From Pseudomonadales bacterium (lineage in GTDB: Bacteria; Pseudomonadota; Gammaproteobacteria; Pseudomonadales; Azotimanducaceae), in contig JANQOA010000368.1 in the NCBI GenBank assembly GCA_028279305.1, forward strand, positions 62,001 through 126,000: a DNA stretch of 64,000 bases, given 5' to 3'. The position numbers and the translations under genes were made by a program. Positions 1 through 64,000 of this stretch are shown piece by piece. A model generated the notes under the pieces. That model was not told the origin of the DNA. It ran no database searches and saw only the letters and a program-made list of their open reading frames with translations. Positions within the stretch are counted from its first letter, which is position 1. Every line of letters begins with the position of its first letter.

Positions 1-528
1 CGCGGCGGTTTCGGCATCATGCAGCGCCCGCCGTGCAAACCCCTGATAGCAGCAGTTGAAGGTTACGCTGTGGGCGGCGGGCTGGAAATGGCACTGTGTT
101 GTGATCTTATTGTTGCCGCGAGCGATACAAAAATGGGCTTACCGGAAGTGCGCCACAACGTTGTAGCAATCGGCGGCGGGTTGTTTCGGCTGCCTCGCAG
201 AATGCCCTACCACATTGCAATGGAACTGGCCCTGTCAGGGCAGTTTAAAGATGCTGCATTTTTCGAACGGCACGGACTGGTAAACCGTGTAAGTGAACCC
301 GGACAGGCATTGGACATGGCCGTTGACCTTGCCGAATCTTTGCTGGTTAACGGCCCCACCGCGCTCGCAGCCAGCAAAGAAATCATGTGGCAATCACACA
401 ATTGGAGTGACGCTGACGGCTGGGCCAACCAGATGCCCATTGCACAGCGAGCACTGGACTCCGAAGACCGGCGCGAGGGTTTAAAAGCCTTTGCGGAGAA
501 ACGCAAGCCCGTCTGGAAGGGCCGGTAG
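1..528 (+). CDS. Enoyl-CoA hydratase/isomerase family protein (5' end outside window)
   Basis: The frame is open from base 1 and ends at TAG 526-528, so the N-terminal part is cut off by the window edge and 175 residues are visible. Crotonase-fold hallmarks are present: the oxyanion-hole stretch GYAVGGGLEMAL near the visible start and the GLPEVR segment carrying the usual catalytic-region glutamate. The C-terminal helix ends in KAFAEKRKPVWKGR, a common crotonase ending. The family hydrates or isomerises enoyl-CoA thioesters in the cytoplasm. It lies 37 bp upstream of an MFS permease on the same strand and may be co-transcribed with it. The exact substrate is unknown. Family assignment is secure. 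Confidence 0.9.
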   Translation, partial: RGGFGIMQRPPCKPLIAAVEGYAVGGGLEMALCCDLIVAASDTKMGLPEVRHNVVAIGGGLFRLPRRMPYHIAMELALSGQFKDAAFFERHGLVNRVSEPGQALDMAVDLAESLLVNGPTALAASKEIMWQSHNWSDADGWANQMPIAQRALDSEDRREGLKAFAEKRKPVWKGR

Positions 529-565
529 TCCGGGGACGGCCTTTGCACCTTGCCGGCGCATCGTG

Positions 566-1864
566 ATGAGAACGAAGTTTTTCTACGGGTGGATCATCGT
601 CGGCATTTGTTTTCTTCTCGGCTTTCTCGGCACCGGAATCTACGCTTATACAAAAGGCATCTTCCTCGTCCACCTGGCGGACGAACTTGCCGGCGGCAGC
701 CGGATGCAGATTTCTCTCGCTTTTTCGGTGCTGACCATTGTCGGCGCGGTAATCGCGCCTGCACTTGGCCGTTACCTGGATGAACACTCAGCCCGCACCG
801 TGATGTTGCTTGGTGTGGCGTTGACTGCCCTTTCCTTTTTTCTACTCGCCCGCACGCAAACCCTCTGGCAATTGTACCTTGTGGTCGGCTTGGGGTTCGG
901 TGTGGGGGTTAACGCGATCAGCACCATGACCCGCAGCCGCGCGGTCGTTTCCTGGTTCGATCACTGGCGGGGCCGGGCGTTCGGCATCGCCATTATCGGC
1001 GGATCGCTGGCCGGGGTTTTATTGCCGCCGTTAACCAATAACCTTGTGGAAGGCGTGGGCTGGCGGGGCGGCTACACCGCTTTTGGCGCGGTCATGGCCT
1101 TGGTTCTGCTGCCGATCATCTATTTCCTGATGCGGGACAGGCCTGAAGAGATTGGCGAAGTCCGGGACGGCCACAAGTACGTCTCCAACAACCTGGAGCA
1201 AATGGTCAAAATCCCGCTGGATGAACGCGTCTGGACCTGGCAGGAGCTTCTGAAAACCCCCGCCTTCTGGAGTATTGGCTGCATCTTCGGTGTTATGGGC
1301 TGCGTTTTCTCAGTAGTCATGCTGCATTTGTTTGCTCATCTGATGGATATCGGCCTGACATCTGCCGATGCAGCCCTTGTGCTCTCCACCGTTGCCCTGT
1401 TCGCAAGCATCAGCAAACCCGCTGTGGGCTGGCTGGCTGACACGTTCGGCTCCCGGGTGTCCATCTGCCTGTCGCTGACATCCCAGGCAATTGCCCTGTT
1501 TTTGTTTACACAGGTAACCACTTTCGAATCAGGACTGATCGCAGCCGCGCTGCACGGTTTCGGTTACTCGGGACTTGGGCTGCTGCGAACCTTTGCCATG
1601 TCTACAAGTATCGGCAGCCGCAGCCTGGGCCTCGCGTACGGGGTCGGCAAGTGGATTGAATTGCCATTCGTACTCTCCGCGTCGCCATTGGCTGGTTTGA
1701 TCTACGATCTCACTGGGAGTTACAACGTTGCGTTCACGACACTTTCCGTAGTGCTGACCGCAGCCTGCGGCGGGACGTTGTTGCTTAAAGTCGGTGGTGC
1801 TGCGGAACGCCGTAGAATACGAATGGAACAAGCCCAAACAGGTGAATCGGGACGCAGCGCTTAA
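566..1864 (+). CDS. MFS transporter, monocarboxylate/oxalate-formate antiporter type
   Basis: A 432-residue protein with about 12 hydrophobic segments, beginning MRTKFFYGWIIVGICFLLGF. The FxYGW start followed directly by helix 1 is typical of the MCT/OFA branch of the major facilitator superfamily, which moves organic anions. I chose ATG 566 because the longer reading frame from 491 adds 25 residues of non-membrane sequence that overlap the preceding crotonase gene. A central hydrophilic loop at about residues 190-225 separates the two six-helix halves. The gene follows the crotonase closely, so it may import or export a carboxylate handled by that enzyme. The substrate is not predictable. 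Confidence 0.88.
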   Translation: MRTKFFYGWIIVGICFLLGFLGTGIYAYTKGIFLVHLADELAGGSRMQISLAFSVLTIVGAVIAPALGRYLDEHSARTVMLLGVALTALSFFLLARTQTLWQLYLVVGLGFGVGVNAISTMTRSRAVVSWFDHWRGRAFGIAIIGGSLAGVLLPPLTNNLVEGVGWRGGYTAFGAVMALVLLPIIYFLMRDRPEEIGEVRDGHKYVSNNLEQMVKIPLDERVWTWQELLKTPAFWSIGCIFGVMGCVFSVVMLHLFAHLMDIGLTSADAALVLSTVALFASISKPAVGWLADTFGSRVSICLSLTSQAIALFLFTQVTTFESGLIAAALHGFGYSGLGLLRTFAMSTSIGSRSLGLAYGVGKWIELPFVLSASPLAGLIYDLTGSYNVAFTTLSVVLTAACGGTLLLKVGGAAERRRIRMEQAQTGESGRSA

Positions 1865-1918
1865 CCCCGTCCAGGAAGCGTGGCCCGTTGCACCGAATGG
1901 TATGAAGTATGAGGGGCC

Positions 1919-2914
1919 TTAGGTAGATCGAAGTGTGGCAATAGTGCCAAGCCCCGCGCGCACTTTGCCTGGTGATTCGCCAAATACACGCTTGAACGCC
2001 CGGCTGAAGGCCGCTTCAGACCGGTAACCGTACTTCTCCGACAATACCGCCAGGTTCTGACCGGAGGTTAACAGGTCGTTGCGGGCCAGTTGCATCCGCC
2101 ATTCCGTGAGGTACTGCTTCACCGAATCCCCAACAAGCTGGCTGAACCTCGCGGCAAATGCGGAACGGGACATACCCACCTCCCGGGCAAGGCTTGCCAC
2201 CGTCCAGTCCGTGGATGGGCTTGTGTGGATTGCCGCCATCGCCCGCCCTATTTGCCGGTCTTTGAGCGCGGCAAGCCAGCCATGACGCTCACTGGTGGAC
2301 GCCAGCCAGGCCCGGATCGCCTGCACCACAACAATATCGGTAAGCCGGGTGATAATAGCTTCGCCGCCCGGCTGAATCGCGTCCGCTTCCCGGGCAATAA
2401 ACCGTGCGGTATCCCGCAGCCATGCATCTTCGGGACCCATGGGGTCCGGATGAATAACCAGGGGCAGAGCTTCCAGCAGTCGACGGGCACCCACGGGGTC
2501 GTAGCGCACCCCGCAATAACTCACGTGAGTCTTTACTCCCCCGCCGCCAAAATACATGCGTTCGTATCTGCCGGTGACCAGTTCAATGGGGATATCGGTA
2601 AGCGGGGTTACCGCCGCGCCGGGTTCGCTGCGGATCTGGTGGGCGGTGCCGTGGGGTAACAGGATCATGCTGCCTGGTTGTACCGCCAGCGCGGGTTGCC
2701 CGGCCACATCCAGATGCAGACATCCCGAATTTACAATGTGAATTGCCATGCAGTGAGGAATGCGGGGGATGTCCAGCCCCCAGGGTGCCGTGAGTTCAGC
2801 CCGGCAGTGCAGCACCCCGGTCAACCGCAGCAAGCGCAAAGGATCAGCCAGCGGATCCTCGGTGGGCGGCAGTTCAGTATCCACCTGGGGTGTCGCAACT
2901 CTTGTTTCACTCAT
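1919..2914 (-). CDS. AraC family transcriptional regulator with N-terminal cupin domain
   Basis: 331 residues. The N-terminal half resembles the cupin-type ligand domain of AraC relatives (LDVAGQPALAVQPGSMILLPHG). The last 100 residues hold the double helix-turn-helix: first HTH around VASLAREVGMSRSAFAARF, second around LAVLSEKYGYRSEAAFSRAF, closing with FKRVFGESPGKVR. It is transcribed divergently from the NmrA-like gene at 3026 with a 111-bp shared intergenic region, so it probably controls that three-gene operon and possibly itself. Proteins of this arrangement often sense small carbonyl or aromatic molecules, but the effector here is unknown. Confidence 0.92.
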   Translation of the reverse strand: MSETRVATPQVDTELPPTEDPLADPLRLLRLTGVLHCRAELTAPWGLDIPRIPHCMAIHIVNSGCLHLDVAGQPALAVQPGSMILLPHGTAHQIRSEPGAAVTPLTDIPIELVTGRYERMYFGGGGVKTHVSYCGVRYDPVGARRLLEALPLVIHPDPMGPEDAWLRDTARFIAREADAIQPGGEAIITRLTDIVVVQAIRAWLASTSERHGWLAALKDRQIGRAMAAIHTSPSTDWTVASLAREVGMSRSAFAARFSQLVGDSVKQYLTEWRMQLARNDLLTSGQNLAVLSEKYGYRSEAAFSRAFKRVFGESPGKVRAGLGTIATLRST

Positions 2915-3025
2915 ATCAGCATATGTTTGGACGAACGATCAAAAATCATGGCGTGCTGATCATTCTAAGTCCAGACGATGACCTTCAAAGTGACCTGTAT
3001 TGACGTTCACCAAAACGGAGTACCA
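2915..3025. promoter_or_regulatory. Divergent promoter region between AraC regulator and NmrA-like operon
   Basis: 111 bp between oppositely oriented starts. It contains two loosely related elements about 50 bp apart, TTGGACGAACGATC and AGTCCAGACGATGA, which might be AraC-type half sites. A ribosome-binding GGAG at 3016-3019 fits the ATG at 3026. The elements are imperfect, so the operator assignment is weak; the divergent layout itself is clear. Confidence 0.35.
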
Positions 3026-3874
3026 ATGATCACCGACAGGAATATCTTAATCGTAGGCGCCAAAGGCAAGACCGGTTCCCGGGTAGAGGCGCGTCTGAAC
3101 CGCGCCGGCATCACCACGCTGGGCGTGTCGCGTTCAACCGAACCGGCTTTTGACTGGACAAATTCATCCAACTGGGCAGACCTGCTGGACGGGGTGGATG
3201 CGGCTTACTTGACCTACCACCCCGATCTATCCGTGCCGCAGGCGGAAGGCCACATTCGGCTGTTCTGTGAAACGGCTGAACAAGCCCGGGTCCAGCACGT
3301 TGTGTTGCTGTCGGGGCGCGGAGAGGAAGGTGCTGCACAGGCTGAAAAGGCGCTGCGTGAAAGCGGCATTGCCTGGAATATTGTGCAAGCTAGTTGGTTT
3401 GCGCAGAACTTCAGCGAAAACTTCATGCTGGACAGCGTTCTGAACGGCGAGTTGGTGGTACCCGCCGGTACCTCCAGCGAACCGTTTATCGATATTGATG
3501 ATCTGGCGGATGTGGTGGTGGCCGCCTTCATGGAGCCGGGGTTGCACAACCGGCTGTTCGAAGTGACGGGCCCCAGATGCCTGTCTTTTGCCGAGTGTGC
3601 TGAAGAAATTGCGGCCGCCACCAACCGGCCGCTCAGGTTGACTGAAGTGCCAATGGCGCACTACGTCAGTGCGCTCACAGCGCAAGGGGTACCGGACTAC
3701 CTTGTTGATCTGTTACAGACCTTGTTCGCGGATCTGTTTGACGGGCGTAACGCGCATACCGCCCCGGGTGTTCGTGAAGCGCTGGGAAGAAACGCCACCG
3801 ATTTCAGCGAATACGCCCGTAAAACCGCTGCCGCCGGGGCCTGGAACACAGTCACAAGCGGAGCGCCCGCCTGA
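3026..3874 (+). CDS. NmrA-like NAD(P)-binding oxidoreductase
   Basis: 282 residues from ATG 3026, preceded by GGAG at a suitable distance; an upstream ATG at 2978 would add 16 residues without similarity to the fold. The start MITDRNILIVGAKGKTGSRV contains the GxxGxxG dinucleotide-binding loop of the atypical short-chain dehydrogenase/NmrA family. No clear YxxxK catalytic pair is visible, as in NmrA-type redox sensors and some quinone reductases of the family. Its stop codon TGA shares one base with the ATG of the DUF1772 gene, so the two are translationally coupled. It may reduce a quinone or act as a redox sensor. Confidence 0.85.
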   Translation: MITDRNILIVGAKGKTGSRVEARLNRAGITTLGVSRSTEPAFDWTNSSNWADLLDGVDAAYLTYHPDLSVPQAEGHIRLFCETAEQARVQHVVLLSGRGEEGAAQAEKALRESGIAWNIVQASWFAQNFSENFMLDSVLNGELVVPAGTSSEPFIDIDDLADVVVAAFMEPGLHNRLFEVTGPRCLSFAECAEEIAAATNRPLRLTEVPMAHYVSALTAQGVPDYLVDLLQTLFADLFDGRNAHTAPGVREALGRNATDFSEYARKTAAAGAWNTVTSGAPA

Positions 3875-4362
3875 TGGATTCTAACACTGTGACAGCTCTC
3901 GCCTGGCTTCTGGCCATATGCAGCGGATTGATGGCCGGCGTGTATCTGGCGTTTTCCAGTTTTATCATGCGCTCGTTTGCCGCTCTGGATACAGCAGCGG
4001 CTATCAACGCAATGAACGCCATCAACACCTGCATTCTGCGGTCTCTGTTCATGCCGCTGTTTTTCGGTTCAACTCTGGTCGCGGCCTTGCTCTGCGGCGC
4101 AGGCATCCGGCACTGGAACACACCCGGCGCCTTTCAAGCCGTCAGCGCAGGGTTGATATATGCCCTGGGAATGTTTGCGGTCACCGCCGGATTTAACGTT
4201 CCGCTCAACAACGCGCTGGCAAAAGCGCAAGCCGGCAACAATGAAGCCCGCAAGGCCTGGACCGCCTACCTCAGCCGTTGGACACGCTGGAACACCATCC
4301 GCACAATCGCATCTGCGGTTACAATGATTCTCTGTATGCAGATCATCAACATTTCAAGCTAG
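3874..4362 (+). CDS. DUF1772 family membrane protein
   Basis: 162 residues with four predicted membrane helices: residues about 5-28, 50-72, 85-108 and 140-160. The pattern LLAICSGLMAGVYLAFSSFI followed by a conserved asparagine-rich INAMNAIN segment matches the DUF1772 group, which also contains fungal anthrone-oxygenase-like proteins. The start overlaps the upstream stop by one base (TGATG), so the gene is coupled to the NmrA-like oxidoreductase. A DUF1772 protein beside an NmrA oxidoreductase is a plausible small redox or stress operon. Enzymatic activity cannot be inferred from sequence alone. Confidence 0.85.
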   Translation: MDSNTVTALAWLLAICSGLMAGVYLAFSSFIMRSFAALDTAAAINAMNAINTCILRSLFMPLFFGSTLVAALLCGAGIRHWNTPGAFQAVSAGLIYALGMFAVTAGFNVPLNNALAKAQAGNNEARKAWTAYLSRWTRWNTIRTIASAVTMILCMQIINISS

Positions 4363-4379
4363 AGCCGGAGTTGAACTGA

Positions 4380-4712
4380 ATGTCCCCTATCCCCATACCC
4401 TTGGAGTTCACCGTGACCCGCTCGACCCCGTTTTTTACCAAAGACAGCGTCCCCAAGGCGCTGTTGAGCCATCACAACACGGCACCCGGAGTTTACGGCC
4501 AAATCTGCGTCATGCGCGGAGAGCTGACGTTCTACGGTTTCGCCGACAAAGATGATGAGGCCCCGGAACAGGAAGTGCTGCTGCGCGCGGGTGAATTTGT
4601 AGTTACACCTCCGCAGTACTGGCACCGTGTCCAGTTAAGCAGCGACGCCCAGTTCAATGTCCACTTCTGGGCAGCGGAACCGACAAACAAGGTGTTGAAT
4701 ACAAAAAAATAG
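4380..4712 (+). CDS. DUF1971 (TehB/YeaR-like) cupin protein
   Basis: 110 residues forming a single small cupin. The segments TPFFTKDSVPKALLSHHNTA, YGQICVMRGELTFYGF and PPQYWHRVQL are characteristic of DUF1971, found alone in YeaR-type proteins and fused to tellurite-resistance TehB methyltransferases. Relatives are induced by nitrate or nitric oxide or tied to metalloid tolerance. It starts 17 bp after the DUF1772 gene and completes a three-gene operon opposite the AraC regulator. The histidines of the HHNT and WHRV segments could bind a metal, which is an inference from the fold. Confidence 0.85.
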   Translation: MSPIPIPLEFTVTRSTPFFTKDSVPKALLSHHNTAPGVYGQICVMRGELTFYGFADKDDEAPEQEVLLRAGEFVVTPPQYWHRVQLSSDAQFNVHFWAAEPTNKVLNTKK

Positions 4713-4739
4713 GGGCCGAAAAGCCGGCGCGGCAAATCT

Positions 4740-5906
4740 TCAGCTGACAAGTCTATCGAGACAAGCGCTGATCTCATTGTCATCCCACTCAAGCCAGTCT
4801 TTCAGCGCCGTAAAGTTGTCTTGCCCTTTTGCCGCCGTCCTGGCCCCGGCCGGGACGCCGCTTTTGGCGCCGGAGAACCTGTAGGGTGATTGCATGGTTT
4901 TGAGTGTGCCGCCGGCCCCATCGTCCACCGCCACGTGCACCCCGCGGGGGCCTATGCTCGGCAAGCTGTAAGCTTCGTCACCGTGGTCCCGCACTTTGCC
5001 CCAGTGCAGCCGCGCTTCGTCAAGCCGGGCCGTGAGGGCATCAAAGCTTGAAAAAGAGAGCAGATAGGCCTGTAACGCCTGCGTTCTGAGCTCGGTTTTC
5101 TCTGCCCTCGGCTGATGTTCCAGCGCGGGGTCCGGTAAGGCAGCATCTCCACTCAGAGACCTCCAGATCACGTGAAAAGCACCGGCTATGGCGATGCGGC
5201 ACGCGCCGGGTGCTTCCCAAACGCGGCAGCGCTCGAGTTGCTGGGTCTCCGTCCAGGTACCGTCCAATACCATGTTGGCAAAATCATCCGTGGCATGAAC
5301 TGCATTGATCATCGCCATATCGATGTGCTGCCCTTCACCCGTATTGCGCACATGGTTCACCGCCGCCAGCACGGCAATGGTGCCATGCAGCGAAGCGAGG
5401 GTGTCAGCCAGGGAAATTGAGAAATCCATCCCGGTACCGCCATCTACCCGGCTCTGCCGGGCCAGCAGCCCTGATTCAGCATGCAGCAGCGGCGCATAGC
5501 CACCGCGGTTTCGTTCCGGCCCTTCCTGACCGTAGCCTGAAATCGACAACATGATCAGCTTTGGATTAACTCCGGCGAGTTGGTCCCAACCTATGCCTAA
5601 ACGGTCCATGACACCCGGGCGGAAGTTCTCGATGACAATGTCCGCTTTTTCTGCCAGAGCGATTATGAGCGCCGCGGCGCCTTCACCCTTCAGATCAAGG
5701 CAGATATTCCGTTTGCCCACGTTCTGTTGGATGTAGTAGCCGGAAGCTTCACCCAGTTTTTTGCCGATCTGCCGGGTGATGTCACCTTCCGGCGGCTCAA
5801 CTTTCAGAACATCAGCCCCAAGGTCGGAGAGCATGCGGCTTGCATACGGCCCGGAGAGCACTCTGGACAGGTCAAGTACTTTGAGCCCTGTTAACGTATA
5901 ATCCAT
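4740..5906 (-). CDS. CaiB/BaiF (family III) CoA-transferase
   Basis: 388 residues from ATG 5906, starting MDYTLTGLKVLDLSRVLSGP, the standard N-terminus of family III CoA-transferases. ADVLKVEPPEGD and the later NKRNICLDLK-like stretch (VGKRNICLDLKGE) are signature segments. The expected catalytic aspartate lies in the region SLADTLASLHG around residue 165. An upstream in-frame start overlapping the crotonase gene was rejected because it adds an unrelated 19-residue leader. Only one base separates this start from the preceding crotonase stop, so it is the last gene of a minus-strand beta-oxidation operon. It would move CoA between an acyl-CoA donor and a carboxylate substrate. Confidence 0.93.
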   Translation of the reverse strand: MDYTLTGLKVLDLSRVLSGPYASRMLSDLGADVLKVEPPEGDITRQIGKKLGEASGYYIQQNVGKRNICLDLKGEGAAALIIALAEKADIVIENFRPGVMDRLGIGWDQLAGVNPKLIMLSISGYGQEGPERNRGGYAPLLHAESGLLARQSRVDGGTGMDFSISLADTLASLHGTIAVLAAVNHVRNTGEGQHIDMAMINAVHATDDFANMVLDGTWTETQQLERCRVWEAPGACRIAIAGAFHVIWRSLSGDAALPDPALEHQPRAEKTELRTQALQAYLLSFSSFDALTARLDEARLHWGKVRDHGDEAYSLPSIGPRGVHVAVDDGAGGTLKTMQSPYRFSGAKSGVPAGARTAAKGQDNFTALKDWLEWDDNEISACLDRLVS

Positions 5907-5907
5907 G

Positions 5908-6708
5908 CTAACCGTTTGCTTCTTTGTTGTGACTACGCTTTTCCAGGAAGGCTTCAACCGCATCCAGGTGGAATTTCTCGTTCATGCTGAGCGCTTCGTA
6001 GGCCATCCCCGAATCCATCACACTATGCATAAGCTGCTTCAGCCCCACATTGGCGATGGTTTTGGTCCAATTGATGGCTTCGGTTGCGCCGTTCGCCAGC
6101 CGATTCGCAAGCTTATCAACGGCTGCGTTCAGATCATCTTTCTCATCGAATACATGATTGATCAAACCCATCTCGCAGGCCCGTTCCGCGCCGAGAAAAT
6201 CACCGGTGAGCAGGAACTCTTTAGCCCGGGCGTAACCGAGCAGTTGCGGCCAGATCAGCGCGCCTCCGTCACCCGCCACCAGTCCGACCCGGACGTGGGG
6301 ATCCGCCAGCTTGGCATGCTTGTCCGCCAGGATAATGTCGCACAACAAAGCGATGGACGCACCAAGACCGATAGCATCACCGTTCAGACGGCAGATGATC
6401 GGTTTCTCCAGTTCAACCAGACTATAGACGATGCGCTTACCCTGGATATTCTGGAACGTATAGCGGGAAGCATCTTCACTGAGCCGTTCCATCATTGAAA
6501 CGTCACCGCCGGCGCAAAACGCCCGGCCTTCACCGGTGAGCACCAGCACCGAAGACTCTTGATCGAGCGCCGCATCGTAAAACACCGTGGCAAGCTCGTG
6601 ATGCAGTTGCTCATCAACCGCGTTTAACGCTTCCGGCCTGTTCAGAATGATGCGCAATATCTTGCCTTCACGTTCGAAGCGAATGCATTTGTAATCCTCG
6701 AATTTCAC
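5908..6708 (-). CDS. Enoyl-CoA hydratase/isomerase family protein
   Basis: 266 residues starting at GTG 6708. This start is favoured by an AGGAGG ribosome-binding site eight bases upstream and by the family-typical beginning VKFEDYKCIRFEREGKILRI; the longer frame runs back into the MaoC gene. Crotonase motifs are present: RPEALNAVDEQ, the oxyanion-hole AFCAGGDVS, and the second loop CRLNGDAIGLGASIALLCD. The glutamate normally seen in the GLPE region is replaced by an aspartate-containing stretch DPHVRVGLVAGDGG, so it may be an isomerase, hydrolase or aldolase rather than a classical hydratase. It sits between MaoC and CoA-transferase genes in the same operon. Confidence 0.9.
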   Translation of the reverse strand: MKFEDYKCIRFEREGKILRIILNRPEALNAVDEQLHHELATVFYDAALDQESSVLVLTGEGRAFCAGGDVSMMERLSEDASRYTFQNIQGKRIVYSLVELEKPIICRLNGDAIGLGASIALLCDIILADKHAKLADPHVRVGLVAGDGGALIWPQLLGYARAKEFLLTGDFLGAERACEMGLINHVFDEKDDLNAAVDKLANRLANGATEAINWTKTIANVGLKQLMHSVMDSGMAYEALSMNEKFHLDAVEAFLEKRSHNKEANG

Positions 6709-6733
6709 GGTAGCGGCCTCCTGTTTTGATTCT

Positions 6734-7177
6734 TTAGCGCTGCGGCAGGCGCACAACATACTCTGCCGGAGTAGTCTTACCGGCCCGCTCATTCTCGAGC
6801 CATACGTCCAGCACAACAATGGCATCGCCCGCTTCGTCAATTGTCTTCCCGGTGACTTCACCTTTCGCTGTTACGGTGTCGCCGTTCATGTTCATACCGC
6901 GCATCTGAAAGTTGAAGCCCTTGACCCAGCCTTCGATGCCCATCCAGTCCGTAACCGCCCGGGATAACATACCCGCCGTCCAGCCCGTGTTGTAAAAAAT
7001 ACCCTTGTGGCCGCTGTCTATTGCATAGTCCGGGTCGTGGTGAATACGGTTCCAATCCTGGGAGCCGTGCACCTGGGTAGCCATGGTTGTCCAGTTAAGG
7101 GCCATGGAAAAGCCGGGCAGCTTGTCACCGACAGCCACATCATCCCAGTAACGTACCTGCAGATAAGATGTGCTCAT
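6734..7177 (-). CDS. MaoC-like (hot-dog) dehydratase subunit
   Basis: 147 residues with the single hot-dog fold of MaoC/R-specific hydratases. The catalytic-type stretch QDWNRIHHDPDYAIDSGHKG gives the Asp/His hydratase motif. Its ATG lies inside the end of the upstream MaoC gene (4-bp ATGA overlap at 7174-7177), so the two are translationally coupled and probably form a heteromeric hydratase. Paired MaoC subunits are known for steroid side-chain enoyl-CoA hydratase (ChsH1/ChsH2). In that system one chain carries the catalytic residues, and this shorter chain is the better candidate. Confidence 0.9.
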   Translation of the reverse strand: MSTSYLQVRYWDDVAVGDKLPGFSMALNWTTMATQVHGSQDWNRIHHDPDYAIDSGHKGIFYNTGWTAGMLSRAVTDWMGIEGWVKGFNFQMRGMNMNGDTVTAKGEVTGKTIDEAGDAIVVLDVWLENERAGKTTPAEYVVRLPQR

Positions 7178-7779
7178 GGCTTTTGACCCTTGTTACGCTG
7201 ATGGCTGCGCGCCGCGTCCGCCTCAATTTGTTTAGGTGAACGGTGGACCAGGGTTGTGTTGCGCCACAGGGCAACAGTTTGTTCGTGCTGGTTGAAAAAC
7301 GTCATCTCCGAGACTATCCACACCGCCTTGTCGTCCAGCTTGATTGATTTCATAAATACATCGGTGACCACCTGCTCGGACCGCAGCACATCGCCAACCC
7401 GTATCGGACGCGGGAATTCCCACTCTGTGGTCATGTTGATGCCGCGGTCTCCTGGTGTCGGTATACCAAGGGTGAACCCGGGGCGCTTCGGCGTTGCCTC
7501 ATCATCCTCGGCGCGGCGCCTTCGCGGCCAGGGCCCGGCGGATGCGAAGTAGGTCGGCAACAACGAAGGGGGCACAACCACATCACCATGGGGACCCGTT
7601 TCACGGGCAAACTCAGGGTCTATAAAAAGCGGATTGGTATCGCCGGTCATATGGCAGTGCCGCCGAATGGGGTCGTACTCCACCGGGTAGCGTCCGACGC
7701 TGCGGGACACCACCTTGCCGACCCACTGTTCGCGGACGGCATCCAGGTCGTAGTCGTCCGGATGGATGTGTTCACTCAT
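7174..7779 (-). CDS. MaoC-like N-terminal-type dehydratase partner protein
   Basis: 201 residues resembling the N-terminal hot-dog domain of double MaoC hydratases (FAS1-type dehydratase domain). It contains VGRYPVEYDPIRRHCHMTGD and the later PPSLLPTYF segment typical of that domain. The catalytic Asp-His motif of the second domain is not obvious here, so it is probably the structural or substrate-tunnel partner of the overlapping 147-residue MaoC protein. It starts 15 bp after the thiolase-like gene in the same minus-strand operon. Confidence 0.88.
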   Translation of the reverse strand: MSEHIHPDDYDLDAVREQWVGKVVSRSVGRYPVEYDPIRRHCHMTGDTNPLFIDPEFARETGPHGDVVVPPSLLPTYFASAGPWPRRRRAEDDEATPKRPGFTLGIPTPGDRGINMTTEWEFPRPIRVGDVLRSEQVVTDVFMKSIKLDDKAVWIVSEMTFFNQHEQTVALWRNTTLVHRSPKQIEADAARSHQRNKGQKP

Positions 7780-7794
7780 GCGCGTTGCTCCGGT

Positions 7795-9423
7795 TCAGCT
7801 GACAAAACTGAAGCAGCCCTCCTTGAGATCAATCTTACGGCCGCAGATCTCCCGGCTCTCCATTTCCGCCATCACGGCCGGATCTTCAGTGTAGGCAATA
7901 CTGCGCCGCCCATCAGGCAAATCCGCAACAACAATACCCCGCTGGGGTGTCTTCTTGCGGTACATCACCGTGTAACCGGCAACGGAACCCCGCCCGTTGA
8001 AATCCACCGTAACTTCTTTTGGTTGAGAGGCGTTGGCAACGTCTTCAGTGACGTCGATAAACCGGTATCCGCCGGTTGCCGGCGCCGTCCCCCAGACCGC
8101 AAAGCCTTGTTTTGTCAGCACACCGGAAACGGTGGTGACCATGCCGGTACTGCCCGGCCTGGACCGAAGCTTGTGCGCAAGCTGCGCCGTGGCATGCAAG
8201 ACAAAACTGTTAAACGGCCCGCCCGCAAAAGGCATAGCCCCGGTAAAGCTCCAATCGATGTCTGCCGGAATACCTGACTCCGCTGCATAGACATCTTGAG
8301 CGACCGGAAAGCAGGTATACAGCTCCAGAAAATCGAGTTCCTCGGGCGCTATGCCGGCGGCGTCAAACGCGGCCCGGCCCGCCAGTTCCGCACCGGGACA
8401 GCGATGCAGCGCTTCGCGCGCGGTCAGGTTCACCATATGATTAGCTTCCGTGAACACCCTCGGGAATATCCAGTTTTCCCTTGGAATGCCTAATTGTTGT
8501 GCTTCTTCAGCGCAGCAAAACAAAAGCGCGGACGCTTGATCAATATTCCAGGAACTGTTGTGGAGTTTTGTGTATGGAAACGCCACCATGCTGTTTTTTG
8601 CGCTGTGCTCACGGATGTAGTCAGATGCATAGGACTCGTCGTTCCAGCCTTGCGGATTATTCCGCGCCATCTCACTGAACACGCTGTAGCGGGCTGCCAT
8701 TTCATCGCGGCGCTCGTCGATACTCTGACCTTTGGCATACCGGTACGCGCTGTCGATAATGGCGTAGTAACCCACCGGCATGTTGCCCAGGCCGCTGTCG
8801 ATTTCATAGTCCGGCAGCATTTCTTCGTGGGGTTTCATCACCACGTCAGCAAGTTCTGTGCTTACGGTATCTTCAAGTTCAACACCCTGAATACCGGCCT
8901 GCAGGATTCGGTTACCGGCCTCCCCACCCACCACCAACGCGCATCTGGTTTTCCCCGACGCAATGGAAGAACAGGCTTCACTGATAATCGTTTGTTGCGA
9001 GATACCCGGCAGAGCGCTGATCGAACGGGCGTTGCCGGCACCAACCGCATCAGCTATCAGCCGGCCGGGGTTACGGTAGCGCCACCGCCCGACCGGGACA
9101 TATACATCTTCTATACCGGCAATTAACGCTGCGGCGCCCTCACCCGCCGGTGAAGCAGCAGCGCACGCATCAGCCGGTAGAGCAGCAGCGCACGCATCAG
9201 CCGGTGAAGCAGTAGCGCACGCATCGTGTGCACTGCGTTTCACTGCTTCGATCATAAGCGCTAGGGGCTCCCGCGCTTTCAGCGGATCGGTTTCTTTCTG
9301 CTGCACGAGACCAACACCAACCAACACCGGCGCTCGCGGATCTATGTAGTTTTGATCTTTCTCTGTTTGATCTTTCTCTGTTTGATCTTTCTCTATTTGA
9401 TCTTTCTCTATTTGATCTTTCAT
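7795..9423 (-). CDS. Thiolase-like protein (TLP1 type) with repeat-expanded N-terminus
   Basis: 542 residues. After a 24-residue repetitive tail the fold starts with RAPVLVGVGLVQQKE. It includes ALVVGGEAGN, a C-terminal half with MPFAGGPFNSFVLHATAQLA, and an extra C-terminal domain (RGIVVADLPDGRRSIAYTED) like that of thiolase-like protein 1. The CxSG nucleophile motif and the GGHP motif of true thiolases are not visible, so it may be an aldolase-type or scaffold protein rather than a thiolase. Two in-frame tandem repeats change its length: 15-bp units at the start and 27-bp units around residues 66-93. No other plausible ATG exists before the conserved fold. It heads a five-gene operon running to the CoA-transferase. 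Confidence 0.85.
   Translation of the reverse strand: MKDQIEKDQIEKDQTEKDQTEKDQNYIDPRAPVLVGVGLVQQKETDPLKAREPLALMIEAVKRSAHDACATASPADACAAALPADACAAASPAGEGAAALIAGIEDVYVPVGRWRYRNPGRLIADAVGAGNARSISALPGISQQTIISEACSSIASGKTRCALVVGGEAGNRILQAGIQGVELEDTVSTELADVVMKPHEEMLPDYEIDSGLGNMPVGYYAIIDSAYRYAKGQSIDERRDEMAARYSVFSEMARNNPQGWNDESYASDYIREHSAKNSMVAFPYTKLHNSSWNIDQASALLFCCAEEAQQLGIPRENWIFPRVFTEANHMVNLTAREALHRCPGAELAGRAAFDAAGIAPEELDFLELYTCFPVAQDVYAAESGIPADIDWSFTGAMPFAGGPFNSFVLHATAQLAHKLRSRPGSTGMVTTVSGVLTKQGFAVWGTAPATGGYRFIDVTEDVANASQPKEVTVDFNGRGSVAGYTVMYRKKTPQRGIVVADLPDGRRSIAYTEDPAVMAEMESREICGRKIDLKEGCFSFVS
9146..9226. repeat. Three tandem 27-bp repeats inside the thiolase-like gene
   Basis: Units begin at 9146, 9173 and 9200 and differ at only a few bases (gccggtgaagcagcagcgca type start). 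On the coding strand they encode DACATASPA, DACAAALPA and DACAAASPA. Because the unit is a multiple of three, copy-number change alters protein length without a frameshift. The insert lies in a surface-like, Ala-rich stretch before the conserved body of the fold. Confidence 0.9.
9351..9420. repeat. 15-bp minisatellite at the start of the thiolase-like gene
   Basis: Four full copies plus a 10-bp partial copy of tttgatctttctctR (R is G in the first two, A in the next two) end directly at the start codon. They encode (KDQ[I/T]E) repeats, a highly charged N-terminal tail. A tract of this kind next to the promoter could vary in length by slipped-strand replication. Confidence 0.92.
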
Positions 9424-9436
9424 TGCTAAATTATGG

Positions 9437-9471
9437 TACGCATGCTTATTATTAGCAAGCTTTAGTATATG
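9437..9471. promoter_or_regulatory. Putative MarR-regulon operator (site A), thiolase operon promoter
   Basis: The 48-bp gap between an acyl-CoA dehydrogenase stop and the thiolase-like start contains TACGCATGCTTATTATTA (9437-9454) and GCAAGCTTTAGTATATG (9455-9471). The GCATGC/TTATTA core matches elements before the P450, Rieske and MarR genes. It would give the operon an internal promoter. Operator status is inferred from recurrence. Confidence 0.5.
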
Positions 9472-10662
9472 TTATTGGGCAAGCATGGACTTAGCAATGA
9501 TATTGCGCTGAACCTGGTTGCTGCCGCCATAGATGCTGGCGCACCGGCCATAAAGATAGAGATGCCCTGCTCCGGACGCAGCATCCGCAACCGTCGCGGC
9601 TTCCATAAACTCTCCCTTATTCACCCGGTCGACGTTGTACGCCGCTTTGTAGGGACCGTACAGATCACTGAACAGGATAGAGATATCCTGCTGTAGTTCT
9701 GTTGCTTTCACCTTCAACACCGAAGCTTCGTGCGCCCCCTGTGAACCAGCCTGCCACTGGGTAATCAGCCGCTGTTCCAGCGCAATCAAGGCCGTCAGGC
9801 GGAAATCGATGCGTGCCAGCCGTTCGGAAAAGTGAAACCTTGCCCCCGCGTCCAGGTGGTCAGCCTGTTGCAGCAGCCTGGTCATGGAAGCAACCGCGCG
9901 TGACTTGGAGCCGGTATCTGCTATAGCGGTGCGCTCGTTGGCAAGCAGGAATTTGGCAATCTTCCATCCGTCTCCTTCTTCGCCGACCCGATTCTTAACC
10001 GGGACACGAACCTCATCAAAAAAAGTCTGGTTGGTGTGATGTAACCCGTCAATGGTTGTGATGGGAGATATGGTGATACCCGGTGTGTTCATATCCAGCA
10101 GCAGAAACGTAATGCCTTGCTGGCGGCGTCCACTGTCATCCGTACGCACCAGCAGGTGCATCATCTCGGCGTAGTGCGCCTGGGTTGTCCACATTTTGGT
10201 CCCGTTGATTACATAGTGGTCTCCATCTCTTACTGCTGAGCACTTCAAGGATGCCAGGTCCGAACCGGCGTTGGGCTCTGAGTAACCCTGACACCACCAC
10301 GTGCGGTTATCCAGAATGTCTTTAAGATAGGTATCCTTCTGCGCCTGGGTGCCGAAGGTATAAATGACCGGGCCGACCATGTTGACCCCATACGGAATGA
10401 TGAACGGCCCACCCGCCAGGGCATTTTCCTGTTCAAAAAGATACTGCTGCACCGGACTCCAGTCCGCGCCGCCATGTTCTGAAGGCCAACCACCGCCAAA
10501 ATAGCCGCCTTCTCTTAAGATGTTCTGCCATCGAACATGATCACCTTTCTTAAGATGAAGGTCGTTCATCACCTTGTGTTTTATATCTGCCGGCAGATTG
10601 GCGTGAATATAGCCGCGTACTTCGTCGCGAAAAGTTTTCTCCGCAGCCGTAAGTTGCATCAT
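9472..10662 (-). CDS. Acyl-CoA dehydrogenase, large subunit type
   Basis: 396 residues with the complete acyl-CoA dehydrogenase fold. GYSEPNAGSDLASLK and KMWTTQAHYAEMM form the central beta domain contacting FAD and substrate, and YGGSNQVQRNIIAK closes the C-terminal domain. The MCAD catalytic-glutamate position (YEGT) is a glycine here, while LLANERTA offers the alternative helix-G glutamate used by LCAD/IVD-like enzymes. The ATG overlaps the stop of the neighbouring acyl-CoA dehydrogenase by four bases (10659-10662), which supports a heteromer. Pairs of this type oxidise steroid or other bulky side-chain acyl-CoAs. A two-helix FAD-binding pair would need both chains. Confidence 0.93.
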   Translation of the reverse strand: MMQLTAAEKTFRDEVRGYIHANLPADIKHKVMNDLHLKKGDHVRWQNILREGGYFGGGWPSEHGGADWSPVQQYLFEQENALAGGPFIIPYGVNMVGPVIYTFGTQAQKDTYLKDILDNRTWWCQGYSEPNAGSDLASLKCSAVRDGDHYVINGTKMWTTQAHYAEMMHLLVRTDDSGRRQQGITFLLLDMNTPGITISPITTIDGLHHTNQTFFDEVRVPVKNRVGEEGDGWKIAKFLLANERTAIADTGSKSRAVASMTRLLQQADHLDAGARFHFSERLARIDFRLTALIALEQRLITQWQAGSQGAHEASVLKVKATELQQDISILFSDLYGPYKAAYNVDRVNKGEFMEAATVADAASGAGHLYLYGRCASIYGGSNQVQRNIIAKSMLAQ

Positions 10663-11759
10663 GACCGTGCCTCGAAATAACGGCTTGCCTGCCAGCGGGT
10701 GTGCTGTCCCGCGTCCCCTAACATGGCATCAAGGGCAATGGACCGGCGCAAATACCTGCCGACTGCAAACTCTTCACTGACGCCAACGCCTCCATGCAGC
10801 TGCACGGCCTGTTCCAGCATGGCCCTGGCAAGTTCCGCTGACCTCGCCTTGACCGCTCTGAGGATGCGCTCCCGTTCCAGACCATCGTTCAATTGGCACG
10901 CGTCAGCAGCCATCCACGCAATCGCCCGGATCTCCTCTTCCGCTGACACCATATCCGCAAATATGTGCTGCAGGGCCTGGAACTCCGCCAGCTTTTCACC
11001 AAACTGCTCCCGCGTGTTCAGATACTCGCCCGTCATCAGCCTGGCCGCTTCGGCAATACCTTCAAGCTCGGCCGAGAGACAGCAGATGGCCTGCAACTGG
11101 GCATACATAACCGCATCCTGCGCCAGCGCGCCCTTTGCGATGATAGCCTCCTCCCCAATGGCGACACGCTGAAAAATTATGCGGCCCGCATTAATCCCGT
11201 CGATGGTCGGAAAAGCATCGATAACAAGCCCATCAGCCACCTTGGGTACATTAAGCAGCACGGGATCAGCACCCATGCGTGCGGTCACCAGCAAGCCATC
11301 AGCAACATCAACATGACGTACCACGGATTTAACGCCGGTGAGCAACCAATCGCCTTTTCCGGCCTCGACCGTGCAGGTCACGTGCTCAAATCCAATATCA
11401 GCCTGGGCTTCGTCATGTGCAAATGTCAGTATCAGATCACCAGAGGCCAGTTCTGCCAGCAGCGGCGACCGCGGACTTGAAAATTCGATGGCCTTTGCCG
11501 CAAGTACAGCGGACTCGAGGTAAGGGGTACTCAGCAGACCGCGGCCGAACGCCCGGCTAACAACCTGCACGTCCCGGGGGCCGCCTCCCAGCCCGCCCGA
11601 GGCTTCGGCAAGAGGCAGCGCCAGCCATCCTAATTCGGCGAAGCGTTGCCACAGTTCCTGCATCCGCCGGCCCGTTGTTTCGCCGCCGCGGTTTTCTTCC
11701 ACAAAGCGGTTAACGCTATTGTCCAAAAGCGCTCTCTCTTCCGTCTCAAAACCGGTCAT
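10659..11759 (-). CDS. Acyl-CoA dehydrogenase, divergent partner subunit
   Basis: 366 residues, a shorter and more divergent acyl-CoA dehydrogenase. It keeps the N-terminal helical domain (ELGWLALPLAEASGGLGGG) and the C-terminal QLHGGVGVSEEFAVGRYLRR segment, but lacks the YGGxNxxQ motif and a clear SEPxAGSD stretch. This resembles the non-catalytic partner in alpha2-beta2 acyl-CoA dehydrogenases such as ChsE1-ChsE2. Its start faces the SnoaL/Rieske transcription unit across a promoter region holding GCATACTAA elements. It is the first gene of the minus-strand beta-oxidation run that ends at 4740. Confidence 0.9.
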   Translation of the reverse strand: MTGFETEERALLDNSVNRFVEENRGGETTGRRMQELWQRFAELGWLALPLAEASGGLGGGPRDVQVVSRAFGRGLLSTPYLESAVLAAKAIEFSSPRSPLLAELASGDLILTFAHDEAQADIGFEHVTCTVEAGKGDWLLTGVKSVVRHVDVADGLLVTARMGADPVLLNVPKVADGLVIDAFPTIDGINAGRIIFQRVAIGEEAIIAKGALAQDAVMYAQLQAICCLSAELEGIAEAARLMTGEYLNTREQFGEKLAEFQALQHIFADMVSAEEEIRAIAWMAADACQLNDGLERERILRAVKARSAELARAMLEQAVQLHGGVGVSEEFAVGRYLRRSIALDAMLGDAGQHTRWQASRYFEARS

Positions 11760-11824
11760 GATTTTTACCGCTCCTTCGCTCCCGGCGCACGCAGATCGAT
11801 TAACAGTACATCTGCCAATAGTAA

Positions 11825-11874
11825 CTATGCATACTAAATCAATGCCATTTAGTTCGCAAGCATACTAATTATGC
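11825..11874. promoter_or_regulatory. Putative MarR-regulon operator (site B), divergent promoter
   Basis: Contains TATGCATACTAAAT at 11825-11838 and the palindrome GCATACTAATTATGC at 11860-11874 (GCATA arms, 5-bp spacer). It lies between the divergent acyl-CoA dehydrogenase (start 11759) and SnoaL-like gene, so one regulator could control both directions. The palindrome covers the ATG at 11871, which argues that translation of the SnoaL-like gene starts further downstream. Confidence 0.5.
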
Positions 11875-11939
11875 GGCAGCGCTTCACTTTTGACATGAAA
11901 TGGATAGACTTAACCGGCCTCAACCTGAATCCACAACTC

Positions 11940-12332
11940 ATGGAACCGAAGGCGCTGATAGAAAACGCAGTGGCAGCCTGGCAAGCAGGCGACGACAACG
12001 CATTCTGGAATCTGCTTGCTGACGATGTCCGCTATGAGGTGATTGGCACAACCCCCGCCTCCGGTGTCTATCAAAGCAAAAACGAATTCTTTCGCAACGC
12101 GCTGATTCCAATGGGAAAGCTGCTGGCACAAGGCGCCCGGCCGGTGGCATACGACATGATTACGGAAGGTAATCGGGTGGTCTTTATGTGGACCGGTGAG
12201 GGGGTGATGCAAAACGGCAATCCATACAACAACAGTTATTGCTGGGTTATTGAAGTCGCCGGCAATCGGATATCAAAGTTGAAGGCATACCTTGATACGG
12301 CGTTGGTCGATAATCTCTTCAACCAGAGCTGA
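11940..12332 (+). CDS. SnoaL-like/NTF2-fold protein
   Basis: 130 residues from ATG 11940, beginning MEPKALIENAVAAWQAGDDN, the usual first helix of SnoaL-like polyketide-cyclase/ketosteroid-isomerase-fold proteins. In-frame ATGs at 11871 and 11895 would add an atypical leader, and the first lies inside an operator-like palindrome. No start has a convincing ribosome-binding site. The core FWNLLADDVRYEVIGTTPASG and the C-terminal KLKAYLDTALVDNLF segment match the second SnoaL-like protein at 16867 (DEYFDTKLVDELF), so the two are paralogues. Members isomerise, hydrate or simply bind small hydrophobic molecules. It is followed by the Rieske oxygenase. Confidence 0.85.
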   Translation: MEPKALIENAVAAWQAGDDNAFWNLLADDVRYEVIGTTPASGVYQSKNEFFRNALIPMGKLLAQGARPVAYDMITEGNRVVFMWTGEGVMQNGNPYNNSYCWVIEVAGNRISKLKAYLDTALVDNLFNQS

Positions 12333-12372
12333 CGGCCCGGCGGCACGCCGGACGGTTGCGGATTTTGATATG

Positions 12373-12398
12373 TATACGTATTATTAATATACGTATTA
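12373..12398. promoter_or_regulatory. Putative MarR-regulon operator (site C) before the Rieske oxygenase
   Basis: Two identical 11-bp copies of TATACGTATTA (12373-12383 and 12388-12398), 15 bp apart, stand 37 bp before the Rieske oxygenase ATG. The repeats match the element before the MarR gene (GCATACGTATTAT). Placement fits a repressor site over or near the promoter. Confidence 0.55.
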
Positions 12399-12434
12399 AA
12401 TCGCAGAGAGCGGCCCATACAGGAGCAAGTCAGA

Positions 12435-13847
12435 ATGACAGACATCATCAAAGGACGGGGCACTAAGGAAAGTCCCCTCGTCGACGAGTTGATCGCAGCG
12501 GATTCGCTTCCTGTACCCGAGGGCCTGAGCGCTGACGGCAACTACGACCCGCAGCTCACGCACATCGAATTCAGCACCTACTACGACCGGGACTACGCCG
12601 CGCTGGAACTTGAGCATATGTGGAAGAAGTCCTGGCAATACGCTTGCAGGGAAGAAGACATTCCGGCAGTTGGCGACCGCTATCCTTACGACGTTGGTCC
12701 GCTTTCGTTCATTATCATCCGCAGCGCGGACAATAAATTCAAAGCTTTCCACAATAGCTGCCTGCACCGGGGTACGAAACTGTGCACCCACATGACAAGT
12801 ACGGACCAGATCCGCTGCCCCTTCCACGGTTGGACGTGGAATATCGACGGTTCCATTAAAAACATACCGGAGCAATGGGACTTTCCCTACGTGGACGAAA
12901 GCTATCGGCTCCCGGAAGCAAAACTGGACACCTGGGGCGGCTGCATCTTCATCAACCCGGACCCGGAAGCGGCACCCCTGGCAGAGTCTCTGGGGGTACT
13001 ACCGGGTCACTTCAGTCACTTCGACCTGGCCGACCGGTTTACGCTTGCGTTTACAACAAAAAAGATACGCGCAAACTGGAAGCAGGTCTGGGCGGCCTTT
13101 CTGGAGGCGTACCACGTTGCGGAAACACACTATGACGCGGTCAACTTCACCGGGGACGCCAATACAAAATATGATTGTTTTGATGACGGCAAAGCGATTA
13201 TCAGCCGCCTGATTACCCCTGCCGGCGTGCCAAGCCCAACCTTGGAGGACCGGATCTCCGGCAGGCAGGCCGCAATCACGACAATTCAGTCCTTTGCCAA
13301 TGCGCTTGGACCCGCGGCACAGGCAACGCTGCCGGATGTCAACAGCATGGAAAAATTCGGCCGCAAGGAAATTGCTGCCTGGCGTAGAGAGACGATGGCA
13401 GAAATGCTGGGTGCGGATCTGAGCGCTCTCTCCGATGCTGAAATGATCGACAGCATCCAATATGCCATGTTCCCCAATTTCGGTCCGTGGCTCGGCGAAG
13501 GTTTACCGTTGATCTACCAATTCCTGCCGCTTGGCGACAACCCGGATGAGTCACTCTTCACGGTGCGCTTAACCGCACCGATACCCAAGGGTGCACCGCG
13601 GCCGCCTGCAGCACCCCTCACCCACCTTGATTTTGATGATTTTTTTGAGTCGCTGCCGGAATGGGGACGCATTGCCCATGTATTCGACCAGGACATGTCC
13701 AACCTGCCCATTATTCAGTCGGGGGTTAGGGCTGCTGCGTCCAGCCGATCCCGCCTGTCGCTGGGCCGTTATCAGGAACAACGCATCGCGCTGATGCATG
13801 AGTTTGTCGAACGGAAAATTGCAGAGGGACAGGCGGCCGGCCGTTAA
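12435..13847 (+). CDS. Rieske non-heme iron oxygenase, alpha subunit
   Basis: 470 residues. The Rieske [2Fe-2S] site reads C109-x-H111...C128-x2-H131 (SCLHRGTKL ... RCPFHGW). The catalytic domain has the mononuclear iron ligands H227 and H232 in EAYHVAETHYD, with the aspartate of the triad near residue 420 (FDQDMSNL). An AGGAG lies upstream of the start. No beta subunit, ferredoxin or reductase gene adjoins it, so electrons must come from elsewhere; the FprA-type reductase at 50.5-51.8 kb is one candidate. The family hydroxylates aromatic or alicyclic rings. Location inside the beta-oxidation locus suggests it initiates attack on the same substrate. Confidence 0.93.
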   Translation: MTDIIKGRGTKESPLVDELIAADSLPVPEGLSADGNYDPQLTHIEFSTYYDRDYAALELEHMWKKSWQYACREEDIPAVGDRYPYDVGPLSFIIIRSADNKFKAFHNSCLHRGTKLCTHMTSTDQIRCPFHGWTWNIDGSIKNIPEQWDFPYVDESYRLPEAKLDTWGGCIFINPDPEAAPLAESLGVLPGHFSHFDLADRFTLAFTTKKIRANWKQVWAAFLEAYHVAETHYDAVNFTGDANTKYDCFDDGKAIISRLITPAGVPSPTLEDRISGRQAAITTIQSFANALGPAAQATLPDVNSMEKFGRKEIAAWRRETMAEMLGADLSALSDAEMIDSIQYAMFPNFGPWLGEGLPLIYQFLPLGDNPDESLFTVRLTAPIPKGAPRPPAAPLTHLDFDDFFESLPEWGRIAHVFDQDMSNLPIIQSGVRAAASSRSRLSLGRYQEQRIALMHEFVERKIAEGQAAGR

Positions 13848-13872
13848 GGCGGGCGGCTGCGCAGTCCGCCTT
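13846..13872. terminator. Hairpin spanning both stop codons of convergent genes
   Basis: AAGGCGG (13846-13852) and CCGCCTT (13866-13872) form a 7-bp stem around an inner CTGCGCAG palindrome. The structure overlaps the stop codons of the Rieske gene (plus) and the MarR gene (minus), which fits a compact bidirectional terminator. There is no long T-run. Confidence 0.5.
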
Positions 13873-14314
13873 ATGCGTCCAGTGCGAGTAAGTGTTGCTT
13901 AACGGCGTTCAGTACACGCTCAGCCGTCTGAATATCTTTGTCCGGGATGCCTTCGAGTACACCCGCGTTGAATTCCCGCGCAATAACACCCATCTTTTTA
14001 ACTAACTTTTTGCCCTCGGGCGCCAGGTATACCCTTTTGGATCGACGATCCATGGGATCGTCATGTCTTTCAACGAGCCCCCTTGCCTCAAGCCTGTCAA
14101 TCAGCCCGCCCAGAGTGACTTTACCCACACTCATGTACTCCGCCAGCTCCGTTTGGGTCATACCGTCGCCATGCGTACGCGTAAGATTTGAAATCACCCA
14201 ATATTGCGACCGGGTGAGATCATACGGTTTCATCAGGCGGTCATAATGCATGCTATGCAAACGCGAGACGTCGTTAACAAGGAAGCTGAATCGTACGGGG
14301 TTGTCGATAGTCAT
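13871..14314 (-). CDS. MarR family transcriptional regulator (likely local repressor)
   Basis: 147 residues with the MarR winged helix-turn-helix. Recognition-helix region MTQTELAEYMSVGKVTLGGLIDRLEARGLVERH is followed by the wing DPMDRRSKRVYLAPEGKKL. It lies in the middle of the degradative locus, convergent with the Rieske oxygenase and downstream of the oxidase-like membrane operon. Its own promoter carries GCATACGTATTAT (14345-14358), a relative of elements before the thiolase, acyl-CoA dehydrogenase, Rieske, membrane-operon and P450 units. The simplest reading is an autoregulated repressor of the whole locus, released by an aromatic or CoA-ester ligand. Confidence 0.92.
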   Translation of the reverse strand: MTIDNPVRFSFLVNDVSRLHSMHYDRLMKPYDLTRSQYWVISNLTRTHGDGMTQTELAEYMSVGKVTLGGLIDRLEARGLVERHDDPMDRRSKRVYLAPEGKKLVKKMGVIAREFNAGVLEGIPDKDIQTAERVLNAVKQHLLALDA

Positions 14315-14344
14315 AGATTCTTACTGCTAAATTTATTAACTAAA

Positions 14345-14358
14345 AGCATACGTATTAT
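14345..14358. promoter_or_regulatory. Putative MarR autoregulatory operator (site D)
   Basis: AGCATACGTATTAT lies 31 bp upstream of the MarR start on the minus-strand promoter side. It shares TACGTATTA with site C and GCATAC with sites B and E. A position upstream of the regulator itself is usual for MarR autoregulation. Confidence 0.5.
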
Positions 14359-14415
14359 CAGCCTGATTACCAGGTTGACGCGCGATAAAAGACTGCCGCC
14401 GCGCTTGCGCGCGGT

Positions 14416-15153
14416 TTATGCCGGTGAGTGCACAGTTTTGCGGTGGGCGGATGCGACCGACTCGATCGAACGTATCGTCCACAATACCGCCAGTGCCCAA
14501 ACAACAATAACCCCGCCTAGAGAGAGCCAGACCGCGGACTGGAAAAAGGGTGCCAATGGGTACACGGCACACCAATAACTGATTGCCATGCCGATATACG
14601 CCGTCCACATCAACCTGGACTGACCCGCGGTGGAATTCCGCTTCAACATCATGGGTATGACCAGCGGGATGCAGAACCAGACCGTCCATCCGAATGTGAA
14701 AAACCACAGCTCGTCCGCCAGGACACTTTTGATTGCAACAAAGGCAACAAATGCACCCGCCAGCGCCAGAAAGATCAACCCGGTCCAGGCTCTTTGAGAA
14801 ATAGAGGGTGCGTACTCTTCACGCCCATACTTGATGGCAAGATATAGAAAGCAGAATTCTTCGATGTTGGTGATGATCAATCCCACCCAATAGAGCTGCA
14901 TGAACCAGTGGTCATATACGTTGAACCACTTGTCGAACATCATGACATAAACCAGATCGTGAGGAATGAATATCAGGGTTGCCACTATAGGCATACTGAC
15001 AACCTTCTGTTTGAAGCCGAGATAAATCCCGCTGCCGAAGTAGATAAAGTTACAGATCAACGCCAACGCGCCAAAAGTAAGCAGGCGCGGTACGTTTTGA
15101 TCAATATTCGCCAGCGTCGATGACACGTCGTAAAGTGACAATATTCCATCCAT
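14416..15153 (-). CDS. Polytopic membrane protein of unknown function
   Basis: 245 residues starting MDGILSLYDVSSTLANIDQN; the upstream start at 15204 would overlap the COX4-like gene and was not used. About seven hydrophobic helices are visible, with charged or polar features between them (MFDKWFNVYDHWFMQLYW, ITNIEEFCFLYLAIKYGREE). I do not recognise the family with certainty. The size and seven-helix layout recall the small membrane terpene-cyclase-like proteins of fungi and bacteria, but that is a weak resemblance. It begins 5 bp after the COX4-like gene, so it is the last member of the four-gene membrane operon. No counterpart exists in the second copy of the module at 44-46 kb. Confidence 0.75.
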   Translation of the reverse strand: MDGILSLYDVSSTLANIDQNVPRLLTFGALALICNFIYFGSGIYLGFKQKVVSMPIVATLIFIPHDLVYVMMFDKWFNVYDHWFMQLYWVGLIITNIEEFCFLYLAIKYGREEYAPSISQRAWTGLIFLALAGAFVAFVAIKSVLADELWFFTFGWTVWFCIPLVIPMMLKRNSTAGQSRLMWTAYIGMAISYWCAVYPLAPFFQSAVWLSLGGVIVVWALAVLWTIRSIESVASAHRKTVHSPA

Positions 15154-15158
15154 TCGAA

Positions 15159-15446
15159 CTAGCTCCCCGTTGCTCCAAAAAACATGAATAACACAGCAGC
15201 GCACACGCCTACCACATAGGCATTCGCCACCAGTCGAAGAGGCAGCGGCGCGATGCCCGCTTCCATAAAATGCATGATCACCAGCCGCACTTTCACAAAC
15301 GCAATCACCATCAACACAACTGTTGCATTGCGGGCGGCCGCCTCATCCCCCGGCGCGTAGCTGCCGCCAACAATCCAGGACAGCAAAGCCGCCGCTGCCA
15401 GGATAAACCAGACAAATGTAATCCGATTTCTAAACAACTGAGCCAT
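15159..15446 (-). CDS. Cytochrome c oxidase subunit IV/NorF-like membrane protein
   Basis: 95 residues with three helices: residues about 9-27, 38-60 and 68-90. The stretch AFVKVRLVIMHFMEAGIAPLPLRLV is the conserved core of the prokaryotic COX4/NorF small-subunit family (K, H, E and R spaced across helix 2 to loop). Its start follows the COX3-like stop directly. A paralogue with the same core (AFAKVWLVAFQFMELRTAPRWLRHV) is at 44456-44731. No catalytic oxidase subunit is present in the window, so it is an orphan accessory subunit. Confidence 0.85.
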   Translation of the reverse strand: MAQLFRNRITFVWFILAAAALLSWIVGGSYAPGDEAAARNATVVLMVIAFVKVRLVIMHFMEAGIAPLPLRLVANAYVVGVCAAVLFMFFGATGS

Positions 15447-16037
15447 TCACCGCACCAGATAAATCAGAGGGAAAAGTACCATCCACAAGAGATCTACCAT
15501 GTGCCAGTAGATCCCTCCGGACTCAAAGTGTTGCACGCCAGGCGCGGATGGATTAAACGCTCTGGTGCGGAAGATCAGATAGGCAAGCACAAACATGCCG
15601 ATGATGACATGCAGAAAATGGATACCCGTGAGCATGTAGTAGTAAAGGAAAAAGTTGTTTGCCTCAACCCCCAGCCCGGCACTCATTTTCTCCCCGTACT
15701 CGAGTATCTTGATCAGAGCAAACAGCGCACCGCAAGCTAAAGCCCCCAGCAGCAGGCGGCGCGCAAGCCTGACATCACCGCGCCGCAATCCCTCGACCGC
15801 ACTGGCGACAAACCACGAACTGGTTAGCAAGACAAAAACATTAAGAGCGCCGTAAAACTGGTTGAGGGTCGCTTGGGATTCAGCAAAGACGGCGGGCTCC
15901 AAGCCACGGTAATAAAGAAAAATCCCGAACAACACAGCGAAGATAAGCATGTCGCCGAACACAAACAACCACACGCCCACTTCGCCGGGTATCCGCCGTG
16001 CTTCGGCTGAGGCGGGTTGGGCAGCAACACCGGTCAT
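15447..16037 (-). CDS. Cytochrome c oxidase subunit III/NorE-like membrane protein
   Basis: 196 residues with five helices. RRIPGEVGVWLFVFGDMLIF, YMLTGIHFLHVIIGM and YWHMVDLLWMVLFPLIYLVR are the classic heme-copper oxidase subunit III motifs (FxxxD, HxxHVxxG, WHxVDxxW). The five-helix length fits the short NorE-like form rather than the seven-helix mitochondrial form. Its start overlaps the stop of the upstream 246-residue membrane gene by four bases. No subunit I or II lies nearby. Because subunit III binds no redox metal itself, its role here must be structural or assembly-related, perhaps for a membrane oxygenase. Confidence 0.9.
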   Translation of the reverse strand: MTGVAAQPASAEARRIPGEVGVWLFVFGDMLIFAVLFGIFLYYRGLEPAVFAESQATLNQFYGALNVFVLLTSSWFVASAVEGLRRGDVRLARRLLLGALACGALFALIKILEYGEKMSAGLGVEANNFFLYYYMLTGIHFLHVIIGMFVLAYLIFRTRAFNPSAPGVQHFESGGIYWHMVDLLWMVLFPLIYLVR

Positions 16038-16774
16038 GACAACGCTGCAGCACCCTGCCCGACCGTTCCGCTCCGCCCGGCCGCTTCAGCACGCTGTTGC
16101 GCAATAATCGCCCGGAACATACAAACCGATATGGTGAGCAACCAGGCGCCAAACACGGAGATAGGCATCCAGAAGACGAGCAATCCGTTCCATGAAAACG
16201 GGCCTTCTTTGGGAATAAACGCCAATGCACCAACCTCGAATGCAAGGGCTGCCCACAACGTGAAATACCCCAGCCAGCGGGGGAATGCCGTGTGTTCATC
16301 GTTGGTGGTAAAACTGATGACGGCAATTGCGATCATTTGAAAAATGAAGTATTGATCCGTTGTCACAAGCGTCAGAAGCGCAAACTCGTGCATCAGATGC
16401 GTGACTTCGGGCGCCCGCTCCGGAGAATAAGCCGCAACTCCAAAAAAGATGGGCGGCAACACCAGGAAGATCGACATCATTATGCCGCCCGCAAATTGGG
16501 TGATCGTCCACACCGGTAACCCGGTTTCCAAACGGCGCATCTGTATCGCTATGACAATGGCAAAAGGCACCATGAATGCAGAAGCCCAGGAAAGGACCAT
16601 GGCGCCGAGTCTTATGTCGAGGCTATTCTCGATATAGAACTGCGCCACCTGTTCGACGCTCCACGTTGCGGGCGGCGGCGGCCACATGTGCAACAGCCCC
16701 CACAAAACAAGTCCATAGGTGAACATAAAGGAAAGTGCCCAGATGAGAATGACGATCTGGCTGCGGTGCGTCAT
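16034..16774 (-). CDS. Six-helix membrane protein of the COX3/COX4-associated module
   Basis: 246 residues with about six helices and no recognisable named domain. The C-terminal half carries FPRWLGYFTLWAALAFEVGA and then PKEGPFSWNGLLVFWMP, which recur almost unchanged in the protein at 45370-46110 (FPRWVAYVNLWAAL ... KDGPFSWHGIVALWIP). Both also share an IRLG...RR segment earlier. It is the first gene of the operon, overlaps the COX3-like gene by four bases, and faces the SnoaL-like gene at 16867 across a 10-bp inverted repeat. I infer a dedicated partner of the COX3/COX4 pair. The function is not established. Confidence 0.82.
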   Translation of the reverse strand: MTHRSQIVILIWALSFMFTYGLVLWGLLHMWPPPPATWSVEQVAQFYIENSLDIRLGAMVLSWASAFMVPFAIVIAIQMRRLETGLPVWTITQFAGGIMMSIFLVLPPIFFGVAAYSPERAPEVTHLMHEFALLTLVTTDQYFIFQMIAIAVISFTTNDEHTAFPRWLGYFTLWAALAFEVGALAFIPKEGPFSWNGLLVFWMPISVFGAWLLTISVCMFRAIIAQQRAEAAGRSGTVGQGAAALS

Positions 16775-16793
16775 ATTCGCCCTCCTTTCATGA

Positions 16794-16826
16794 TTGCATA
16801 CTACGCAACTAGCTTATAGTATGCAA
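16794..16826. promoter_or_regulatory. Perfect 10-bp inverted repeat, MarR-regulon operator (site E)
   Basis: TTGCATACTA (16794-16803) and TAGTATGCAA (16817-16826) are exact reverse complements around a 13-bp spacer. The site is between the divergent membrane operon (start 16774) and the SnoaL-like gene (start 16867). It is the best-formed example of the GCATACTA element found across this locus. Confidence 0.65.
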
Positions 16827-16866
16827 GCGTACTTGTTTTGCCTGTACCGACCAACCGGGAGATATA

Positions 16867-17271
16867 ATGAGTCAGCAAAAATCCACCGTTGAACAGTTTT
16901 ACAAAGCGCTGGGATCCGGCGACAGCGGCGCAATGTCTGCACTGATCGCTGACGACATTGTCGCCACCGCCCACGGCAGCTCTCTGCTGTCGGGCCAGAG
17001 GGGTTACGCAGAAGTGCTGGAAGCGCTGGGCATGCTCAGCCAAATCACAAAAAACGGCATACGTTTTGAAGTTATCAGCATGACTGAAGAAGAGAACCGG
17101 GTGTCCTGTGAGGTTGCCGGAACTTCCGAACTTGTGACCGGCCAGGCTTACAACAACGAATACCACTTCCTTTTCCGGTTCAGGGACGGGCTTATATCAA
17201 GTATCGACGAATATTTTGACACCAAGCTGGTTGATGAGCTGTTCGGACCCATCATGCAGGCTGCGGAATGA
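16867..17271 (+). CDS. SnoaL-like/NTF2-fold protein
   Basis: 134 residues starting MSQQKSTVEQFYKALGSGDS, the standard alpha-helical opening of SnoaL-like proteins. A GGGAGA ribosome-binding site lies 5-10 bases upstream. The C-terminal strand-helix SSIDEYFDTKLVDELFG closely matches the paralogue at 11940. Such proteins act as cyclases, isomerases, hydratases or binding proteins for polyketide- or steroid-like molecules. Its stop overlaps the ATG of the following SDR pseudogene by four bases (ATGA), so the two were once co-translated. Confidence 0.88.
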   Translation: MSQQKSTVEQFYKALGSGDSGAMSALIADDIVATAHGSSLLSGQRGYAEVLEALGMLSQITKNGIRFEVISMTEEENRVSCEVAGTSELVTGQAYNNEYHFLFRFRDGLISSIDEYFDTKLVDELFGPIMQAAE

Positions 17272-18003
17272 CCACTCAACATCTTGCAGACAAAGCCATT
17301 GTCGTCACCGGTTCGTCGCGCGGGCTGGGTCTGCTGCCGCTTGATCGAGACCTGTGCCGCGGAATACGGGCGCATCGACGCGCTGGTCAATAACGCCTGC
17401 ATCGTGCGGGACCGGTCCATCCTCAAAATGAGCGCCCGGGAATTCGATGAGGTGATCTCGGTAGGGTTGCGCGGCGTATTTCTATGCACACGCGAAGCCG
17501 CCCGCGCCATGCAGGATACGGGCGGGCACATTGTGCAGATTGTATCCGCATCAGGGTTCAGCGGTTTCTACGGTCAGGCAAACTACGCGGCGGCAAAAGA
17601 AGGCATTATGGGCATCTTAAGAACCGCTGTACTCGAACTGGAAAAATTTAACATCCGATGCAACGCCTTCTGGCCGGTCGCCCAGACGGACATGACTCAG
17701 GTGATTTTCGATCACGCCCGCAGCCGGGCAAAAGACGGCGGGATTCAGCCTGCTGACATGGGTTTTGGCACGCCTGAAGAAGTGGCTGAAGGTATCCTCT
17801 GGCTGTTAAGCGAAGACGCTGCCCATCTGAACGGCCAGTGCCTTTCCTTCAATGGGCGCCGCATCAGCCTCTGGCGCCATCCGGCTGAAGCTGAGATCAA
17901 GTTTTATGAGCAGGCCGCGTCGTTTGCGGAAATCAGCACCTACATGCAGACAGCAGCACCCCAACCAATTTACGCGCCGTCAATGGTCCAACAACCAACA
18001 TAA
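17268..18003 (+). pseudogene. Short-chain dehydrogenase broken by an internal deletion and frameshift
   Basis: From ATG 17268 the frame encodes MTTQHLADKAIVVTGSSRGLG, a proper SDR start with the TGxxxGxG cofactor loop, but ends at a TAA soon after. The rest of the protein continues in another frame from about 17335: LIETCAAEYGRIDALVNNAC, then the catalytic YAAAK and a normal C-terminus to 18003. Intact SDRs have roughly 60 more residues between these parts, so a segment whose length is not a multiple of three has been lost near 17331-17340. NNACIVRDRS resembles the (3R)-hydroxyacyl-CoA dehydrogenase of multifunctional enzyme 2, suggesting the lost enzyme served beta-oxidation. A TTG at 17284 would give a product without a cofactor site. 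Confidence 0.8.
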
Positions 18004-18020
18004 TGAATTCTTCCGGCAGG

Positions 18021-19238
18021 TCAGCCAAATGCCACCGGCAACGACGTAAACCCACGCAACGCAACATTGGGCACATGGGTTAACGCTTCTTCGGGTACGG
18101 CCAGACGCAGGTTTGACAAACGTTCGTTGACTGCCCGCAGGCCCAGAGCAATCTCTTTGCGCGCAAGCATGGCGCCTACACACATGTGGATGCCGGCGCC
18201 GAATGCGATGTGCCGCTTACTGCGTCTATCCAGACGCAGCTGCCCGGGACATTCATAGACTGCCTCATCGTGATTGGCTGAGCCGATGCGCAGGTGGCAG
18301 ATCGAACCCCTGGGAATATCGACGCCGCCAATGTTCATATCTTGTGTTGCCATGCGAAACAAGCCTTGCACCGCAGAATCGATGCGCAGCACTTCCTCCA
18401 CCAGGCTGGCGTACAAAGTAGGGTCAGCCCGCAGTTGATCAGCGATCCGCGGGTTCCTGATCAGCTGCACAATGCCTGCGGAAAGCGTATTGGTGGTGGT
18501 CTCATTGCCCCCTACAAGCAGCGTACGGATAACGGACAGGAGCTCGGCTGTAGTGAGCGGTTGCTCTTCTTCCGTGCGGGTCTGTACAAGATCCGTGAGG
18601 AGGTCGTCCCGGGGCTGCAACCGGCGCTCTTCCAAACGCTCGACAAAGTAATGTTGAAACTCCACCTGAATCTCAGCAAACCGGACGTGATCTTCGTCGG
18701 AAGCCATCAGCCCCACCGATGAAGCAACCGCCACATCAGTCCATTCTTTAAGCTGGCTGATCTTCTCCCGCGGCACACCCAGCTGATCCGCGATCACTGT
18801 AACCGGCAGCTTCATCGAAAATTCGTTGTGGATATCGGTCCGCCCCTGATCGATAAAGTTGTCGATAAGCGAATCCACAATCTGCTGAATATAAGCCTCC
18901 ATCCTGTTAACCCGGTCGGCGGTAAAAACCTTGTTCACAAGACTGCGATAGCGGTCGTGAGAGGGCGGATCATTGCTGGTTAACGTATCGACAAAATCAC
19001 CATACCCGGTGGCATAGATACGTTCCGTGGCCTCGCTTGAATACCTGGGGAACCCCTCTTTGCTGGAATAACCTTGCCAGTTCTTAAACGCTTCCTTGAC
19101 GTCTTCGTACCGGCTGATGACATAAAACCCACCCTGGGGGTCCAGATATACAGGGGCGTCTGTCCGCAGGGATTTGTGAAAATCCCACGGACACTCCTGT
19201 GTTTCCGGGCTCATTAGGGAACCGTAATTCATGCCCAC
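18021..19238 (-). CDS. Cytochrome P450
   Basis: 405 residues, a soluble bacterial P450. The I-helix oxygen-activation motif is VGGNETTTN, the K-helix ExxR is in EEVLRIDS, and the heme-binding loop is FGAGIHMCVGAMLARKE with the axial cysteine near residue 350. It is convergent with the SDR pseudogene and has its own promoter with a 14-bp palindrome of the local MarR-type element. No ferredoxin gene adjoins it. In the context of paired acyl-CoA dehydrogenases and MaoC proteins it could hydroxylate a terminal or ring carbon of a terpenoid- or steroid-like substrate, but the CYP family cannot be named here. Confidence 0.94.
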   Translation of the reverse strand: MGMNYGSLMSPETQECPWDFHKSLRTDAPVYLDPQGGFYVISRYEDVKEAFKNWQGYSSKEGFPRYSSEATERIYATGYGDFVDTLTSNDPPSHDRYRSLVNKVFTADRVNRMEAYIQQIVDSLIDNFIDQGRTDIHNEFSMKLPVTVIADQLGVPREKISQLKEWTDVAVASSVGLMASDEDHVRFAEIQVEFQHYFVERLEERRLQPRDDLLTDLVQTRTEEEQPLTTAELLSVIRTLLVGGNETTTNTLSAGIVQLIRNPRIADQLRADPTLYASLVEEVLRIDSAVQGLFRMATQDMNIGGVDIPRGSICHLRIGSANHDEAVYECPGQLRLDRRSKRHIAFGAGIHMCVGAMLARKEIALGLRAVNERLSNLRLAVPEEALTHVPNVALRGFTSLPVAFG

Positions 19239-19253
19239 TCCACTTGATAGAAT

Positions 19254-19278
19254 GCATGTATATTATACGCATGCGTAT
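19254..19278. promoter_or_regulatory. Overlapping palindromes upstream of the P450 (site F)
   Basis: ATACGCATGCGTAT at 19265-19278 is a perfect 14-bp palindrome followed by TA. It is nested in a 21-bp near-palindrome GCATG...CATGC (19254-19274, 8 of 10 pairs). The first matches the MarR-type element; the ATGTATA part also resembles the operator of the adjacent TetR at 20652-20677, so dual control is possible. Confidence 0.55.
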
Positions 19279-19284
19279 TATCCG

Positions 19285-20016
19285 TCAATAGCGGACCCGC
19301 TTCTCCATCTGTTCTATTGCACAAATTACAGCGTCCGGCGCCTGGCAGGGGATATTGTGGCCACATCCCGGAATTGTCCGGACTTCGCTGTCCGGACTGA
19401 CCTGCCTGAGTATTTCCAAGTCGGAATCAAGAACCACTTTCGAGTGCTCACCGACCAGCAAGGTTGTCGGCACCCGCAGCCTTCTCATCACACCCCACAA
19501 AGTTTCACCCATATCTGCCGGTACCGGCGTCCACTTTGAAATGCATGTGTCTCCATCCGGCCCCATGTACAGCCCACGGTTCAGGGCTTGAACTACCCGC
19601 TGAGAGTGTCGTTGACAAACACCCGGAATCACATCTACAAGCGTTAAGCTACATACTGAACCAGGGTAAATATCCGCGGTACTCAGGGCGAGCAATCCAC
19701 CGTATGAAAACCCTACGAAGTGCGCGGGAGATCCAACGACTTGTCGAACAGACTCTGCTGTCCAATGAGCAATATCAGCAGGCCAGTAGGTACCCGTGGT
19801 AACGGGATCCGAATGCCCACATCCCGGCAGATCCAGTGCAACAACCGGTTGTTCCAGTCCGGTTGCTGCGGCACGCCAGGCGTGTGCATTCTCGAACCCC
19901 CCGTGGAACAGCACGCATGGCGTACCTTCCCCTTCCCAAACCAACGCGCTGAGCGTGCCCCGTTCTGTTTTAGCAGCACGGCGCCGCGGCGCACGGGTAT
20001 TCCCGTTTTTAATCAT
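19285..20016 (-). CDS. Alpha/beta hydrolase
   Basis: 243 residues from ATG 20016 (overlap of 8 bp with the TetR gene); an alternative start at 20061 would overlap by 53 bp. Fold motifs: oxyanion HGGFENAHAW, strand-loop DLPGCGHSDPV, nucleophile elbow VGFSYGG with the catalytic serine, and C-terminal GCGHNIP with the histidine. The substrate is probably an ester, lactone or C-C bond of a ring-fission product. It follows the TetR gene in the same direction and precedes the P450, so it may be controlled by that regulator. Confidence 0.9.
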   Translation of the reverse strand: MIKNGNTRAPRRRAAKTERGTLSALVWEGEGTPCVLFHGGFENAHAWRAAATGLEQPVVALDLPGCGHSDPVTTGTYWPADIAHWTAESVRQVVGSPAHFVGFSYGGLLALSTADIYPGSVCSLTLVDVIPGVCQRHSQRVVQALNRGLYMGPDGDTCISKWTPVPADMGETLWGVMRRLRVPTTLLVGEHSKVVLDSDLEILRQVSPDSEVRTIPGCGHNIPCQAPDAVICAIEQMEKRVRY

Positions 20017-20644
20017 CTGCCGCTCTGACCGTGGCCCCGTGTAACAGGACATCGAACTCACTCAAGAGCTTTTTCTCCAGGCTTTCTCTACGCCTCCAAA
20101 AGCCGGTCAGCCAGGTATGAATCGCGACGAATTGAACAGCAAAGGTCATCTCGGCAAGTTTGTCAGGATCGAGTTCACGATGGATTTCGCGGCGCTCCTG
20201 GGCAGCACGATAAAGACCTGCGTAGAGATTAAATCCTTGCTCCCACCCATTGTTTGCGCCGCTATGGGTACCGGTGGAACGCCGCGGCAGCATTGCGCCT
20301 GACCGCTCGTAAACCAGACGCATGAATTCACGATCCTGCGAAACAGCACGCGCCAAAAGCCGGATACCTTGCCGGATCCGGCCAACCGGACTTTCACTCC
20401 CGGTACCTTGAACCAGTCTGCGACGGGTTTTTTCCAGCTCGCATCTCAACCAATTGTTGCCAATAGCGGCCAGGATCTCTTCTTTGGTGCCGAAGTAGTT
20501 GACTAAGGTTTGCCGGGAGACGCATGCCTCGCCGGCGATAGCCGCCATGGTGGTCCGGCTGAAGCCGCGTTCGCGAAACAAACGCTCCGCCGCGTTGAGA
20601 ATCTCCTCTCCGACAAGTTGTTTCTTTGCTTCTCTAAGAGACAT
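20009..20644 (-). CDS. TetR family transcriptional regulator
   Basis: 211 residues. The N-terminal HTH covers ERGFSRTTMAAIAGEACVSR and the following QTLVNYFGTKEEIL, the normal TetR signature. The C-terminal ligand domain is rich in Arg and Leu helices without a recognisable subtype. It is divergent from the C-N hydrolase at 20693; the 48-bp gap is almost filled by an inverted repeat (20652-20677). It is followed by the alpha/beta hydrolase with which it overlaps. It probably represses both directions. Confidence 0.92.
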   Translation of the reverse strand: MSLREAKKQLVGEEILNAAERLFRERGFSRTTMAAIAGEACVSRQTLVNYFGTKEEILAAIGNNWLRCELEKTRRRLVQGTGSESPVGRIRQGIRLLARAVSQDREFMRLVYERSGAMLPRRSTGTHSGANNGWEQGFNLYAGLYRAAQERREIHRELDPDKLAEMTFAVQFVAIHTWLTGFWRRRESLEKKLLSEFDVLLHGATVRAADD

Positions 20645-20651
20645 GTAGGTA

Positions 20652-20677
20652 TACTATGTATATTTTTATACATTGTA
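20652..20677. promoter_or_regulatory. TetR operator between divergent genes
   Basis: ATGTATA (20656-20662) and TATACAT (20667-20673) are perfect arms around TTTT, extended by TAC/GTA on the outside with one mismatch. The site occupies most of the 48-bp gap between the TetR start and the C-N hydrolase start. Position and symmetry strongly suggest the TetR binding site. Confidence 0.65.
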
Positions 20678-20692
20678 CACTTTTTTGAAGCC

Positions 20693-21460
20693 GTGAAACT
20701 GGTTCTTGCACAGCCCAGCTCCAGATCAGGCCGTATGGAAGAAGACATCGCGCGGTTGTTGAGCGTGACTGAAACCACTCCATGCGACGTAATACTGCTC
20801 CCGGAACTTATCGGCTCTAACGCAAGCGTTCATGCATACGAGAACGCAATCTGCGAATTGGCGCTAAAGCTGCGGTGTTACGTTGTTGGGGGCTCACATT
20901 ACATGCAGACGGGCAACAAGACCGTCAACCGTGGAATTGTTGCGAATCCCGGCGGCGGCGTCGTCGCGGCTTACGAGAAGCTGAATCCATACGGCCCCGA
21001 GCTCGAACAGAACGTCGCGTTTGGCCGGGCGAGTGACGTATTTCACATCGGTGAGCTCACTTGTAAGGTCTGCATCTGTGCTGATCTGTGGGTTTCAGAC
21101 ACTTTTCTACCCCGCCGCTCGGACATAGATCTCGTATTTGTTCCTTCGTTTTCTATTTCCCAGCGCTCCCGGCCGGAAAAGGCTCAAGCATTATGGCGCC
21201 ATATGACCGTGGCGCGGGCCTACGAGATAGGTGCATATGTCTGCGTGAGTGACTGGGACCCAAACTGTGCATTCAACGGCCTGAATGCGGCAGGAGTGGC
21301 CGGGCTGGCAACTCCCATCCCCGAGGGAGAACATTTTTTTGAACCCATAGGTGCAAAAAATACCGCTTTATTCGAATTGGATTTCAGGAAACTGGAAGCC
21401 TTCCGCGAACATAAGCGGTCGCGCGGCTTTCGTGCGGGTGCTGAGTTTCGCTTACAATAA
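20693..21460 (+). CDS. Carbon-nitrogen hydrolase (nitrilase superfamily)
   Basis: 255 residues from GTG 20693, giving the normal family start VKLVLAQPSSRSG; the frame extends upstream through the TetR gene but that part is antisense. The Glu-Lys-Cys triad is visible: E in ILLPELIG, K in AYEKLNPYG, and C in CKVCICADLW. The family hydrolyses nitriles, amides or carbamoyl groups. Nitrilase-fold members that act on amides often end near 260 residues, as here. It is divergent from TetR and followed 22 bp later by an FMN-reductase gene. Confidence 0.88.
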   Translation: MKLVLAQPSSRSGRMEEDIARLLSVTETTPCDVILLPELIGSNASVHAYENAICELALKLRCYVVGGSHYMQTGNKTVNRGIVANPGGGVVAAYEKLNPYGPELEQNVAFGRASDVFHIGELTCKVCICADLWVSDTFLPRRSDIDLVFVPSFSISQRSRPEKAQALWRHMTVARAYEIGAYVCVSDWDPNCAFNGLNAAGVAGLATPIPEGEHFFEPIGAKNTALFELDFRKLEAFREHKRSRGFRAGAEFRLQ

Positions 21461-21482
21461 GACTATTTGTAGAGGCATCAGC

Positions 21483-22103
21483 ATGACTAAAGTTCTGTAC
21501 ATCTGTGCATCCCCCAGGGGTGAAGATTCCGCGGCCGTTCAGGGCGCGAGGGTGTTTCTCGGCGCATTGGCGGATAGCGTCACCGTGACTGAATTTAATC
21601 TGTTCAGTGAAAGCCTGCCGGAATATACCCATACCCTGGCCGGCGCCAAGCAGAAGACCATGACGGCGATGGAACTGTCCGCAGCCGAAGCAGCGGAGTG
21701 GGCACAAGTAACAAAACTGGTCGACCAGTTCCTCAGTGCTGATCATGTGCTGATGGCGGTGCCGATGTGGAACTTCGGTGTTCCCTACAAGTTCAAACAA
21801 TACATCGATCTGCTCACTCATCCGGGGCTGACCTTCCGCATGGCCAAAGACGGGCCGCGCGGGGTGGGATCAGCCACCGGCACCGTCATCTATTCCCGCG
21901 GCGGCAACTACAGCCCCAAAAACGGTCAGCCGGACCCGTTTGATTTTCAATCCCCGTATGTAAAAGCCTGGGCATCGCTGGTTGGCATCAATCCGCTTGA
22001 AGAAGTGCTGATTCAGGGCACCATGGCGGGGCCCGAAGCGCAGCAACAAGCTGTTGACGCCGTGACCGGCCAACTGACGGGAGCAGCAGCCGGCTTGAGT
22101 TAG
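21483..22103 (+). CDS. FMN-dependent NADH-azoreductase-like flavodoxin-fold protein
   Basis: 206 residues from ATG 21483 with AGAGG upstream. The start MTKVLYICASPRGEDSAA gives the phosphate-binding SPR loop, and VPMWNFGVPYKFKQYIDLLTHPGLTF is the signature stretch of the AzoR/NQO-like family that binds FMN and quinone. Typical AzoR proteins are about 200 residues. It reduces quinones or azo dyes with NADH, protecting against electrophilic ring metabolites. It lies after the C-N hydrolase on the same strand and is convergent with the response regulator. Confidence 0.9.
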   Translation: MTKVLYICASPRGEDSAAVQGARVFLGALADSVTVTEFNLFSESLPEYTHTLAGAKQKTMTAMELSAAEAAEWAQVTKLVDQFLSADHVLMAVPMWNFGVPYKFKQYIDLLTHPGLTFRMAKDGPRGVGSATGTVIYSRGGNYSPKNGQPDPFDFQSPYVKAWASLVGINPLEEVLIQGTMAGPEAQQQAVDAVTGQLTGAAAGLS

Positions 22104-22114
22104 GCAAGCGCCGG

Positions 22115-22798
22115 TTACTCCAGGGATTGGTTAATCCGGTATCCCAAGCCGCGTACCGTTTCAATAAAAGGCGGGCCATCGGGGCTGGACAGCTTTTTCC
22201 GCAGCTTGCTGATGTAAACATCCACCACATTGGTTAAGGGGTCTTTGTCGACTCCCCAGATGTTGTTCAGAATCCGCTCGCGGCTTAACAACCGCTCCGG
22301 ATCTGACATCAGCAGTTCCAGCACAGCCAGCTCTTTAGCCGTGCACTCCACCGGCTCTTTCCTGAAAGTCACCGCCATGGAGCGCAGGTCGAAGACCACC
22401 TCTCCGGCCCGCAATACCTGATCGGCATCATTTGTTGTCCGGGTACGCCGGCCCACCGCTTCAATGCGGGCGAGCAGCTCGTCAAGATCGAAGGGCTTGG
22501 TGATATAGTCGTCCGCTCCCATCCGCAAACCCCGCACGGTGTCCTCTGCCGTATCTAAAGCGGTCAGCATAATCACAGGGACATCAACACGGCGCATCCG
22601 CAAAGCCTGACACACTTCCAATCCGGACAGTCCGGGCAGCATGAGATCCAGCAATATGAGATCAAAGTCGCCATTCCCTGCCAATTCCAGACCCGAATGC
22701 CCATCCTTTGCCGCAACTGTGTTATGGCCTTCTGACTTTAATGCACGCTGCAGGAAGTCCGAGATTCTCGCATCATCTTCAACAATTAATACGCGCAT
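22115..22798 (-). CDS. OmpR-family response regulator
   Basis: 227 residues from ATG 22798 (MRVLIVEDDARISDF). The receiver domain has the acidic pair DD, the phospho-acceptor in FDLILLDLMLPG (about residue 51), the conserved T/A position and K in YITKPFD. The C-terminal winged HTH ends VDVYISKLRKKLSSPDG and VRGLGYRIN. A TTG at 22816 overlapping the kinase stop is an alternative start but adds only six non-family residues. It pairs with the sensor kinase immediately upstream. Confidence 0.95.
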   Translation of the reverse strand: MRVLIVEDDARISDFLQRALKSEGHNTVAAKDGHSGLELAGNGDFDLILLDLMLPGLSGLEVCQALRMRRVDVPVIMLTALDTAEDTVRGLRMGADDYITKPFDLDELLARIEAVGRRTRTTNDADQVLRAGEVVFDLRSMAVTFRKEPVECTAKELAVLELLMSDPERLLSRERILNNIWGVDKDPLTNVVDVYISKLRKKLSSPDGPPFIETVRGLGYRINQSLE

Positions 22799-22812
22799 AA
22801 CCTCTGCTTGTC

Positions 22813-24417
22813 TCAATCATGAACACGTAGACGTACGATGGCCGTTATTCCGTCAGGCTCGCGTTGCAGTTCAATCGAACCTTCATGGGCTTCCACTATG
22901 GCTCTGGCAACCGGCAATCCCAATCCGCTCCCTTCAGTTTTGTCCGCAGCTTCACCACCTCGATAGAAACGGTCGAACACCTTCGGCAAATCATGTTCGC
23001 TCAATACCGCGCCGCGGTCCCGCACCTCGAATGTCGCATGATCACCGCGCCGGGTCAGCTGAATAGATAGAACCTGCTGAACATCAGAGTAACGAATCGC
23101 ATTATCAATGAGAATGGCAAACACCTGGCGCAGGCGGCTGGGGTCCCCTTTTGTAAACACGCACTGTTCAGGCAGTTCCTGGATCATTCTAAGCTGCTTC
23201 TTTGAGAGTGCACTTCTGAAATCCGCGCAGACCTCCTTGATCAACTCCAAAAGTTCCACAGACTTGTGTTCCATCAGAAGATTTCCCTCTTCCGCACGGG
23301 CCATGAGGAGCAGATCTTTGACGAGACGGTTGGTGTGGACAGCCTGGTCGCGAACCCGGGTCAGCGCTTCACAATATTCTTCAGCAGTTTTGCCGGAACC
23401 CCGCATGACCATCTCCGCTTCACCTTGGATCAGGGTGAGCGGGGTTCGCAGCTCATGACTGATGTCCGCCAGAAATCTGCGGCGGGTGGCATCCGCGTTT
23501 CGAAGCTGGCCTAACGTATGCGATAATTCTTGCGTGCGTTCAGCCACTTGCCGCTCCAGAGAAGCTTGCGACTGGCGGGCTTCAGTCCTGCGGGCGGACA
23601 ACTCCGCCGCCATCCGGTTAAAGGCTTCCGCCAGCCGGCTGAATTCCTGATCCGGCAAATCGACCAGGCGATGCTCTAAATTACCCGACGTAAAGGCTTC
23701 CGCAGCGTCCTGCAGCTGGGCGAGTGACATCCGCAAACTTCGGGATATCACTACCGCAACGAGAGTACCCAACACCAGGGTAATCACTATGGCGGTCGGC
23801 AGAAAGCGGGCGATGAACTCACCCAGCGAAATCGCGTCGGCTTGCGTCGACTCAACAATAACCCGCTCAATCGCGATGGCCTCGTCTATCAGATTGTTAA
23901 ACCGCCCGGCGATCTCCTGGCTCTGTAATCTGGCAAGCTCGTCCTGAGCAGCCTGCGGTTCACCCGATTCCACCGCCTGACGAATTGTTGCACCGCCCTG
24001 GATTATGCGCTCAACAATCGCTTCGATTTGCGCAAGGCGTTCAAGCTTTTCCGCAAAATCAGGCTGTTCATCCAGAGCATTTTCAGCCTCAAGATTGTGT
24101 TGGGTCTGGGTCAGTGCTGCCCACAGAATTTTTTCGTTCGCCAACCGTTCATCAACATCGCCGACAAAACTCGTCGCAACAATCTGTCCGACCGCATTTA
24201 ATTTCCGGTAGGTGTGATCTGAGACCGCCTGGAAGCTGGAAAGCACTTTGTTGGCGCTCACACTGCGTTCAAGGTGGTACTGGTACCGCTCTGTACTGAT
24301 GTAGAGCGATACCGCCAGCGCACCGATGGTCAAAACCAGCACGCCGGCACCGGCAATCAGCTTAGTTCCAAAGCTGGGTAAGACTCGTCTTAAGTTCACC
24401 GCAATTGCCGAATTCAC
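22813..24417 (-). CDS. Sensor histidine kinase
   Basis: 534 residues. Helices at about 18-40 and 190-215 flank a periplasmic sensor of some 150 residues that is helical and has no named domain I recognise. Then come HAMP (about 216-268), a short coiled coil (RQSQASLERQVAERTQELS), the HisKA H-box FLADISHELRTPLTLIQGEAE, the N-box IDNAIRYS, and the G boxes VRDRGAVLSEHDL and GSGLGLPVARAIVEAHEG. It acts in the inner membrane. The cognate response regulator follows at once. The kinase follows OmpW by 51 bp, so the system may respond to envelope stress or to a hydrophobic substrate. Confidence 0.95.
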   Translation of the reverse strand: MNSAIAVNLRRVLPSFGTKLIAGAGVLVLTIGALAVSLYISTERYQYHLERSVSANKVLSSFQAVSDHTYRKLNAVGQIVATSFVGDVDERLANEKILWAALTQTQHNLEAENALDEQPDFAEKLERLAQIEAIVERIIQGGATIRQAVESGEPQAAQDELARLQSQEIAGRFNNLIDEAIAIERVIVESTQADAISLGEFIARFLPTAIVITLVLGTLVAVVISRSLRMSLAQLQDAAEAFTSGNLEHRLVDLPDQEFSRLAEAFNRMAAELSARRTEARQSQASLERQVAERTQELSHTLGQLRNADATRRRFLADISHELRTPLTLIQGEAEMVMRGSGKTAEEYCEALTRVRDQAVHTNRLVKDLLLMARAEEGNLLMEHKSVELLELIKEVCADFRSALSKKQLRMIQELPEQCVFTKGDPSRLRQVFAILIDNAIRYSDVQQVLSIQLTRRGDHATFEVRDRGAVLSEHDLPKVFDRFYRGGEAADKTEGSGLGLPVARAIVEAHEGSIELQREPDGITAIVRLRVHD

Positions 24418-24468
24418 TTATCCACTTATGCTGAATGGCGCAGTTTAAGCCCGGTTAGCGAACCAGAA

Positions 24469-25143
24469 TTAGAAGCGCCAACCCAACGTCAACTGATACA
24501 CAAGCGGGTCAATCTCAACATCCGCCGTCAGGCGGTTAGCGGGGAATCTGAAATCCGCGTCAGTATCAATGTCGATCCACCAGATACTGGCATTAACAAA
24601 CGCTTTGTCATTTAACATGTAGTCGACACCCACCTGTGCGCTCCACCCCCATGACGCGTCCAGCTCCAGGGAGCCGTCGCCCAGCACGCTTTCCAGCTCA
24701 CTGTCGACCCGCTCATCAAAAAACAACGTGTAGTTGAGACCAGCGCCCACATAAGGCTGGAAGCGGCTTGCATTGTCGTTAGGGTAGTACAGCAATGACA
24801 CGGTGGGCGGGAGGTGTTTCGTCTCTCCAGCGTCTATCTCCCCGAGCCCCAGAACGCCCGTAGATGCGGAAATATCGTGCTTAAACGGTGTCGAAGCCAA
24901 AACCTCCACGGCGATGTGGTCTGTCAACATATACGCGAATGTTAACCCAAGTTGCGTATTGTCATCGACATCTGCCGCGGAAGCACCGATGGCCGTCCCG
25001 TCCAGAATCAGCGCGGAACTGGAGGTATCCGGATCAACGTTGGCGATCCCCGCGCGTACCAGGAAAGAACCCTGCTCATGCGCCTGCAGATTCGCGGTGA
25101 ACAGGGAAGCTGAAATAAAAACAATAACTACGTATCTGAACAT
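24469..25143 (-). CDS. OmpW family outer membrane protein
   Basis: 224 residues with a signal peptide (about residues 1-21, MFRYVVIVFISASLFTANLQA). The mature part begins HEQGSFLVRAGIANVDPDTSS, and the last residues YQLTLGWRF end in the C-terminal phenylalanine of beta-barrels. The eight-strand OmpW signature PTVSLLYYPN followed by FQPYVGAGLNYTLFF is clear. OmpW barrels pass small hydrophobic molecules through the outer membrane. Gene order places it just before the two-component pair, so it may be the regulated output or share an operon with it. Confidence 0.93.
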   Translation of the reverse strand: MFRYVVIVFISASLFTANLQAHEQGSFLVRAGIANVDPDTSSSALILDGTAIGASAADVDDNTQLGLTFAYMLTDHIAVEVLASTPFKHDISASTGVLGLGEIDAGETKHLPPTVSLLYYPNDNASRFQPYVGAGLNYTLFFDERVDSELESVLGDGSLELDASWGWSAQVGVDYMLNDKAFVNASIWWIDIDTDADFRFPANRLTADVEIDPLVYQLTLGWRF

Positions 25144-25210
25144 TAATTTACCTATCTTCGATTTACCTATCTAAAAATTCTGTTGCGCTAACTTGTTGCA
25201 GAGAGAACCG

Positions 25211-25939
25211 CTAAATCCGGTATTTAAGGTGCAGCCTGAAGGTGTGGTCTGACGCGGCATCAGACAGGCCGGCGTGATAGCTGGCCTCCGCCCTCACTTC
25301 GCCCAGCGCAAATTTCACGATGGGGCCAAGCGTGTGCTCCTGCTCATCAAAACTTCCGACATCCGAAGTTGTGTTCAAGTCGTTGAACATCTCCACACCG
25401 ACCCGCACTCCGTTGTCCAGCTTGTAACTGGCCTGCCAACGCGTCTCCAACAACAGGCCGGATTCAGCGCCGGAGTCGAATTGTTTTCCCGTGAGCACGT
25501 TCGAGCGAAGCTGCCACTGAGGCGTAACATCAACTTTGCCGGTCCATGCAATCCGCACCCGGGAAGGCTGGTCGTCTCCTTCCGCAAGCTGCAGCTCGAA
25601 ACGCAGGGCGCTGTCAAATCCGGCAGTTTCGTCTTCATGAAACTGCTGTTGAAGTTCGAGCCGGGCGTAACGAAATTCGAGTCGGCTGCCGCTGTCGCTC
25701 TGCTGAGCAATCAGGCGCCACCGGGTCTGATCACTTAATGCGTGCTGGTAGTGCAGCCTGTGGGCAAAAGTATCCGGATCGCCGGAATCGCCGGGTTCGA
25801 AACTTGAGCGATACTCCCATGACCGCTCACCCTCACTGACGTCAGGGCTGAACACGCTGCTGGTATTCGCCCGCGTATGCTGCGGTATCAGGACCAGGCC
25901 AAGCACACCCATCACAACGGCTTGAAAAAATCGAGTCAT
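25211..25939 (-). CDS. DUF2490-like outer membrane protein
   Basis: 242 residues with a signal peptide (1-24) and alternating polar/hydrophobic strands rich in aromatic residues, e.g. RWRLIAQQSDSGSRLEFRYA, ending FRLHLKYRI. This is typical of a small beta-barrel. It resembles the poorly known DUF2490-type outer membrane proteins, but I cannot confirm the family by eye. Located between OmpW and another exported protein, on the same strand as the two-component operon. Its function is unknown; a channel or an adsorption role is conceivable. Confidence 0.7.
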   Translation of the reverse strand: MTRFFQAVVMGVLGLVLIPQHTRANTSSVFSPDVSEGERSWEYRSSFEPGDSGDPDTFAHRLHYQHALSDQTRWRLIAQQSDSGSRLEFRYARLELQQQFHEDETAGFDSALRFELQLAEGDDQPSRVRIAWTGKVDVTPQWQLRSNVLTGKQFDSGAESGLLLETRWQASYKLDNGVRVGVEMFNDLNTTSDVGSFDEQEHTLGPIVKFALGEVRAEASYHAGLSDAASDHTFRLHLKYRI

Positions 25940-25964
25940 GGCCGTTCCTTAAGTTGAAGGAGAC

Positions 25965-25986
25965 AGCGCTACCTTGCGGTAGCGCT
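25965..25986. terminator. 9-bp hairpin in an intergenic gap
   Basis: AGCGCTACC (25965-25973), loop TTGC, GGTAGCGCT (25978-25986): a perfect stem between the exported SnoaL-like gene and the outer-membrane gene on the minus strand. There is no T-run in the transcribed direction, so it may be an attenuator, an mRNA end or a processing site rather than a full terminator. Confidence 0.5.
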
Positions 25987-26015
25987 CTTTCGGATCAGAG
26001 AGTTCCCGGGAGCTG

Positions 26016-26522
26016 TTAGTTGACAGCGTAGGGTATGGATGAATGGTGCAGGTTGATCTTCAGATCACCGTTTTCGTCTTTAACGTAACCAAAACTGTAT
26101 TCAACCTTGGTCTCGTTACCCTGCTTGTCGGTGAAATAGTAGTTGCCCATCGCTAACGCTGAATCACCGTCGGTGATGATGCCTTCATTTTCCCACCGCA
26201 CGCTGACGTAGGGTGCAAGCGCAAAGCCGTTATCTTCCGCCATGTCCTGACCGATAAAGTAGGACAGCGCTTCCTTTTTTGTTCCTCTGAACTGATCCGC
26301 CGAAGCCAGGGTGGGTTTGAAGAGCACCATGCCCGTATCAAAGCCATAGAACTGGTCAATGTGTTCAATGGCAGCTTCTCTGGGATCTTTGGCCTTGCCG
26401 ATGCTGACAATGCCGTTACCCCATGCAATCTGTGCAGCCTCAACCTCTTTGGAATTGATGTTTGCGTAGGCCGCCGACAACGGCATCGCGGTGAGCGACA
26501 GAAGAACTGCGAGTTTTTTCAT
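26016..26522 (-). CDS. Exported SnoaL-like (NTF2-fold) protein
   Basis: 168 residues from ATG 26522 with a signal peptide (MKKLAVLLSLTAMPLSAAYA). The mature domain has AAIEHIDQFYGFDTGMVLFK, SADQFRGTKKEALSYFIG and DGDSALAMGNYYFTD. This pattern belongs to NTF2-fold proteins often mis-named phosphoribosyl-AMP cyclohydrolase in databases. An upstream ATG at 26540 would put six residues before the signal peptide. It is the first gene of the minus-strand envelope group and probably acts in the periplasm by binding or isomerising a small molecule. Confidence 0.8.
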   Translation of the reverse strand: MKKLAVLLSLTAMPLSAAYANINSKEVEAAQIAWGNGIVSIGKAKDPREAAIEHIDQFYGFDTGMVLFKPTLASADQFRGTKKEALSYFIGQDMAEDNGFALAPYVSVRWENEGIITDGDSALAMGNYYFTDKQGNETKVEYSFGYVKDENGDLKINLHHSSIPYAVN

Positions 26523-26771
26523 TAAGTAGCCTCTTTTCAAGTTGATAGCGCATTTCTCTCCCCCTCAAACGTCTACGGAGAAGAGCATAGTTCTAGCTCG
26601 ATTGAGATCCGTTGCTCTCACATCGAATGCGCGCCATCTTAGAGATGCGGCCGGCCGGTGAACTTAAGAAAACATGAACACAACTTAAAATTTGTATTAA
26701 GTCGTAGCGCTGACAGGCCCTGGTGGGGTTACCATTGATGCTTTAAGCAACAAAATCTTGGGAGGATGGCC

Positions 26772-27833
26772 GTGACTGACAGGGACAAGCTGGAACTGCG
26801 AATCCGCAACGCCTGGCTGGGCCGAATCTCCGGATGTCAACTGGGGAAGCCGGTTGAACGGTTTTCCATGCGCGAAGGCTATGATGCCTTGCACGGCTAT
26901 CTGCAGCGGAAAGGCAATCTGCCCCTGCGGGACTACATCGATTTTGAAGAAGGTCTGGACCTGGATCGGCGGTGTTGCAAAGGTAACCTGGTGCGCAGCG
27001 AGCCGGATGATGACATTAACTACAGCACGCTTGCATTGCTGATGCTTGAGCAACACGGCGCCGCCCTGACCACCAGCGACGTGGCCAGAACCTGGATGAG
27101 ACTGCTGCCTGTTGCGCAAACCTATACCGCTGAACGTGCGGCTTACAAAATATTGTTACAGAAAGGCAAGGAGTGGTATCCGGAAACCGGTGACGCGGGT
27201 TTTGATCTGGCAGAATGCTCCGACAATCCTTACAACAACTGGATTGGCGCCCAGATCAGGGCTGATGTTTATGGCTGGGTATGTCCGGGCAATCCGGAAC
27301 TCGCCGCAAAACTGGCGGCAACGGATGCAGCGTTGTCGCATCGAGGTGACGGCGTTTATGGCGCGGTGTTTGTTGCGGCGCTGGGTGCGGCGCTGGCCAA
27401 CATGGCCCCGCAGCAGGCATTTGATGCGGCTCTAGCCACTATCCCTGCAGAGTCCGCAGCGGCAGAAGCCGCTCGGCTAGGCAAAAACCTCACCGGCACT
27501 GATGAAGGTGATGCGGAGATCAGAAAACGCTACGAGGGCATGTCGCCGGTTCATACCCTGAATAACCTCGCAATTGTTGTCTGGGCCCTCTACTCAAACT
27601 TGAACGACTTCAGCGCCGCTATTGGCGATGCCGTTGCGGCCGGCTGGGATACGGATTGCAATGGCGCAACAGTCGGAGGTCTCTGGGGGCTGCAGGGTAA
27701 AGACATTCCAAACCATTGGATTGAACCCTGGCAAGGCAGGGTGGGTCTTTCACTTGCCGGTTATGATGAAATGAAGGTAGATGAACTCATTGAACGGACA
27801 GTAAAGGTCGCCGGGGACCTGGCGGGGCACTAA
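26772..27833 (+). CDS. ADP-ribosylglycohydrolase family protein
   Basis: 353 residues from GTG 26772, six bases after GGGAGG; the ATG at 26766 would leave no spacing. The DraG/ARH fold is indicated by GRISGCQLGKPVE near the start, the metal-binding SEPDDDINYSTLALLMLEQHG, a later GWDTDCNGATVGGLWGLQGK (second metal motif) and an all-helical layout. It would remove ADP-ribose from proteins or small molecules using Mg2+. It lies alone between the envelope genes and a TetR gene, with a 230-bp upstream region divergent from the exported SnoaL-like protein. The partner ADP-ribosyltransferase is not in the window. Confidence 0.88.
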   Translation: MTDRDKLELRIRNAWLGRISGCQLGKPVERFSMREGYDALHGYLQRKGNLPLRDYIDFEEGLDLDRRCCKGNLVRSEPDDDINYSTLALLMLEQHGAALTTSDVARTWMRLLPVAQTYTAERAAYKILLQKGKEWYPETGDAGFDLAECSDNPYNNWIGAQIRADVYGWVCPGNPELAAKLAATDAALSHRGDGVYGAVFVAALGAALANMAPQQAFDAALATIPAESAAAEAARLGKNLTGTDEGDAEIRKRYEGMSPVHTLNNLAIVVWALYSNLNDFSAAIGDAVAAGWDTDCNGATVGGLWGLQGKDIPNHWIEPWQGRVGLSLAGYDEMKVDELIERTVKVAGDLAGH

Positions 27834-27901
27834 CCACAAGAAGTTGGTGGCAGACCTCTTGTATAATTGCCAATGATGAGTTTCTCAAGAAATAGAGCTG
27901 C

Positions 27902-28489
27902 ATGAGCGACCCTGTTCGCACAAGATTGTCACCGCAAGCGCGCCGCAATCAGCTGCTGGATTGCGCACGGGACATTATCCTGAATCAGGGGTTGTCTACC
28001 CTGACCATGGAAATTCTCGCCCAGGAAGCCGGAGTCAGCAATCCGCTTATCTACAAGTACTTCGACACCCGGTTGCAAGTCCTGCAGGAACTCCTCATTA
28101 GAGAATATGGCACATTTAAAGACTCGGTTATGGCAAACCTCTCGGAGGTAAGCGACTACCGGGAGGCGGTAAGAGCCTACGTGGACATAAATTTCCATCA
28201 ATTTGCCGGCGGTGATGTGTTAAGCATCTTGTTTAATCAAGCCGATGTCCGCAAGGCGCTGGCAGAGAAGGAGCGGCCGCGGCATGCGCCCTTCTTAATC
28301 AAAGAGCTGGCAAAAGAATACAATATTCCCAAACGATCAGCGGAGAAGATTGTTGTACTAGCGTCGGGGGCTTCTCTTGCCGCCGCTGAACATTACGGTC
28401 GATACGGCGGCGACCGTGAAGTACAGATCGAGCAGACGGTGGACTTCATATTCGGCGGCATTAACGGAATTTTGAATATCCCAGATTAA
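27902..28489 (+). CDS. TetR family transcriptional regulator
   Basis: 195 residues with the TetR HTH (LTMEILAQEAGVSNPLIYKYFDTR) following a helix QARRNQLLDCARDIILNQG. The C-terminal helices are typical of the family but show no subtype. It is convergent with the amidohydrolase gene, with 13 bp between the stops, and follows the ADP-ribosylglycohydrolase by 68 bp. The nearest symmetrical operator-like sequence is at 29707-29729, which makes the amidohydrolase and thioesterase units likely targets. Confidence 0.92.
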   Translation: MSDPVRTRLSPQARRNQLLDCARDIILNQGLSTLTMEILAQEAGVSNPLIYKYFDTRLQVLQELLIREYGTFKDSVMANLSEVSDYREAVRAYVDINFHQFAGGDVLSILFNQADVRKALAEKERPRHAPFLIKELAKEYNIPKRSAEKIVVLASGASLAAAEHYGRYGGDREVQIEQTVDFIFGGINGILNIPD

Positions 28490-28502
28490 ATCCAGCTGCT
28501 GC

Positions 28503-29681
28503 TTATACGCCAGCACCCAACCCCAGATAGTCTTCGTAGTTTTTACTGTAAAACCGGTCCAACTCTTCTGCTGTTGCGCCCACAGCGTCCAGGCTACGCT
28601 CATAGTCGCCGAACGGGTCCTTGCCGCCCTCCGGGTGCGGATAGTCCGTGTTGAACATCAGAATATCCTGGCCCACATTTCTTAATATCCAGCCGGTGTC
28701 TTCCGTATGCAGGGGTGCCACGCGGATCTGGCGTTGGAAATATTCTGAGGGTTTAAGCGTGAGTTGCTTTAAGCCCTGGTCAAACTTGCCTAACAGCGAA
28801 ACACCCATATCCAGGTTCATCAAAGATGCGGGTACCCAGTTAGCCCCCAGTTCAATAATCCCTACTTTAAGATTGGGAAACCGCTCCAGCACGCCATCGT
28901 AAATCATGCAGGTAATCCATCGTTCAATAGAGTGATGAACAACGGGTAGATCTTTGGGTTTGGTCGTTTCAATATTGCCCAGATTACCCGCAAGCACACG
29001 CTCAACACCGGTATTCATGTAAACGGACGGCATGTTTTGCCCGCTGCCGATATGCAACGTCACCGGCACCCCGGCTTCTTCCATTCTGGCCCACAGAGGA
29101 TCGTACGCAATGTGCGAAGGCGCCCGGCCTTCCTGTGCATCCGATGGAATCCAGATCGCGTTAACACCAAGCTCTAACGCCAGGTCCAACGATTTTTCCG
29201 CGCGTTCAGGATCGCGAAGGGACAGAAAGCCTACGGACTTCAATCCGGGATCGTCCGAACAAAAGTCAGCCATCCCACGGTTGAGCGCATCACAGCCGCC
29301 ATACACCACTTCCATGTCCTTGGAGCGGGAAAAGCGCGCCGCACCGACAGAGGGAAAGATCAGTTGCGAGCTGATACCCATAATCTTCAGGGCATCACTA
29401 CGCTCGACTTTTTCAACCGCTCCGTATGCACTCCACATATTGCGTTTGCCCGGATGCGCAAAAATATCAGACTTCATCGCTTCAGTGAGTTCAGGATCAT
29501 CACCCGCCAGACGCTTGGCCGCAGCCTCCATGAGCGGATCCAGCTCCGGCATATCCAGGTTGAATACACCCTGCTCCAGGTTTTCCCGCACGTATTCAGA
29601 GGCGTAACTTTCGAGCCAACCCCGCCCTTCTATGATATGGCTGTCTGCATCATGAATGATGCGCCCTTCTCTGTGTGACAT
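28503..29681 (-). CDS. Amidohydrolase family metal-dependent hydrolase
   Basis: 392 residues of the amidohydrolase_2 (ACMSD/decarboxylase-like) TIM-barrel type. The start REGRIIHDADSHIIEGRGW gives the DxDxH-type metal motif, the second metal site is near VTLHIGSGQN, and FNTDYPHPEGGKDPFGDYER is the conserved final Asp segment. Members decarboxylate or hydrolyse aromatic acids or lactones. It is divergent from the thioesterase/aminotransferase/acylase operon across a 9-bp inverted repeat. A second protein of the same family is at 55009-56190 (similar DFPHPT ending), so the locus contains paralogues. Confidence 0.92.
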   Translation of the reverse strand: MSHREGRIIHDADSHIIEGRGWLESYASEYVRENLEQGVFNLDMPELDPLMEAAAKRLAGDDPELTEAMKSDIFAHPGKRNMWSAYGAVEKVERSDALKIMGISSQLIFPSVGAARFSRSKDMEVVYGGCDALNRGMADFCSDDPGLKSVGFLSLRDPERAEKSLDLALELGVNAIWIPSDAQEGRAPSHIAYDPLWARMEEAGVPVTLHIGSGQNMPSVYMNTGVERVLAGNLGNIETTKPKDLPVVHHSIERWITCMIYDGVLERFPNLKVGIIELGANWVPASLMNLDMGVSLLGKFDQGLKQLTLKPSEYFQRQIRVAPLHTEDTGWILRNVGQDILMFNTDYPHPEGGKDPFGDYERSLDAVGATAEELDRFYSKNYEDYLGLGAGV

Positions 29682-29706
29682 CTGATTTTCCCTGTTAAAG
29701 AAACCC

Positions 29707-29729
29707 TTATTATATATTTCATATAATAA
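29707..29729. promoter_or_regulatory. 9-bp inverted repeat in divergent promoter
   Basis: TTATTATAT (29707-29715) and ATATAATAA (29721-29729) are exact reverse complements with a 5-bp spacer (ATTTC). The site is between the amidohydrolase (start 29681) and thioesterase (start 29794). It fits a TetR operator, most simply for the regulator at 27902. Confidence 0.6.
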
Positions 29730-29793
29730 TGGTCAAGACAGGCTGTCCGGTTCCGCGTATGCACACAAGTCCACTTGACCTAACATAGGCGGC

Positions 29794-30201
29794 ATGAGCA
29801 TTAGCATCCCCGAGGGTTTTCTCCCGGAAACCGGCACGGACCCCGCTGAAGACCTGTGTGGACCGTTTTACTTGAACCGTGAGCCTGATCAAATCACCGC
29901 AGGACTTTTGGTTGAACATAAACACTGCAACGGCATGCAAACGGTGCATGGCGGCATTTTGATGACCTTTGCCGATTTTGCCTTGTGCGCCCAGGCCCGT
30001 TATCTGACCCGGGACCGGCATATCATCACGGTCAGCCTCAGCGCGGAATTTGTAGACACCGCCCCGCACGGCAGTTGGCTGACCTCCAAGGGTCAAGTAG
30101 TGAAGCGGACCAACAGTCTGGTGTTTGTACAAGGCGTGATCCAGGACGAAGACCGGCCCGTGGTGATGTACAACGGCATCGGCAAACGAATCAAATCCTG
30201 A
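29794..30201 (+). CDS. PaaI-type hot-dog thioesterase
   Basis: 135 residues with the hot-dog fold. The central motif LLVEHKHCNGMQTVHGGILMTFADFALCAQA contains HGG followed by the helix Asp, as in PaaI/4-hydroxybenzoyl-CoA thioesterases. It hydrolyses acyl-CoA or aryl-CoA, freeing CoA. It starts the plus-strand operon that continues with the class III aminotransferase (19 bp away) and the acylase. A thioesterase with an aminotransferase may help recycle CoA during breakdown of amino-acyl or N-acyl compounds. Confidence 0.9.
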   Translation: MSISIPEGFLPETGTDPAEDLCGPFYLNREPDQITAGLLVEHKHCNGMQTVHGGILMTFADFALCAQARYLTRDRHIITVSLSAEFVDTAPHGSWLTSKGQVVKRTNSLVFVQGVIQDEDRPVVMYNGIGKRIKS

Positions 30202-30220
30202 ACTGTCATAAGTGCCACAG

Positions 30221-31498
30221 ATGAACCAAAGCGAACAACTACGCCAACGCGCCCTGCAGGTGATGCCGAACGGCAATACCCGTGGCGCGGTCTGGTACAA
30301 CCCGTATCCCATGTACGTAGCTCACGGCAACGGCGCTCATATCACGGATGTGGACGGTAACCGCTTCCTGGACCTGACCAACAATCTGGGGGTGCTGATT
30401 CACGGGCATGCCCATCCCGCGATTGTGGAGGCGGTGCAAAAACAGGCGGGGCTGGGCAGTTGTTTCGCTTTGCCTACGGAACACGAGATTGCCCTGGCCG
30501 AGTTGATGTGCGGGCGGATTGAAGCCTGCGAGCGTATCCGTTTTATCAATACCGGCTCCGAGGCGGTTGGCCTGGCCATCAAAATAGCCCGGGCATTCAC
30601 CGGCAAAAGCCGCATCATAAAGCTGGAAGGGGTTTACCACGGCAGTTACGACTACGCGGAGATCAGCAACTATTCAACACCGGAAAACTGGGGCAATTCC
30701 CCAACTGCGGTCGAAACCATACCCGCAACCCCGGCCGGTGTATTGGACAGCGTTGTTGTCACTGCCGCTAACGATATACCCATGTTGCAAAAGCGGCTGC
30801 AGCAGGAATCCGACATTGCTGCGGTCATTGTGGATCCAGTGCCGCCTCGATGCGGCATGCAGCCGCTCCACACCGACTACATCGAAGCCTTGCGTAAACT
30901 CACCCGTGAACACAATGCCTTATTGATCTACGACGAGGTTATTGCCCTGCGGTTCGGCTTCCACGGCGCTCAGGGCCGATTTGGCGGAGACCCGGACTTG
31001 ACCGCGTTCGGCAAAATCATCGGCGGTGGTTACCCGGTAGGCGCGGTGGCAGGACGTGCAGACATCATGGAAGCCACCCGCACCAAGGTTGGCAGTTCCG
31101 GTACATTTACCGCAAACCCAATCACCATGGTTGCCGGTCTGGCCGGCATGCAGGCATTAGACCAGCCGGCCTATGATGCGCTGGAGAATCTGGGGCACCG
31201 CATGCGTGAACAATGTACCGCGGTTATCGATGCACAGCAGGCACCCATGCAGGTCAGCGGCGTTGGCGCCATGTTCAGCATTTACTTTCACCAGCGCCAA
31301 GCCCGCGACTATCGAAGCTACTATAAAACTCCCGCAGAGAATGCTGCTACTGAGCGGTTCCACCAGTGCATGCTCAAACACGGCGTGTTAATTGCGCCAA
31401 CCGCCACCTGTTTCCTGTCTACCGTGATGAGCGCGGATGACGAAGCCCACTTTGCAGACGCCTTTGCAGCCGCTGTTCAGGATTTTGTCCATTCATGA
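30221..31498 (+). CDS. Class III pyridoxal-phosphate aminotransferase (GSA-aminomutase-like)
   Basis: 425 residues from ATG 30221; a GTG nine bases earlier would add three residues. The fold motifs are GAHITDVDGNRFLDL, the cofactor-contact INTGSEAV, LLIYDEVIALRFG with the Asp that contacts the PLP nitrogen, and FGKIIGGGYPVGAVAG, whose Lys is the Schiff-base residue. It resembles glutamate-1-semialdehyde aminomutases but sits away from heme genes, so it is more likely an omega-amino or amine transaminase. The stop overlaps the next start by four bases (31495-31498). Confidence 0.92.
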   Translation: MNQSEQLRQRALQVMPNGNTRGAVWYNPYPMYVAHGNGAHITDVDGNRFLDLTNNLGVLIHGHAHPAIVEAVQKQAGLGSCFALPTEHEIALAELMCGRIEACERIRFINTGSEAVGLAIKIARAFTGKSRIIKLEGVYHGSYDYAEISNYSTPENWGNSPTAVETIPATPAGVLDSVVVTAANDIPMLQKRLQQESDIAAVIVDPVPPRCGMQPLHTDYIEALRKLTREHNALLIYDEVIALRFGFHGAQGRFGGDPDLTAFGKIIGGGYPVGAVAGRADIMEATRTKVGSSGTFTANPITMVAGLAGMQALDQPAYDALENLGHRMREQCTAVIDAQQAPMQVSGVGAMFSIYFHQRQARDYRSYYKTPAENAATERFHQCMLKHGVLIAPTATCFLSTVMSADDEAHFADAFAAAVQDFVHS

Positions 31499-33777
31499 AA
31501 TGGCTGAAGCGGCTGACCGCCGGACTGTTGTCCGCCGCTGTGTTGGCTACCTTGTTTGTCAGCTGGTTGTTGCTACGCTCCGTACCAGACTCATCGCCGC
31601 ATACAACCGGAGCCGCAGTCTCCGCGCCGGTCAAAGTTATTTACGACAAACGGCTGCGGCCGTTTGTGTACGCTGAGCGCTTCGATGACGCGTTCCTGGC
31701 GCAAGGCTATCTCCACGCAAAACATCGCCTGTGGCAGATGGATATGTTCCGCAGGGCAGGCCTGGGGCGCATTGCTGAACTTATCGGCCCGCAGGGCCTG
31801 GAAACGGATATCGAAATCTGGCGCGCCGGCGTGCCGGAACTGGCCCAACGCATGGCAAGAGTGGCCAGCCCGTCGCTCAAAGCGTCCATCAGCGCCTACG
31901 TTGCGGGGGTAAACACATTTCTCGCGGAGCAGCGGCCCCTACCTCCCGAGTACCTCCTGTTGCAGATCGAACCGAGGCCTTGGAGTGCTGACGACGTTTT
32001 TGCGCTGGGGGCGCTGATGGCTTACCAGTCCGCTAACAATCTGACCGACGAGCTGTTGAGGCTGGCATTGGTGACGGAACTCGGCATCAGCAAGGCCGGC
32101 GTCTTCTTTCCCGAAGCTGAAGTTGTGCCGGATCCGCTTGTTGTGCCGCTCAACTCGATATATCCGGCACTGCGCCATACGGATCTGGTAAACGGCAGCA
32201 CAAACCCGTTATTTTCAGCGCCCGCCATGGGCAGCAACGCCTGGGCTGTTGCGCCGCCAATGACTGCGTCGGGTACCGCCCTGTTCGCATTCGATTCTCA
32301 CGACAGTGTTTCCCTGCCGAACTTAACCTATGACGTGCATCTGTTTGCCGGCAGACAACAGATCAGGGGCAATTCTGTCCCCGGCCTGCCGGGAGTCATC
32401 AACGGCTTCAACGAATTCATGGCCTGGGGTTTCACCAACATCGGTGATTCCCAGGATGCATTTATAGAATCAAACGCCGTCGACCGGGACGTTCAGTCAA
32501 TCCGCATACCCGTCAGGGGTGAATCTGACAAAGTAGCCGACATAGTCACAACCGCCAACGGGCGCCTTATCAGCCTCGACCCGCCCATTGCAGTCAGGTG
32601 GGCACCTCTGGAACCCCATGAATTCGGTTTGGATGCGCTGCTTGCGTTGAACCGGGCCACCAGCTTTGCGCAGTTTAACGACGCCCTGGACAGCTTTGTT
32701 GCACCCAGCGCCACCGCAACCTACGCGGATATAACCGGACGGGTTGCGCAACGCACCGTTGGCCTGTTGCCGCAACGAGGCAGCGGTGCCGGACTGCTGC
32801 CCTTGTCAAGCAGCGATCCGGGAAACTCATCGGCGTCGTGGACTGGCATGTTAGACATGAGTGGGCTGCCGGCAAAGACCACCACACAAACATATGTGGC
32901 TGCGGCGAACCGGCCGTTTACCGACAGCGGCATGCTGATCAGCGCAGACAACGCGCCCGGCTACCGGGTGCGGCGAATCCACCAGCTGCTGGGCGGCCGG
33001 CAAGATCACGACGTGGACTCAATGCTGGCGCTGCAAACGGACTATGCCAACCTGCAGTCCAGACGGTTGTTGCCGGGGATGCTGGATACCTTGCAGGCAG
33101 CAAAAGACAGAGCAGCGCTTTCCGCCACGGAGGCAGAAGTTTTTGATTTGCTGCTGCAATGGTCTGCTGCACCAGAGGACCTTGCCGGCCAGCCGGCCCC
33201 GGCGCTGTTCGCAATGTGGTACCAGCAGTTCATCAGGCAGTTGTTCCAACCGGTCCTGACCGACGAGACCTACCAACGCCTGTTACGGCGCAGCTATCTG
33301 ATCAACGAAGCGATCGACAACCAACTGCTGCAGCGGCAAACAGATTGGCCGGTACAGAAGGCATTAGAACAAAGTTTCACCCAGGCAGTTGCAGAGCTAC
33401 CTGCTGAACCCCGCTCGTTGCGCTGGGGTCATCACCATCAACTATTGCTCAAACACGAACTGGGCAGCGCGTTCCCCGGCGCGGGGGTGCTGTTTAACCG
33501 CGGCCCCTATCCCGCGGACGGCGGCAACGCCACCGTCGGTCGCGCCCGTTACAGTCACGCCAGGCCCTATGGGGTCAGCGGCGGGGCAACCACCCGCATG
33601 GTGTTGGAGATGTCTGATCCAATCCAGGCCTGGATGATCAGTCCGGGCGGTCAGTCAGGCCACCCATTAAGCGATTGGTACAACGACCAGACCGCCGGCT
33701 GGCTGGCGGGACGGGCAGACAAAATCGAACCGCCGCAAAAACCGGTTGCAGACATACTGATTACCCCAAATTCATAG
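31495..33777 (+). CDS. Penicillin acylase family N-terminal nucleophile hydrolase
   Basis: 760 residues. An N-terminal hydrophobic signal/anchor (KWLKRLTAGLLSAAVLATLF) sends it to the periplasm. The large precursor matches the S45 family: alpha part with QGYLHAKHRLWQMDMFRRAGLGRIAE, then the autoprocessing site PAMGSNAWAVAP with Ser247 as the new N-terminal nucleophile of the beta subunit. Typical S45 precursors are 750-850 residues. The family includes penicillin and acyl-homoserine-lactone acylases. It is coupled to the aminotransferase by a four-base overlap and its end overlaps the convergent BVMO gene by six bases. Amide cleavage followed by transamination of the freed amine is a plausible pathway. 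Confidence 0.92.
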   Translation: MKWLKRLTAGLLSAAVLATLFVSWLLLRSVPDSSPHTTGAAVSAPVKVIYDKRLRPFVYAERFDDAFLAQGYLHAKHRLWQMDMFRRAGLGRIAELIGPQGLETDIEIWRAGVPELAQRMARVASPSLKASISAYVAGVNTFLAEQRPLPPEYLLLQIEPRPWSADDVFALGALMAYQSANNLTDELLRLALVTELGISKAGVFFPEAEVVPDPLVVPLNSIYPALRHTDLVNGSTNPLFSAPAMGSNAWAVAPPMTASGTALFAFDSHDSVSLPNLTYDVHLFAGRQQIRGNSVPGLPGVINGFNEFMAWGFTNIGDSQDAFIESNAVDRDVQSIRIPVRGESDKVADIVTTANGRLISLDPPIAVRWAPLEPHEFGLDALLALNRATSFAQFNDALDSFVAPSATATYADITGRVAQRTVGLLPQRGSGAGLLPLSSSDPGNSSASWTGMLDMSGLPAKTTTQTYVAAANRPFTDSGMLISADNAPGYRVRRIHQLLGGRQDHDVDSMLALQTDYANLQSRRLLPGMLDTLQAAKDRAALSATEAEVFDLLLQWSAAPEDLAGQPAPALFAMWYQQFIRQLFQPVLTDETYQRLLRRSYLINEAIDNQLLQRQTDWPVQKALEQSFTQAVAELPAEPRSLRWGHHHQLLLKHELGSAFPGAGVLFNRGPYPADGGNATVGRARYSHARPYGVSGGATTRMVLEMSDPIQAWMISPGGQSGHPLSDWYNDQTAGWLAGRADKIEPPQKPVADILITPNS

Positions 33778-35424
33778 ACCAACCGCCTGCTCATCAACCT
33801 TAACTTCCAGGTTCGAAAACTCCACCTCCGGGAACCCGGCAGCGGCTGACCCCTGGAGCTTGCCGAAAAACACGTTCGCCCCGCCAACATAGGCCAGCAC
33901 CCGCGGCTTTTTACCGGCAATATTGGTCCCCATCAGCCACGAGCTGGTCCTGGCCGCTTCGTGCATCACCGTACCACTGTGCACCTCGGTGGAATGCCGC
34001 ACCCAGGCGTCTTCCGCGCTCTGTCTGGGTCTGAACACGTCGAACCCGCCTTTTTCCATGGCGGCTATGCAGCCAACAATGTACTCAACACTTTGTTCTA
34101 TCACCGGCGGCAGGTTGGAGAAGGGCGCATGCGGACCGGTGACCATGAACATGTTCGGGAACCCCGCAACAAAGGTGCCCATGATTGAGCCGGATTCATC
34201 AACCCATTTTTCCGTCAGCGTCTGCCCTCGTGCGCCCTGAATCTCAACCGCTTCCAGCGCTCCGGTGTAAGCTTGGAACCCCGTCGCCAATACAATGATG
34301 TCAAAATCGTAGTCGCTTTCCGTTGTTCGTATCCCACTTTCGGTGAACTGAACAATCGGTTCCCGCCCTTTGATATCAACCAGATGGACGTTGTCGCGGT
34401 TGAAAGACTCGTAGTAACCATGGTCCAGCGGAGGACGTTTCCCGAACAAGGGATAACCCTTCGGCGTCAGCAGTTCGGCCACGCCGGGATCGTTAACTTT
34501 TTCGCGGATTTTTCCGGCGAGGAAATCAACAACCACCTGGTTGGACTCAGGATTCGTCAGCAGGTCGTCAAAGGTCTCGAAGAAGAAACTGAAACTTCCG
34601 CGGGGCCAATGCGCTTCCAATATCTCTTCCACTTCTTCAGGTGATGTACCGGCGATAGTTCTGTTTGCCGGGCTGTTGTAAGGCAAACCGAAGAGATGAC
34701 CACGGCACTTTTCCAATATGGCCGGATAGTTGGCTTTGATTTCCCTTTCCCATTCTTTTGTGATCGGTTTCTGTACCGCAGGTAACACAAAATTAGGTGT
34801 CCGCTGGAAAATTGTTACGCTTGCCGCACGCTCTGCCATCACCGGCAGCATCTGCACAGCCGTTGCCCCCGCGCCAACAATGCCGACCTTCTTGCCCGCA
34901 TAGTCCAGCCCTTCCCGGGGCCATCTGGACGAATGAAACAGGGGTCCGGAAAAGTTCTGCATACCGGTAAAGTCCGGCACAACGGGTTGCGACATCAGCC
35001 CCATGGCGGAGACAAAGTACTTGCAGGTGAATTCTTCACCATCAGCGCTCCTGATCACCCAGCCACCCTGATCTTCCAGGTAGCATGCGCTCACAATCTC
35101 AGTGTGCAGCCGGATGTCTCTCCACATGTCGAATTTGTCAGCAACAAAGCGGAAGTAGGCTGAGGTTTCTTCCCACCCCGGGTAGCGCTCCGACCACGTC
35201 CACTCCTGTAGCAGTTCCTCGGAGAAGGTCAGACAGTAGACATAGCTTTCACTGTCTGTTGCGGCGCCCGGGTAGTGATTCCACGCCCATGTTCCGCCCA
35301 CGTCCGCGGCTTTGTCGAACACTCGAACAGACAAGCCGGCTGCCCTGACATGATGAATGAGGCTCAGCCCCGAAAAACCCGCACCGATTGCTATAACATC
35401 AAAGTCGAACTTATTTGCAGACAC
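33772..35424 (-). CDS. Baeyer-Villiger flavin monooxygenase (type I)
   Basis: 550 residues. FAD loop G14-A-G16-F-S-G19 (VIAIGAGFSGLSL), the BVMO fingerprint FSGPLFHSSRWPREG, and the NADPH loop VGIVGAGATAVQM are all present. The family inserts oxygen next to a ketone, giving esters or lactones. It is the last gene of a minus-strand operon with P450, SDR and F420-type reductase. That order (hydroxylate, oxidise to ketone, insert oxygen) is a logical route to ring opening, with an esterase or amidohydrolase next. Confidence 0.95.
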   Translation of the reverse strand: MSANKFDFDVIAIGAGFSGLSLIHHVRAAGLSVRVFDKAADVGGTWAWNHYPGAATDSESYVYCLTFSEELLQEWTWSERYPGWEETSAYFRFVADKFDMWRDIRLHTEIVSACYLEDQGGWVIRSADGEEFTCKYFVSAMGLMSQPVVPDFTGMQNFSGPLFHSSRWPREGLDYAGKKVGIVGAGATAVQMLPVMAERAASVTIFQRTPNFVLPAVQKPITKEWEREIKANYPAILEKCRGHLFGLPYNSPANRTIAGTSPEEVEEILEAHWPRGSFSFFFETFDDLLTNPESNQVVVDFLAGKIREKVNDPGVAELLTPKGYPLFGKRPPLDHGYYESFNRDNVHLVDIKGREPIVQFTESGIRTTESDYDFDIIVLATGFQAYTGALEAVEIQGARGQTLTEKWVDESGSIMGTFVAGFPNMFMVTGPHAPFSNLPPVIEQSVEYIVGCIAAMEKGGFDVFRPRQSAEDAWVRHSTEVHSGTVMHEAARTSSWLMGTNIAGKKPRVLAYVGGANVFFGKLQGSAAAGFPEVEFSNLEVKVDEQAVGL

Positions 35425-35500
35425 TACATTTCCTCAAATATTGCTGTAAGGCTCGTTGCTATTGAACAAGCCTCCTTAGTTGTTGCCGTCGTACCACGCT

Positions 35501-36715
35501 CTACTTGAACTCGACCGGGTATCTCCCCAACACGCGGAAGAAGGACTGGGACCACTCCGTCTCACCCGGCTCTATCTGCAGGCATTTCGTCTTTTCGGCA
35601 AACTTGCCCAGCGCAACCCGGGCTTCAACTTTCGCCAACATGTTACCCAGGCAGAAATGCGGGCTGCCGCCAAAGCTCTGGTGCGCCACATCTTTTCTTT
35701 CGATCAGAAACTGATCCGGGTTTTCAAAGTTGCGCGGGTCGCGATTGGCGCAGGCGAGCATCTGCCAGATGACGGCGTCGGCCGGAATGACCACATCACC
35801 GATCTGAAACGGCTGCCTGAGTACGCGCCAGTTGAACAGGATGGGGGCGTCGTACCTCAGACACTCCTCTATGCAGCGGTTAATCAGGTCAGGGCGGTCC
35901 CGAAGCAACGCCATTTGATCCGGGTGTTCGATCAGCGCTCTTGTGCCATTGCCAATCAGCCCGATCGTGGTTTCAAAACCCGCAACAATAATGCCAATGG
36001 CCTGCAAAACAACCTCGCCATCGGTGAGGCGGTCACCCTCTTCTTCCGCCCGAATGAGTTCGCTGACAAAATCATCCCGCAGGTTCTTGCGGCGTTCCTT
36101 GACCATCTGATCAAAATAGTCAGCCATCTCGTTGCCGGCTTGCACCAGGGATTGAATAACCTCTTCGGGGAGAAACTTGGCGAAGAACGCGTTGGTTCTG
36201 GCCGCGGTCCAACGGGCAAAAATTTCCCTGTCCTGTTCCGGAACCCCCATAATTCGACAAACAATTTGCGACGGCACCAGCTTGGCAAGATCTTCAATGA
36301 TATCCATGCCGCCGCGCTGCAGCGCCTTCTGCAGAGTTTCATCAACAATGTCAGCGGCTTCCACTTCATAACGCTTAACCACTCGCGCGTTAAACGATTT
36401 AAACAACAGCTTGCGCAGGCGGATATGCGCTTCATCATCCATGTTGAGAACAAACTCGCGAAAGCTGCCGCGTTCATCGGACGAATGAAAATTCGGAGAT
36501 TCACCACTCGCCAGGGTCATACTTGTGTCGGCATCTTTGAACAAGCTCTTGATGTCATCAAACCGCGTGATCCGATAGGTTCCAACAGGTGTCAAATTGA
36601 CACGGTGCTCTTCACGCAGCTTATTCAAGGCAGGATAGGGATCATCCCTGAAAGTCGGCTCGAAAGGATCCGCCCCCGCCCAGGTTGGGCCCAGTTCTGT
36701 TGCTACACTTGTCAT
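35501..36715 (-). CDS. Cytochrome P450
   Basis: 404 residues. I-helix VAGFETTIG, ExxR in EECLRYDA, and heme loop FGGSPHFCLGNMLAKVEA with the axial cysteine near residue 353. It begins 13 bp after the SDR gene and precedes the BVMO gene by 76 bp. Only about one residue in three seems shared with the P450 at 18021 on visual comparison, so it belongs to another CYP family. Its product, an alcohol, would be oxidised by the adjoining SDR. Confidence 0.94.
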   Translation of the reverse strand: MTSVATELGPTWAGADPFEPTFRDDPYPALNKLREEHRVNLTPVGTYRITRFDDIKSLFKDADTSMTLASGESPNFHSSDERGSFREFVLNMDDEAHIRLRKLLFKSFNARVVKRYEVEAADIVDETLQKALQRGGMDIIEDLAKLVPSQIVCRIMGVPEQDREIFARWTAARTNAFFAKFLPEEVIQSLVQAGNEMADYFDQMVKERRKNLRDDFVSELIRAEEEGDRLTDGEVVLQAIGIIVAGFETTIGLIGNGTRALIEHPDQMALLRDRPDLINRCIEECLRYDAPILFNWRVLRQPFQIGDVVIPADAVIWQMLACANRDPRNFENPDQFLIERKDVAHQSFGGSPHFCLGNMLAKVEARVALGKFAEKTKCLQIEPGETEWSQSFFRVLGRYPVEFK

Positions 36716-36728
36716 CTCTGCTACTCCT

Positions 36729-37475
36729 TCACTGCGCGGACCAGCCGCCGTCGATGGACATTGCTTCCCCGGTCACAAAACTCGCCTCATCCGAAAGCAG
36801 CCAGACAACCGCCTTGGCAATCTCGTCGGGGCAGCCGATTCGCGCCATGGGTGCCATTTCCGCCAGCGCATTTTCATCAATACCGGCGTCCTCCAGATGT
36901 CCGATAATGGGCGTTCGTACCGCTCCGGGGCACACCGCATTCACCCGCACACCCGCGTTGGCATATTCAACCGCTGCAGATTTGGTAAGCCCGATCACCC
37001 CATGTTTGGACGCAACGTAGGCGCATTGCCCCGGCAGCGCGACAAGCCCGGCGACCGACGCGTTGTTGACAATTGCACCCCCATGGTTCCTGAAATGAAG
37101 AAGCTCCTGTTTCATGCACAGCCATACACCTTTCAAATCAACCGCGACTACCCGGTCAAAATCTTCTTCACTGGTATCAGCAAGCGGCAGCGTGGCGGAA
37201 CCAATGCCGGCGTTATTGAAAGCGCCATCCAGGGAACCAAAAGCATCGAGGGTGTCGTTGAACCCCGCTTCGACCTGCCGGGCGTCTGTTACATCGACGA
37301 TAAAACCGCGGCAGCGCCCGGTCGAGAGAGAAGCGCACTGCATGGCCTGCTCGATCTGCTCGGGATCCAGATCCCATAAGGCAACAGATGCTCCGGAAGC
37401 GAGCAGGTGCTTACTGGTCGCCAGGCCAATTCCCGAAGCACCGCCGGTAACGATAATCACCTTATCCTCAAGCAT
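36729..37475 (-). CDS. Short-chain dehydrogenase/reductase
   Basis: 248 residues with the classical SDR layout: VTGGASGIGLA cofactor loop, NNAGIGSATL, catalytic Ser in VNNASVAG region, YVASKHG active-site Tyr/Lys, and VCPGAVRTPI. The C-terminal ASFVTGEAMSIDGGWSAQ is standard. The acidic residue after the second strand (LWDLDPE) indicates NAD(H) preference. It overlaps the upstream F420-type reductase by 8 bp, and probably oxidises the alcohol made by the neighbouring P450 for the BVMO. Confidence 0.94.
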   Translation of the reverse strand: MLEDKVIIVTGGASGIGLATSKHLLASGASVALWDLDPEQIEQAMQCASLSTGRCRGFIVDVTDARQVEAGFNDTLDAFGSLDGAFNNAGIGSATLPLADTSEEDFDRVVAVDLKGVWLCMKQELLHFRNHGGAIVNNASVAGLVALPGQCAYVASKHGVIGLTKSAAVEYANAGVRVNAVCPGAVRTPIIGHLEDAGIDENALAEMAPMARIGCPDEIAKAVVWLLSDEASFVTGEAMSIDGGWSAQ

Positions 37476-37941
37476 CTGCGGTGCTTGCCTTTCTTCTCAA
37501 TACAACCACCGGAATCTGCCGGTCGGTCGCTTCCTGATAGCTGATATAGGGAGGATAGATGCCTGCCATCTTCTCCCATAAACGCGCACGTTCGTCTCCC
37601 GCAGCGACCCGGGCCGCAGCTTTGAAGCGCTCAGCCTTAATTTGAACATCCGCCTCCCCACTGGCCATGAGGTTCAGGTACCACGCCGGGTGATGGGTGT
37701 GTCCCGCCTTGGATGCAACAATCACAATGTCTTCACCGTCCTCACCAAAAATCAGCGGCAACACCAGTTCATTACCTGATTTTCGGCCAATTGTTCTAAG
37801 GATCAGCGTTGTCACAACACCGGCCCCGCCGACTAGCGTTGAATCCCAGAGATAGCCGTCCTCACCATCTGTTTCCAGATATCGCCGTAAGTGTTCATGC
37901 AAAGGGTCGGTCAGTTCTTTTGGAAATCCATCAAGCTTCAT
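37468..37941 (-). CDS. Deazaflavin (F420)-dependent nitroreductase-family oxidoreductase
   Basis: 157 residues from ATG 37941 (MKLDGFPKELTDPLHEHLRR); a longer frame to 38157 enters the promoter/TetR region and was rejected. LILRTIGRKSGNELVLPLIF and IVASKAGHTHHPAWYLNL are the signature of the DDN/F420H2-quinone-reductase family. Such proteins use F420 and are abundant in actinobacteria; occurrence in Gram-negatives suggests transfer or an altered cofactor. It heads the operon SDR-P450-BVMO. Whether this cell makes F420 cannot be told from the window. Confidence 0.85.
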   Translation of the reverse strand: MKLDGFPKELTDPLHEHLRRYLETDGEDGYLWDSTLVGGAGVVTTLILRTIGRKSGNELVLPLIFGEDGEDIVIVASKAGHTHHPAWYLNLMASGEADVQIKAERFKAAARVAAGDERARLWEKMAGIYPPYISYQEATDRQIPVVVLRRKASTADA

Positions 37942-37983
37942 GATTGTTAACTCCACTTTCTCTAACTCATCGGCGCACAAGTT

Positions 37984-38015
37984 TAGAGGGTTTCCTCTAT
38001 AGAGTAAACCCTCTA
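37984..38015. promoter_or_regulatory. Perfect 10-bp inverted repeat with nested palindrome
   Basis: TAGAGGGTTT (37984-37993) and AAACCCTCTA (38006-38015) are exact complements. The 12-bp spacer contains the palindrome CTCTATAGAG. The site lies between the divergent TetR gene (38084) and the F420-type reductase operon (37941), which makes it a strong candidate operator of the TetR. Confidence 0.7.
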
Positions 38016-38083
38016 TTTTTTGGACGCCGCGGACGCGCGCTGTTACGATTACACCTGTCTGTTGATCGGAAGAAGATCGAAAC

Positions 38084-38719
38084 GTGAGTAACAAGCAAAG
38101 AATCATCGATGCGACCATAGAACTGATGAATGAACGCGGCGGCGCTGTCGGCACCACCCAATTGGTCGAACACCTGTCGATCAGCCCGGGTAACCTGTAC
38201 TACCACTTCCGCAACCGCGAAGAGATTCTGGCGGAGGTATTAGCCCAACTGCGGCTTGATCTGGACGAGGTGCTGATTCTGGAAGCAGATGAGGTTCCAG
38301 ACGCCCGGCATCTCGCCGAGGTACTGATAGGCGGTGCCAGAGTGCTTTGGCGTTACCGGTTCTTTTTCTCTTCTTCGATTGAACTGGTCTCGAGAGAAGA
38401 AGCCCTGGTCACCAGTTATCGGGATTTCTGCATTCGAGGGACGCGTCAGGTTGAGACAATTCTCGATCGCCTGCTTGTACCACCGGTTGGAATAGTACGC
38501 TTGAGCAGGAAAGATCAGGCTAAGCTGGCTGAGACACTATGGGTTTTGTGGACCAGCTGGCCACGTTATGCCGAGCTTCTGGCAGGCCAAGGGAGTTCCG
38601 AAAAGGAGATACTGCGTAATCACGAAGCCCTCGAGTTCGTACTCAAACCTTACTTCGAGCCCAAGTTTTACAGATCAGTAGTCGCTCAAACCAGAACACT
38701 GCAGGTTCTGGAAGGATAG
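38084..38719 (+). CDS. TetR family transcriptional regulator
   Basis: 211 residues from GTG 38084. The HTH is atypically placed at GAVGTTQLVEHLSISPGNLYYHFRNREEILAE, normal for TetR. The long C-terminal half (LIGGARVLWRYRFFFSSSIELVSR) looks like a variant with a TetR_C-type domain. It is divergent from the BVMO/P450/SDR/reductase operon and almost certainly its repressor, given the strong inverted repeat between them. Confidence 0.9.
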   Translation: MSNKQRIIDATIELMNERGGAVGTTQLVEHLSISPGNLYYHFRNREEILAEVLAQLRLDLDEVLILEADEVPDARHLAEVLIGGARVLWRYRFFFSSSIELVSREEALVTSYRDFCIRGTRQVETILDRLLVPPVGIVRLSRKDQAKLAETLWVLWTSWPRYAELLAGQGSSEKEILRNHEALEFVLKPYFEPKFYRSVVAQTRTLQVLEG

Positions 38720-38763
38720 ATAGGTCTCACCGATAGAACCAAGCAGCGGTTAAATCGAGACCC

Positions 38764-39201
38764 TCAGTCGTCCATTGCACCGTCCCAGTCGTATACGACA
38801 ATGTCTTGTGTTTCACGTGCCTTTAACTTGCGGTACAAACCTCTCGCTTCGTCGTTGTCCAGCTCAGTCGCTAGCCAAATTCCGACTGAGCCTTTCTTTC
38901 TTGCCAGGTTGATAAGCCTGTATACCAACTCTGAAGCTATTCCCCGTCTCCGCCATTCTTCATTGACCCCTACTTCAGCGACAAAGAAGGCTGGTGCCTT
39001 ATCCGGATGTAACAACATGGTGCCCGATGCGATACCCACAGGTACATTGTCAACGGTAGCGAAGATAAGATCATGGTTTGGGTCATCTACAAACGCATTA
39101 AGTTGCTCTGGAATGACGTCTTCGTCAAATACATCCGAATCAACCAGCACACCTGCATTGTGAGCGTTAAGCACGTGGAATTCGGGGGCTACTAATTCCA
39201 T
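38764..39201 (-). CDS. GNAT family N-acetyltransferase
   Basis: 145 residues with the GNAT core: AEVGVNEEWRRRGIASELVYRLINLARKKG, containing the acetyl-CoA pyrophosphate loop (R-R-R-G-I-A) and the following helix, then IWLATELDNDEARGLYRKLK. The acceptor is unknown. Its start is 2 bp after the MarR stop on the same strand, so it is the last gene of a YHS-MarR-GNAT operon. GNAT enzymes beside MarR regulators often confer resistance to an amine drug or toxin. Confidence 0.9.
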   Translation of the reverse strand: MELVAPEFHVLNAHNAGVLVDSDVFDEDVIPEQLNAFVDDPNHDLIFATVDNVPVGIASGTMLLHPDKAPAFFVAEVGVNEEWRRRGIASELVYRLINLARKKGSVGIWLATELDNDEARGLYRKLKARETQDIVVYDWDGAMDD

Positions 39202-39203
39202 GG

Positions 39204-39704
39204 CTATTCTTCTGTCAGAAAGGTTTCTTCAACGGGACAAACATCGCATGCATCACCGTCGCACAGCCGGCACATCTGGTAGGCATGCCGTTCACTCATC
39301 ACGGAAGCCGCAAGGAGTTTGGCCAACATACTGTCCAGTGCTTCTCGCTCTTGGGAAGTTAAAAATTGAATGAATACCTCTAGAGCCCGGTTCCTTGCAC
39401 GCAGCACTTCCTTACTTTTCTTTGTACCCTTAGCCGAGAGATGCAATGCGACTGCTCGCCCATCAGTAGCCTGATCGCGAACAACCAAACCTTGGGCAGC
39501 TAGTTTGTCCACCAACCTAACGGATGCTGAGTGAGAGCGGTTGATGGCTTGTTGCAAAAAATCGATTTGCTGACCTGGTGCAACGCCGATGCTCACCAAC
39601 GCGGCGGCTTCAGTTGGGTTGAGACCACAATCTTCTTCGATGGCTTTTAGCTGCTGATCTGTAGCTAACTGCGCAAGCGCGCCGAGTAAGTTAGTTGTGC
39701 GCAT
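39204..39704 (-). CDS. MarR family regulator with C-terminal cysteine tail
   Basis: 166 residues from ATG 39704 (MRTTNLLGALAQLATDQQ); the longer frame to 39776 overlaps the YHS gene further. The wHTH region is FLQQAINRSHSASVRLVDKLAAQGLVVRD with the wing QATDGRAVALHLS. The tail CRLCDGDACDVCPVEE holds four cysteines in a C-x2-C-x4-C-x2-C pattern, which suggests metal binding or redox sensing. The start overlaps the YHS stop by 14 bp. It is probably controlled by the ATGCAT element in the YHS promoter. Confidence 0.88.
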   Translation of the reverse strand: MRTTNLLGALAQLATDQQLKAIEEDCGLNPTEAAALVSIGVAPGQQIDFLQQAINRSHSASVRLVDKLAAQGLVVRDQATDGRAVALHLSAKGTKKSKEVLRARNRALEVFIQFLTSQEREALDSMLAKLLAASVMSERHAYQMCRLCDGDACDVCPVEETFLTEE

Positions 39705-40194
39705 ATTTTGCCCGTTGTCGTGCTGGTTCGAGTGTCGGCCAAATTTGATCACCGAGATCAATACGCTCAGCCGCATTAACTTGCCACATGGCCTTCACTT
39801 CTGCGTCGTAATTGAAATAAAGCCTTCCATCAACAATCTCCCAAGCGTATGGGTCAATGTAAGCCGTATAACCTTCCGAAACTGCATATGCACAATAGCC
39901 GCCATATGCCGGGACGTAGCGTTCGGGATCTTCGCGGAACTTTAGAAGGTTTTCCTCTGAACTAAAAAGCCAAAGCGCACCGAGATATTCCACTGAATGA
40001 AGCCTGCTGCCCTGACGCGGGGAGCCCGATTTAAAATAGGACACGGGATCAAAGCCATCAATTGCCCCGTTTGCAGTTGAATACACAGCAGCTGAAGCGA
40101 AACCGCCTGTGACCAGTTTAAGAACTAATACTGTACTTATTCCCAGCGCAACTACGGTCGATAGCCCGATTGCCAGCTTTTTATATGTATGCAT
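39691..40194 (-). CDS. YHS domain-containing exported/membrane protein
   Basis: 167 residues from ATG 40194 with an N-terminal hydrophobic segment (KLAIGLSTVVALGISTVLVL). The body ANGAIDGFDPVSYFKSGSPR ... FREDPERYVPAYGGYCAYAV is the YHS-domain pattern (Y-x-G-Y-C), often linked to metal or heme handling. The start at 40194 lies within an ATGCAT direct/inverted element. It is first in the operon with MarR and GNAT. I infer an envelope-associated metal-binding protein; the role is unknown. Confidence 0.85.
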   Translation of the reverse strand: MHTYKKLAIGLSTVVALGISTVLVLKLVTGGFASAAVYSTANGAIDGFDPVSYFKSGSPRQGSRLHSVEYLGALWLFSSEENLLKFREDPERYVPAYGGYCAYAVSEGYTAYIDPYAWEIVDGRLYFNYDAEVKAMWQVNAAERIDLGDQIWPTLEPARQRAKYAHN

Positions 40195-40209
40195 AATGCA
40201 TATTATACA
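40186..40209. promoter_or_regulatory. Symmetrical element overlapping the YHS start
   Basis: ATGCAT (40189-40194) A ATGCAT (40196-40201) is flanked by TGTAT (40186-40190) and ATACA (40205-40209). It overlaps the YHS start codon and faces the alpha/beta hydrolase start at 40287. The MarR at 39204 is the obvious candidate to bind it, controlling both directions. Confidence 0.45.
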
Positions 40210-40286
40210 CCCCTTCGGTCGAAAATGGAACCTCCAGGCACCGTTCCGAGCTATCATGAGAAGCAAAGACGCTTTTGGAGTTTGGC

Positions 40287-41141
40287 TTGGCAAAACTAAC
40301 GCTGCAATCCACAACTCTTGAGTACACTGAAAGCGGCAGTGGTCAACCGATTGTGCTAGTCCATGGCTCAGCAAGTGACTTCAGGACATGGGACCAACAA
40401 ATGGGCGAACTCGAGTCGCGTTTTCGAGTGGTCAGATACAGTCGCCGTTACCATTGGCCCAACGAACCTATCGCTGAGGGAGCAGAATATGCAATGTCTG
40501 ACCAGGTCGACGACTTGGAGCAATTGCTGCAACAACTAGGTCTTGCGGGTGCGCACATTGTCGGCCACTCATACGGTGCTTACCTGGCGCTGATGGTAGC
40601 GATAAGAAATCCGACCTTGTTGGGCCGCCTGGTTCTTGCTGAGCCTCCAGTGATACCTCTTTTCACCAGCTTTCCGCCCAAACCGCAGGAGGTTCTATGG
40701 TTGCTGGTGACTAAACCCAATACCGCTTTACCTATAATTAGATTTGCAGCCACTGGCCTTGGACCAGCTTCTTCAGCTGCCAAAAATGATGATATGGAGA
40801 CTGCGACCGCTCATTTTGGAAAAGCAGTGTTAGGCAGTGACGCTTTTAAAAACCTCTCGCAAGCACGCATGCAACAGGTCCGGATCAACAGCAGCAAGGC
40901 GGAATTGCTCAGTGATAGTTTCATGACCCCGTTGGATGAGAACGATGTAAGGCATATTAAGGCTCGAACGCTTCTGGTAACGGGGGATCAAAGCCCAATA
41001 GTTTTTCATCGACTCATCGATGGATTGGAAGAATTGCTGCCCAACAGGGAGCGCGTGAATATACCGAAAGCCTCGCACATCATGCATGAAGACAATTCCG
41101 CGGCGTTCAATCGAGCCGTATTGTCGTTTCTCGGAGCATAG
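40287..41141 (+). CDS. Alpha/beta hydrolase
   Basis: 284 residues from TTG 40287, six bases after GGAG (40277-40280). Motifs: HGSASDFRTWDQQ (oxyanion), nucleophile elbow VGHSYGAYLAL with the catalytic Ser, acid in LVTGDQSPIV, and histidine in PKASHIMHEDN. A TTG start is unusual, but no in-frame ATG precedes the conserved core. It is divergent from the YHS-MarR-GNAT operon. Base composition of this gene looks lower in GC than the catabolic genes around it. The substrate is unknown. Confidence 0.88.
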   Translation: MAKLTLQSTTLEYTESGSGQPIVLVHGSASDFRTWDQQMGELESRFRVVRYSRRYHWPNEPIAEGAEYAMSDQVDDLEQLLQQLGLAGAHIVGHSYGAYLALMVAIRNPTLLGRLVLAEPPVIPLFTSFPPKPQEVLWLLVTKPNTALPIIRFAATGLGPASSAAKNDDMETATAHFGKAVLGSDAFKNLSQARMQQVRINSSKAELLSDSFMTPLDENDVRHIKARTLLVTGDQSPIVFHRLIDGLEELLPNRERVNIPKASHIMHEDNSAAFNRAVLSFLGA

Positions 41142-41164
41142 TTGAATGACCGTTCCTGGCCGAT

Positions 41165-41177
41165 CCGAGCAGCTCGG
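41165..41177. terminator. Small hairpin between convergent genes
   Basis: CCGAG CAG CTCGG in the 52-bp gap between the alpha/beta hydrolase (plus) and the DUF7009 gene (minus). No T-run follows on either strand, so the terminator role is uncertain. Confidence 0.3.
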
Positions 41178-41193
41178 GTCCGATGTATCACAG

Positions 41194-41556
41194 CTAGTGC
41201 TGAACGTTGGGATTTGCAAACGTCCCGGTTTGATCTTCACCCTCAGCCGGATTGATACACGTAAAGTCCTTCTCAATCAGAATACTGGTCTCACCATCGT
41301 CCAGCGGTGCAACGCCTCGTATGGATACCTGGTCAGTAGCCGCCCACCTTTGCGCAATATCGTTTGATATGGACACCTCAATAGTCGAATCCACAAATTG
41401 CGCCTGCACATCCCTGCCGCCTACGGACAATTGATAGAAAAGTGTCCCGCCAGGCATACTGGTTTTGCCCACAACATCCCTACCGGCCGCAATGGCTTCA
41501 ACCTCGGGTTCCAACAGCCGGAGCCGAATCGAGTCTTCTAAGAGCCGCAATTTCAC
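41194..41556 (-). CDS. DUF7009 family protein
   Basis: 120 residues from GTG 41556, which overlaps the stop of the 59-residue upstream ORF (GTGA). The start MKLRLLEDSIRLRLLEPEVE, central GTLFYQLSVGG and the C-terminal SILIEKDFTCI match the DUF7009 family, small proteins of unknown function often beside molybdoenzyme or stress genes. It is the last gene of the molybdopterin oxidoreductase operon. Tight overlap suggests a role in maturation or regulation of that enzyme, which is an inference from context. Confidence 0.78.
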   Translation of the reverse strand: MKLRLLEDSIRLRLLEPEVEAIAAGRDVVGKTSMPGGTLFYQLSVGGRDVQAQFVDSTIEVSISNDIAQRWAATDQVSIRGVAPLDDGETSILIEKDFTCINPAEGEDQTGTFANPNVQH

Positions 41557-41732
41557 TGGGTTACCACCTCCTGCTTATCTCGTTGCTTCCGCTTGGGAGC
41601 AGGCAGAAACACCTTCTTTACGAAGCCGTCTACGCCTGTATGCTTGAACGTGAACATCTTGTTGGCGACCCTGGACATCACCTTGGACTTCAGCTCAAGC
41701 ATCCGGTGTTGATGCGCCGTTCTTTTGGTCAT
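41553..41732 (-). CDS. Small basic protein (59 residues), unknown
   Basis: Reads MTKRTAHQHRMLELKSKVMS then a strongly basic stretch ending in KQEVVTQ. Its ATG overlaps the molybdopterin oxidoreductase stop (ATGA) and its stop overlaps the DUF7009 start (GTGA), so it is precisely stitched between two coupled genes. I do not recognise a family. The lysine/arginine-rich composition without a membrane helix suggests a cytoplasmic nucleic-acid- or protein-binding role. It was short enough to be overlooked but the double overlap strongly supports translation. Confidence 0.65.
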   Translation of the reverse strand: MTKRTAHQHRMLELKSKVMSRVANKMFTFKHTGVDGFVKKVFLPAPKRKQRDKQEVVTQ

Positions 41733-43939
41733 GACGCAGCAAGCCCCTCGTTTGATCCCTCTTCGAGCAAAGAGGGTTTCTCAACTTTGACCACCCGGCC
41801 CGGATACCCCTTGAAGTGTGGGATGCCTTGTTCATAGTCCAGAAATTCATCGTCGTCTGAACACAGCACTGCATCGCTTGAGATAAACGCACCGCCAAGC
41901 TCTGCCTGGCCGCGAAGTTCCGGGTACCACCAACCGTGGGGTACCCGCAGATGTCCTTCTTTCATGTTTTCTTTGACGGCAAGTTCTGCCGTAACCTGTC
42001 CGTAGGCCGTCTGCAGCTCCACCCAGTCTCCGTCAGCCAGCCCTTCTTTCTCTGCATCCGCCGGGTGTATGAAGATACTCGGCAACGGACAACGCCTGCG
42101 AAGCTCAGGAATGTTTCGCTGGCCTGTCTGGAAAAAAGGATCCTCGCGCACGCCGGAGAACACCGCGTATGGGAACTCCTCCGTCAACGCCGGACCTTCC
42201 CGGTGATACGGCAGCGGGTCGAAGCCCAGATCCTGCAAAACCGAGGAAGACAGTTCTACCTTGCCCGAAGGTGTTGCAAAGCCGGTCTTCCGGTATTTGC
42301 GAAACTCCGGTGTCTGCATTTCCATGAAGCCAGTCTTTTCAAACTCGGCAAACGTCCGGCCTGAGCGCGAGAGCCTGTAATCAATCACATCTTCGATGGT
42401 TTCCCAGGGAAAACGATTGCCAAAGTCAAAACGCCTGGCCAGATCTTTCCAGAACTGATATGTGCTGCTGATGTCTTCACCAGGCTCTACGGATTTCTGC
42501 GACAGCGTCAGACGTGCGGTCCAGCTCCAGCTATCCGCAACGTGGTTGCGTTCACTGAAGACGTCACCGGGCATGACATAGTCCGCCAGCATCGCCGTTG
42601 GCGTCATAAAGATTTCGTGGGCAACGATCAGTTCCTGATTCATCATCGCCTTTAAAATCTGATGTTGATTCGGGTAACTCATGAGCGTGTTGTTACCCAG
42701 CGTGAAAAACGCTTTCACCGGATAGGGATCTTCCGTCGCCATGGCCCGGAACAGGTTTGATGGATTAGCCATGTGGCAACCCATGACGAGGTCCGCGTAG
42801 GGAAAGCCCCAGACTTTCTCAGTGGGTTCTTTCAACATTTCGGCCACCCGGTAGGTGTATACCGGATGGTCGTCATACCCGAGTTGCTTGGCTTTCTGTT
42901 CTGCGGGCAACTCCTCGTGCAGCGCAATCTCTGTCTCCGGGATATAGCCTTGGCTGAAGCCGCCCAGCGTCTCACCACCCACAACGTCCAGGTTACCTGT
43001 CACTGCACGCAGTATCGAATGCAGTCGAATGGCAGACGTTGAGGAGATCTGCATATCCGTAATGGGTGTCCAGGGAATGATCGAACCATCAGCGTTGGCA
43101 TACATGCGGGCCGCTTCTGCGATCAGTTTGCGGTCTACCCCCGTGATCTCTTCAACACGCTCTAGCGGGTATTCATCAACACGCGCCTTCAACTCATCAA
43201 AGCCGATACACCAATCCCGAACAAACTCTTTGTCGTATAACTCTTCGTCAAAGATGACTTTCAACCAGCCTAAGCACATCGCGGCGTCAGTACCCGCACG
43301 CAGCCGCAGGTGAAGATCAGCCACTTCCGCCTGCTCCGAAACCCGAGGATCAAGAACAATCACTTTCGCACCGCGGGCGCGCGCCGCTTCAATCTGGTTG
43401 TAAATAGGGGTCCAGGAGTGCTTCTTCGGATTGTGACCAAAAAGCACAATGCAGTTAGTGTTACCGAAATCGCCCATCGGAAACCAGCCGTAGGTCAGCT
43501 TGTTTACCGCCGCTGTATTGCCTGCACAAAGGGCAACGCCGCTGGTCCAATTGGGAGAGCCTAACAAGTTCATGAAGCGCCGGTCGGCGCCGTAGGTCAC
43601 CTGAGTGTTCCAGCCGGACGTTGAAACCGCAAAACTCTCAGGGCCGTATTGATTCACAACCTTTTTCAGGCGCTCCGCAATCTCATCCATCGCCTGTTCG
43701 TAAGAAATCTCTTCCCACTTGTCTGCACCACGCTCACCCACGCGTTTCAGCGGTTTGCGGAGCCGCTCCGGGTGATTATGAATACTGGGCGCCGCCACAC
43801 CTTTAAAACAGATGTTGTTGGCCAACATCGGGTTGTCGTGGGCGATTACCCGGCTCACTTGCCCGTCCTTGACTTCAGTCCTCAACTGACAACCGATGTC
43901 ACAAATGCTGCACACCGAATATTTTGCTTCCGCACCCAT
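41729..43939 (-). CDS. Molybdopterin oxidoreductase (DMSO reductase superfamily)
   Basis: 736 residues. The N-terminal 4Fe-4S site is CSICDIGC plus a fourth Cys in ANNICFKGV (C-x2-C-x3-C-x27-C). The probable metal ligand region is GVALCAGNTAAVNKLTYGW. Then come molybdopterin-guanine-dinucleotide contacts (NTNCIVLFGHNPKKHSW, KVIVLDPRVSEQAEVADLHL) and a C-terminal molydopterin-binding domain (FIHPADAEKEGLADGDWV). No signal or Tat leader, so it is cytoplasmic. No partner FeS or membrane subunit adjoins it. It resembles the acetylene-hydratase/CO2-fixing-like catalytic subunits of the superfamily more than nitrate reductases. Follows MarR directly; precedes the 59-residue and DUF7009 genes. Confidence 0.92.
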   Translation of the reverse strand: MGAEAKYSVCSICDIGCQLRTEVKDGQVSRVIAHDNPMLANNICFKGVAAPSIHNHPERLRKPLKRVGERGADKWEEISYEQAMDEIAERLKKVVNQYGPESFAVSTSGWNTQVTYGADRRFMNLLGSPNWTSGVALCAGNTAAVNKLTYGWFPMGDFGNTNCIVLFGHNPKKHSWTPIYNQIEAARARGAKVIVLDPRVSEQAEVADLHLRLRAGTDAAMCLGWLKVIFDEELYDKEFVRDWCIGFDELKARVDEYPLERVEEITGVDRKLIAEAARMYANADGSIIPWTPITDMQISSTSAIRLHSILRAVTGNLDVVGGETLGGFSQGYIPETEIALHEELPAEQKAKQLGYDDHPVYTYRVAEMLKEPTEKVWGFPYADLVMGCHMANPSNLFRAMATEDPYPVKAFFTLGNNTLMSYPNQHQILKAMMNQELIVAHEIFMTPTAMLADYVMPGDVFSERNHVADSWSWTARLTLSQKSVEPGEDISSTYQFWKDLARRFDFGNRFPWETIEDVIDYRLSRSGRTFAEFEKTGFMEMQTPEFRKYRKTGFATPSGKVELSSSVLQDLGFDPLPYHREGPALTEEFPYAVFSGVREDPFFQTGQRNIPELRRRCPLPSIFIHPADAEKEGLADGDWVELQTAYGQVTAELAVKENMKEGHLRVPHGWWYPELRGQAELGGAFISSDAVLCSDDDEFLDYEQGIPHFKGYPGRVVKVEKPSLLEEGSNEGLAAS

Positions 43940-43954
43940 AGTTTTAGCCCTCTT

Positions 43955-44383
43955 CTAAATCTGATTTGCCGCCAACGGCTCTGTCAGCGTCGCCAGCATG
44001 TCTTCAAGTTGTTCCCGTCGATCCAAACCCAACCTTTCCAGCAGTTCGTTCTGGACCGCATACCACAGCGGCACTGCGCGTTTGAACGCGTCGCGGCCCT
44101 TGCGGCTCAAGTGAATCGTTTTACTGCGGGCATCCGGCCCGACTCTGGTATGGATAAGACCCATCTTTTCCAGGACTTTCAGGTTCCGGCCTAACGTACT
44201 GCGTTCAAGCTGACTGGCGTCAGCAAGATCCGTTAAGGTCGGCGCTTCCAGACTTCTGATAAGGTTCAACTGAGAAAACTGGGTCACGCTGATTCCAGAC
44301 GGCGCCATGGCATCGTCATAAGCCTGCGTAAGCTGCTGCGCCGCAGACCGCAAATCAATACAGAGACATCGCTCATCCGACAT
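43955..44383 (-). CDS. MarR family transcriptional regulator
   Basis: 142 residues starting MSDERCLCIDLRSAAQQLTQAY. The wHTH region is LTDLADASQLERSTLGRNLKVLEKMGLIHTR with the wing VGPDARSKTIHLS. Cysteines 6 and 8 near the N-terminus could serve redox sensing. It precedes the molybdopterin oxidoreductase by 15 bp on the same strand. A perfect 20-bp palindrome lies 12 bp upstream of its start, probably its own operator. It is also downstream of the COX-like operon, so it separates two functional groups. Confidence 0.92.
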   Translation of the reverse strand: MSDERCLCIDLRSAAQQLTQAYDDAMAPSGISVTQFSQLNLIRSLEAPTLTDLADASQLERSTLGRNLKVLEKMGLIHTRVGPDARSKTIHLSRKGRDAFKRAVPLWYAVQNELLERLGLDRREQLEDMLATLTEPLAANQI

Positions 44384-44395
44384 ATTGCGCGTACC

Positions 44396-44415
44396 TACCC
44401 GTAATATTACGGGTA
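44396..44415. promoter_or_regulatory. Perfect 20-bp palindrome upstream of the MarR gene
   Basis: TACCCGTAATATTACGGGTA reads the same on both strands. It sits 13-32 bp upstream of the MarR start, exactly where an autoregulatory operator would be. The MarR-molybdopterin operon and perhaps the COX-like operon (end at 44456) would be under its control. Confidence 0.72.
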
Positions 44416-44455
44416 TATACTCATATGTGCGCGCAAATGTAAAGTCATTATTGCT

Positions 44456-44731
44456 TCAAAATTCGCAGATGATCAGCAGAACTACGCATACCCCCACTAT
44501 CCAAACCTCGAACACATGACGCAGCCAACGCGGGGCGGTGCGCAACTCCATAAATTGGAAGGCAACCAGCCAAACCTTGGCAAACGCCACAACAAGTACC
44601 CCTGCGATGGCCAGAGAAGCGCCGCTAGCAGTCCCGGCGCCCAGCCACCAACCCACGGCGGTGGCAACTAGAAGCACCAGCCAGGTAACTGTCATCGGGC
44701 GGGCAGCCAAATCGGTTCCATGTTGATTCAT
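44456..44731 (-). CDS. Cytochrome c oxidase subunit IV/NorF-like membrane protein (copy 2)
   Basis: 91 residues with three helices and the conserved core AFAKVWLVAFQFMELRTAPRWLRHV, matching the paralogue at 15159-15446. It starts 12 bp after the COX3-like gene. It is the last gene of the second oxidase-like module. No catalytic oxidase genes adjoin it. The recurrence of the COX3/COX4 pair in two catabolic contexts argues for a conserved accessory function. Confidence 0.85.
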   Translation of the reverse strand: MNQHGTDLAARPMTVTWLVLLVATAVGWWLGAGTASGASLAIAGVLVVAFAKVWLVAFQFMELRTAPRWLRHVFEVWIVGVCVVLLIICEF

Positions 44732-44743
44732 GATTTAATCCAG

Positions 44744-45370
44744 TCAGAGCAGATAAAACAGGGCAAACAAAACAATCCACAGCAGATCCACCAGATGCCA
44801 GAACGTAGCTCCGCTTTCAATGGTGGCTAGTTCCCGCTTTGTAAATGCCGGGCGCAGGCTGGCCCGCCGCACCACCAGCAAAACGCCGATCCCAACGATC
44901 ACATGCAACAGGTGGATGCCGGTAAACATGAAGAAGTACATGTAGAAGTCGTTGGTCGCGGGCGTTAGTCCAGCAGAAATTTTGTCACCCCACTCAAAGA
45001 TTTTGTTAACGGCAAAGAGGATCCCACTGAGTATTGCCAGGGTGAAGTAACGGCTGGCCGCAGCGCCGCCGCCCGCCCGGCACGTTACAACACCAACCGC
45101 CACAAACCAGGACCCGGTTAACAGCAGTACCGTATTCAATACGCCAACCCGCATATCGAGTGATTCGCGAGCCTGGCTGAAAACAAGCGGCTGATCCACC
45201 TGTCCCAGCGCGATCAAGACAAAAAAGACAGCGAAGACGATAAGATCACCGGCTACAAACAACCAGATGCCGATCTCACCCGGAACGTGTTTTCCTTCAG
45301 GTGCACCGCCGATTATTGCGGCGCTCTGCAGCGATCGCGTTGCGGAACAACCCGCAGGGTTATCCAGCAT
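44744..45370 (-). CDS. Cytochrome c oxidase subunit III/NorE-like membrane protein (copy 2)
   Basis: 208 residues with five helices. GKHVPGEIGIWLFVAGDLIV, MFTGIHLLHVIVGIGVLLVV and FWHLVDLLWIVLFALFYLL are the subunit III motifs seen in the first copy (15447-16037). Its ATG overlaps the preceding stop by one base (TGATG at 45370). The N-terminus carries an extra ~18 residues compared with copy 1. It is sandwiched between the six-helix protein and the COX4-like gene in the same order as copy 1. Confidence 0.9.
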   Translation of the reverse strand: MLDNPAGCSATRSLQSAAIIGGAPEGKHVPGEIGIWLFVAGDLIVFAVFFVLIALGQVDQPLVFSQARESLDMRVGVLNTVLLLTGSWFVAVGVVTCRAGGGAAASRYFTLAILSGILFAVNKIFEWGDKISAGLTPATNDFYMYFFMFTGIHLLHVIVGIGVLLVVRRASLRPAFTKRELATIESGATFWHLVDLLWIVLFALFYLL

Positions 45371-46110
45371 CAGGCTGGTGCAGCCGTCTCAACTGCTTCA
45401 ACTTTGCTTTGTTTCACCGCACTGAGTAACGACACAGACATCACCGCAATCCAGGCGAAATAGGCGAGGTAGGGAATCCAGAGCGCTACGATGCCGTGCC
45501 AGGAAAACGGTCCATCCTTAAAGAATATAATCAGCATACCCGGCACATACAGCAGAGCGGCCCACAGATTTACATAGGCTACCCACCTGGGGAACGGTTC
45601 GCTGCCTTCGTCAGCCCAGAGGATCGGCAATGCGATGACGACACACCAACCGCCGAACAACGGCACCGAAAACAAGGCGAGGAAGTATGCGAAATCGATC
45701 CACGTCACAATGATGGACGGCTCATAGAGTTCAGGTCTGAAGGCAGCCAATCCCCAGGCAAATGCCACCAGAACGCCAATGGTCATTGCCGCCGCGGCGA
45801 ACACCGCTTGGACAATCGAGAACATCGGGTTCACCTCGGCTCGCCTTGTCTGCGCGGCGATACCCGCGCCCAAGGTACCGAACAGTGCAAACGACAGGAC
45901 CATGAAGGCGGAACCCAGCCTGATGGCGAAGGCGTCTGCGGATACCTTGCTGACGAATTCCGCTGATGTTTCCGCGGAATTGAACAGCGGCGGCAGCATG
46001 CCGCCGAGAATAACTCCGCCTATGATGAAAAAAACAATACAAGCAAAGCCGGTCATGGCACAGAACACCATGGATTTTCGGAACATTGGATCGTCATCGA
46101 TTGTCTTCAT
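45370..46110 (-). CDS. Six-helix membrane protein of the COX3/COX4-associated module (copy 2)
   Basis: 246 residues from ATG 46110, preceded by AGGAGG-like sequence; the upstream ATG at 46125 has no such site. FPRWVAYVNLWAALLYVPGM and DGPFSWHGIVALWIP align with the copy at 16034-16774. Both share an early IRLG segment and a basic QTRR/QMRR stretch. About six helices, no cofactor motif. Its pairing with COX3- and COX4-like genes in both clusters marks it as a member of a new conserved module. No function is known to me. Confidence 0.82.
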   Translation of the reverse strand: MKTIDDDPMFRKSMVFCAMTGFACIVFFIIGGVILGGMLPPLFNSAETSAEFVSKVSADAFAIRLGSAFMVLSFALFGTLGAGIAAQTRRAEVNPMFSIVQAVFAAAAMTIGVLVAFAWGLAAFRPELYEPSIIVTWIDFAYFLALFSVPLFGGWCVVIALPILWADEGSEPFPRWVAYVNLWAALLYVPGMLIIFFKDGPFSWHGIVALWIPYLAYFAWIAVMSVSLLSAVKQSKVEAVETAAPA

Positions 46111-46158
46111 GTCTCCCCTCCTCAATGGAGATTTTGAAATTCCGCGCGAAAGCGAAGC

Positions 46159-47466
46159 TCATCCGCTCGCCTCGATCTCAAGCGCGGCACGTTCCCCGCT
46201 GTAAACTGCCGCCTCCACACCGGCCTGAGAGAAATAGTCACCCGCAAGCTTTACGCTTGCGGGCAACAGATCATGCACCTTGTCCAACTGCTCGTAGTGA
46301 CCCGGTTTGGCGATGGTTAACCCTTTGTCATAGCGAAACAGCTGCACAAAACTCGGCGTTGGCGCTTGACCAAAAGCCGCGTGTACCTGGCGTACGGCCT
46401 CCTGCTTGATGTCTTCATCACTCATCCCCGCCAGCGGCGGGGTATTGAAATACACACCCACCGCCTGACCACCCACGGGAACTGATCCGGGCGACCGGCG
46501 GCCGTGCAAGACCATCGCGCCTACCGTGCGGACCCCGCCGATCCCTACCGGCAACACCATGTCAGCGGGATAGTCCGGCCAGGGGTTTGTTTCGTAGGCA
46601 ATCGCCACGTGTGCATATGCCGTGTACGGCGTACTCAGCAGCCGCGCTTGGGCATCGTCCTCCACGAACCCCTGCAACAAGCTGGCGGCAGTGAACGCTT
46701 CGGTGGCAATCACCAGTGCATCAGCCTCATACTTCTGTGTACCCGCAACCACCTGCCAGCGCCCATTAACACGATCCAGGCGCTCGACAGGACAGCCAAC
46801 ATGCACCCGGTTACCCGGGATCGATTCAATCAACCACTCACTGATCTGGCCAATACCTTCCGGCGGAACCGAGAGCTTCAGTTTGTGCGATTGCTGAATA
46901 ATCGCTTGTGGAAATGGTGTAGACAGCACCTTTGGCGGCACTGCATACAGAAAGTCCATTATTGGACGCACAATGTACTCGAAAGCCTGGTCGCCCAAAC
47001 GTCTGCGCGACCAGTCTTCCAGATTTTCACCCTGATCGAACCGCGCAAGTTCTGAGCCGTTAAAGGGGTTAGCGGCACCTGCGCTCAGCATCAGTTTCAG
47101 ACCCGCGCCGATCACACGCACCTTGGCGCTCAGGTCCAGAACAGGCAGCCGCAAAAAACTGGCGATGGAGTCAAAGCGCACGGCATAGCGTTCATTATCA
47201 TCGTCAGCCAACTCGGCTCTGCCCTCCCAGGGTACGAGTTGGTGATAACGATTCATTTCTTTCAGCAACGCCATCGTGCGAGGATAGATGCCACCCATAA
47301 GAAACAGGGCACCGGTTGCGAGATTAAAACCATCGCGCTCAAGCTGTTTCGTGCGGCCGCCCACTTTATCTGCCGCTTCAAGCAGCTGAACATCATGGCC
47401 ATACTTGTTAGCTGTGTACGCAGCAGCACAGCCGGCAGGACCAGCTCCGATAACAACTATCTTCAT
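46159..47466 (-). CDS. FAD-dependent oxidoreductase, protoporphyrinogen-oxidase/amine-oxidase type
   Basis: 435 residues. The N-terminus MKIVVIGAGPAGCAAAYTA gives the GxGxxG FAD loop, followed by LLEAADKVGGRTKQLERDG (the GGR...G motif) and a C-terminal KLAGDYFSQAGVEAAVYSGE, typical of the HemY/amine-oxidase flavoprotein group. Size (435) fits a soluble or peripheral enzyme. It begins 8 bp from the MpaB-like gene and leads directly to the membrane module, so it may pass electrons to or from that module. The substrate is unknown. Confidence 0.9.
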   Translation of the reverse strand: MKIVVIGAGPAGCAAAYTANKYGHDVQLLEAADKVGGRTKQLERDGFNLATGALFLMGGIYPRTMALLKEMNRYHQLVPWEGRAELADDDNERYAVRFDSIASFLRLPVLDLSAKVRVIGAGLKLMLSAGAANPFNGSELARFDQGENLEDWSRRRLGDQAFEYIVRPIMDFLYAVPPKVLSTPFPQAIIQQSHKLKLSVPPEGIGQISEWLIESIPGNRVHVGCPVERLDRVNGRWQVVAGTQKYEADALVIATEAFTAASLLQGFVEDDAQARLLSTPYTAYAHVAIAYETNPWPDYPADMVLPVGIGGVRTVGAMVLHGRRSPGSVPVGGQAVGVYFNTPPLAGMSDEDIKQEAVRQVHAAFGQAPTPSFVQLFRYDKGLTIAKPGHYEQLDKVHDLLPASVKLAGDYFSQAGVEAAVYSGERAALEIEASG

Positions 47467-47473
47467 ATGCCCT

Positions 47474-48487
47474 TCATCTGCCGTTTGGCATGTGATTCAT
47501 CACGGGGCAGCCGGCTTTGGATGAACCTCTCAGCCCGACGGATGATGCGCCGCCACGGTGCCAACCAAGATGATCGGCACGCGCCGCAGCAACGCTGTCC
47601 ATTGCCCTGTACTCCTCGCTGGTTAATACCTTGCGCGTATCGTATGCGGATACCTTGGCATCTGCCGCTAACCTTGTCTTATAGAAAAACACAGCCTTTA
47701 GCAGTACATGCGCCAGCCAGCGCGGAACACCCCGCAGCGGGAGGATGCGAACATGCTCCAGGAAGTCATCTTCCATTGAATAAGTAGCCAGCCAACGCCC
47801 GAGCCGATGCAAGGGGCGCGGAAACCACCGCTCGCCAAAAGCGTGTATCAGAGCGTTAACCAGATCTGTCTGCACCGGTGAATAAACGTGATTCTTCCTT
47901 TCCCATTGATCTACAAACACCTCCAGTGCCGGCAGCGTCTCGGGGAAAGGTTCCAACCCCCGGTCGCCCTGATGCCGGAAGTGCCGGGAGAGATCCTTGG
48001 CAAAATTAAATTGTGCAAGCTTGAGCCGCGGGTTCATGCCGCCCAATCCGAGCTTCTGCAGCAAACGATCTTGAAGTACCACTAGTCGGCCGAGAACATA
48101 AATGAAGTCATCGCTGTCTTCGAAGTGTTGCGGTAAATGTTTGGCCACTGCGCCGTGAATCCGGTTAAGACGGTTAACGGATTTAATGGTTTCAGGCGCA
48201 TTGGGACCGTGGACATACCATATCCAGAAGAAATTCAAGGCATCCTGCATGCGTTGATTGGGCCGTCGAATCGCTTTGTTGGTGAATACCTGTGTCTCTG
48301 CCATATGAGCAGGTTTGACAACGTAACTGTTCAGCAGGGTAACCAGAAAGTTAAGGGTGAACTCGTCCATCTGGAATTGCGCAACCATGGACATGATTCG
48401 CGCGTAGTCCTTATCCGGATCAAGCTGATAGAGTTCGCGATCAATCCACCGCCGACCCTGCTTTGTTTCTTCAGAAAAAGTGATCAT
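47474..48487 (-). CDS. Oxygenase MpaB-like protein (DUF2236 family)
   Basis: 337 residues, mostly helical. VNRLNRIHGAVAKHL followed by SDDFIYVLGRLVVLQDRLL is the histidine-bearing core of the DUF2236/MpaB and latex-clearing-protein-related group, heme-type oxygenases that cleave carbon-carbon double bonds of terpenoid chains. Family assignment is by visual pattern only. It is the first gene of the operon MpaB-like, FAD oxidoreductase, six-helix protein, COX3, COX4, and is divergent from an AraC regulator. Context suggests a membrane-associated oxygenation of an isoprenoid-type substrate. Confidence 0.65.
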   Translation of the reverse strand: MITFSEETKQGRRWIDRELYQLDPDKDYARIMSMVAQFQMDEFTLNFLVTLLNSYVVKPAHMAETQVFTNKAIRRPNQRMQDALNFFWIWYVHGPNAPETIKSVNRLNRIHGAVAKHLPQHFEDSDDFIYVLGRLVVLQDRLLQKLGLGGMNPRLKLAQFNFAKDLSRHFRHQGDRGLEPFPETLPALEVFVDQWERKNHVYSPVQTDLVNALIHAFGERWFPRPLHRLGRWLATYSMEDDFLEHVRILPLRGVPRWLAHVLLKAVFFYKTRLAADAKVSAYDTRKVLTSEEYRAMDSVAAARADHLGWHRGGASSVGLRGSSKAGCPVMNHMPNGR

Positions 48488-48570
48488 CTATAGGCCCGCC
48501 TGGAATGGTGATCAGCAGTTGAACTCGTTTCTCATGGTGTTGATGCTAGCGCCAAAAAGGTTGGAATTAC

Positions 48571-48607
48571 GGGACATTTTTTGCCACATTAGGGACATTT
48601 TTTGCCA
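48571..48607. promoter_or_regulatory. Two direct repeats 21 bp apart, likely AraC binding site
   Basis: GGGACATTTTTTGCCA occurs exactly at 48571-48586 and 48592-48607, a 21-bp period equal to two helical turns. The pair stands upstream of the AraC gene (start 48636) and faces the MpaB-like operon (start 48487). Tandem half-sites with this spacing are the normal target of AraC-type regulators. Confidence 0.7.
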
Positions 48608-48635
48608 AGATGAGTTGTCTACCAGGAGCATTGGC

Positions 48636-49673
48636 ATGGCTTTACAAGATCGGGAGCCGTTACTGTCAGCACCCGCATCGATAGCTGTCGGTTACTCCCG
48701 GCTAATCGCAAGAATTCTGCAACTGCAGGAAAAAAACCTCGATATTCTGCTAAAACACAGCGGTCTTACGGTTGCAGAGCTCATGGATGATGCAACTCTG
48801 CTCACTAATAACCAGCAGTTACAGATTGTCCGCAACGCTATGGCGTACTCAAACAACCCATCGCTGGGCTTGGTGATCGGACGCGCGCTGACGCCGCCGA
48901 CACATGGCCCTTTGGGTTTTCTCGCTAACAGCAGTCCGGATCTTGTAACCGCCATCCAGGACTTTCAAAGTTTTATACCCGGACGAATGAGCCTCATTCA
49001 AAGCCGAACCGAATACCGCGAAGGCAATCTGGATTGCTGTTTCGACGTGGACATCGACGGCCAACCAACCCTGTATCGATGTGTTGCTGAAGCCTTTTTT
49101 CTAGCGCTGATTTCTTTGATCGAGTTTGTCCTGGGTGAAAAATTCAAACAAGGCACCATGTGTTGCAACTATGCTAAGCCCGCTTACTTCGACGAATACA
49201 GGAAAAACATCCATTGCCCAATCGAGTTCGATGCACCGGCAAATAAAGTTGTTGTACCCGCGCATCTGTTGCTCACTGCAAATGCCTCTTCCGATGCTCA
49301 GAACTATAAATTTGCCTTAAGACAGTGTGAGCGGATGCTGAATGAACTGGAGGATAGCGAACACCGCTTGACGCAACGTGTAACGCGGCAACTGTTGTCA
49401 CACCCGCCGGGGACACTCCGCGAGGAAGATGTTGCGCGGGAGAATTTCATCAGCAAGCGTACGCTGGCTCGCAGATTGGATGCAGAAAACAGCTCATTCC
49501 GCGACCTGAGGGATCAGCTCTTGATGTCCCTTGCAACTGACTACCTGCGCGACACTGCGCTATCGGTGGAAGCCGTTGCCGTACTTCTAAACTATCACGA
49601 CAGCTCCAGTTTCCGCAGGGCCTTTAAGCGTTGGACGCAAATGACCCCGCAACAGTTTCGCGGGAGACTGTGA
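48636..49673 (+). CDS. AraC family transcriptional regulator (arabinose-binding-domain type)
   Basis: 345 residues from ATG 48636 with AGGAG at 48623-48627. The N-terminal domain (VGYSRLIARILQLQEKNLDILLKHSG ... THGPLGFLANSSPDL) matches the OruR/ArgR-like AraC group. The C-terminal double HTH reads VARENFISKRTLARRLDAENSSFRDLRD and LSVEAVAVLLNYHDSSSFRRAFKRW. It is divergent from the MpaB/FAD/COX-like operon and next to the tandem 21-bp repeats, so it is the likely activator of that operon. Confidence 0.93.
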   Translation: MALQDREPLLSAPASIAVGYSRLIARILQLQEKNLDILLKHSGLTVAELMDDATLLTNNQQLQIVRNAMAYSNNPSLGLVIGRALTPPTHGPLGFLANSSPDLVTAIQDFQSFIPGRMSLIQSRTEYREGNLDCCFDVDIDGQPTLYRCVAEAFFLALISLIEFVLGEKFKQGTMCCNYAKPAYFDEYRKNIHCPIEFDAPANKVVVPAHLLLTANASSDAQNYKFALRQCERMLNELEDSEHRLTQRVTRQLLSHPPGTLREEDVARENFISKRTLARRLDAENSSFRDLRDQLLMSLATDYLRDTALSVEAVAVLLNYHDSSSFRRAFKRWTQMTPQQFRGRL

Positions 49674-49735
49674 CGTCCCAGGCTCAATTCGCATTTGTTC
49701 CTATTGCGGCGGCTCTACGTTTCACTGATCTAGCG

Positions 49736-50293
49736 TCAGGGTTTGCCGTCATCACCGGGACGGCCGCTGGCATGATAGACGCATGTTGTTTCGTTTTCCG
49801 CAGAGCAATCTCTGACTATTGCCATTGAACGATCAATTTGCCACTTATCATTTTTGACAAAGAACAGGTGAAGATCCACAGTCAGCATGTAAGGCTCGAG
49901 ATCAAAACCGGGCTTCGGAGAAAATTTCAGGGTACCGTCGACAATTGCAAACGCCTTGTCGCCGTGGAAGAAGATTTCGACCGGAGTCATTCCAGCCTCC
50001 CGCGAATACTGACTGTTCCCGAAAAAAAACTGCAGTTCATCCAGCCTGTCTTGCCTGCCGCGGGTTGAAGTCACGACGCCATCCATACTTGCAGTCATGT
50101 TGACAAGGTCGGCACTGGTGTTAACCCGGTACTTCTCCAGGTCCCTTTCATTTATTGCCTGCACGATGCCCCTGATGTTGGCCCTGATCCCCTCTTCGTC
50201 GGCGGATTTGTCATCCGCATTTACAACCTGTGAATACACCAGCGCTGACGCAATCAAACCACCTAAAACACGTTTAGTGACATCTGTGACCAT
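49736..50293 (-). CDS. Exported SnoaL-like/DUF4440-type protein
   Basis: 185 residues with a signal peptide (MVTDVTKRVLGGLIASALVYSQVVNA; cleavage about residue 26). The mature domain begins DEEGIRANIRGIVQAINERDLEKYR and shows the NTF2-like fold (FFHGDKAFAIVDGTLKFSP, VKNDKWQIDRSMAIVRDC). The last portion contains a Cys pair that could form a disulfide. It is the last gene of the minus-strand set that begins at the TonB receptor. It may bind or isomerise a substrate in the periplasm. Confidence 0.8.
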   Translation of the reverse strand: MVTDVTKRVLGGLIASALVYSQVVNADDKSADEEGIRANIRGIVQAINERDLEKYRVNTSADLVNMTASMDGVVTSTRGRQDRLDELQFFFGNSQYSREAGMTPVEIFFHGDKAFAIVDGTLKFSPKPGFDLEPYMLTVDLHLFFVKNDKWQIDRSMAIVRDCSAENETTCVYHASGRPGDDGKP

Positions 50294-50455
50294 CTGCTTG
50301 CCCCTTCAATATCCGGTACGCGTCCACGAGTACTCATAGCTCAACGGCAGTAAGGAATTACCAGCCAAAATGATATACGGGCTGGAAAACCGATCCACTT
50401 CATATTGCGTATGCAGCCATTCAAAAAACGCATATTGTTCTTCTGCCCGGTTGGC

Positions 50456-51823
50456 TTATCGCTCCAACATATCCAGCATGTCGCTCGCGCTGACAAATTT
50501 AACCCGCGGCCGTCCACTCGCCACACCCCGCTCAAGCTCAATCTCGTCGATGCGGCACCAGTCCTGATACGTTACCGTATCCGGCTGCCGCGCGGCCAAC
50601 AGCGCCAGGATGCTCTCGGCCGAAGCTTCCGCCGGTTCAAGATGCCTTCCGGCTACAGCATCCTGCACCATCGCATCCACGGTTTCCCTGGCGTCGCTCT
50701 TATTGGTGCCTATTACGCCGCTGGGCCCGCGTTTGATCCATCCAGCTACATAAATACCCGGAATGGGTTCGCCGCTTGCTGCAACCACCCGGCCGCCTTT
50801 GTTGGGGCAGATACCAGCGCGGTCGTCGAACGGGATACCCGCCAACGGCACCCCCCGGTACCCCACCGAACGCAACACGATGTCAGCCGGCAGTGTCTCC
50901 TGCACCTCCGTTGCACGGGCGCGCAGGCTGCCGGACTGGTCCTGGTATGGCTCGTTCTTGATGATGCGCATGCTGCGTACATGGCCGGCCCGGTCGCCGA
51001 AGAGTTCGCCGGGAGAGGCGAAAAACCTTATGTTGAGCTGCTTGTGACGCCCTCTGGGCTGTCTTGATGCGAACTCGCGAATGATGGCCACATTTTTCTG
51101 CGCGTTTTTCTCATCTGCCGAGTCCAGCAATCGCTGACTGAGCGGGTCGAGCGTTGCATCCGCAGTGTCCACCACCACGTCAGTATTGTCGAGTTGGCCT
51201 AATTCCCGGATCTCCGCAGGCGTAAAGGCGGCCTGGGCCGGACCCCTTCGTCCCAACAGATATACTTTGTTGATTCGGCTTTGTTTCAGCGCAGCCAAAG
51301 CGTGGTCTGCTATGTCAGTTCTGGCAAGCTCCTCCGGCCGTTTGCACAGGATACGCGCGACGTCGATCGCCACATTGCCCAAGCCGATGACTACCGCGGT
51401 TTCTCCGCTCAGGTCGAACTGATGGTCCGCATAATCGGGGTGGCCGTTGTACCACGCCACAAAATCCGTGGCTGCGTGGCTGCCTGCAAGCTCTTCGCCG
51501 GGAATACCCAAAGAGCGGTCGCTCTGAGCACCCGTCGCAAAAACGATCTGATGGTAGCGCTGCTGCAAATCGTCCAGGTGTAAGTGCTTGCCGTACTCCA
51601 CGTTGCCGAAGAACCGGAAGGTCGACTGCTCGGCGCTGCGGGCATAGGCACGAGTGACGGTTTTGTCTTTCTGATGGTCCGGCGCCACGCCCGCACGTAC
51701 CAGCCCGAAGGGCGTAGGCAGACGTTCGAACATGTCTATCTCGACAGGCAGCTCACGGTGCTTGAGAAAACTGCTGACCACGTAGAAAGCGGCAGGCCCG
51801 GAGCCAATGATGGCAACCCGCAG
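50456..51823 (-). CDS. FprA-type ferredoxin-NADP reductase (adrenodoxin-reductase family), atypical start
   Basis: About 455 residues. The FAD loop VAIIGSGPAAFY lies upstream of the first GTG (51781). The frame is open back to TGA 51866-51868, with no ATG, GTG or TTG before the loop, so translation must start at a non-standard codon such as CTG 51823, or the start has been lost. The rest is canonical: ERLPTPFGLVRAGVAPDHQ, FFGNVEYGKH, VIGLGNVAIDVARIL (NADP loop) and GWIKRGPSGVIGTNK. The enzyme transfers electrons from NADPH to ferredoxins serving P450s and Rieske oxygenases, and could supply those in this window. No ferredoxin gene is seen. Confidence 0.85.
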   Translation of the reverse strand: MRVAIIGSGPAAFYVVSSFLKHRELPVEIDMFERLPTPFGLVRAGVAPDHQKDKTVTRAYARSAEQSTFRFFGNVEYGKHLHLDDLQQRYHQIVFATGAQSDRSLGIPGEELAGSHAATDFVAWYNGHPDYADHQFDLSGETAVVIGLGNVAIDVARILCKRPEELARTDIADHALAALKQSRINKVYLLGRRGPAQAAFTPAEIRELGQLDNTDVVVDTADATLDPLSQRLLDSADEKNAQKNVAIIREFASRQPRGRHKQLNIRFFASPGELFGDRAGHVRSMRIIKNEPYQDQSGSLRARATEVQETLPADIVLRSVGYRGVPLAGIPFDDRAGICPNKGGRVVAASGEPIPGIYVAGWIKRGPSGVIGTNKSDARETVDAMVQDAVAGRHLEPAEASAESILALLAARQPDTVTYQDWCRIDEIELERGVASGRPRVKFVSASDMLDMLER

Positions 51824-52018
51824 GAACGATGTGACTGGCTGGGTAACGGTCTGCGCCCTCGTTGATCAGCTACGCTGACTAATGTGATGGCTGAACATTA
51901 TAGACCGAGGCTAAGGCACTCGTCAGGTGTGCCTCTCAAGTCCGCCCGCCCCATTCAATTTGCGGCAAGCACGATGCCACATCTTGCTCGGAAGTTGTCA
52001 GCAACGTGACCGCTCCCT

Positions 52019-53212
52019 CTACGAATTCCGCAATGGACGAAATGCATGCCGGATGTCTTCGACCAGCAAATCCGGTTGTTCCGCCGGGGCGAAATGCCCC
52101 CCCGAATCGAACGAGTTTACATAGTGCAGGTTGTAATAATCTTCTACCCAGAACCTGGACTGCGACGTCCCGTCATGGTCAAAAAACGTGATCGCGGTGG
52201 GTGACTGCACAACCGGGTTCAATTGGTGCGCCGGCTCCCATGGGTGGTCTACCATCTCTGCGTAATAACGCGCTGCAGAAGCGTAACTTTCTGTTAACCA
52301 ATAGATCATCGCATTTGTGATCAAAAAGTCCTTGCTGAAACTGTCTTCCACATTGCCGTCATTGTGACTCCACCAGCGTCGTCGCTGCAGCAACCATGCG
52401 AGCATGCCAACGGGCGAATCGTTCAACGCATACGCAATAGTTTGCGGTTCATGGATATGAAGCTGCATGTGGGGGCTCTGCGGCCTGCTCCGGATAACCC
52501 CGGGCGCATGCAAATGAGGATTGGCCGGGAGTGTTGCCGGAGCCTTGAACCCCCAATCAGGCAGGGCTGTCGAATTCATTTCGGAAAACACTCCAAGCGG
52601 TATGGCACCGGTGAGATGGATTCCGCCGACAACATCTGCATACCTGTGCCCGAGTTCTCCAGTAATCAGGTTGCCCAGGTCACCACCATGAGCGAAAAAA
52701 CGTTCATAACCGAGCACTTCCGTCATGAGCTTCACCCACAGCCTGGCTGTACTGGAAAAGTTGATGCCCGTCTGTCTCAGGGGTGTGGAGAAACCAAATC
52801 CCGGCAATGAAGGTACAACAACATCAAAGGCATCAGCCGGATCGGCCCCGCAGGCAGCGGGGTCCGCCAGCGGTCTGATCAATTTCTGAAAATCCCAGAA
52901 TGTCCACGGCCAGCCGTGCGACAGAACAATGGGAAGCGGGGCCGGCCCTACTCCTTTCTCCAGGATGAAATGGACCGGAACCCCGCTGAGGTCGACTCTG
53001 AAATTGTGGAAGCCATTCATTTCCCGTTCAACAGAGCGCCAGTTGTAGTCCGCCAGCCAGTAATCGGTGATCTCTTCCAGGTATTTACGCTCAACCCCCA
53101 TCCGCCAGTCGTTGTTGGCGAAATCACCGGGAAGTCTTCTCGCCTTCAGGCGGCTCGAAAGATCATCCAACCGGTCTTCGGGGATGCCGATCCTGAACTT
53201 GTGTTTTTCCAT
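52019..53212 (-). CDS. Epoxide hydrolase (microsomal EPHX1-like)
   Basis: 397 residues. The N-terminal EHN domain (FRIGIPEDRLDDLSSRLKARRLP) is followed by the alpha/beta fold: HGWPWTFWDF (oxyanion), the Asp nucleophile in AHGGDLGNLITGELG, and the His near the end (FDSGGHFAPAEQPD). Typical length is 380-400. It opens epoxides to diols. It lies between the D-aminoacylase and the FprA-type reductase on the same strand, consistent with detoxifying epoxides made by the P450s. Confidence 0.94.
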   Translation of the reverse strand: MEKHKFRIGIPEDRLDDLSSRLKARRLPGDFANNDWRMGVERKYLEEITDYWLADYNWRSVEREMNGFHNFRVDLSGVPVHFILEKGVGPAPLPIVLSHGWPWTFWDFQKLIRPLADPAACGADPADAFDVVVPSLPGFGFSTPLRQTGINFSSTARLWVKLMTEVLGYERFFAHGGDLGNLITGELGHRYADVVGGIHLTGAIPLGVFSEMNSTALPDWGFKAPATLPANPHLHAPGVIRSRPQSPHMQLHIHEPQTIAYALNDSPVGMLAWLLQRRRWWSHNDGNVEDSFSKDFLITNAMIYWLTESYASAARYYAEMVDHPWEPAHQLNPVVQSPTAITFFDHDGTSQSRFWVEDYYNLHYVNSFDSGGHFAPAEQPDLLVEDIRHAFRPLRNS

Positions 53213-53296
53213 TAATTGCCGGGAATTGTTCCTGAAGCACGCTTATCGATCAGGCGTAACCCGGCCTTCCAAGAGGCTACATCACTTCTCACCCAC

Positions 53297-54994
53297 CTAG
53301 GTATCGCTGCTGCGCAACATACGTCCCGGCAGGGGTCCCTGATGCACGCCATCAACAAAGAGAACTTCACCGTTCACTACAGTTGTATGCACACCGGTGG
53401 CGTGCACCACAAGGCGGCGGGCGCCGCCGGGCATATCGGTCACGTATTCGGGGACATGATCTATGATGGTATCCGGATTGAACAGAACAAGATCAGCATG
53501 GTTACCCTGCATTATCCGCCCACGGCGGGATATCCCGAAGTGATCGGCGGGCAGGGATGTCAGTAGCCGTACTGCCTCTTCCAGCGATAATACCTGTTTC
53601 TCCCGTACCCAGTGGCCAAGCAGGTAAGATGAATACCCCGTATCGTTCAGAGAACCCACATGCGCACCACCATCAGATAAGCCGGGCATGAAGCGACCGT
53701 CATCAATCAGGTTACGGGTACCCTGCTCCTCAAAAGCAAGCATCGCGAAGCTGAAATCTGTGCTCAGTGCATCGTTGACCGCCAGGTCAAACCAGCAATC
53801 AATGCCAGACTTGTTCTGCTCTTTTGCGATATCTGCCAGGGATTTACCGCTTTCAGCCCATTTTCTGCTCATCTCTGAGCTGCCGTCCCTGATGCGTACA
53901 CGCTCATAAAACCGGTCAGAAATTTCGTTATGATCCAGGTCATGCTGAATGGCTGCGCGGAACTCAGGATCTTTGAACAGGGCGATTTGCTCCGCGAGCG
54001 GGCGGTCAAAAACCCTGTGGAACGTAGTGCAGAAACCAAGCAACTGCGGACTTTTCAGGTTGAAGTTTTGCGTAACGGGTTTCACCGGGAACTGCGGCAA
54101 CACCTTACCTGAATCCAACAGGTCACCCATTTTGCCGGCGCCTTTTTTATACGATTCCGGATCACGCGGGTGATTGATCATCGCGAGATAGGTAATGGGC
54201 CGGCCACTCCTCTCGCTGATGAAATTGAGCATGTCCAGGCTCTCATCCTCCAGGTTGCCGAGTTCCGGTTGATTAAAGGCGATCTCAGTCGTACCAAGAC
54301 CCTCCTCGCGCATGACATCACACAGCGCGCCAATTTCCCGTTTGTCCGCCAACCGACAGGATAACGGTCGGCCTCCGTAGCCAATGTGTCCATCAAAATA
54401 GGTCGTCGAAAATCCAAAGCCGCCTTCACGCAGCGATTGCCGATAGACTTGCTTCATTACCGTAATTTCGTCGTCTGTCGCGACTCGCTCCAGGCTCTCC
54501 TCGCCTATTGCTGTCTGGCGAATCGGTGTGAGCGGTACAAAACCCGCAACGTTGATGCCGACCCCCCGCGCCTGCATGACATCGAGGTATTCACCATAGG
54601 TCTCCCATTGCCATTCGAGCCCTGCGGCCATCGTCTCGTGCGGGATGTCCTCGACGTGAACCAGATCCCAGGTCGCCATCTCACGCATCTCCGGCGGCAG
54701 TGGTGCCACCCCAACCCCGCAGTTTCCCTGCACGACGGTAGTGACACCATGCCAGGGGCTGGACGTCAGCAAGGGATCCCAGGAAATCTGCGCATCGTAG
54801 TGGGTGTGGGGGTCAACAAAACCCGGCGCCAGTACGAGGCCTTCTGCATCGATACGTTTTTTGGCGTTCTCGCCGTTTGAACTTCCCTTTTGTATTTCGG
54901 TGATCGTTCCATCAGTGACCGCAACCGATCCCTGGAATTTTTCACTGCCCGTACCGTCGACAATGACGGCGTTTTCAATAATCAGATCATGCAC
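53297..54994 (-). CDS. Amidohydrolase of the D-aminoacylase (N-acyl-D-amino-acid deacylase) family
   Basis: 565 residues. LVLAPGFVDPHTHYDAQISW is the HxH zinc motif, ITYLAMINHPRD and the later GDGRFMPGLSDGGAHVGSL-like segment (SDGGAHVG) carry further ligands, and the C-terminal beta-domain has RGRIMQGNHADLVLFNPD. It belongs to the amidohydrolase_3 clan. Substrates are N-acyl amino acids or related amides. It starts 14 bp after the amidohydrolase at 55009 on the same strand. Confidence 0.92.
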   Translation of the reverse strand: MHDLIIENAVIVDGTGSEKFQGSVAVTDGTITEIQKGSSNGENAKKRIDAEGLVLAPGFVDPHTHYDAQISWDPLLTSSPWHGVTTVVQGNCGVGVAPLPPEMREMATWDLVHVEDIPHETMAAGLEWQWETYGEYLDVMQARGVGINVAGFVPLTPIRQTAIGEESLERVATDDEITVMKQVYRQSLREGGFGFSTTYFDGHIGYGGRPLSCRLADKREIGALCDVMREEGLGTTEIAFNQPELGNLEDESLDMLNFISERSGRPITYLAMINHPRDPESYKKGAGKMGDLLDSGKVLPQFPVKPVTQNFNLKSPQLLGFCTTFHRVFDRPLAEQIALFKDPEFRAAIQHDLDHNEISDRFYERVRIRDGSSEMSRKWAESGKSLADIAKEQNKSGIDCWFDLAVNDALSTDFSFAMLAFEEQGTRNLIDDGRFMPGLSDGGAHVGSLNDTGYSSYLLGHWVREKQVLSLEEAVRLLTSLPADHFGISRRGRIMQGNHADLVLFNPDTIIDHVPEYVTDMPGGARRLVVHATGVHTTVVNGEVLFVDGVHQGPLPGRMLRSSDT

Positions 54995-55008
54995 TGTCTG
55001 AACTCCCG

Positions 55009-56190
55009 CTAGTTCCTGTCTAGGTTGTAAACGCGCGCTGCATTGCCATGGAGCACTTTGCCGACGATGTCATCGGGCATGTTTCCGAGGGCTTGCGCTG
55101 CATATTCTCGTGGTGCCAGCGCCGGCGTGGCTGGTCCCGGTGACTGCGATGTCGGGTGAGGAAAGTCGGTTTCCCACATCATGTTGTCAGGATACTGCTG
55201 GAGGGCGTTCTCCAACATTGTTCCCTGTTCAAACCAGAAACACGCAAACATCTGACGTTTGAAATACTCTGATGGCAGCAGATCGTATTCCGGATGCTCG
55301 AGGGCAACCCGCGTGTTGCGCCATTGCCAGTCCATCGTTTCCAGTACCGTCGGCATGTAGCCGACGCCACTTTCAACCGAGACAAAATTGAGCTTTGGAA
55401 AGCGGTGCAGGACGCCGCCAAAAATCACATCACCGATGCCCTTGAGATTGCTCATGAAGCCCAGCGATGAAAAGTAGGCGAACATAGTTCTCTCACCCAT
55501 GCCAGTGGGATCGGCCAGCACATCCTGTGGATCCCAGTCACTGTCGCTGCCGACATGGAAATTGATGGCAACACCTGCATCCTGCGCCAGCGTCCACAAC
55601 GGATCCCAGTGGCTGTTATTCAGCGGCGGTTGCCCAAAAACCTGGGGCTGTGTTGGAAAAAGAATACCTTTGTGTCCGGCATCGATGCAGCGGGAGACTT
55701 CTTTCAGGGTCGCATCCAGATCCCAGAAAGGCAGTGCGGTAATCGGAAGAAGTCGACCCGGCGCTGCAGACGCAAACTCCGTTAGAAAGTCGTTATAGGC
55801 TTTGACACAGGATAGCTTCAGCTCCTCATCTTTCATTTTCAGAAAGACCTGGGAACCAAACCCGCCCACATTCGGGTAAATGACCTGCGCATGAATGCCA
55901 TCCTGGTCCATACGTGCAACCCGGGCTTTGGCATCGAACATCGACGGATCAATATCGTCAAAGGTTGCCGGAAATTCTACGGGTGGTGAGCCATCAAATC
56001 CCGCTATGGAGAATATACCCGGCCAGATTTGTGGTTTACCACCGACCAGCCACATATCCTTCCCATCAATCCGTTCCACCCGCGGTGCCAGGTCCCGGTG
56101 TTTTTTGGCAACCCGACTTGACCATAAGTCGGGTGGCTCTGTGACATGCGTATCAACGTCGATTGCGGCGTGCCGTTCAAACAGGTCCAT
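55009..56190 (-). CDS. Amidohydrolase_2 (ACMSD/decarboxylase-like) family protein
   Basis: 393 residues. The start AAIDVDTHVTEPPDLWSSRV has the metal motif, INFHVGSDSDWDPQ holds the second-site histidine, and MMWETDFPHPTSQSPG carries the final Asp. It shares family, size and motifs with the protein at 28503-29681. Such enzymes decarboxylate or hydrolyse ring-fission products. It heads the group that continues with the D-aminoacylase and the epoxide hydrolase, and is separated from the MFS gene by a 180-bp gap holding a hairpin. Confidence 0.92.
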   Translation of the reverse strand: MDLFERHAAIDVDTHVTEPPDLWSSRVAKKHRDLAPRVERIDGKDMWLVGGKPQIWPGIFSIAGFDGSPPVEFPATFDDIDPSMFDAKARVARMDQDGIHAQVIYPNVGGFGSQVFLKMKDEELKLSCVKAYNDFLTEFASAAPGRLLPITALPFWDLDATLKEVSRCIDAGHKGILFPTQPQVFGQPPLNNSHWDPLWTLAQDAGVAINFHVGSDSDWDPQDVLADPTGMGERTMFAYFSSLGFMSNLKGIGDVIFGGVLHRFPKLNFVSVESGVGYMPTVLETMDWQWRNTRVALEHPEYDLLPSEYFKRQMFACFWFEQGTMLENALQQYPDNMMWETDFPHPTSQSPGPATPALAPREYAAQALGNMPDDIVGKVLHGNAARVYNLDRN

Positions 56191-56333
56191 ATCCTTGCCC
56201 TCCGAGATTTTTCAGCAGATTCCTGGCTTAGAACTCTACTTTACAAAGCGCAAAATAGTCAATCTCGTTTCACTCTAAATAACTATTCGAGTAAATATTA
56301 TTTATATATGCGCAGAGTATAACTTATAATTGT

Positions 56334-56350
56334 GCTCATTTTGAATGAGC
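56334..56350. terminator. Hairpin downstream of the MFS gene
   Basis: GCTCATT (56334-56340), TTG loop, AATGAGC (56344-56350): a perfect 7-bp stem 20-36 bp beyond the MFS stop on the minus strand. AT-rich sequence follows in the transcribed direction. It is a probable terminator of the Lrp-MFS transcript, separating it from the amidohydrolase group. Confidence 0.5.
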
Positions 56351-56370
56351 GCACAGCGGCTCAAAGCGCT

Positions 56371-57642
56371 CTAATCGGCCACCAGATCTGCTTCAAGGTG
56401 TTTCCCGGCAAGATAGTAGTGCCAGGCACCCCACAGGTTTATGAAAGAGAAGATCAGCAAGCTGTAGCGGAGAGATTCATCACCGTAGCTGGTCCACAGC
56501 AGATCGCTGATGATGCCAACCAGTTGCGGACCCGCACCAACCCCGATGACGTTGACGATAAACAGGAGTATCGCGGCCGCAACTGCGCGCATCCTGAGCT
56601 TAACCAACCCCTGGGTTTGCGAGAATGTGGTGGCCATAAAAAAGTTGCCCAACATTATTGGAACGATCAGAAGAAGTAAGCTCGAAGTTGCGCTGGAAGC
56701 CAGGAAGACACCCGCCAGCAACGGCACGGCAGGTACAACGGAAAAAGCAACAATCCACAGGTACCAGCGCTTGTTCCATTGACCAAGCCGGTCAGCCAGA
56801 TAGCCGCCCAATACGATACCAATGCCACCCGGTATGCCCAGGATCAGTCCAAGATAAGTGCCAACTTCCACGGTGCTCATGCCATACGAGCGAATGAGGA
56901 AAGACGGGGCCCAGGTAACTACACCGGAGTAGACGAAGGTTAACAGCGAAGCACCAACCACCATGTGCCTGAATGTGGGTTTCCTCAAGAGAAAGGCGAA
57001 GGTAGAAGCAATAGATGGTTGTTCCCGGGTATCTGTACGCCGCTCTGCAAACCCCCTGGGTGGCTCCTTGAGTGTGAACCGGACAACCAGCGCCAGCAGC
57101 ACGCCAGGTACGCCAACAACAAAGAAGGCCATGCGCCAGCCGAATATCTCATTCAACCAGCCTCCTGCCATGAGACCAAATAGCATTCCGAGCGAGAGTC
57201 CCAGCGAATAAATGCCAAGGGCGGTGGCCCTTTTTTCCGGCGGAAAATAGTCCGCTATTATGGAGTGTGAAGGCGGACTGCAACCGGCTTCTCCCACCGC
57301 AACTCCGATGCGGGCGATCAACAGGTGCCAGAAATTCTGCGCAATTCCGCATAATGCGGTCATTAAGCTCCACACACTTAGCGCTATCGCGATCAGATTT
57401 CGACGGTTGCTTCCATCAGCGTATCTGGCGATGGGAATACCAAGCGTCGCGTAGAACAAAGCGAATGCAAACCCGGTTATCAGGCCAAGCGCACTATCGG
57501 ACAGCCCCAGATCCGCCTTAATCGGTTCCATCAGAATTGTGAGTATCTGACGGTCTATAAAGTTGAAGGTATAGACAACCAGGAGAAGCAAAAGCGCATA
57601 GTTGCGGACTCCAGTCGTAGACAAGGCTTCCCTTTCATTCAT
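56371..57642 (-). CDS. MFS transporter
   Basis: 423 residues with 12 hydrophobic helices. The signature GIPIARYADGSNRRNLIAIAL (loop 2-3 motif) and EAGCSPPSHSIIADYFPPEKR place it in the spinster-like/anion-cation symporter branch. A central charged loop (EPPRGFAERRTDTREQ) joins the halves. It begins 9 bp after the double AsnC regulator, so it is probably controlled by it. The substrate is likely an aromatic or amino-acid-derived acid; direction is not known. Confidence 0.92.
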   Translation of the reverse strand: MNEREALSTTGVRNYALLLLLVVYTFNFIDRQILTILMEPIKADLGLSDSALGLITGFAFALFYATLGIPIARYADGSNRRNLIAIALSVWSLMTALCGIAQNFWHLLIARIGVAVGEAGCSPPSHSIIADYFPPEKRATALGIYSLGLSLGMLFGLMAGGWLNEIFGWRMAFFVVGVPGVLLALVVRFTLKEPPRGFAERRTDTREQPSIASTFAFLLRKPTFRHMVVGASLLTFVYSGVVTWAPSFLIRSYGMSTVEVGTYLGLILGIPGGIGIVLGGYLADRLGQWNKRWYLWIVAFSVVPAVPLLAGVFLASSATSSLLLLIVPIMLGNFFMATTFSQTQGLVKLRMRAVAAAILLFIVNVIGVGAGPQLVGIISDLLWTSYGDESLRYSLLIFSFINLWGAWHYYLAGKHLEADLVAD

Positions 57643-57651
57643 CAGCGAGGA

Positions 57652-58599
57652 TCAGTCGAACTGCATCGAAATGCGGATATCCTGTTTGTAGCTGTGCACG
57701 ATTTCCCAGACTTCCAGTTGCTGCACACCATGCATGGGGGCGATCGTCCGCGACACCAGATCCAGCAATTCATGCCGCGAATCCAGCAGCAGAAGTGCGA
57801 GCATGTTAAAGCGCCCAATCGTCGAAGATACGAAGCCGGTCTCCGACACATGACAGAGTACGTCTGCCACTTCTTCCAGTGCGCCCCCGCGAACTCGCAG
57901 GGCAATCCATGCAAGGGCCTTTTCCGGCCTCGAAGTATCACTGTCTGTTACGGCGACAAGGCGCACAGCACCATTCTTCTCAAGTCGAGTAAGCCTCGAT
58001 CGGATTGTTGCTTCAGGCGTGGCAAGACGTCGGCCAACTTCACGAAAGCTGGTCCGGCCGTTTTCCTGCAGCACCTCGATGATGCCAAGGTCAAGCTTGT
58101 CCAGCATGGAGTGCTCTTGCGGAAGACTGAAGATAGGCAGTTTACGAAATAGCCGTAACAAGCCCACGTCGGAACGCATCAAATGGACATCCAGCACAAG
58201 GCAGGATTCCAGATACAGCACGCCATCGATCGTACCAATCCTGTCAACCAACTCTGCTACATGACGCTTGTCGCGGGCGAGCACGATGCAGACCAGCTGA
58301 TAGCGGCCGAAGGTTGAATTTACGCCGAGAACTTCCGGAAGCTCGACCAGTTCGTTCGCAACCTCACTCGGGTGGGAATCACCAACTCCGACGCCCACGA
58401 TAACAACGTGTTCGTAACCCACCGCGTGCATGTCGACAACCGCCATGATCCGCAGGATTCCCATTTCTTCGAGCCGCGCAACGCGCGCGGCAATGTTCGG
58501 CTCGCTGAGTTGCAGCGCGCGCGCAAGTGCCCTGTTTGTCGTGCGCGGATCTTCTTTGAGGTGCGCAATGATGCGGTAGTCTGTTTCGTCAATCGGCAT
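57652..58599 (-). CDS. Lrp/AsnC family regulator, tandem (double) form
   Basis: 315 residues from ATG 58599 (MPIDETDYRIIAHLKEDPRT). It contains two copies of the Lrp unit: HTH at 1-50 with ligand-binding RAM domain at about 60-140, then a second HTH at about 165-215 (LDKLDLGIIEVLQENGRTSF) and a second RAM domain to the end. A frame to 58746 gives an atypical leader and was not used. Duplicated AsnC proteins are uncommon and may act as monomers that mimic the dimer. It precedes the MFS gene. Confidence 0.92.
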   Translation of the reverse strand: MPIDETDYRIIAHLKEDPRTTNRALARALQLSEPNIAARVARLEEMGILRIMAVVDMHAVGYEHVVIVGVGVGDSHPSEVANELVELPEVLGVNSTFGRYQLVCIVLARDKRHVAELVDRIGTIDGVLYLESCLVLDVHLMRSDVGLLRLFRKLPIFSLPQEHSMLDKLDLGIIEVLQENGRTSFREVGRRLATPEATIRSRLTRLEKNGAVRLVAVTDSDTSRPEKALAWIALRVRGGALEEVADVLCHVSETGFVSSTIGRFNMLALLLLDSRHELLDLVSRTIAPMHGVQQLEVWEIVHSYKQDIRISMQFD

Positions 58600-58765
58600 A
58601 TTCGGGGCGTGCAACCGGCGAAGTAATCTGAGGGAATCAAGTGTAACCCTCGGACCGATCAACCTGCCAGCAACACAAATAAAAGACCGGTCACTCACTG
58701 GTGACCGATCCAACAATCCCACTACCGAGGGGAACCCCAACTGCACAATCGACGCGCCAGCTGAC

Positions 58766-61078
58766 TCAGAGCCGGTAGGTCAACTGAAACAACACCTCCC
58801 TTCCCCGAGTCAGATGCGCGGCCAAGTCAGCCGCCATACCACCGGCTGTCCCGGTGCCAGATCCAGTAACTGGTGTATCAGTGGTACGGAGCAACTTGAT
58901 TTCATCTGACAGGTTTCGGCCTTTGACCGCGATGCTCCAGTTTTCGTTTGACAAACTGACAGACGCATCGAACGTACTCACACTGTCCTGTACAGATTGA
59001 GGCGGTCCGCCAGCGTAAGCATCATACTCATCAGTCCAGCGCCAGTTAATCCAGGCTCCCAGCCGCCAGCCATTGGCAAACATTGCCTCGTATTCCAATG
59101 CCAGATTCGCCACCGCTTCAGGGGCGAGAACCAGGCGATCGCCTTTGATGTTCTGGGCAGAAAACGCGCCTGTGGCGGGGTTGAACCCCTCGTTACAGCC
59201 CTGCGCAATGGTCTGCCCGCCAAAACACTGGGTGAGAAACTGCCCATACTCCGTGTCGTTATAAACAAAGTTGCCTGATAGCCGTAAACCGTCAATAGCG
59301 GTCTGCCAGTTGAAATCCAGCTCTATGCCTTGAACGTCGGCACTTGTTGCGTTTCGAACGCGCAAAGAGGTTGTTGCGCTGTCGAACGTCGATACCTGCA
59401 GACCGTCATACTCGTACGAATAGATAACGGCGTTAACACTGAGTGTTCCTTCAAGCATCAAACCCTTTGCGCCAAACTCGAATCCATCCACTTCTTCCTG
59501 GTCGTAAGGCACATCGTCTCTCGCCGCAGCACCGAAACTCGCGTCGAATCCGCCAGACTTGAAACCTTCCTTATAAGAACCGTAGATCATCCACTCATCG
59601 TTTGGATAGTACGCCACAGTAAGCTCGGGTGAGAAGTTGTCCCAGTCTTCAGAGTCGTAGGTAAGCGGAACGCTTGTGCCGTTGATAAAGGCCACCCTGT
59701 CTTTTTCTTCATCGGAGAACCGGCCACCTACACTCACCTCGATATTCTCAACGGGGGTCCACATAATCTGTCCAGCGAGCGAGTAGGCAGACTGATCCTG
59801 CTCGAACACCTCCCTGCCCAGATACAGGGAGTTAAACAGTAGTACAGAAGTACCCGCCGTGGTTTCCCGGTCTTCGTAGTAGGCCGCAATCAAAAAGTTC
59901 ACATCGCTGTCAAAGTCACTCAACAACCGGAGTTCCTGACTCCATTGTTCCATCTCAACACTGTTGTTTGGCGAGTTAATTGTGTTCACTGGTCCCAACG
60001 CAAACGAGGTTGCGTGGGCATCATCCACATCGTAAAAACCAGTGATCGAAGTAAGCGTCAGGTTCTCGTTCAAATCGTGATCGATCTGCAGCGAGCCCAG
60101 AATCTGTTCATTTTCACGGGCTCCCGAGGGCGAAAAATCAAAAGCTGTCGGATCAACGGTGATTGAATCTAACGGAACTCCGCCAAGCTGAATGGTATCG
60201 TTGGCCCGACACTCGAAAGCAGGCTGCAACTGTGGCGACCCGTTCGGGCAATGACTACGCTGGGCAACTGCTCCATTGCCTGCGTTCACCTCTGCGTCCG
60301 TCACGGTGATTTTCGCCCTGATACTCGTGCCATTGTTGTTGTCCCAGGTAAGCGTTCCTCTGACGAACAGCTCTTCTATGCCCGGGTATCGCGACTCATC
60401 AACGGTCACGATACCGGGGCCGGAAAACCGCTGTATATCGAAGTAGCCTTCGGACTCCATGTAGCTGACCGCCAATCGTCCACCCAGACTCTCGGTAATC
60501 GGCCCGGAAATAACGCCCTCGAATGTATCCTCTTCTGCCTCCACTTCCCTGCTGATCCTGAACTTCGCTTCGAATTCGTCACCAGGGTCCGCGGTTGTAA
60601 TGGAGAACACACCGCCGGGACTGTTCTTGCCATAAAAAAGCGCTTGAGGGCCTCGAAGCACTTCGACCTGCGCGAGGTCCATCATGGCGGCTCGCCGGAT
60701 CTGTCCCGACCCTGCCAATACACCATCCACATTAGTAGCAATAGCCTGATCGCTAAGCGGGTTGGTTTCCCCTCCGCCAATTCCACGAAGATAGATGGAA
60801 GCGCCGGCTGGACCGCTGGTGTCACCAATAACTAACCCCGGCACTGCAGACACCAGGTCGTCCATAGATTCAATTCCCTGATCCACAATGGCAGCCTGCG
60901 ATATGACGTTTACCGGTACCGGTGCGTCCTGCGCAGATTCCGCCCGCAGTCTCGCCGTGACCACAATCTCTTCAATCACGCGCGAGTTATCTTCAGCAAA
61001 CGCTTCCAGCGGCCGTACAACCACCCCCCCGGAAGACAATACAAAAACAACCGCAAAGATCTTCAGTAGCTTATTCAT
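58766..61078 (-). CDS. TonB-dependent outer membrane receptor
   Basis: 770 residues from ATG 61078, preceded by GGAGAG. A signal peptide (residues 1-29) is followed by the TonB box region IEEIVVTARL, the plug (VPVNVISQAAIVDQGIESMDDLVSAVPGLV, RGIGGGETNPLSD) and a 22-strand barrel ending FQLTYRL. Size fits the group importing hydrophobic or aromatic substrates in sphingomonad-like and gammaproteobacterial degraders, with no siderophore-specific sign. A shared operator (TAATCTTAGTTAGATTA, 61198-61214) lies 120-136 bp upstream of the start. Confidence 0.95.
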   Translation of the reverse strand: MNKLLKIFAVVFVLSSGGVVVRPLEAFAEDNSRVIEEIVVTARLRAESAQDAPVPVNVISQAAIVDQGIESMDDLVSAVPGLVIGDTSGPAGASIYLRGIGGGETNPLSDQAIATNVDGVLAGSGQIRRAAMMDLAQVEVLRGPQALFYGKNSPGGVFSITTADPGDEFEAKFRISREVEAEEDTFEGVISGPITESLGGRLAVSYMESEGYFDIQRFSGPGIVTVDESRYPGIEELFVRGTLTWDNNNGTSIRAKITVTDAEVNAGNGAVAQRSHCPNGSPQLQPAFECRANDTIQLGGVPLDSITVDPTAFDFSPSGARENEQILGSLQIDHDLNENLTLTSITGFYDVDDAHATSFALGPVNTINSPNNSVEMEQWSQELRLLSDFDSDVNFLIAAYYEDRETTAGTSVLLFNSLYLGREVFEQDQSAYSLAGQIMWTPVENIEVSVGGRFSDEEKDRVAFINGTSVPLTYDSEDWDNFSPELTVAYYPNDEWMIYGSYKEGFKSGGFDASFGAAARDDVPYDQEEVDGFEFGAKGLMLEGTLSVNAVIYSYEYDGLQVSTFDSATTSLRVRNATSADVQGIELDFNWQTAIDGLRLSGNFVYNDTEYGQFLTQCFGGQTIAQGCNEGFNPATGAFSAQNIKGDRLVLAPEAVANLALEYEAMFANGWRLGAWINWRWTDEYDAYAGGPPQSVQDSVSTFDASVSLSNENWSIAVKGRNLSDEIKLLRTTDTPVTGSGTGTAGGMAADLAAHLTRGREVLFQLTYRL

Positions 61079-61197
61079 GGCTCGCTCTCCTCTCCTGTGC
61101 ATCTCACCAACCTCATGGCAGGCTGGATACGACCCCGGTTTTCACACACTTTTTCGAATCACTTCTTCTTCGAATCACTTTTTTCTCAACTTTTTTC

Positions 61198-61214
61198 TAA
61201 TCTTAGTTAGATTA
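61198..61214. promoter_or_regulatory. Operator-like inverted repeat upstream of the TonB receptor
   Basis: TAATCTTAGTTAGATTA has 6-bp arms TAATCT/AGATTA around TAGTT. Its right half TAGTTAGATTA recurs inverted at 61986-61996, and a related element is at 62816-62831. The TetR at 62113 is the likely binder, linking the receptor and the acyl-CoA synthetase. Confidence 0.6.
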
Positions 61215-61985
61215 AATATCTTACCGCCTAACGTTCGCAAGTCAAAGTTGTCCATGAGTTATCTGGTGTGAGTCACTTCCAACCAGCAAACCTGCACGCT
61301 CATTGCAGCTGCCGGACGCTCAATTTCAAATTCCCATCCCAACGTTATCTACGGGGCGGGGACGTTCTGCCTCCATCAATCCCTTCGCAGCAGAAATCTG
61401 AAAATACTTCGCCTGCAGATCGAATCATTGCTGGGCACTTTGCGTTCCCGATTTCGACTCCCGCAGCCGCATCCGCACCTATCGGGTGGCCACATGCGGG
61501 TGCCCTGTATCCCGGATTCAACCCACACATCCGATTGTGCGCACAAAACCATATTACCATTAGCGCAGCTTTGTCAAACATATACTGCTATTCATAAATT
61601 GCATGATGATATTCATGAAATATTGCGCAATATTATCTCTATTTTCTTACTCATATATCACAACAGCCGGCATGGCAAATGCCGGGCCCGGAAATGGAAC
61701 ACTGTCCGGTGCCAAACAGCAGACCGGGTTATTGATTTGCACATTCACGACCAGCTAATCCAGTTTTCCGCGCCAACCAAAGGGACACGGCATGGGTGTT
61801 TAATTGGTGCCGCTTAGCGGATTCAAGCGCACAACGACATCGGTGCGGCGCATCCAGCCATTGCATTTGCAACAGCGCTGGATCAACCGTTTCCAGGAAG
61901 CGATATCCCAACAAACCTAAGACCGACCGGGCCCCGACAAAGGGTTGTGAACGGTGTTAAAGCCGCACGCGAGCCGCCCGGGATA

Positions 61986-61996
61986 TAATCTAACTA
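61986..61996. promoter_or_regulatory. Second copy of the TAGTTAGATTA element
   Basis: TAATCTAACTA is the exact reverse complement of the right half of the element at 61198-61214. It lies 117-127 bp upstream of the TetR gene, in its probable promoter. Confidence 0.5.
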
Positions 61997-62061
61997 CCGT
62001 TTGGTGAAACAGGGGCCGACTGCTTCAACAGATAGGCCTTATTCATCAATTGTCGTCAAAA

Positions 62062-62078
62062 AGCTATGATAGTTAGCT
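62062..62078. promoter_or_regulatory. AGCTA/TAGCT inverted repeat before the TetR gene
   Basis: AGCTATGATAGTTAGCT has 5-bp arms and includes TAGTTAG, the core of the other two elements. It ends 34 bp before the TetR start codon, so it may be the autoregulatory operator. Confidence 0.45.
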
Positions 62079-62112
62079 CAAGACATCACTGAGAAACACA
62101 AGGCTGCTAGAT

Positions 62113-62721
62113 TTGAACGCCCGATTACCGACAAAGTCAGAAAAAACGCGCCTGAGAATCATGGATGTAGCAGCTAAGGTCTTTAGAGATCGCGGTTATT
62201 CAGATGCCTCCTTGAAAGAGATTGCTGAACGCGCGGGAATGCAAGCCGGAAGCCTGTACTACCATTTTGACAGCAAAGACGACCTTGTGCTGACGATCAT
62301 GGAACGCGGTATTGCGGGGTCAAGAGAAGGAGTTGAACGGTATGTTGATGCGCTGGATGACACTGCAGACGCTATTGACAGGTTGGTTGCGGCATTCACC
62401 GGTCACCTGGCCTATCTGCTCGAAGAAGCTGATTACGCTGCAGCGTTTATTCGAATGAGGCAACAGGTACCCCCGGAGATTCGAGCAAAGCTGCTACGCA
62501 AACAACGCGGCCTCATTCGCATCTACGCAAAAATGTTTGAAGAGGCTCGGGACGAAGGATACATCGATCCGAGCCATGATCTTTCTGCTTTGCGGCAGCT
62601 CTTTATCGGTGCTCTGAACTCTACGCCCGAGTGGTTCCGCCCCCGCGGCGTGCCGGTTACGGTACTGGCTGAGCAGCTCGGAAGCCTGATGCGCCACGGT
62701 CTCGCACATCCAGTGAACTAA
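62113..62721 (+). CDS. TetR family transcriptional regulator
   Basis: 202 residues from TTG 62113, with AAGG about ten bases upstream; no in-frame ATG precedes the HTH. The HTH reads ASLKEIAERAGMQAGSLYYHFDSKDDLV, the FabR/FadR-like form. The C-terminal domain has LAYLLEEADYAAAFIRMRQQ, typical of acyl-CoA- or fatty-acid-linked TetR proteins. Related symmetrical elements are upstream of the TonB receptor, itself and the acyl-CoA synthetase, so it probably coordinates import and activation. A tandem 20-bp duplication follows its stop codon. Confidence 0.9.
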   Translation: MNARLPTKSEKTRLRIMDVAAKVFRDRGYSDASLKEIAERAGMQAGSLYYHFDSKDDLVLTIMERGIAGSREGVERYVDALDDTADAIDRLVAAFTGHLAYLLEEADYAAAFIRMRQQVPPEIRAKLLRKQRGLIRIYAKMFEEARDEGYIDPSHDLSALRQLFIGALNSTPEWFRPRGVPVTVLAEQLGSLMRHGLAHPVN

Positions 62722-62722
62722 C

Positions 62723-62762
62723 ATTTTTTGCGCCCTCCCTAAATTTTTTGCGCCCTCCCTAA
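62723..62762. repeat. Perfect tandem duplication of a 20-bp unit
   Basis: attttttgcgccctccctaa is present twice without change (62723-62742, 62743-62762), starting 2 bp after the TetR stop codon. The T-run and GC-rich stretch might serve as a weak terminator, duplicated by slippage. Confidence 0.9.
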
Positions 62763-62815
62763 ATTGACCTCAACCTGACTTTATCAGGCGGCTGATTGAC
62801 ATGCGCGCCTTAATA

Positions 62816-62831
62816 TCTAACCATAGTTAGA
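62816..62831. promoter_or_regulatory. Operator-like inverted repeat before the acyl-CoA synthetase
   Basis: TCTAACCATAGTTAGA has 6-bp arms TCTAAC/GTTAGA around CATA. It lies 54-69 bp upstream of the acyl-CoA synthetase start and shares TAGTTAGA with the elements upstream of the TonB receptor and of the TetR gene. It is probably bound by the TetR at 62113. Confidence 0.6.
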
Positions 62832-62884
62832 ATATCGAAGCGGCTGCACCAGGATCAGGCTGCGTAATCATAGGGAGACAGCAT

Positions 62885-64000
62885 ATGGGCAGGTCAATCG
62901 AAGTCACCACTCTGGGCGATCTTTTTGTCAGCGCGGCAGATCAGTTCGGCACAAACGTTCTACTCGAGTTCCCGGATTCCAGTACAACTTACTGCGACCT
63001 GTCCAAAGCAGCACATCGGCGCGCCGCGGCACTTCTCGGAACGGGCGTTCGCCCGGGTAGCCACGTGGGGATACTGATGGCTAACTGCGTTGAATTTATC
63101 GAGTGCTTAATGGCCACACAGCTTATCGGCGCAGTCGCCGTGCCGATCAACGCCAGATTCAAACCCCAAGAACTCGCCCATGTGCTTGATGACGCAGGGG
63201 TGGAACTGCTGTTTACGCACGATCTGATTTCTGAATACGCAAACTTTGCCACTCTGATCCACAATGCGGTATCGGTGAAACAGCCCTCACAACTGGAAAC
63301 TGTTGTCATGATCGGGTCGGCGGAGGGGTTTACTAAAGATGAATCTTTTCTTCAGGGCGCTGGACACGTTGGTCAAACCACGGTTGCCGAGTACAACCAA
63401 TATGTGCGGGTAAGGGATCCTGCGATCATGATGTACACCTCCGGAACTACCGCACACCCAAAAGGCTGTCCACTTAACCATGAAGTGCTGGTTAGGAACG
63501 GAATCAATTGGAATCGGTCGCGGCTATCCCTCGCTGAAGGTGAAGTCTGCTGGGCCCCGCTGCCTATGTTCCACACCGCATCGATCCTGCCGCTGATCAG
63601 CTGCATGTCCGCGGGGGCAACCCTGCAGTCGATGACTCACGTTGAACCAGGCGCGGCGCTCAAGATGATGCACGGCCGGGCAAACATTGCGTTTCCGGCA
63701 TTCCCAACCGTAGCGCTGGAGCTGATTAATCATCCGGACTTTACCGAAACAGATCTTTCTCCCGTGCGTTTGGTCAGCACCGTTGCACCAGCAGAAACTT
63801 TACGTCAGATTCAAAACGCCTTTCCACAGGCTAAACAGGTTGCAGCTTATGGGTTGACGGAAGCTGGTGGCATGGTTGCTTCGAATAAGGTGGACGACCC
63901 GCTTGAACACAGACTCAGTTCAAGCGGCAAGCCGCTTCCGGGGCTGCGCGCGAAAATTGTTGATCCCGAGACACTTGAAGAACTCCCTGCAGGTGAAAAG
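62885..64000 (+). CDS. AMP-binding acyl-CoA synthetase (3' end outside window)
   Basis: Starts at ATG 62885, after AGGGAGA, and stays open to the window end: 372 codons are visible of a protein that would normally have about 520-560. The P-loop-like motif YTSGTTAHPKGC lies at about residue 184 and the A5-type motif YGLTEAGGM near residue 322. The family activates carboxylic acids to acyl-AMP and then acyl-CoA. It lies downstream of TetR with a probable shared operator and may supply the CoA thioester for the beta-oxidation genes. The substrate cannot be assigned; the C-terminal domain is not visible. Confidence 0.92.
   Translation, partial: MGRSIEVTTLGDLFVSAADQFGTNVLLEFPDSSTTYCDLSKAAHRRAAALLGTGVRPGSHVGILMANCVEFIECLMATQLIGAVAVPINARFKPQELAHVLDDAGVELLFTHDLISEYANFATLIHNAVSVKQPSQLETVVMIGSAEGFTKDESFLQGAGHVGQTTVAEYNQYVRVRDPAIMMYTSGTTAHPKGCPLNHEVLVRNGINWNRSRLSLAEGEVCWAPLPMFHTASILPLISCMSAGATLQSMTHVEPGAALKMMHGRANIAFPAFPTVALELINHPDFTETDLSPVRLVSTVAPAETLRQIQNAFPQAKQVAAYGLTEAGGMVASNKVDDPLEHRLSSSGKPLPGLRAKIVDPETLEELPAGEK

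Follow-up and report, generated by a model that had tools for sequence, protein, structure and literature searches.

The closest described relatives of the genes considered here are norE and norF of the cNOR operons (norCBQDEF), which encode adjacent small COX3- and COX4-type membrane proteins, and the genes for subunits III and IV of the heme-copper oxidases (CtaE/CyoC/QoxC and CyoD), whose products belong to the same Pfam families. Subunits III and IV contain no redox centre, and in the oxidases the COX3 and COX4 proteins pack beside subunit I. For the NOR system, two papers describe the insertion of FeB into NOR by NorQD (PMC9976466, PMC13036017).

In the window (the whole stretch of 64,000 nucleotides that was analysed), COX3- and COX4-type genes occur twice behind the gene for an uncharacterised membrane protein with six predicted helices, here called SIX. 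Unlike the cNOR operons, this module is without NorB, NorQ and NorD, and has SIX as the neighbour instead: in the loci examined, 33/36 COX3 genes lie within 450 bp of a SIX gene on the same strand. It further differs from them in being present in four copies in its own genome, amid catabolic surroundings. Against the heme-copper oxidases, the module is set apart by the want of subunit I, and SIX by the want of the conserved His ligands of the oxidase core. A literature search, with most subscription papers outside its reach, found no description of such a module, in keeping with what the earlier note had supposed.

RESULTS

Two SIX-NorE-NorF modules in the window

The gene order SIX, COX3-type, COX4-type is found on the minus strand at 16774-15159 and again at 46110-44456 (Table 1). 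All six frames are open from an ATG start with zero internal stops, and their ends overlap or nearly touch: the SIX-NorE junctions measure -4 bp in module 1 and -1 bp in module 2, and the NorE-NorF junctions 0 bp and +12 bp, respectively. The earlier note had reported this arrangement from the letters alone, and the frames, Pfam matches and junctions of at most 12 bp bear it out. Its description as a duplicated module holds for the presence of two copies in the window, but the genome has four in total, and the window copies are not recent duplicates, because they share only 24% (SIX), 40% (COX3) and 33% (COX4) identity.

Table 1. Genes of the two modules and of their immediate surroundings, in window coordinates
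Feature	Position	Strand	Basis
MarR-family regulator downstream of module 1	13871..14314	-	PF12802, E 2.2e-15; gap 101 bp
Module 1 fourth gene, 245 aa	14416..15153	-	Predicted fold resembling SWEET/cystinosin/KDEL receptor
NorF-like (COX4_pro) protein 1, 95 aa	15159..15446	-	PF03626, E 4.9e-8
NorE-like (COX3 family) protein 1, 196 aa	15447..16037	-	PF00510, E 8.9e-16; tree position with NorE
SIX-1, six-helix membrane protein, 246 aa	16034..16774	-	Open frame; AlphaFold2 model
Molybdopterin oxidoreductase, 15 bp beyond the module 2 MarR gene, same strand	41729..43939	-	PF00384, E 2.8e-35
MarR-family regulator downstream of module 2	43955..44383	-	PF12802, E 4.6e-9; gap 72 bp
NorF-like (COX4_pro) protein 2, 91 aa	44456..44731	-	PF03626, E 7.5e-13
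NorE-like (COX3 family) protein 2, 208 aa	44744..45370	-	PF00510, E 8.2e-13; tree
SIX-2, six-helix membrane protein, 246 aa	45370..46110	-	Open frame; hhalign with SIX-1 family
Flavin amine-oxidase-type FAD oxidoreductase, module 2 run	46159..47466	-	PF01593, E 6.4e-33; gaps 7 bp and 48 bp
Trans-anethole-oxygenase-like protein, heads module 2 run	47474..48487	-	phmmer to 8s1j, E 1.6e-23

The surroundings of the two copies differ. Module 1 has four genes, the last starting 5 bp past COX4; the predicted fold of its product has no significant Foldseek E-value, and matches to it number 13 across all loci examined, so that few modules have one. Rieske and P450 genes lie within 3 kb. Module 2 belongs to a more extended run of same-strand genes, which spans 48487 to 41729 and is headed by a protein for which a Pfam search gave no match. 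Each module is followed by a regulator of its own, as had been claimed, in both cases of the MarR family.

The COX3 proteins as relatives of NorE, and their NorF-like COX4 partners

The COX3 and COX4 proteins of the modules match PF00510 and PF03626 above the gathering cut-off, and the closest solved sequences are oxidase subunit III chains. In a tree of 50 rows, obtained by a quick search with no bootstrap and holding only two oxidase rows, the module COX3 proteins cluster with NorE of the NOR operons, which sits among them, apart from oxidase subunit III (SH-aLRT 99% for the split). The tree comprises COX3 proteins only; the NorF-like label is taken from the COX4_pro match.

An accessory set without its oxidase

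A search of the genome for further SIX genes with COX3/COX4 pairs, proposed in the earlier note, yielded two more modules on other contigs. Each of the four SIX genes adjoins a COX3/COX4 pair and none adjoins subunit I. The genome, which is 97.4% complete, has three matches to PF00115 (subunit I) in total, on C192, C19 and C151; the contigs that carry modules (C361, C189 and C294) have none. Judged by their neighbours, the three read as ctaD, a caa3-type subunit I and ccoN. NorB was not found in this genome, and the sole CbbQ/NorQ-family gene found is on C246, which carries no module.

The same holds beyond the genome. An adjacent subunit I gene in relatives, which the earlier note had named as one observation that would speak against its reading, was looked for with phmmer in 92 loci (1.6 Mb), using ten query proteins representing subunit I, NorB, subunit II and NorC that detected 8/8 control loci; neither subunit I nor NorB was found. 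A single subunit-II-like frame was seen (locus L070), beside SIX genes without COX3. Since no subunit I lies near any of the four copies, and neither it nor NorB was found in the 92 loci, the trio is a set of accessory genes that lacks its oxidase.

Distribution and neighbourhoods

The SIX-NorE-NorF unit is also present in Alpha-, Beta- and Gammaproteobacteria and in Actinomycetota, with up to 49 SIX matches in a single mycobacterial genome. Linkage of the trio and its junctions hold across phyla; among 143 genomes of the window's class SIX lies within 1 kb of COX4 in 8/8 cases. With this count and the 33/36 COX3 genes beside SIX, the coupling of SIX to the COX genes exceeds chance.

Flavin oxidoreductases are the enriched neighbours of the module, whose neighbourhoods contain flavin CrtI/amine-oxidase-type enzymes, SDRs and acyl-CoA enzymes; MCE genes are close to one plasmid module. 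Proteins of the AveC_like spirocyclase family (PF17198) are frequent neighbours of SIX in mycobacteria and some proteobacteria (10/23 within 450 bp on the same strand); in the window's own genome this family gave no match, in a search whose controls gave none either. The earlier note had placed oxygenase genes beside both copies. This stands for module 2, where its MpaB-like call fits the match of 47474..48487 to trans-anethole oxygenase and this gene shares the run, but elsewhere the link is weak: only 1/13 P450, 0/16 Rieske and 0/8 BVMO-like matches lie within 450 bp of SIX on the same strand, and neither P450 (4/132 within 3.5 kb vs 2/133 beyond 5.5 kb, p 0.45) nor Rieske (3 vs 2 at the same distances, p 0.68) is enriched near the module. 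Oxygenases are loose neighbours, bar the one oxygenase-like gene of module 2.

The SIX family

SIX-1, for which the AlphaFold2 model has a pLDDT of 92.2 and a pTM of 0.87, has 333 homologues at E<=0.001, and SIX-2 has 118. The two families are homologous when compared profile against profile (hhalign probability 99.9, E 3.9e-35), and the motifs that the earlier note had read in both, FPRW..Y..LWAAL, GPFSW.G and IRLG, are indeed common to them. Against Pfam neither protein has a match above cut-off (the best is DUF6056, 0.12), and SIX-1 finds no family in Pfam/NCBIfam at E<=0.01. Among 36 diverse SIX rows the only matches are to DUF4386 (PF14329, function unknown), in 3/36 rows at E<=0.01 with a best value of 4.3e-6, and to families hit by single rows; SIX-1 and SIX-2 themselves do not match DUF4386 at E<=1. 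None of these matches supports SIX as a known assembly factor, which the earlier note had named as a finding that would count against its reading. No His, Cys or Met column is conserved across the 36 proteins (the best His column reaches 14/36). An acidic residue in helix 4 is kept in 115/120 rows and the PRW motif in at least 119/120. The repeated finding of the module points to SIX as a large unannotated family of membrane proteins at catabolic loci in environmental proteobacteria and mycobacteria.

DISCUSSION

Tentatively, and with less than even confidence, we favour an explanation in which SIX, NorE and NorF form a redox-inactive membrane complex that binds lipophilic substrates and hands them on to the enzymes of catabolism; every copy would probably have a pathway of its own to serve. 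That the three proteins would bind one another is suggested by the coupling of their genes together with the packing of COX3 and COX4 proteins beside subunit I in the oxidases. SIX may occupy the place of NorB or subunit I, with NorE and NorF as its accessory subunits, and substrate specificity would reside in SIX, the most diverged member. A lipophilic cargo is suggested by the flavin enzymes, SDRs, acyl-CoA enzymes and, at the plasmid module, MCE genes of the neighbourhoods, as well as by the relative of an alkene-cleaving oxygenase in module 2 and the transporter-like predicted fold in module 1.

It is possible, if rather unlikely, that the SIX proteins are instead integral-membrane enzymes, for instance isomerases, cyclases or hydratases with terpenoid- or steroid-like substrates, and that NorE and NorF stabilise or activate them. 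The expansion of paralogues with nearby regulators resembles enzyme diversification, the helix 4 acidic residue and PRW motif are strongly conserved, and flavin CrtI/CrtO-like enzymes and AveC_like proteins adjoin; yet SIX has no match to an enzyme in fold or family, no catalytic motif was identified in it, and its profile shows no relation to AveC_like (hhalign probability 2.2). A service to a respiratory enzyme encoded elsewhere, as an accessory or maturation factor for an oxidase or for NO handling, appears improbable. Genes of the NorE/NorF type do belong to nor operons, where NorQD place FeB as noted above, but NorB was not found in the genome, the modules are distant from the subunit I genes, and across 17 genomes the SIX matches (1-49) do not track those to COX1 (1-7).

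The earlier note had inferred electron delivery to, or assembly of, the oxygenases of the cluster, for which the oxygenase relative and flavoprotein in the run of module 2 and the Rieske and P450 genes near module 1 might be cited. Electron delivery is not supported, because the 36 SIX proteins are without a conserved His, Cys or Met column. Oxygenases seldom abut SIX and are not enriched around the module; we regard a role in electron delivery or oxygenase assembly as highly improbable. Hardly credible is a scenario in which the NorE and NorF genes are functionless passengers or decaying duplicates beside SIX: the lack of a redox centre in subunits III and IV and the strong divergence of the COX4-type proteins (26-36% identity among the copies of this genome) would fit it, but residues of the COX3/NorE family are retained over 34 module proteins and the trio stays linked across phyla.

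On a wider reading, NorE and NorF could serve quite generally as accessory subunits to membrane proteins whose lipophilic ligands come out of the bilayer, NO in NOR and hydrophobic organic compounds in the SIX modules. In that case the SIX family would form a class that has gone unrecognised, made up of membrane proteins of catabolic islands, each specific for a substrate, with NorEF, AveC-like, SWEET-like and flavin-enzyme partners in common; we consider this reading speculative and, on present evidence, distinctly unlikely. The function of NorE and NorF is still called unknown, and their repeated use without NOR therefore offers a new handle on both: their recurrence in NOR-less operons beside one unnamed family makes a simple genetic system for their role. 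An annotation of "cytochrome c oxidase subunit 3" in such clusters, moreover, does not necessarily mean respiration.

A recurrent gene trio lacking a redox subunit

Both trios that the earlier note had claimed, each encoding a predicted six-helix membrane protein (SIX) together with COX3-type and COX4-type proteins, are present where it placed them. The module 2 trio belongs to a same-strand run whose successive gaps, from the oxygenase-like gene onward, are 7, 48, -1, 12, 72, and 15 bp. The arrangement, SIX-NorE-NorF, is a real and recurrent module, the function of which we infer; it combines a known family (NorE/NorF) with an unnamed one (SIX), and no published description of it was found in the literature searched. 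The trio resembles an operon, lacks a redox subunit, and has been multiplied and dispersed across catabolic regions.

Genes of the two modules and two further features of the window
Feature	Coordinates	Strand	Remarks
SIX-1	16774-16034	minus	module 1
COX3-type gene	16037-15447	minus	module 1
COX4-type gene	15446-15159	minus	module 1
Fourth gene	15153-14416	minus	module 1; 5 bp past COX4-type gene
MarR regulator			module 1; 101 bp past fourth gene
trans-Anethole-oxygenase-like gene	48487-47474		first in module 2 run; E 1.6e-23 to 8s1j
Flavoprotein gene	47466-46159		second in module 2 run
SIX-2	46110-45370	minus	module 2
COX3-type gene	45370-44744	minus	module 2
COX4-type gene	44731-44456	minus	module 2
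MarR gene	44383-43955		module 2 run, after COX4-type gene
Molybdopterin oxidoreductase gene	43939-41729		module 2 run, after MarR
F420H2-dependent quinone reductase family protein	37468-38157		PF04075, E 2.6e-32; adjoins SDR and P450 genes
Protein with two AsnC/Lrp-type helix-turn-helix stretches	57652-58746		resembles internally duplicated regulator

The source genome spans 5.70 Mb in 399 contigs, with a completeness of 97.4 and a contamination of 6.6. Its COX1 matches are confined to three contigs: C192, whose locus we take to be ctaC-ctaD-ctaG; C19, presumably subunit II with cytochrome c domains, then COX1, two COX3, and COX4; and C151, presumably ccoN-ccoO-like. COX3 matches fall on C192, C19, C361 (two), C294, and C189, and COX4 matches on C361 (two), C19, C189, and C294. 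SIX profiles match in exactly four places, C361 (two), C294, and C189; thus, apart from the oxidase loci, each COX3/COX4 pair found has a SIX gene. Given the contamination, it is possible in principle that C189 and C294 are foreign; both window modules share C361. No NorB was found in this genome, though a lone NorQ/CbbQ-family AAA gene (L127, contig C246) adjoins a glyoxalase/dioxygenase-like frame, named by eye. A phmmer search, which used ten query proteins (subunit I, NorB, subunit II, and NorC) and detected 8 of 8 control loci, returned no subunit I or NorB in 92 loci and regions (1.6 Mb). The sole subunit-II-like frame (L070, 4927-5670; E 2.4e-19 to the C19 subunit II, possibly via cytochrome c domains) lies 3 kb from two SIX genes, in a locus without COX3.

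Distribution and linkage

Among 143 genomes of the window's class, four (the source genome included) carry eight SIX genes, all with COX4 on the same strand 0.6-1.0 kb away; 32 of 40 COX4 hits over the cut-off have no adjoining SIX. A scan of species genomes gave 61 loci, whose titles span Alpha-, Beta-, and Gammaproteobacteria as well as Actinomycetota. In these and the source genome's loci, 33 of 36 COX3 matches have SIX on the same strand no more than 450 bp away, the others being two divergent neighbors (18 and 194 bp) and one partial match. In 18 of the 19 SIX-bearing plasmid records, COX3 is no more than 3 kb away (in 16 of them, on the same strand and no more than 0.9 kb away), including those of Sphingobium amiense, S. 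cloacae, S. herbicidovorans (2.7 kb), Novosphingobium resinovorum, and Rhodococcus; the remaining one is a Streptomyces plasmid. On the Streptomyces sp. NBC_00080 plasmid (L100), a SIX gene without NorEF lies next to a mycofactocin cluster, after genes for hydroxylase and flavin reductase.

Across 17 genomes, chosen via loci already carrying SIX, per-genome matches number 1-49 for SIX (274 in total), 1-10 for COX4 (76 in total), and 1-7 for COX1. The catabolic islands of M. rhodesiae JS60 (L113-L126) are rich in SIX paralogues, with 34 matches in 280 kb and 49 genome-wide. On an Azoarcus sp. KH32C plasmid (L093), COX3-COX4-SIX is flanked by 2-hydroxyacyl-CoA dehydratase genes on one side and a run of acyl-CoA dehydrogenase/thiolase genes on the other, a hint that the module may also serve pathways without oxygenases. 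Near-identical trios occur under the titles Gammaproteobacteria bacterium (L072) and Klebsiella pneumoniae MAG (L073), the latter probably a misassigned bin.

Relationships of the components

With the module 1 COX3 protein as a tblastn query against plasmids, the upper ranks mix COX3 genes of SIX modules with those of nor operons. In five nor regions, COX3 is flanked by cytochrome c, cbb3-type subunit I (there the annotation of NorB), CbbQ/NorQ, and VWA (NorD) genes, and the gene after it is annotated COX4 in three and is a short hypothetical in two. A tree of 50 COX3 proteins (42 module, 5 NorE, 1 NorE-like, 2 oxidase) unites module and NorE proteins and separates them from the two oxidase rows at 99% SH-aLRT support; NorE is nested inside the module proteins, with 21 of 47 inner branches weak. 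On this grouping the module COX3-type proteins are named NorE-like, and the COX4-type proteins NorF-like from their adjacency. A Thiothrix fructosivorans plasmid (L097) has NorE-NorF-type genes, then hemerythrin, NorQ, and VWA genes, and no annotated NorB in 10.6 kb.

Profile comparison shows the SIX-1 and SIX-2 families to be homologous and relates SIX to none of NorE, AveC_like, or the fourth gene. Three of 36 diverse SIX rows match DUF4386 at E<=0.01 (best 4.3e-6), and four other families are each matched by a single row. The confident SIX-1 model (pLDDT 92.2, pTM 0.87) has long helices at 3-26, 51-82, 88-116, 166-185, and 198-244, a broken pair at 122-137/143-156, and a short helix at 40-49; no solved fold stands out against it. 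PRW is kept in at least 119 of 120 SIX sequences, both glycines of GPFxWxG in all 120, and an acidic residue of helix 4 in 115. No His, Cys, or Met column is conserved (maxima 14, 12, and 16 of 36 rows, respectively).

Mantel correlations over 43 complete trios are 0.72 for SIX-NorE, 0.64 for SIX-NorF, and 0.85 for NorE-NorF; for divergent pairs they are 0.24, 0.11, and 0.54. The NorEF label changes 16 times on the SIX tree (at least 10 on supported branches) versus 28.5 with shuffled labels, indicating a partnership that is clustered yet often gained, lost, or remade.

Possible function

We infer that the three products form one complex, in which SIX would fill the position of the missing core subunit, with NorE and NorF as accessory subunits, and which may bind, move, or present lipophilic substrates. 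Such handling is preferred over electron delivery, a role raised in the earlier note, because SIX has no conserved metal ligand and the oxygenases are not specific partners. Catalysis by SIX itself is a close rival, over which handling is slightly favored by the transporter-like predicted fold of the fourth gene and by MCE genes that lie close to one module. The module is of interest for the NorE/NorF question and for how large the SIX family is.

In mycobacteria, AveC_like genes adjoin NorD-like VWA and NorQ/CbbQ-family genes (L030, L033, L041 = L123, L042, L057, L058, L116, and L124-L125), an arrangement that would suit a MoxR/VWA chaperone pair acting on an AveC-like membrane protein.
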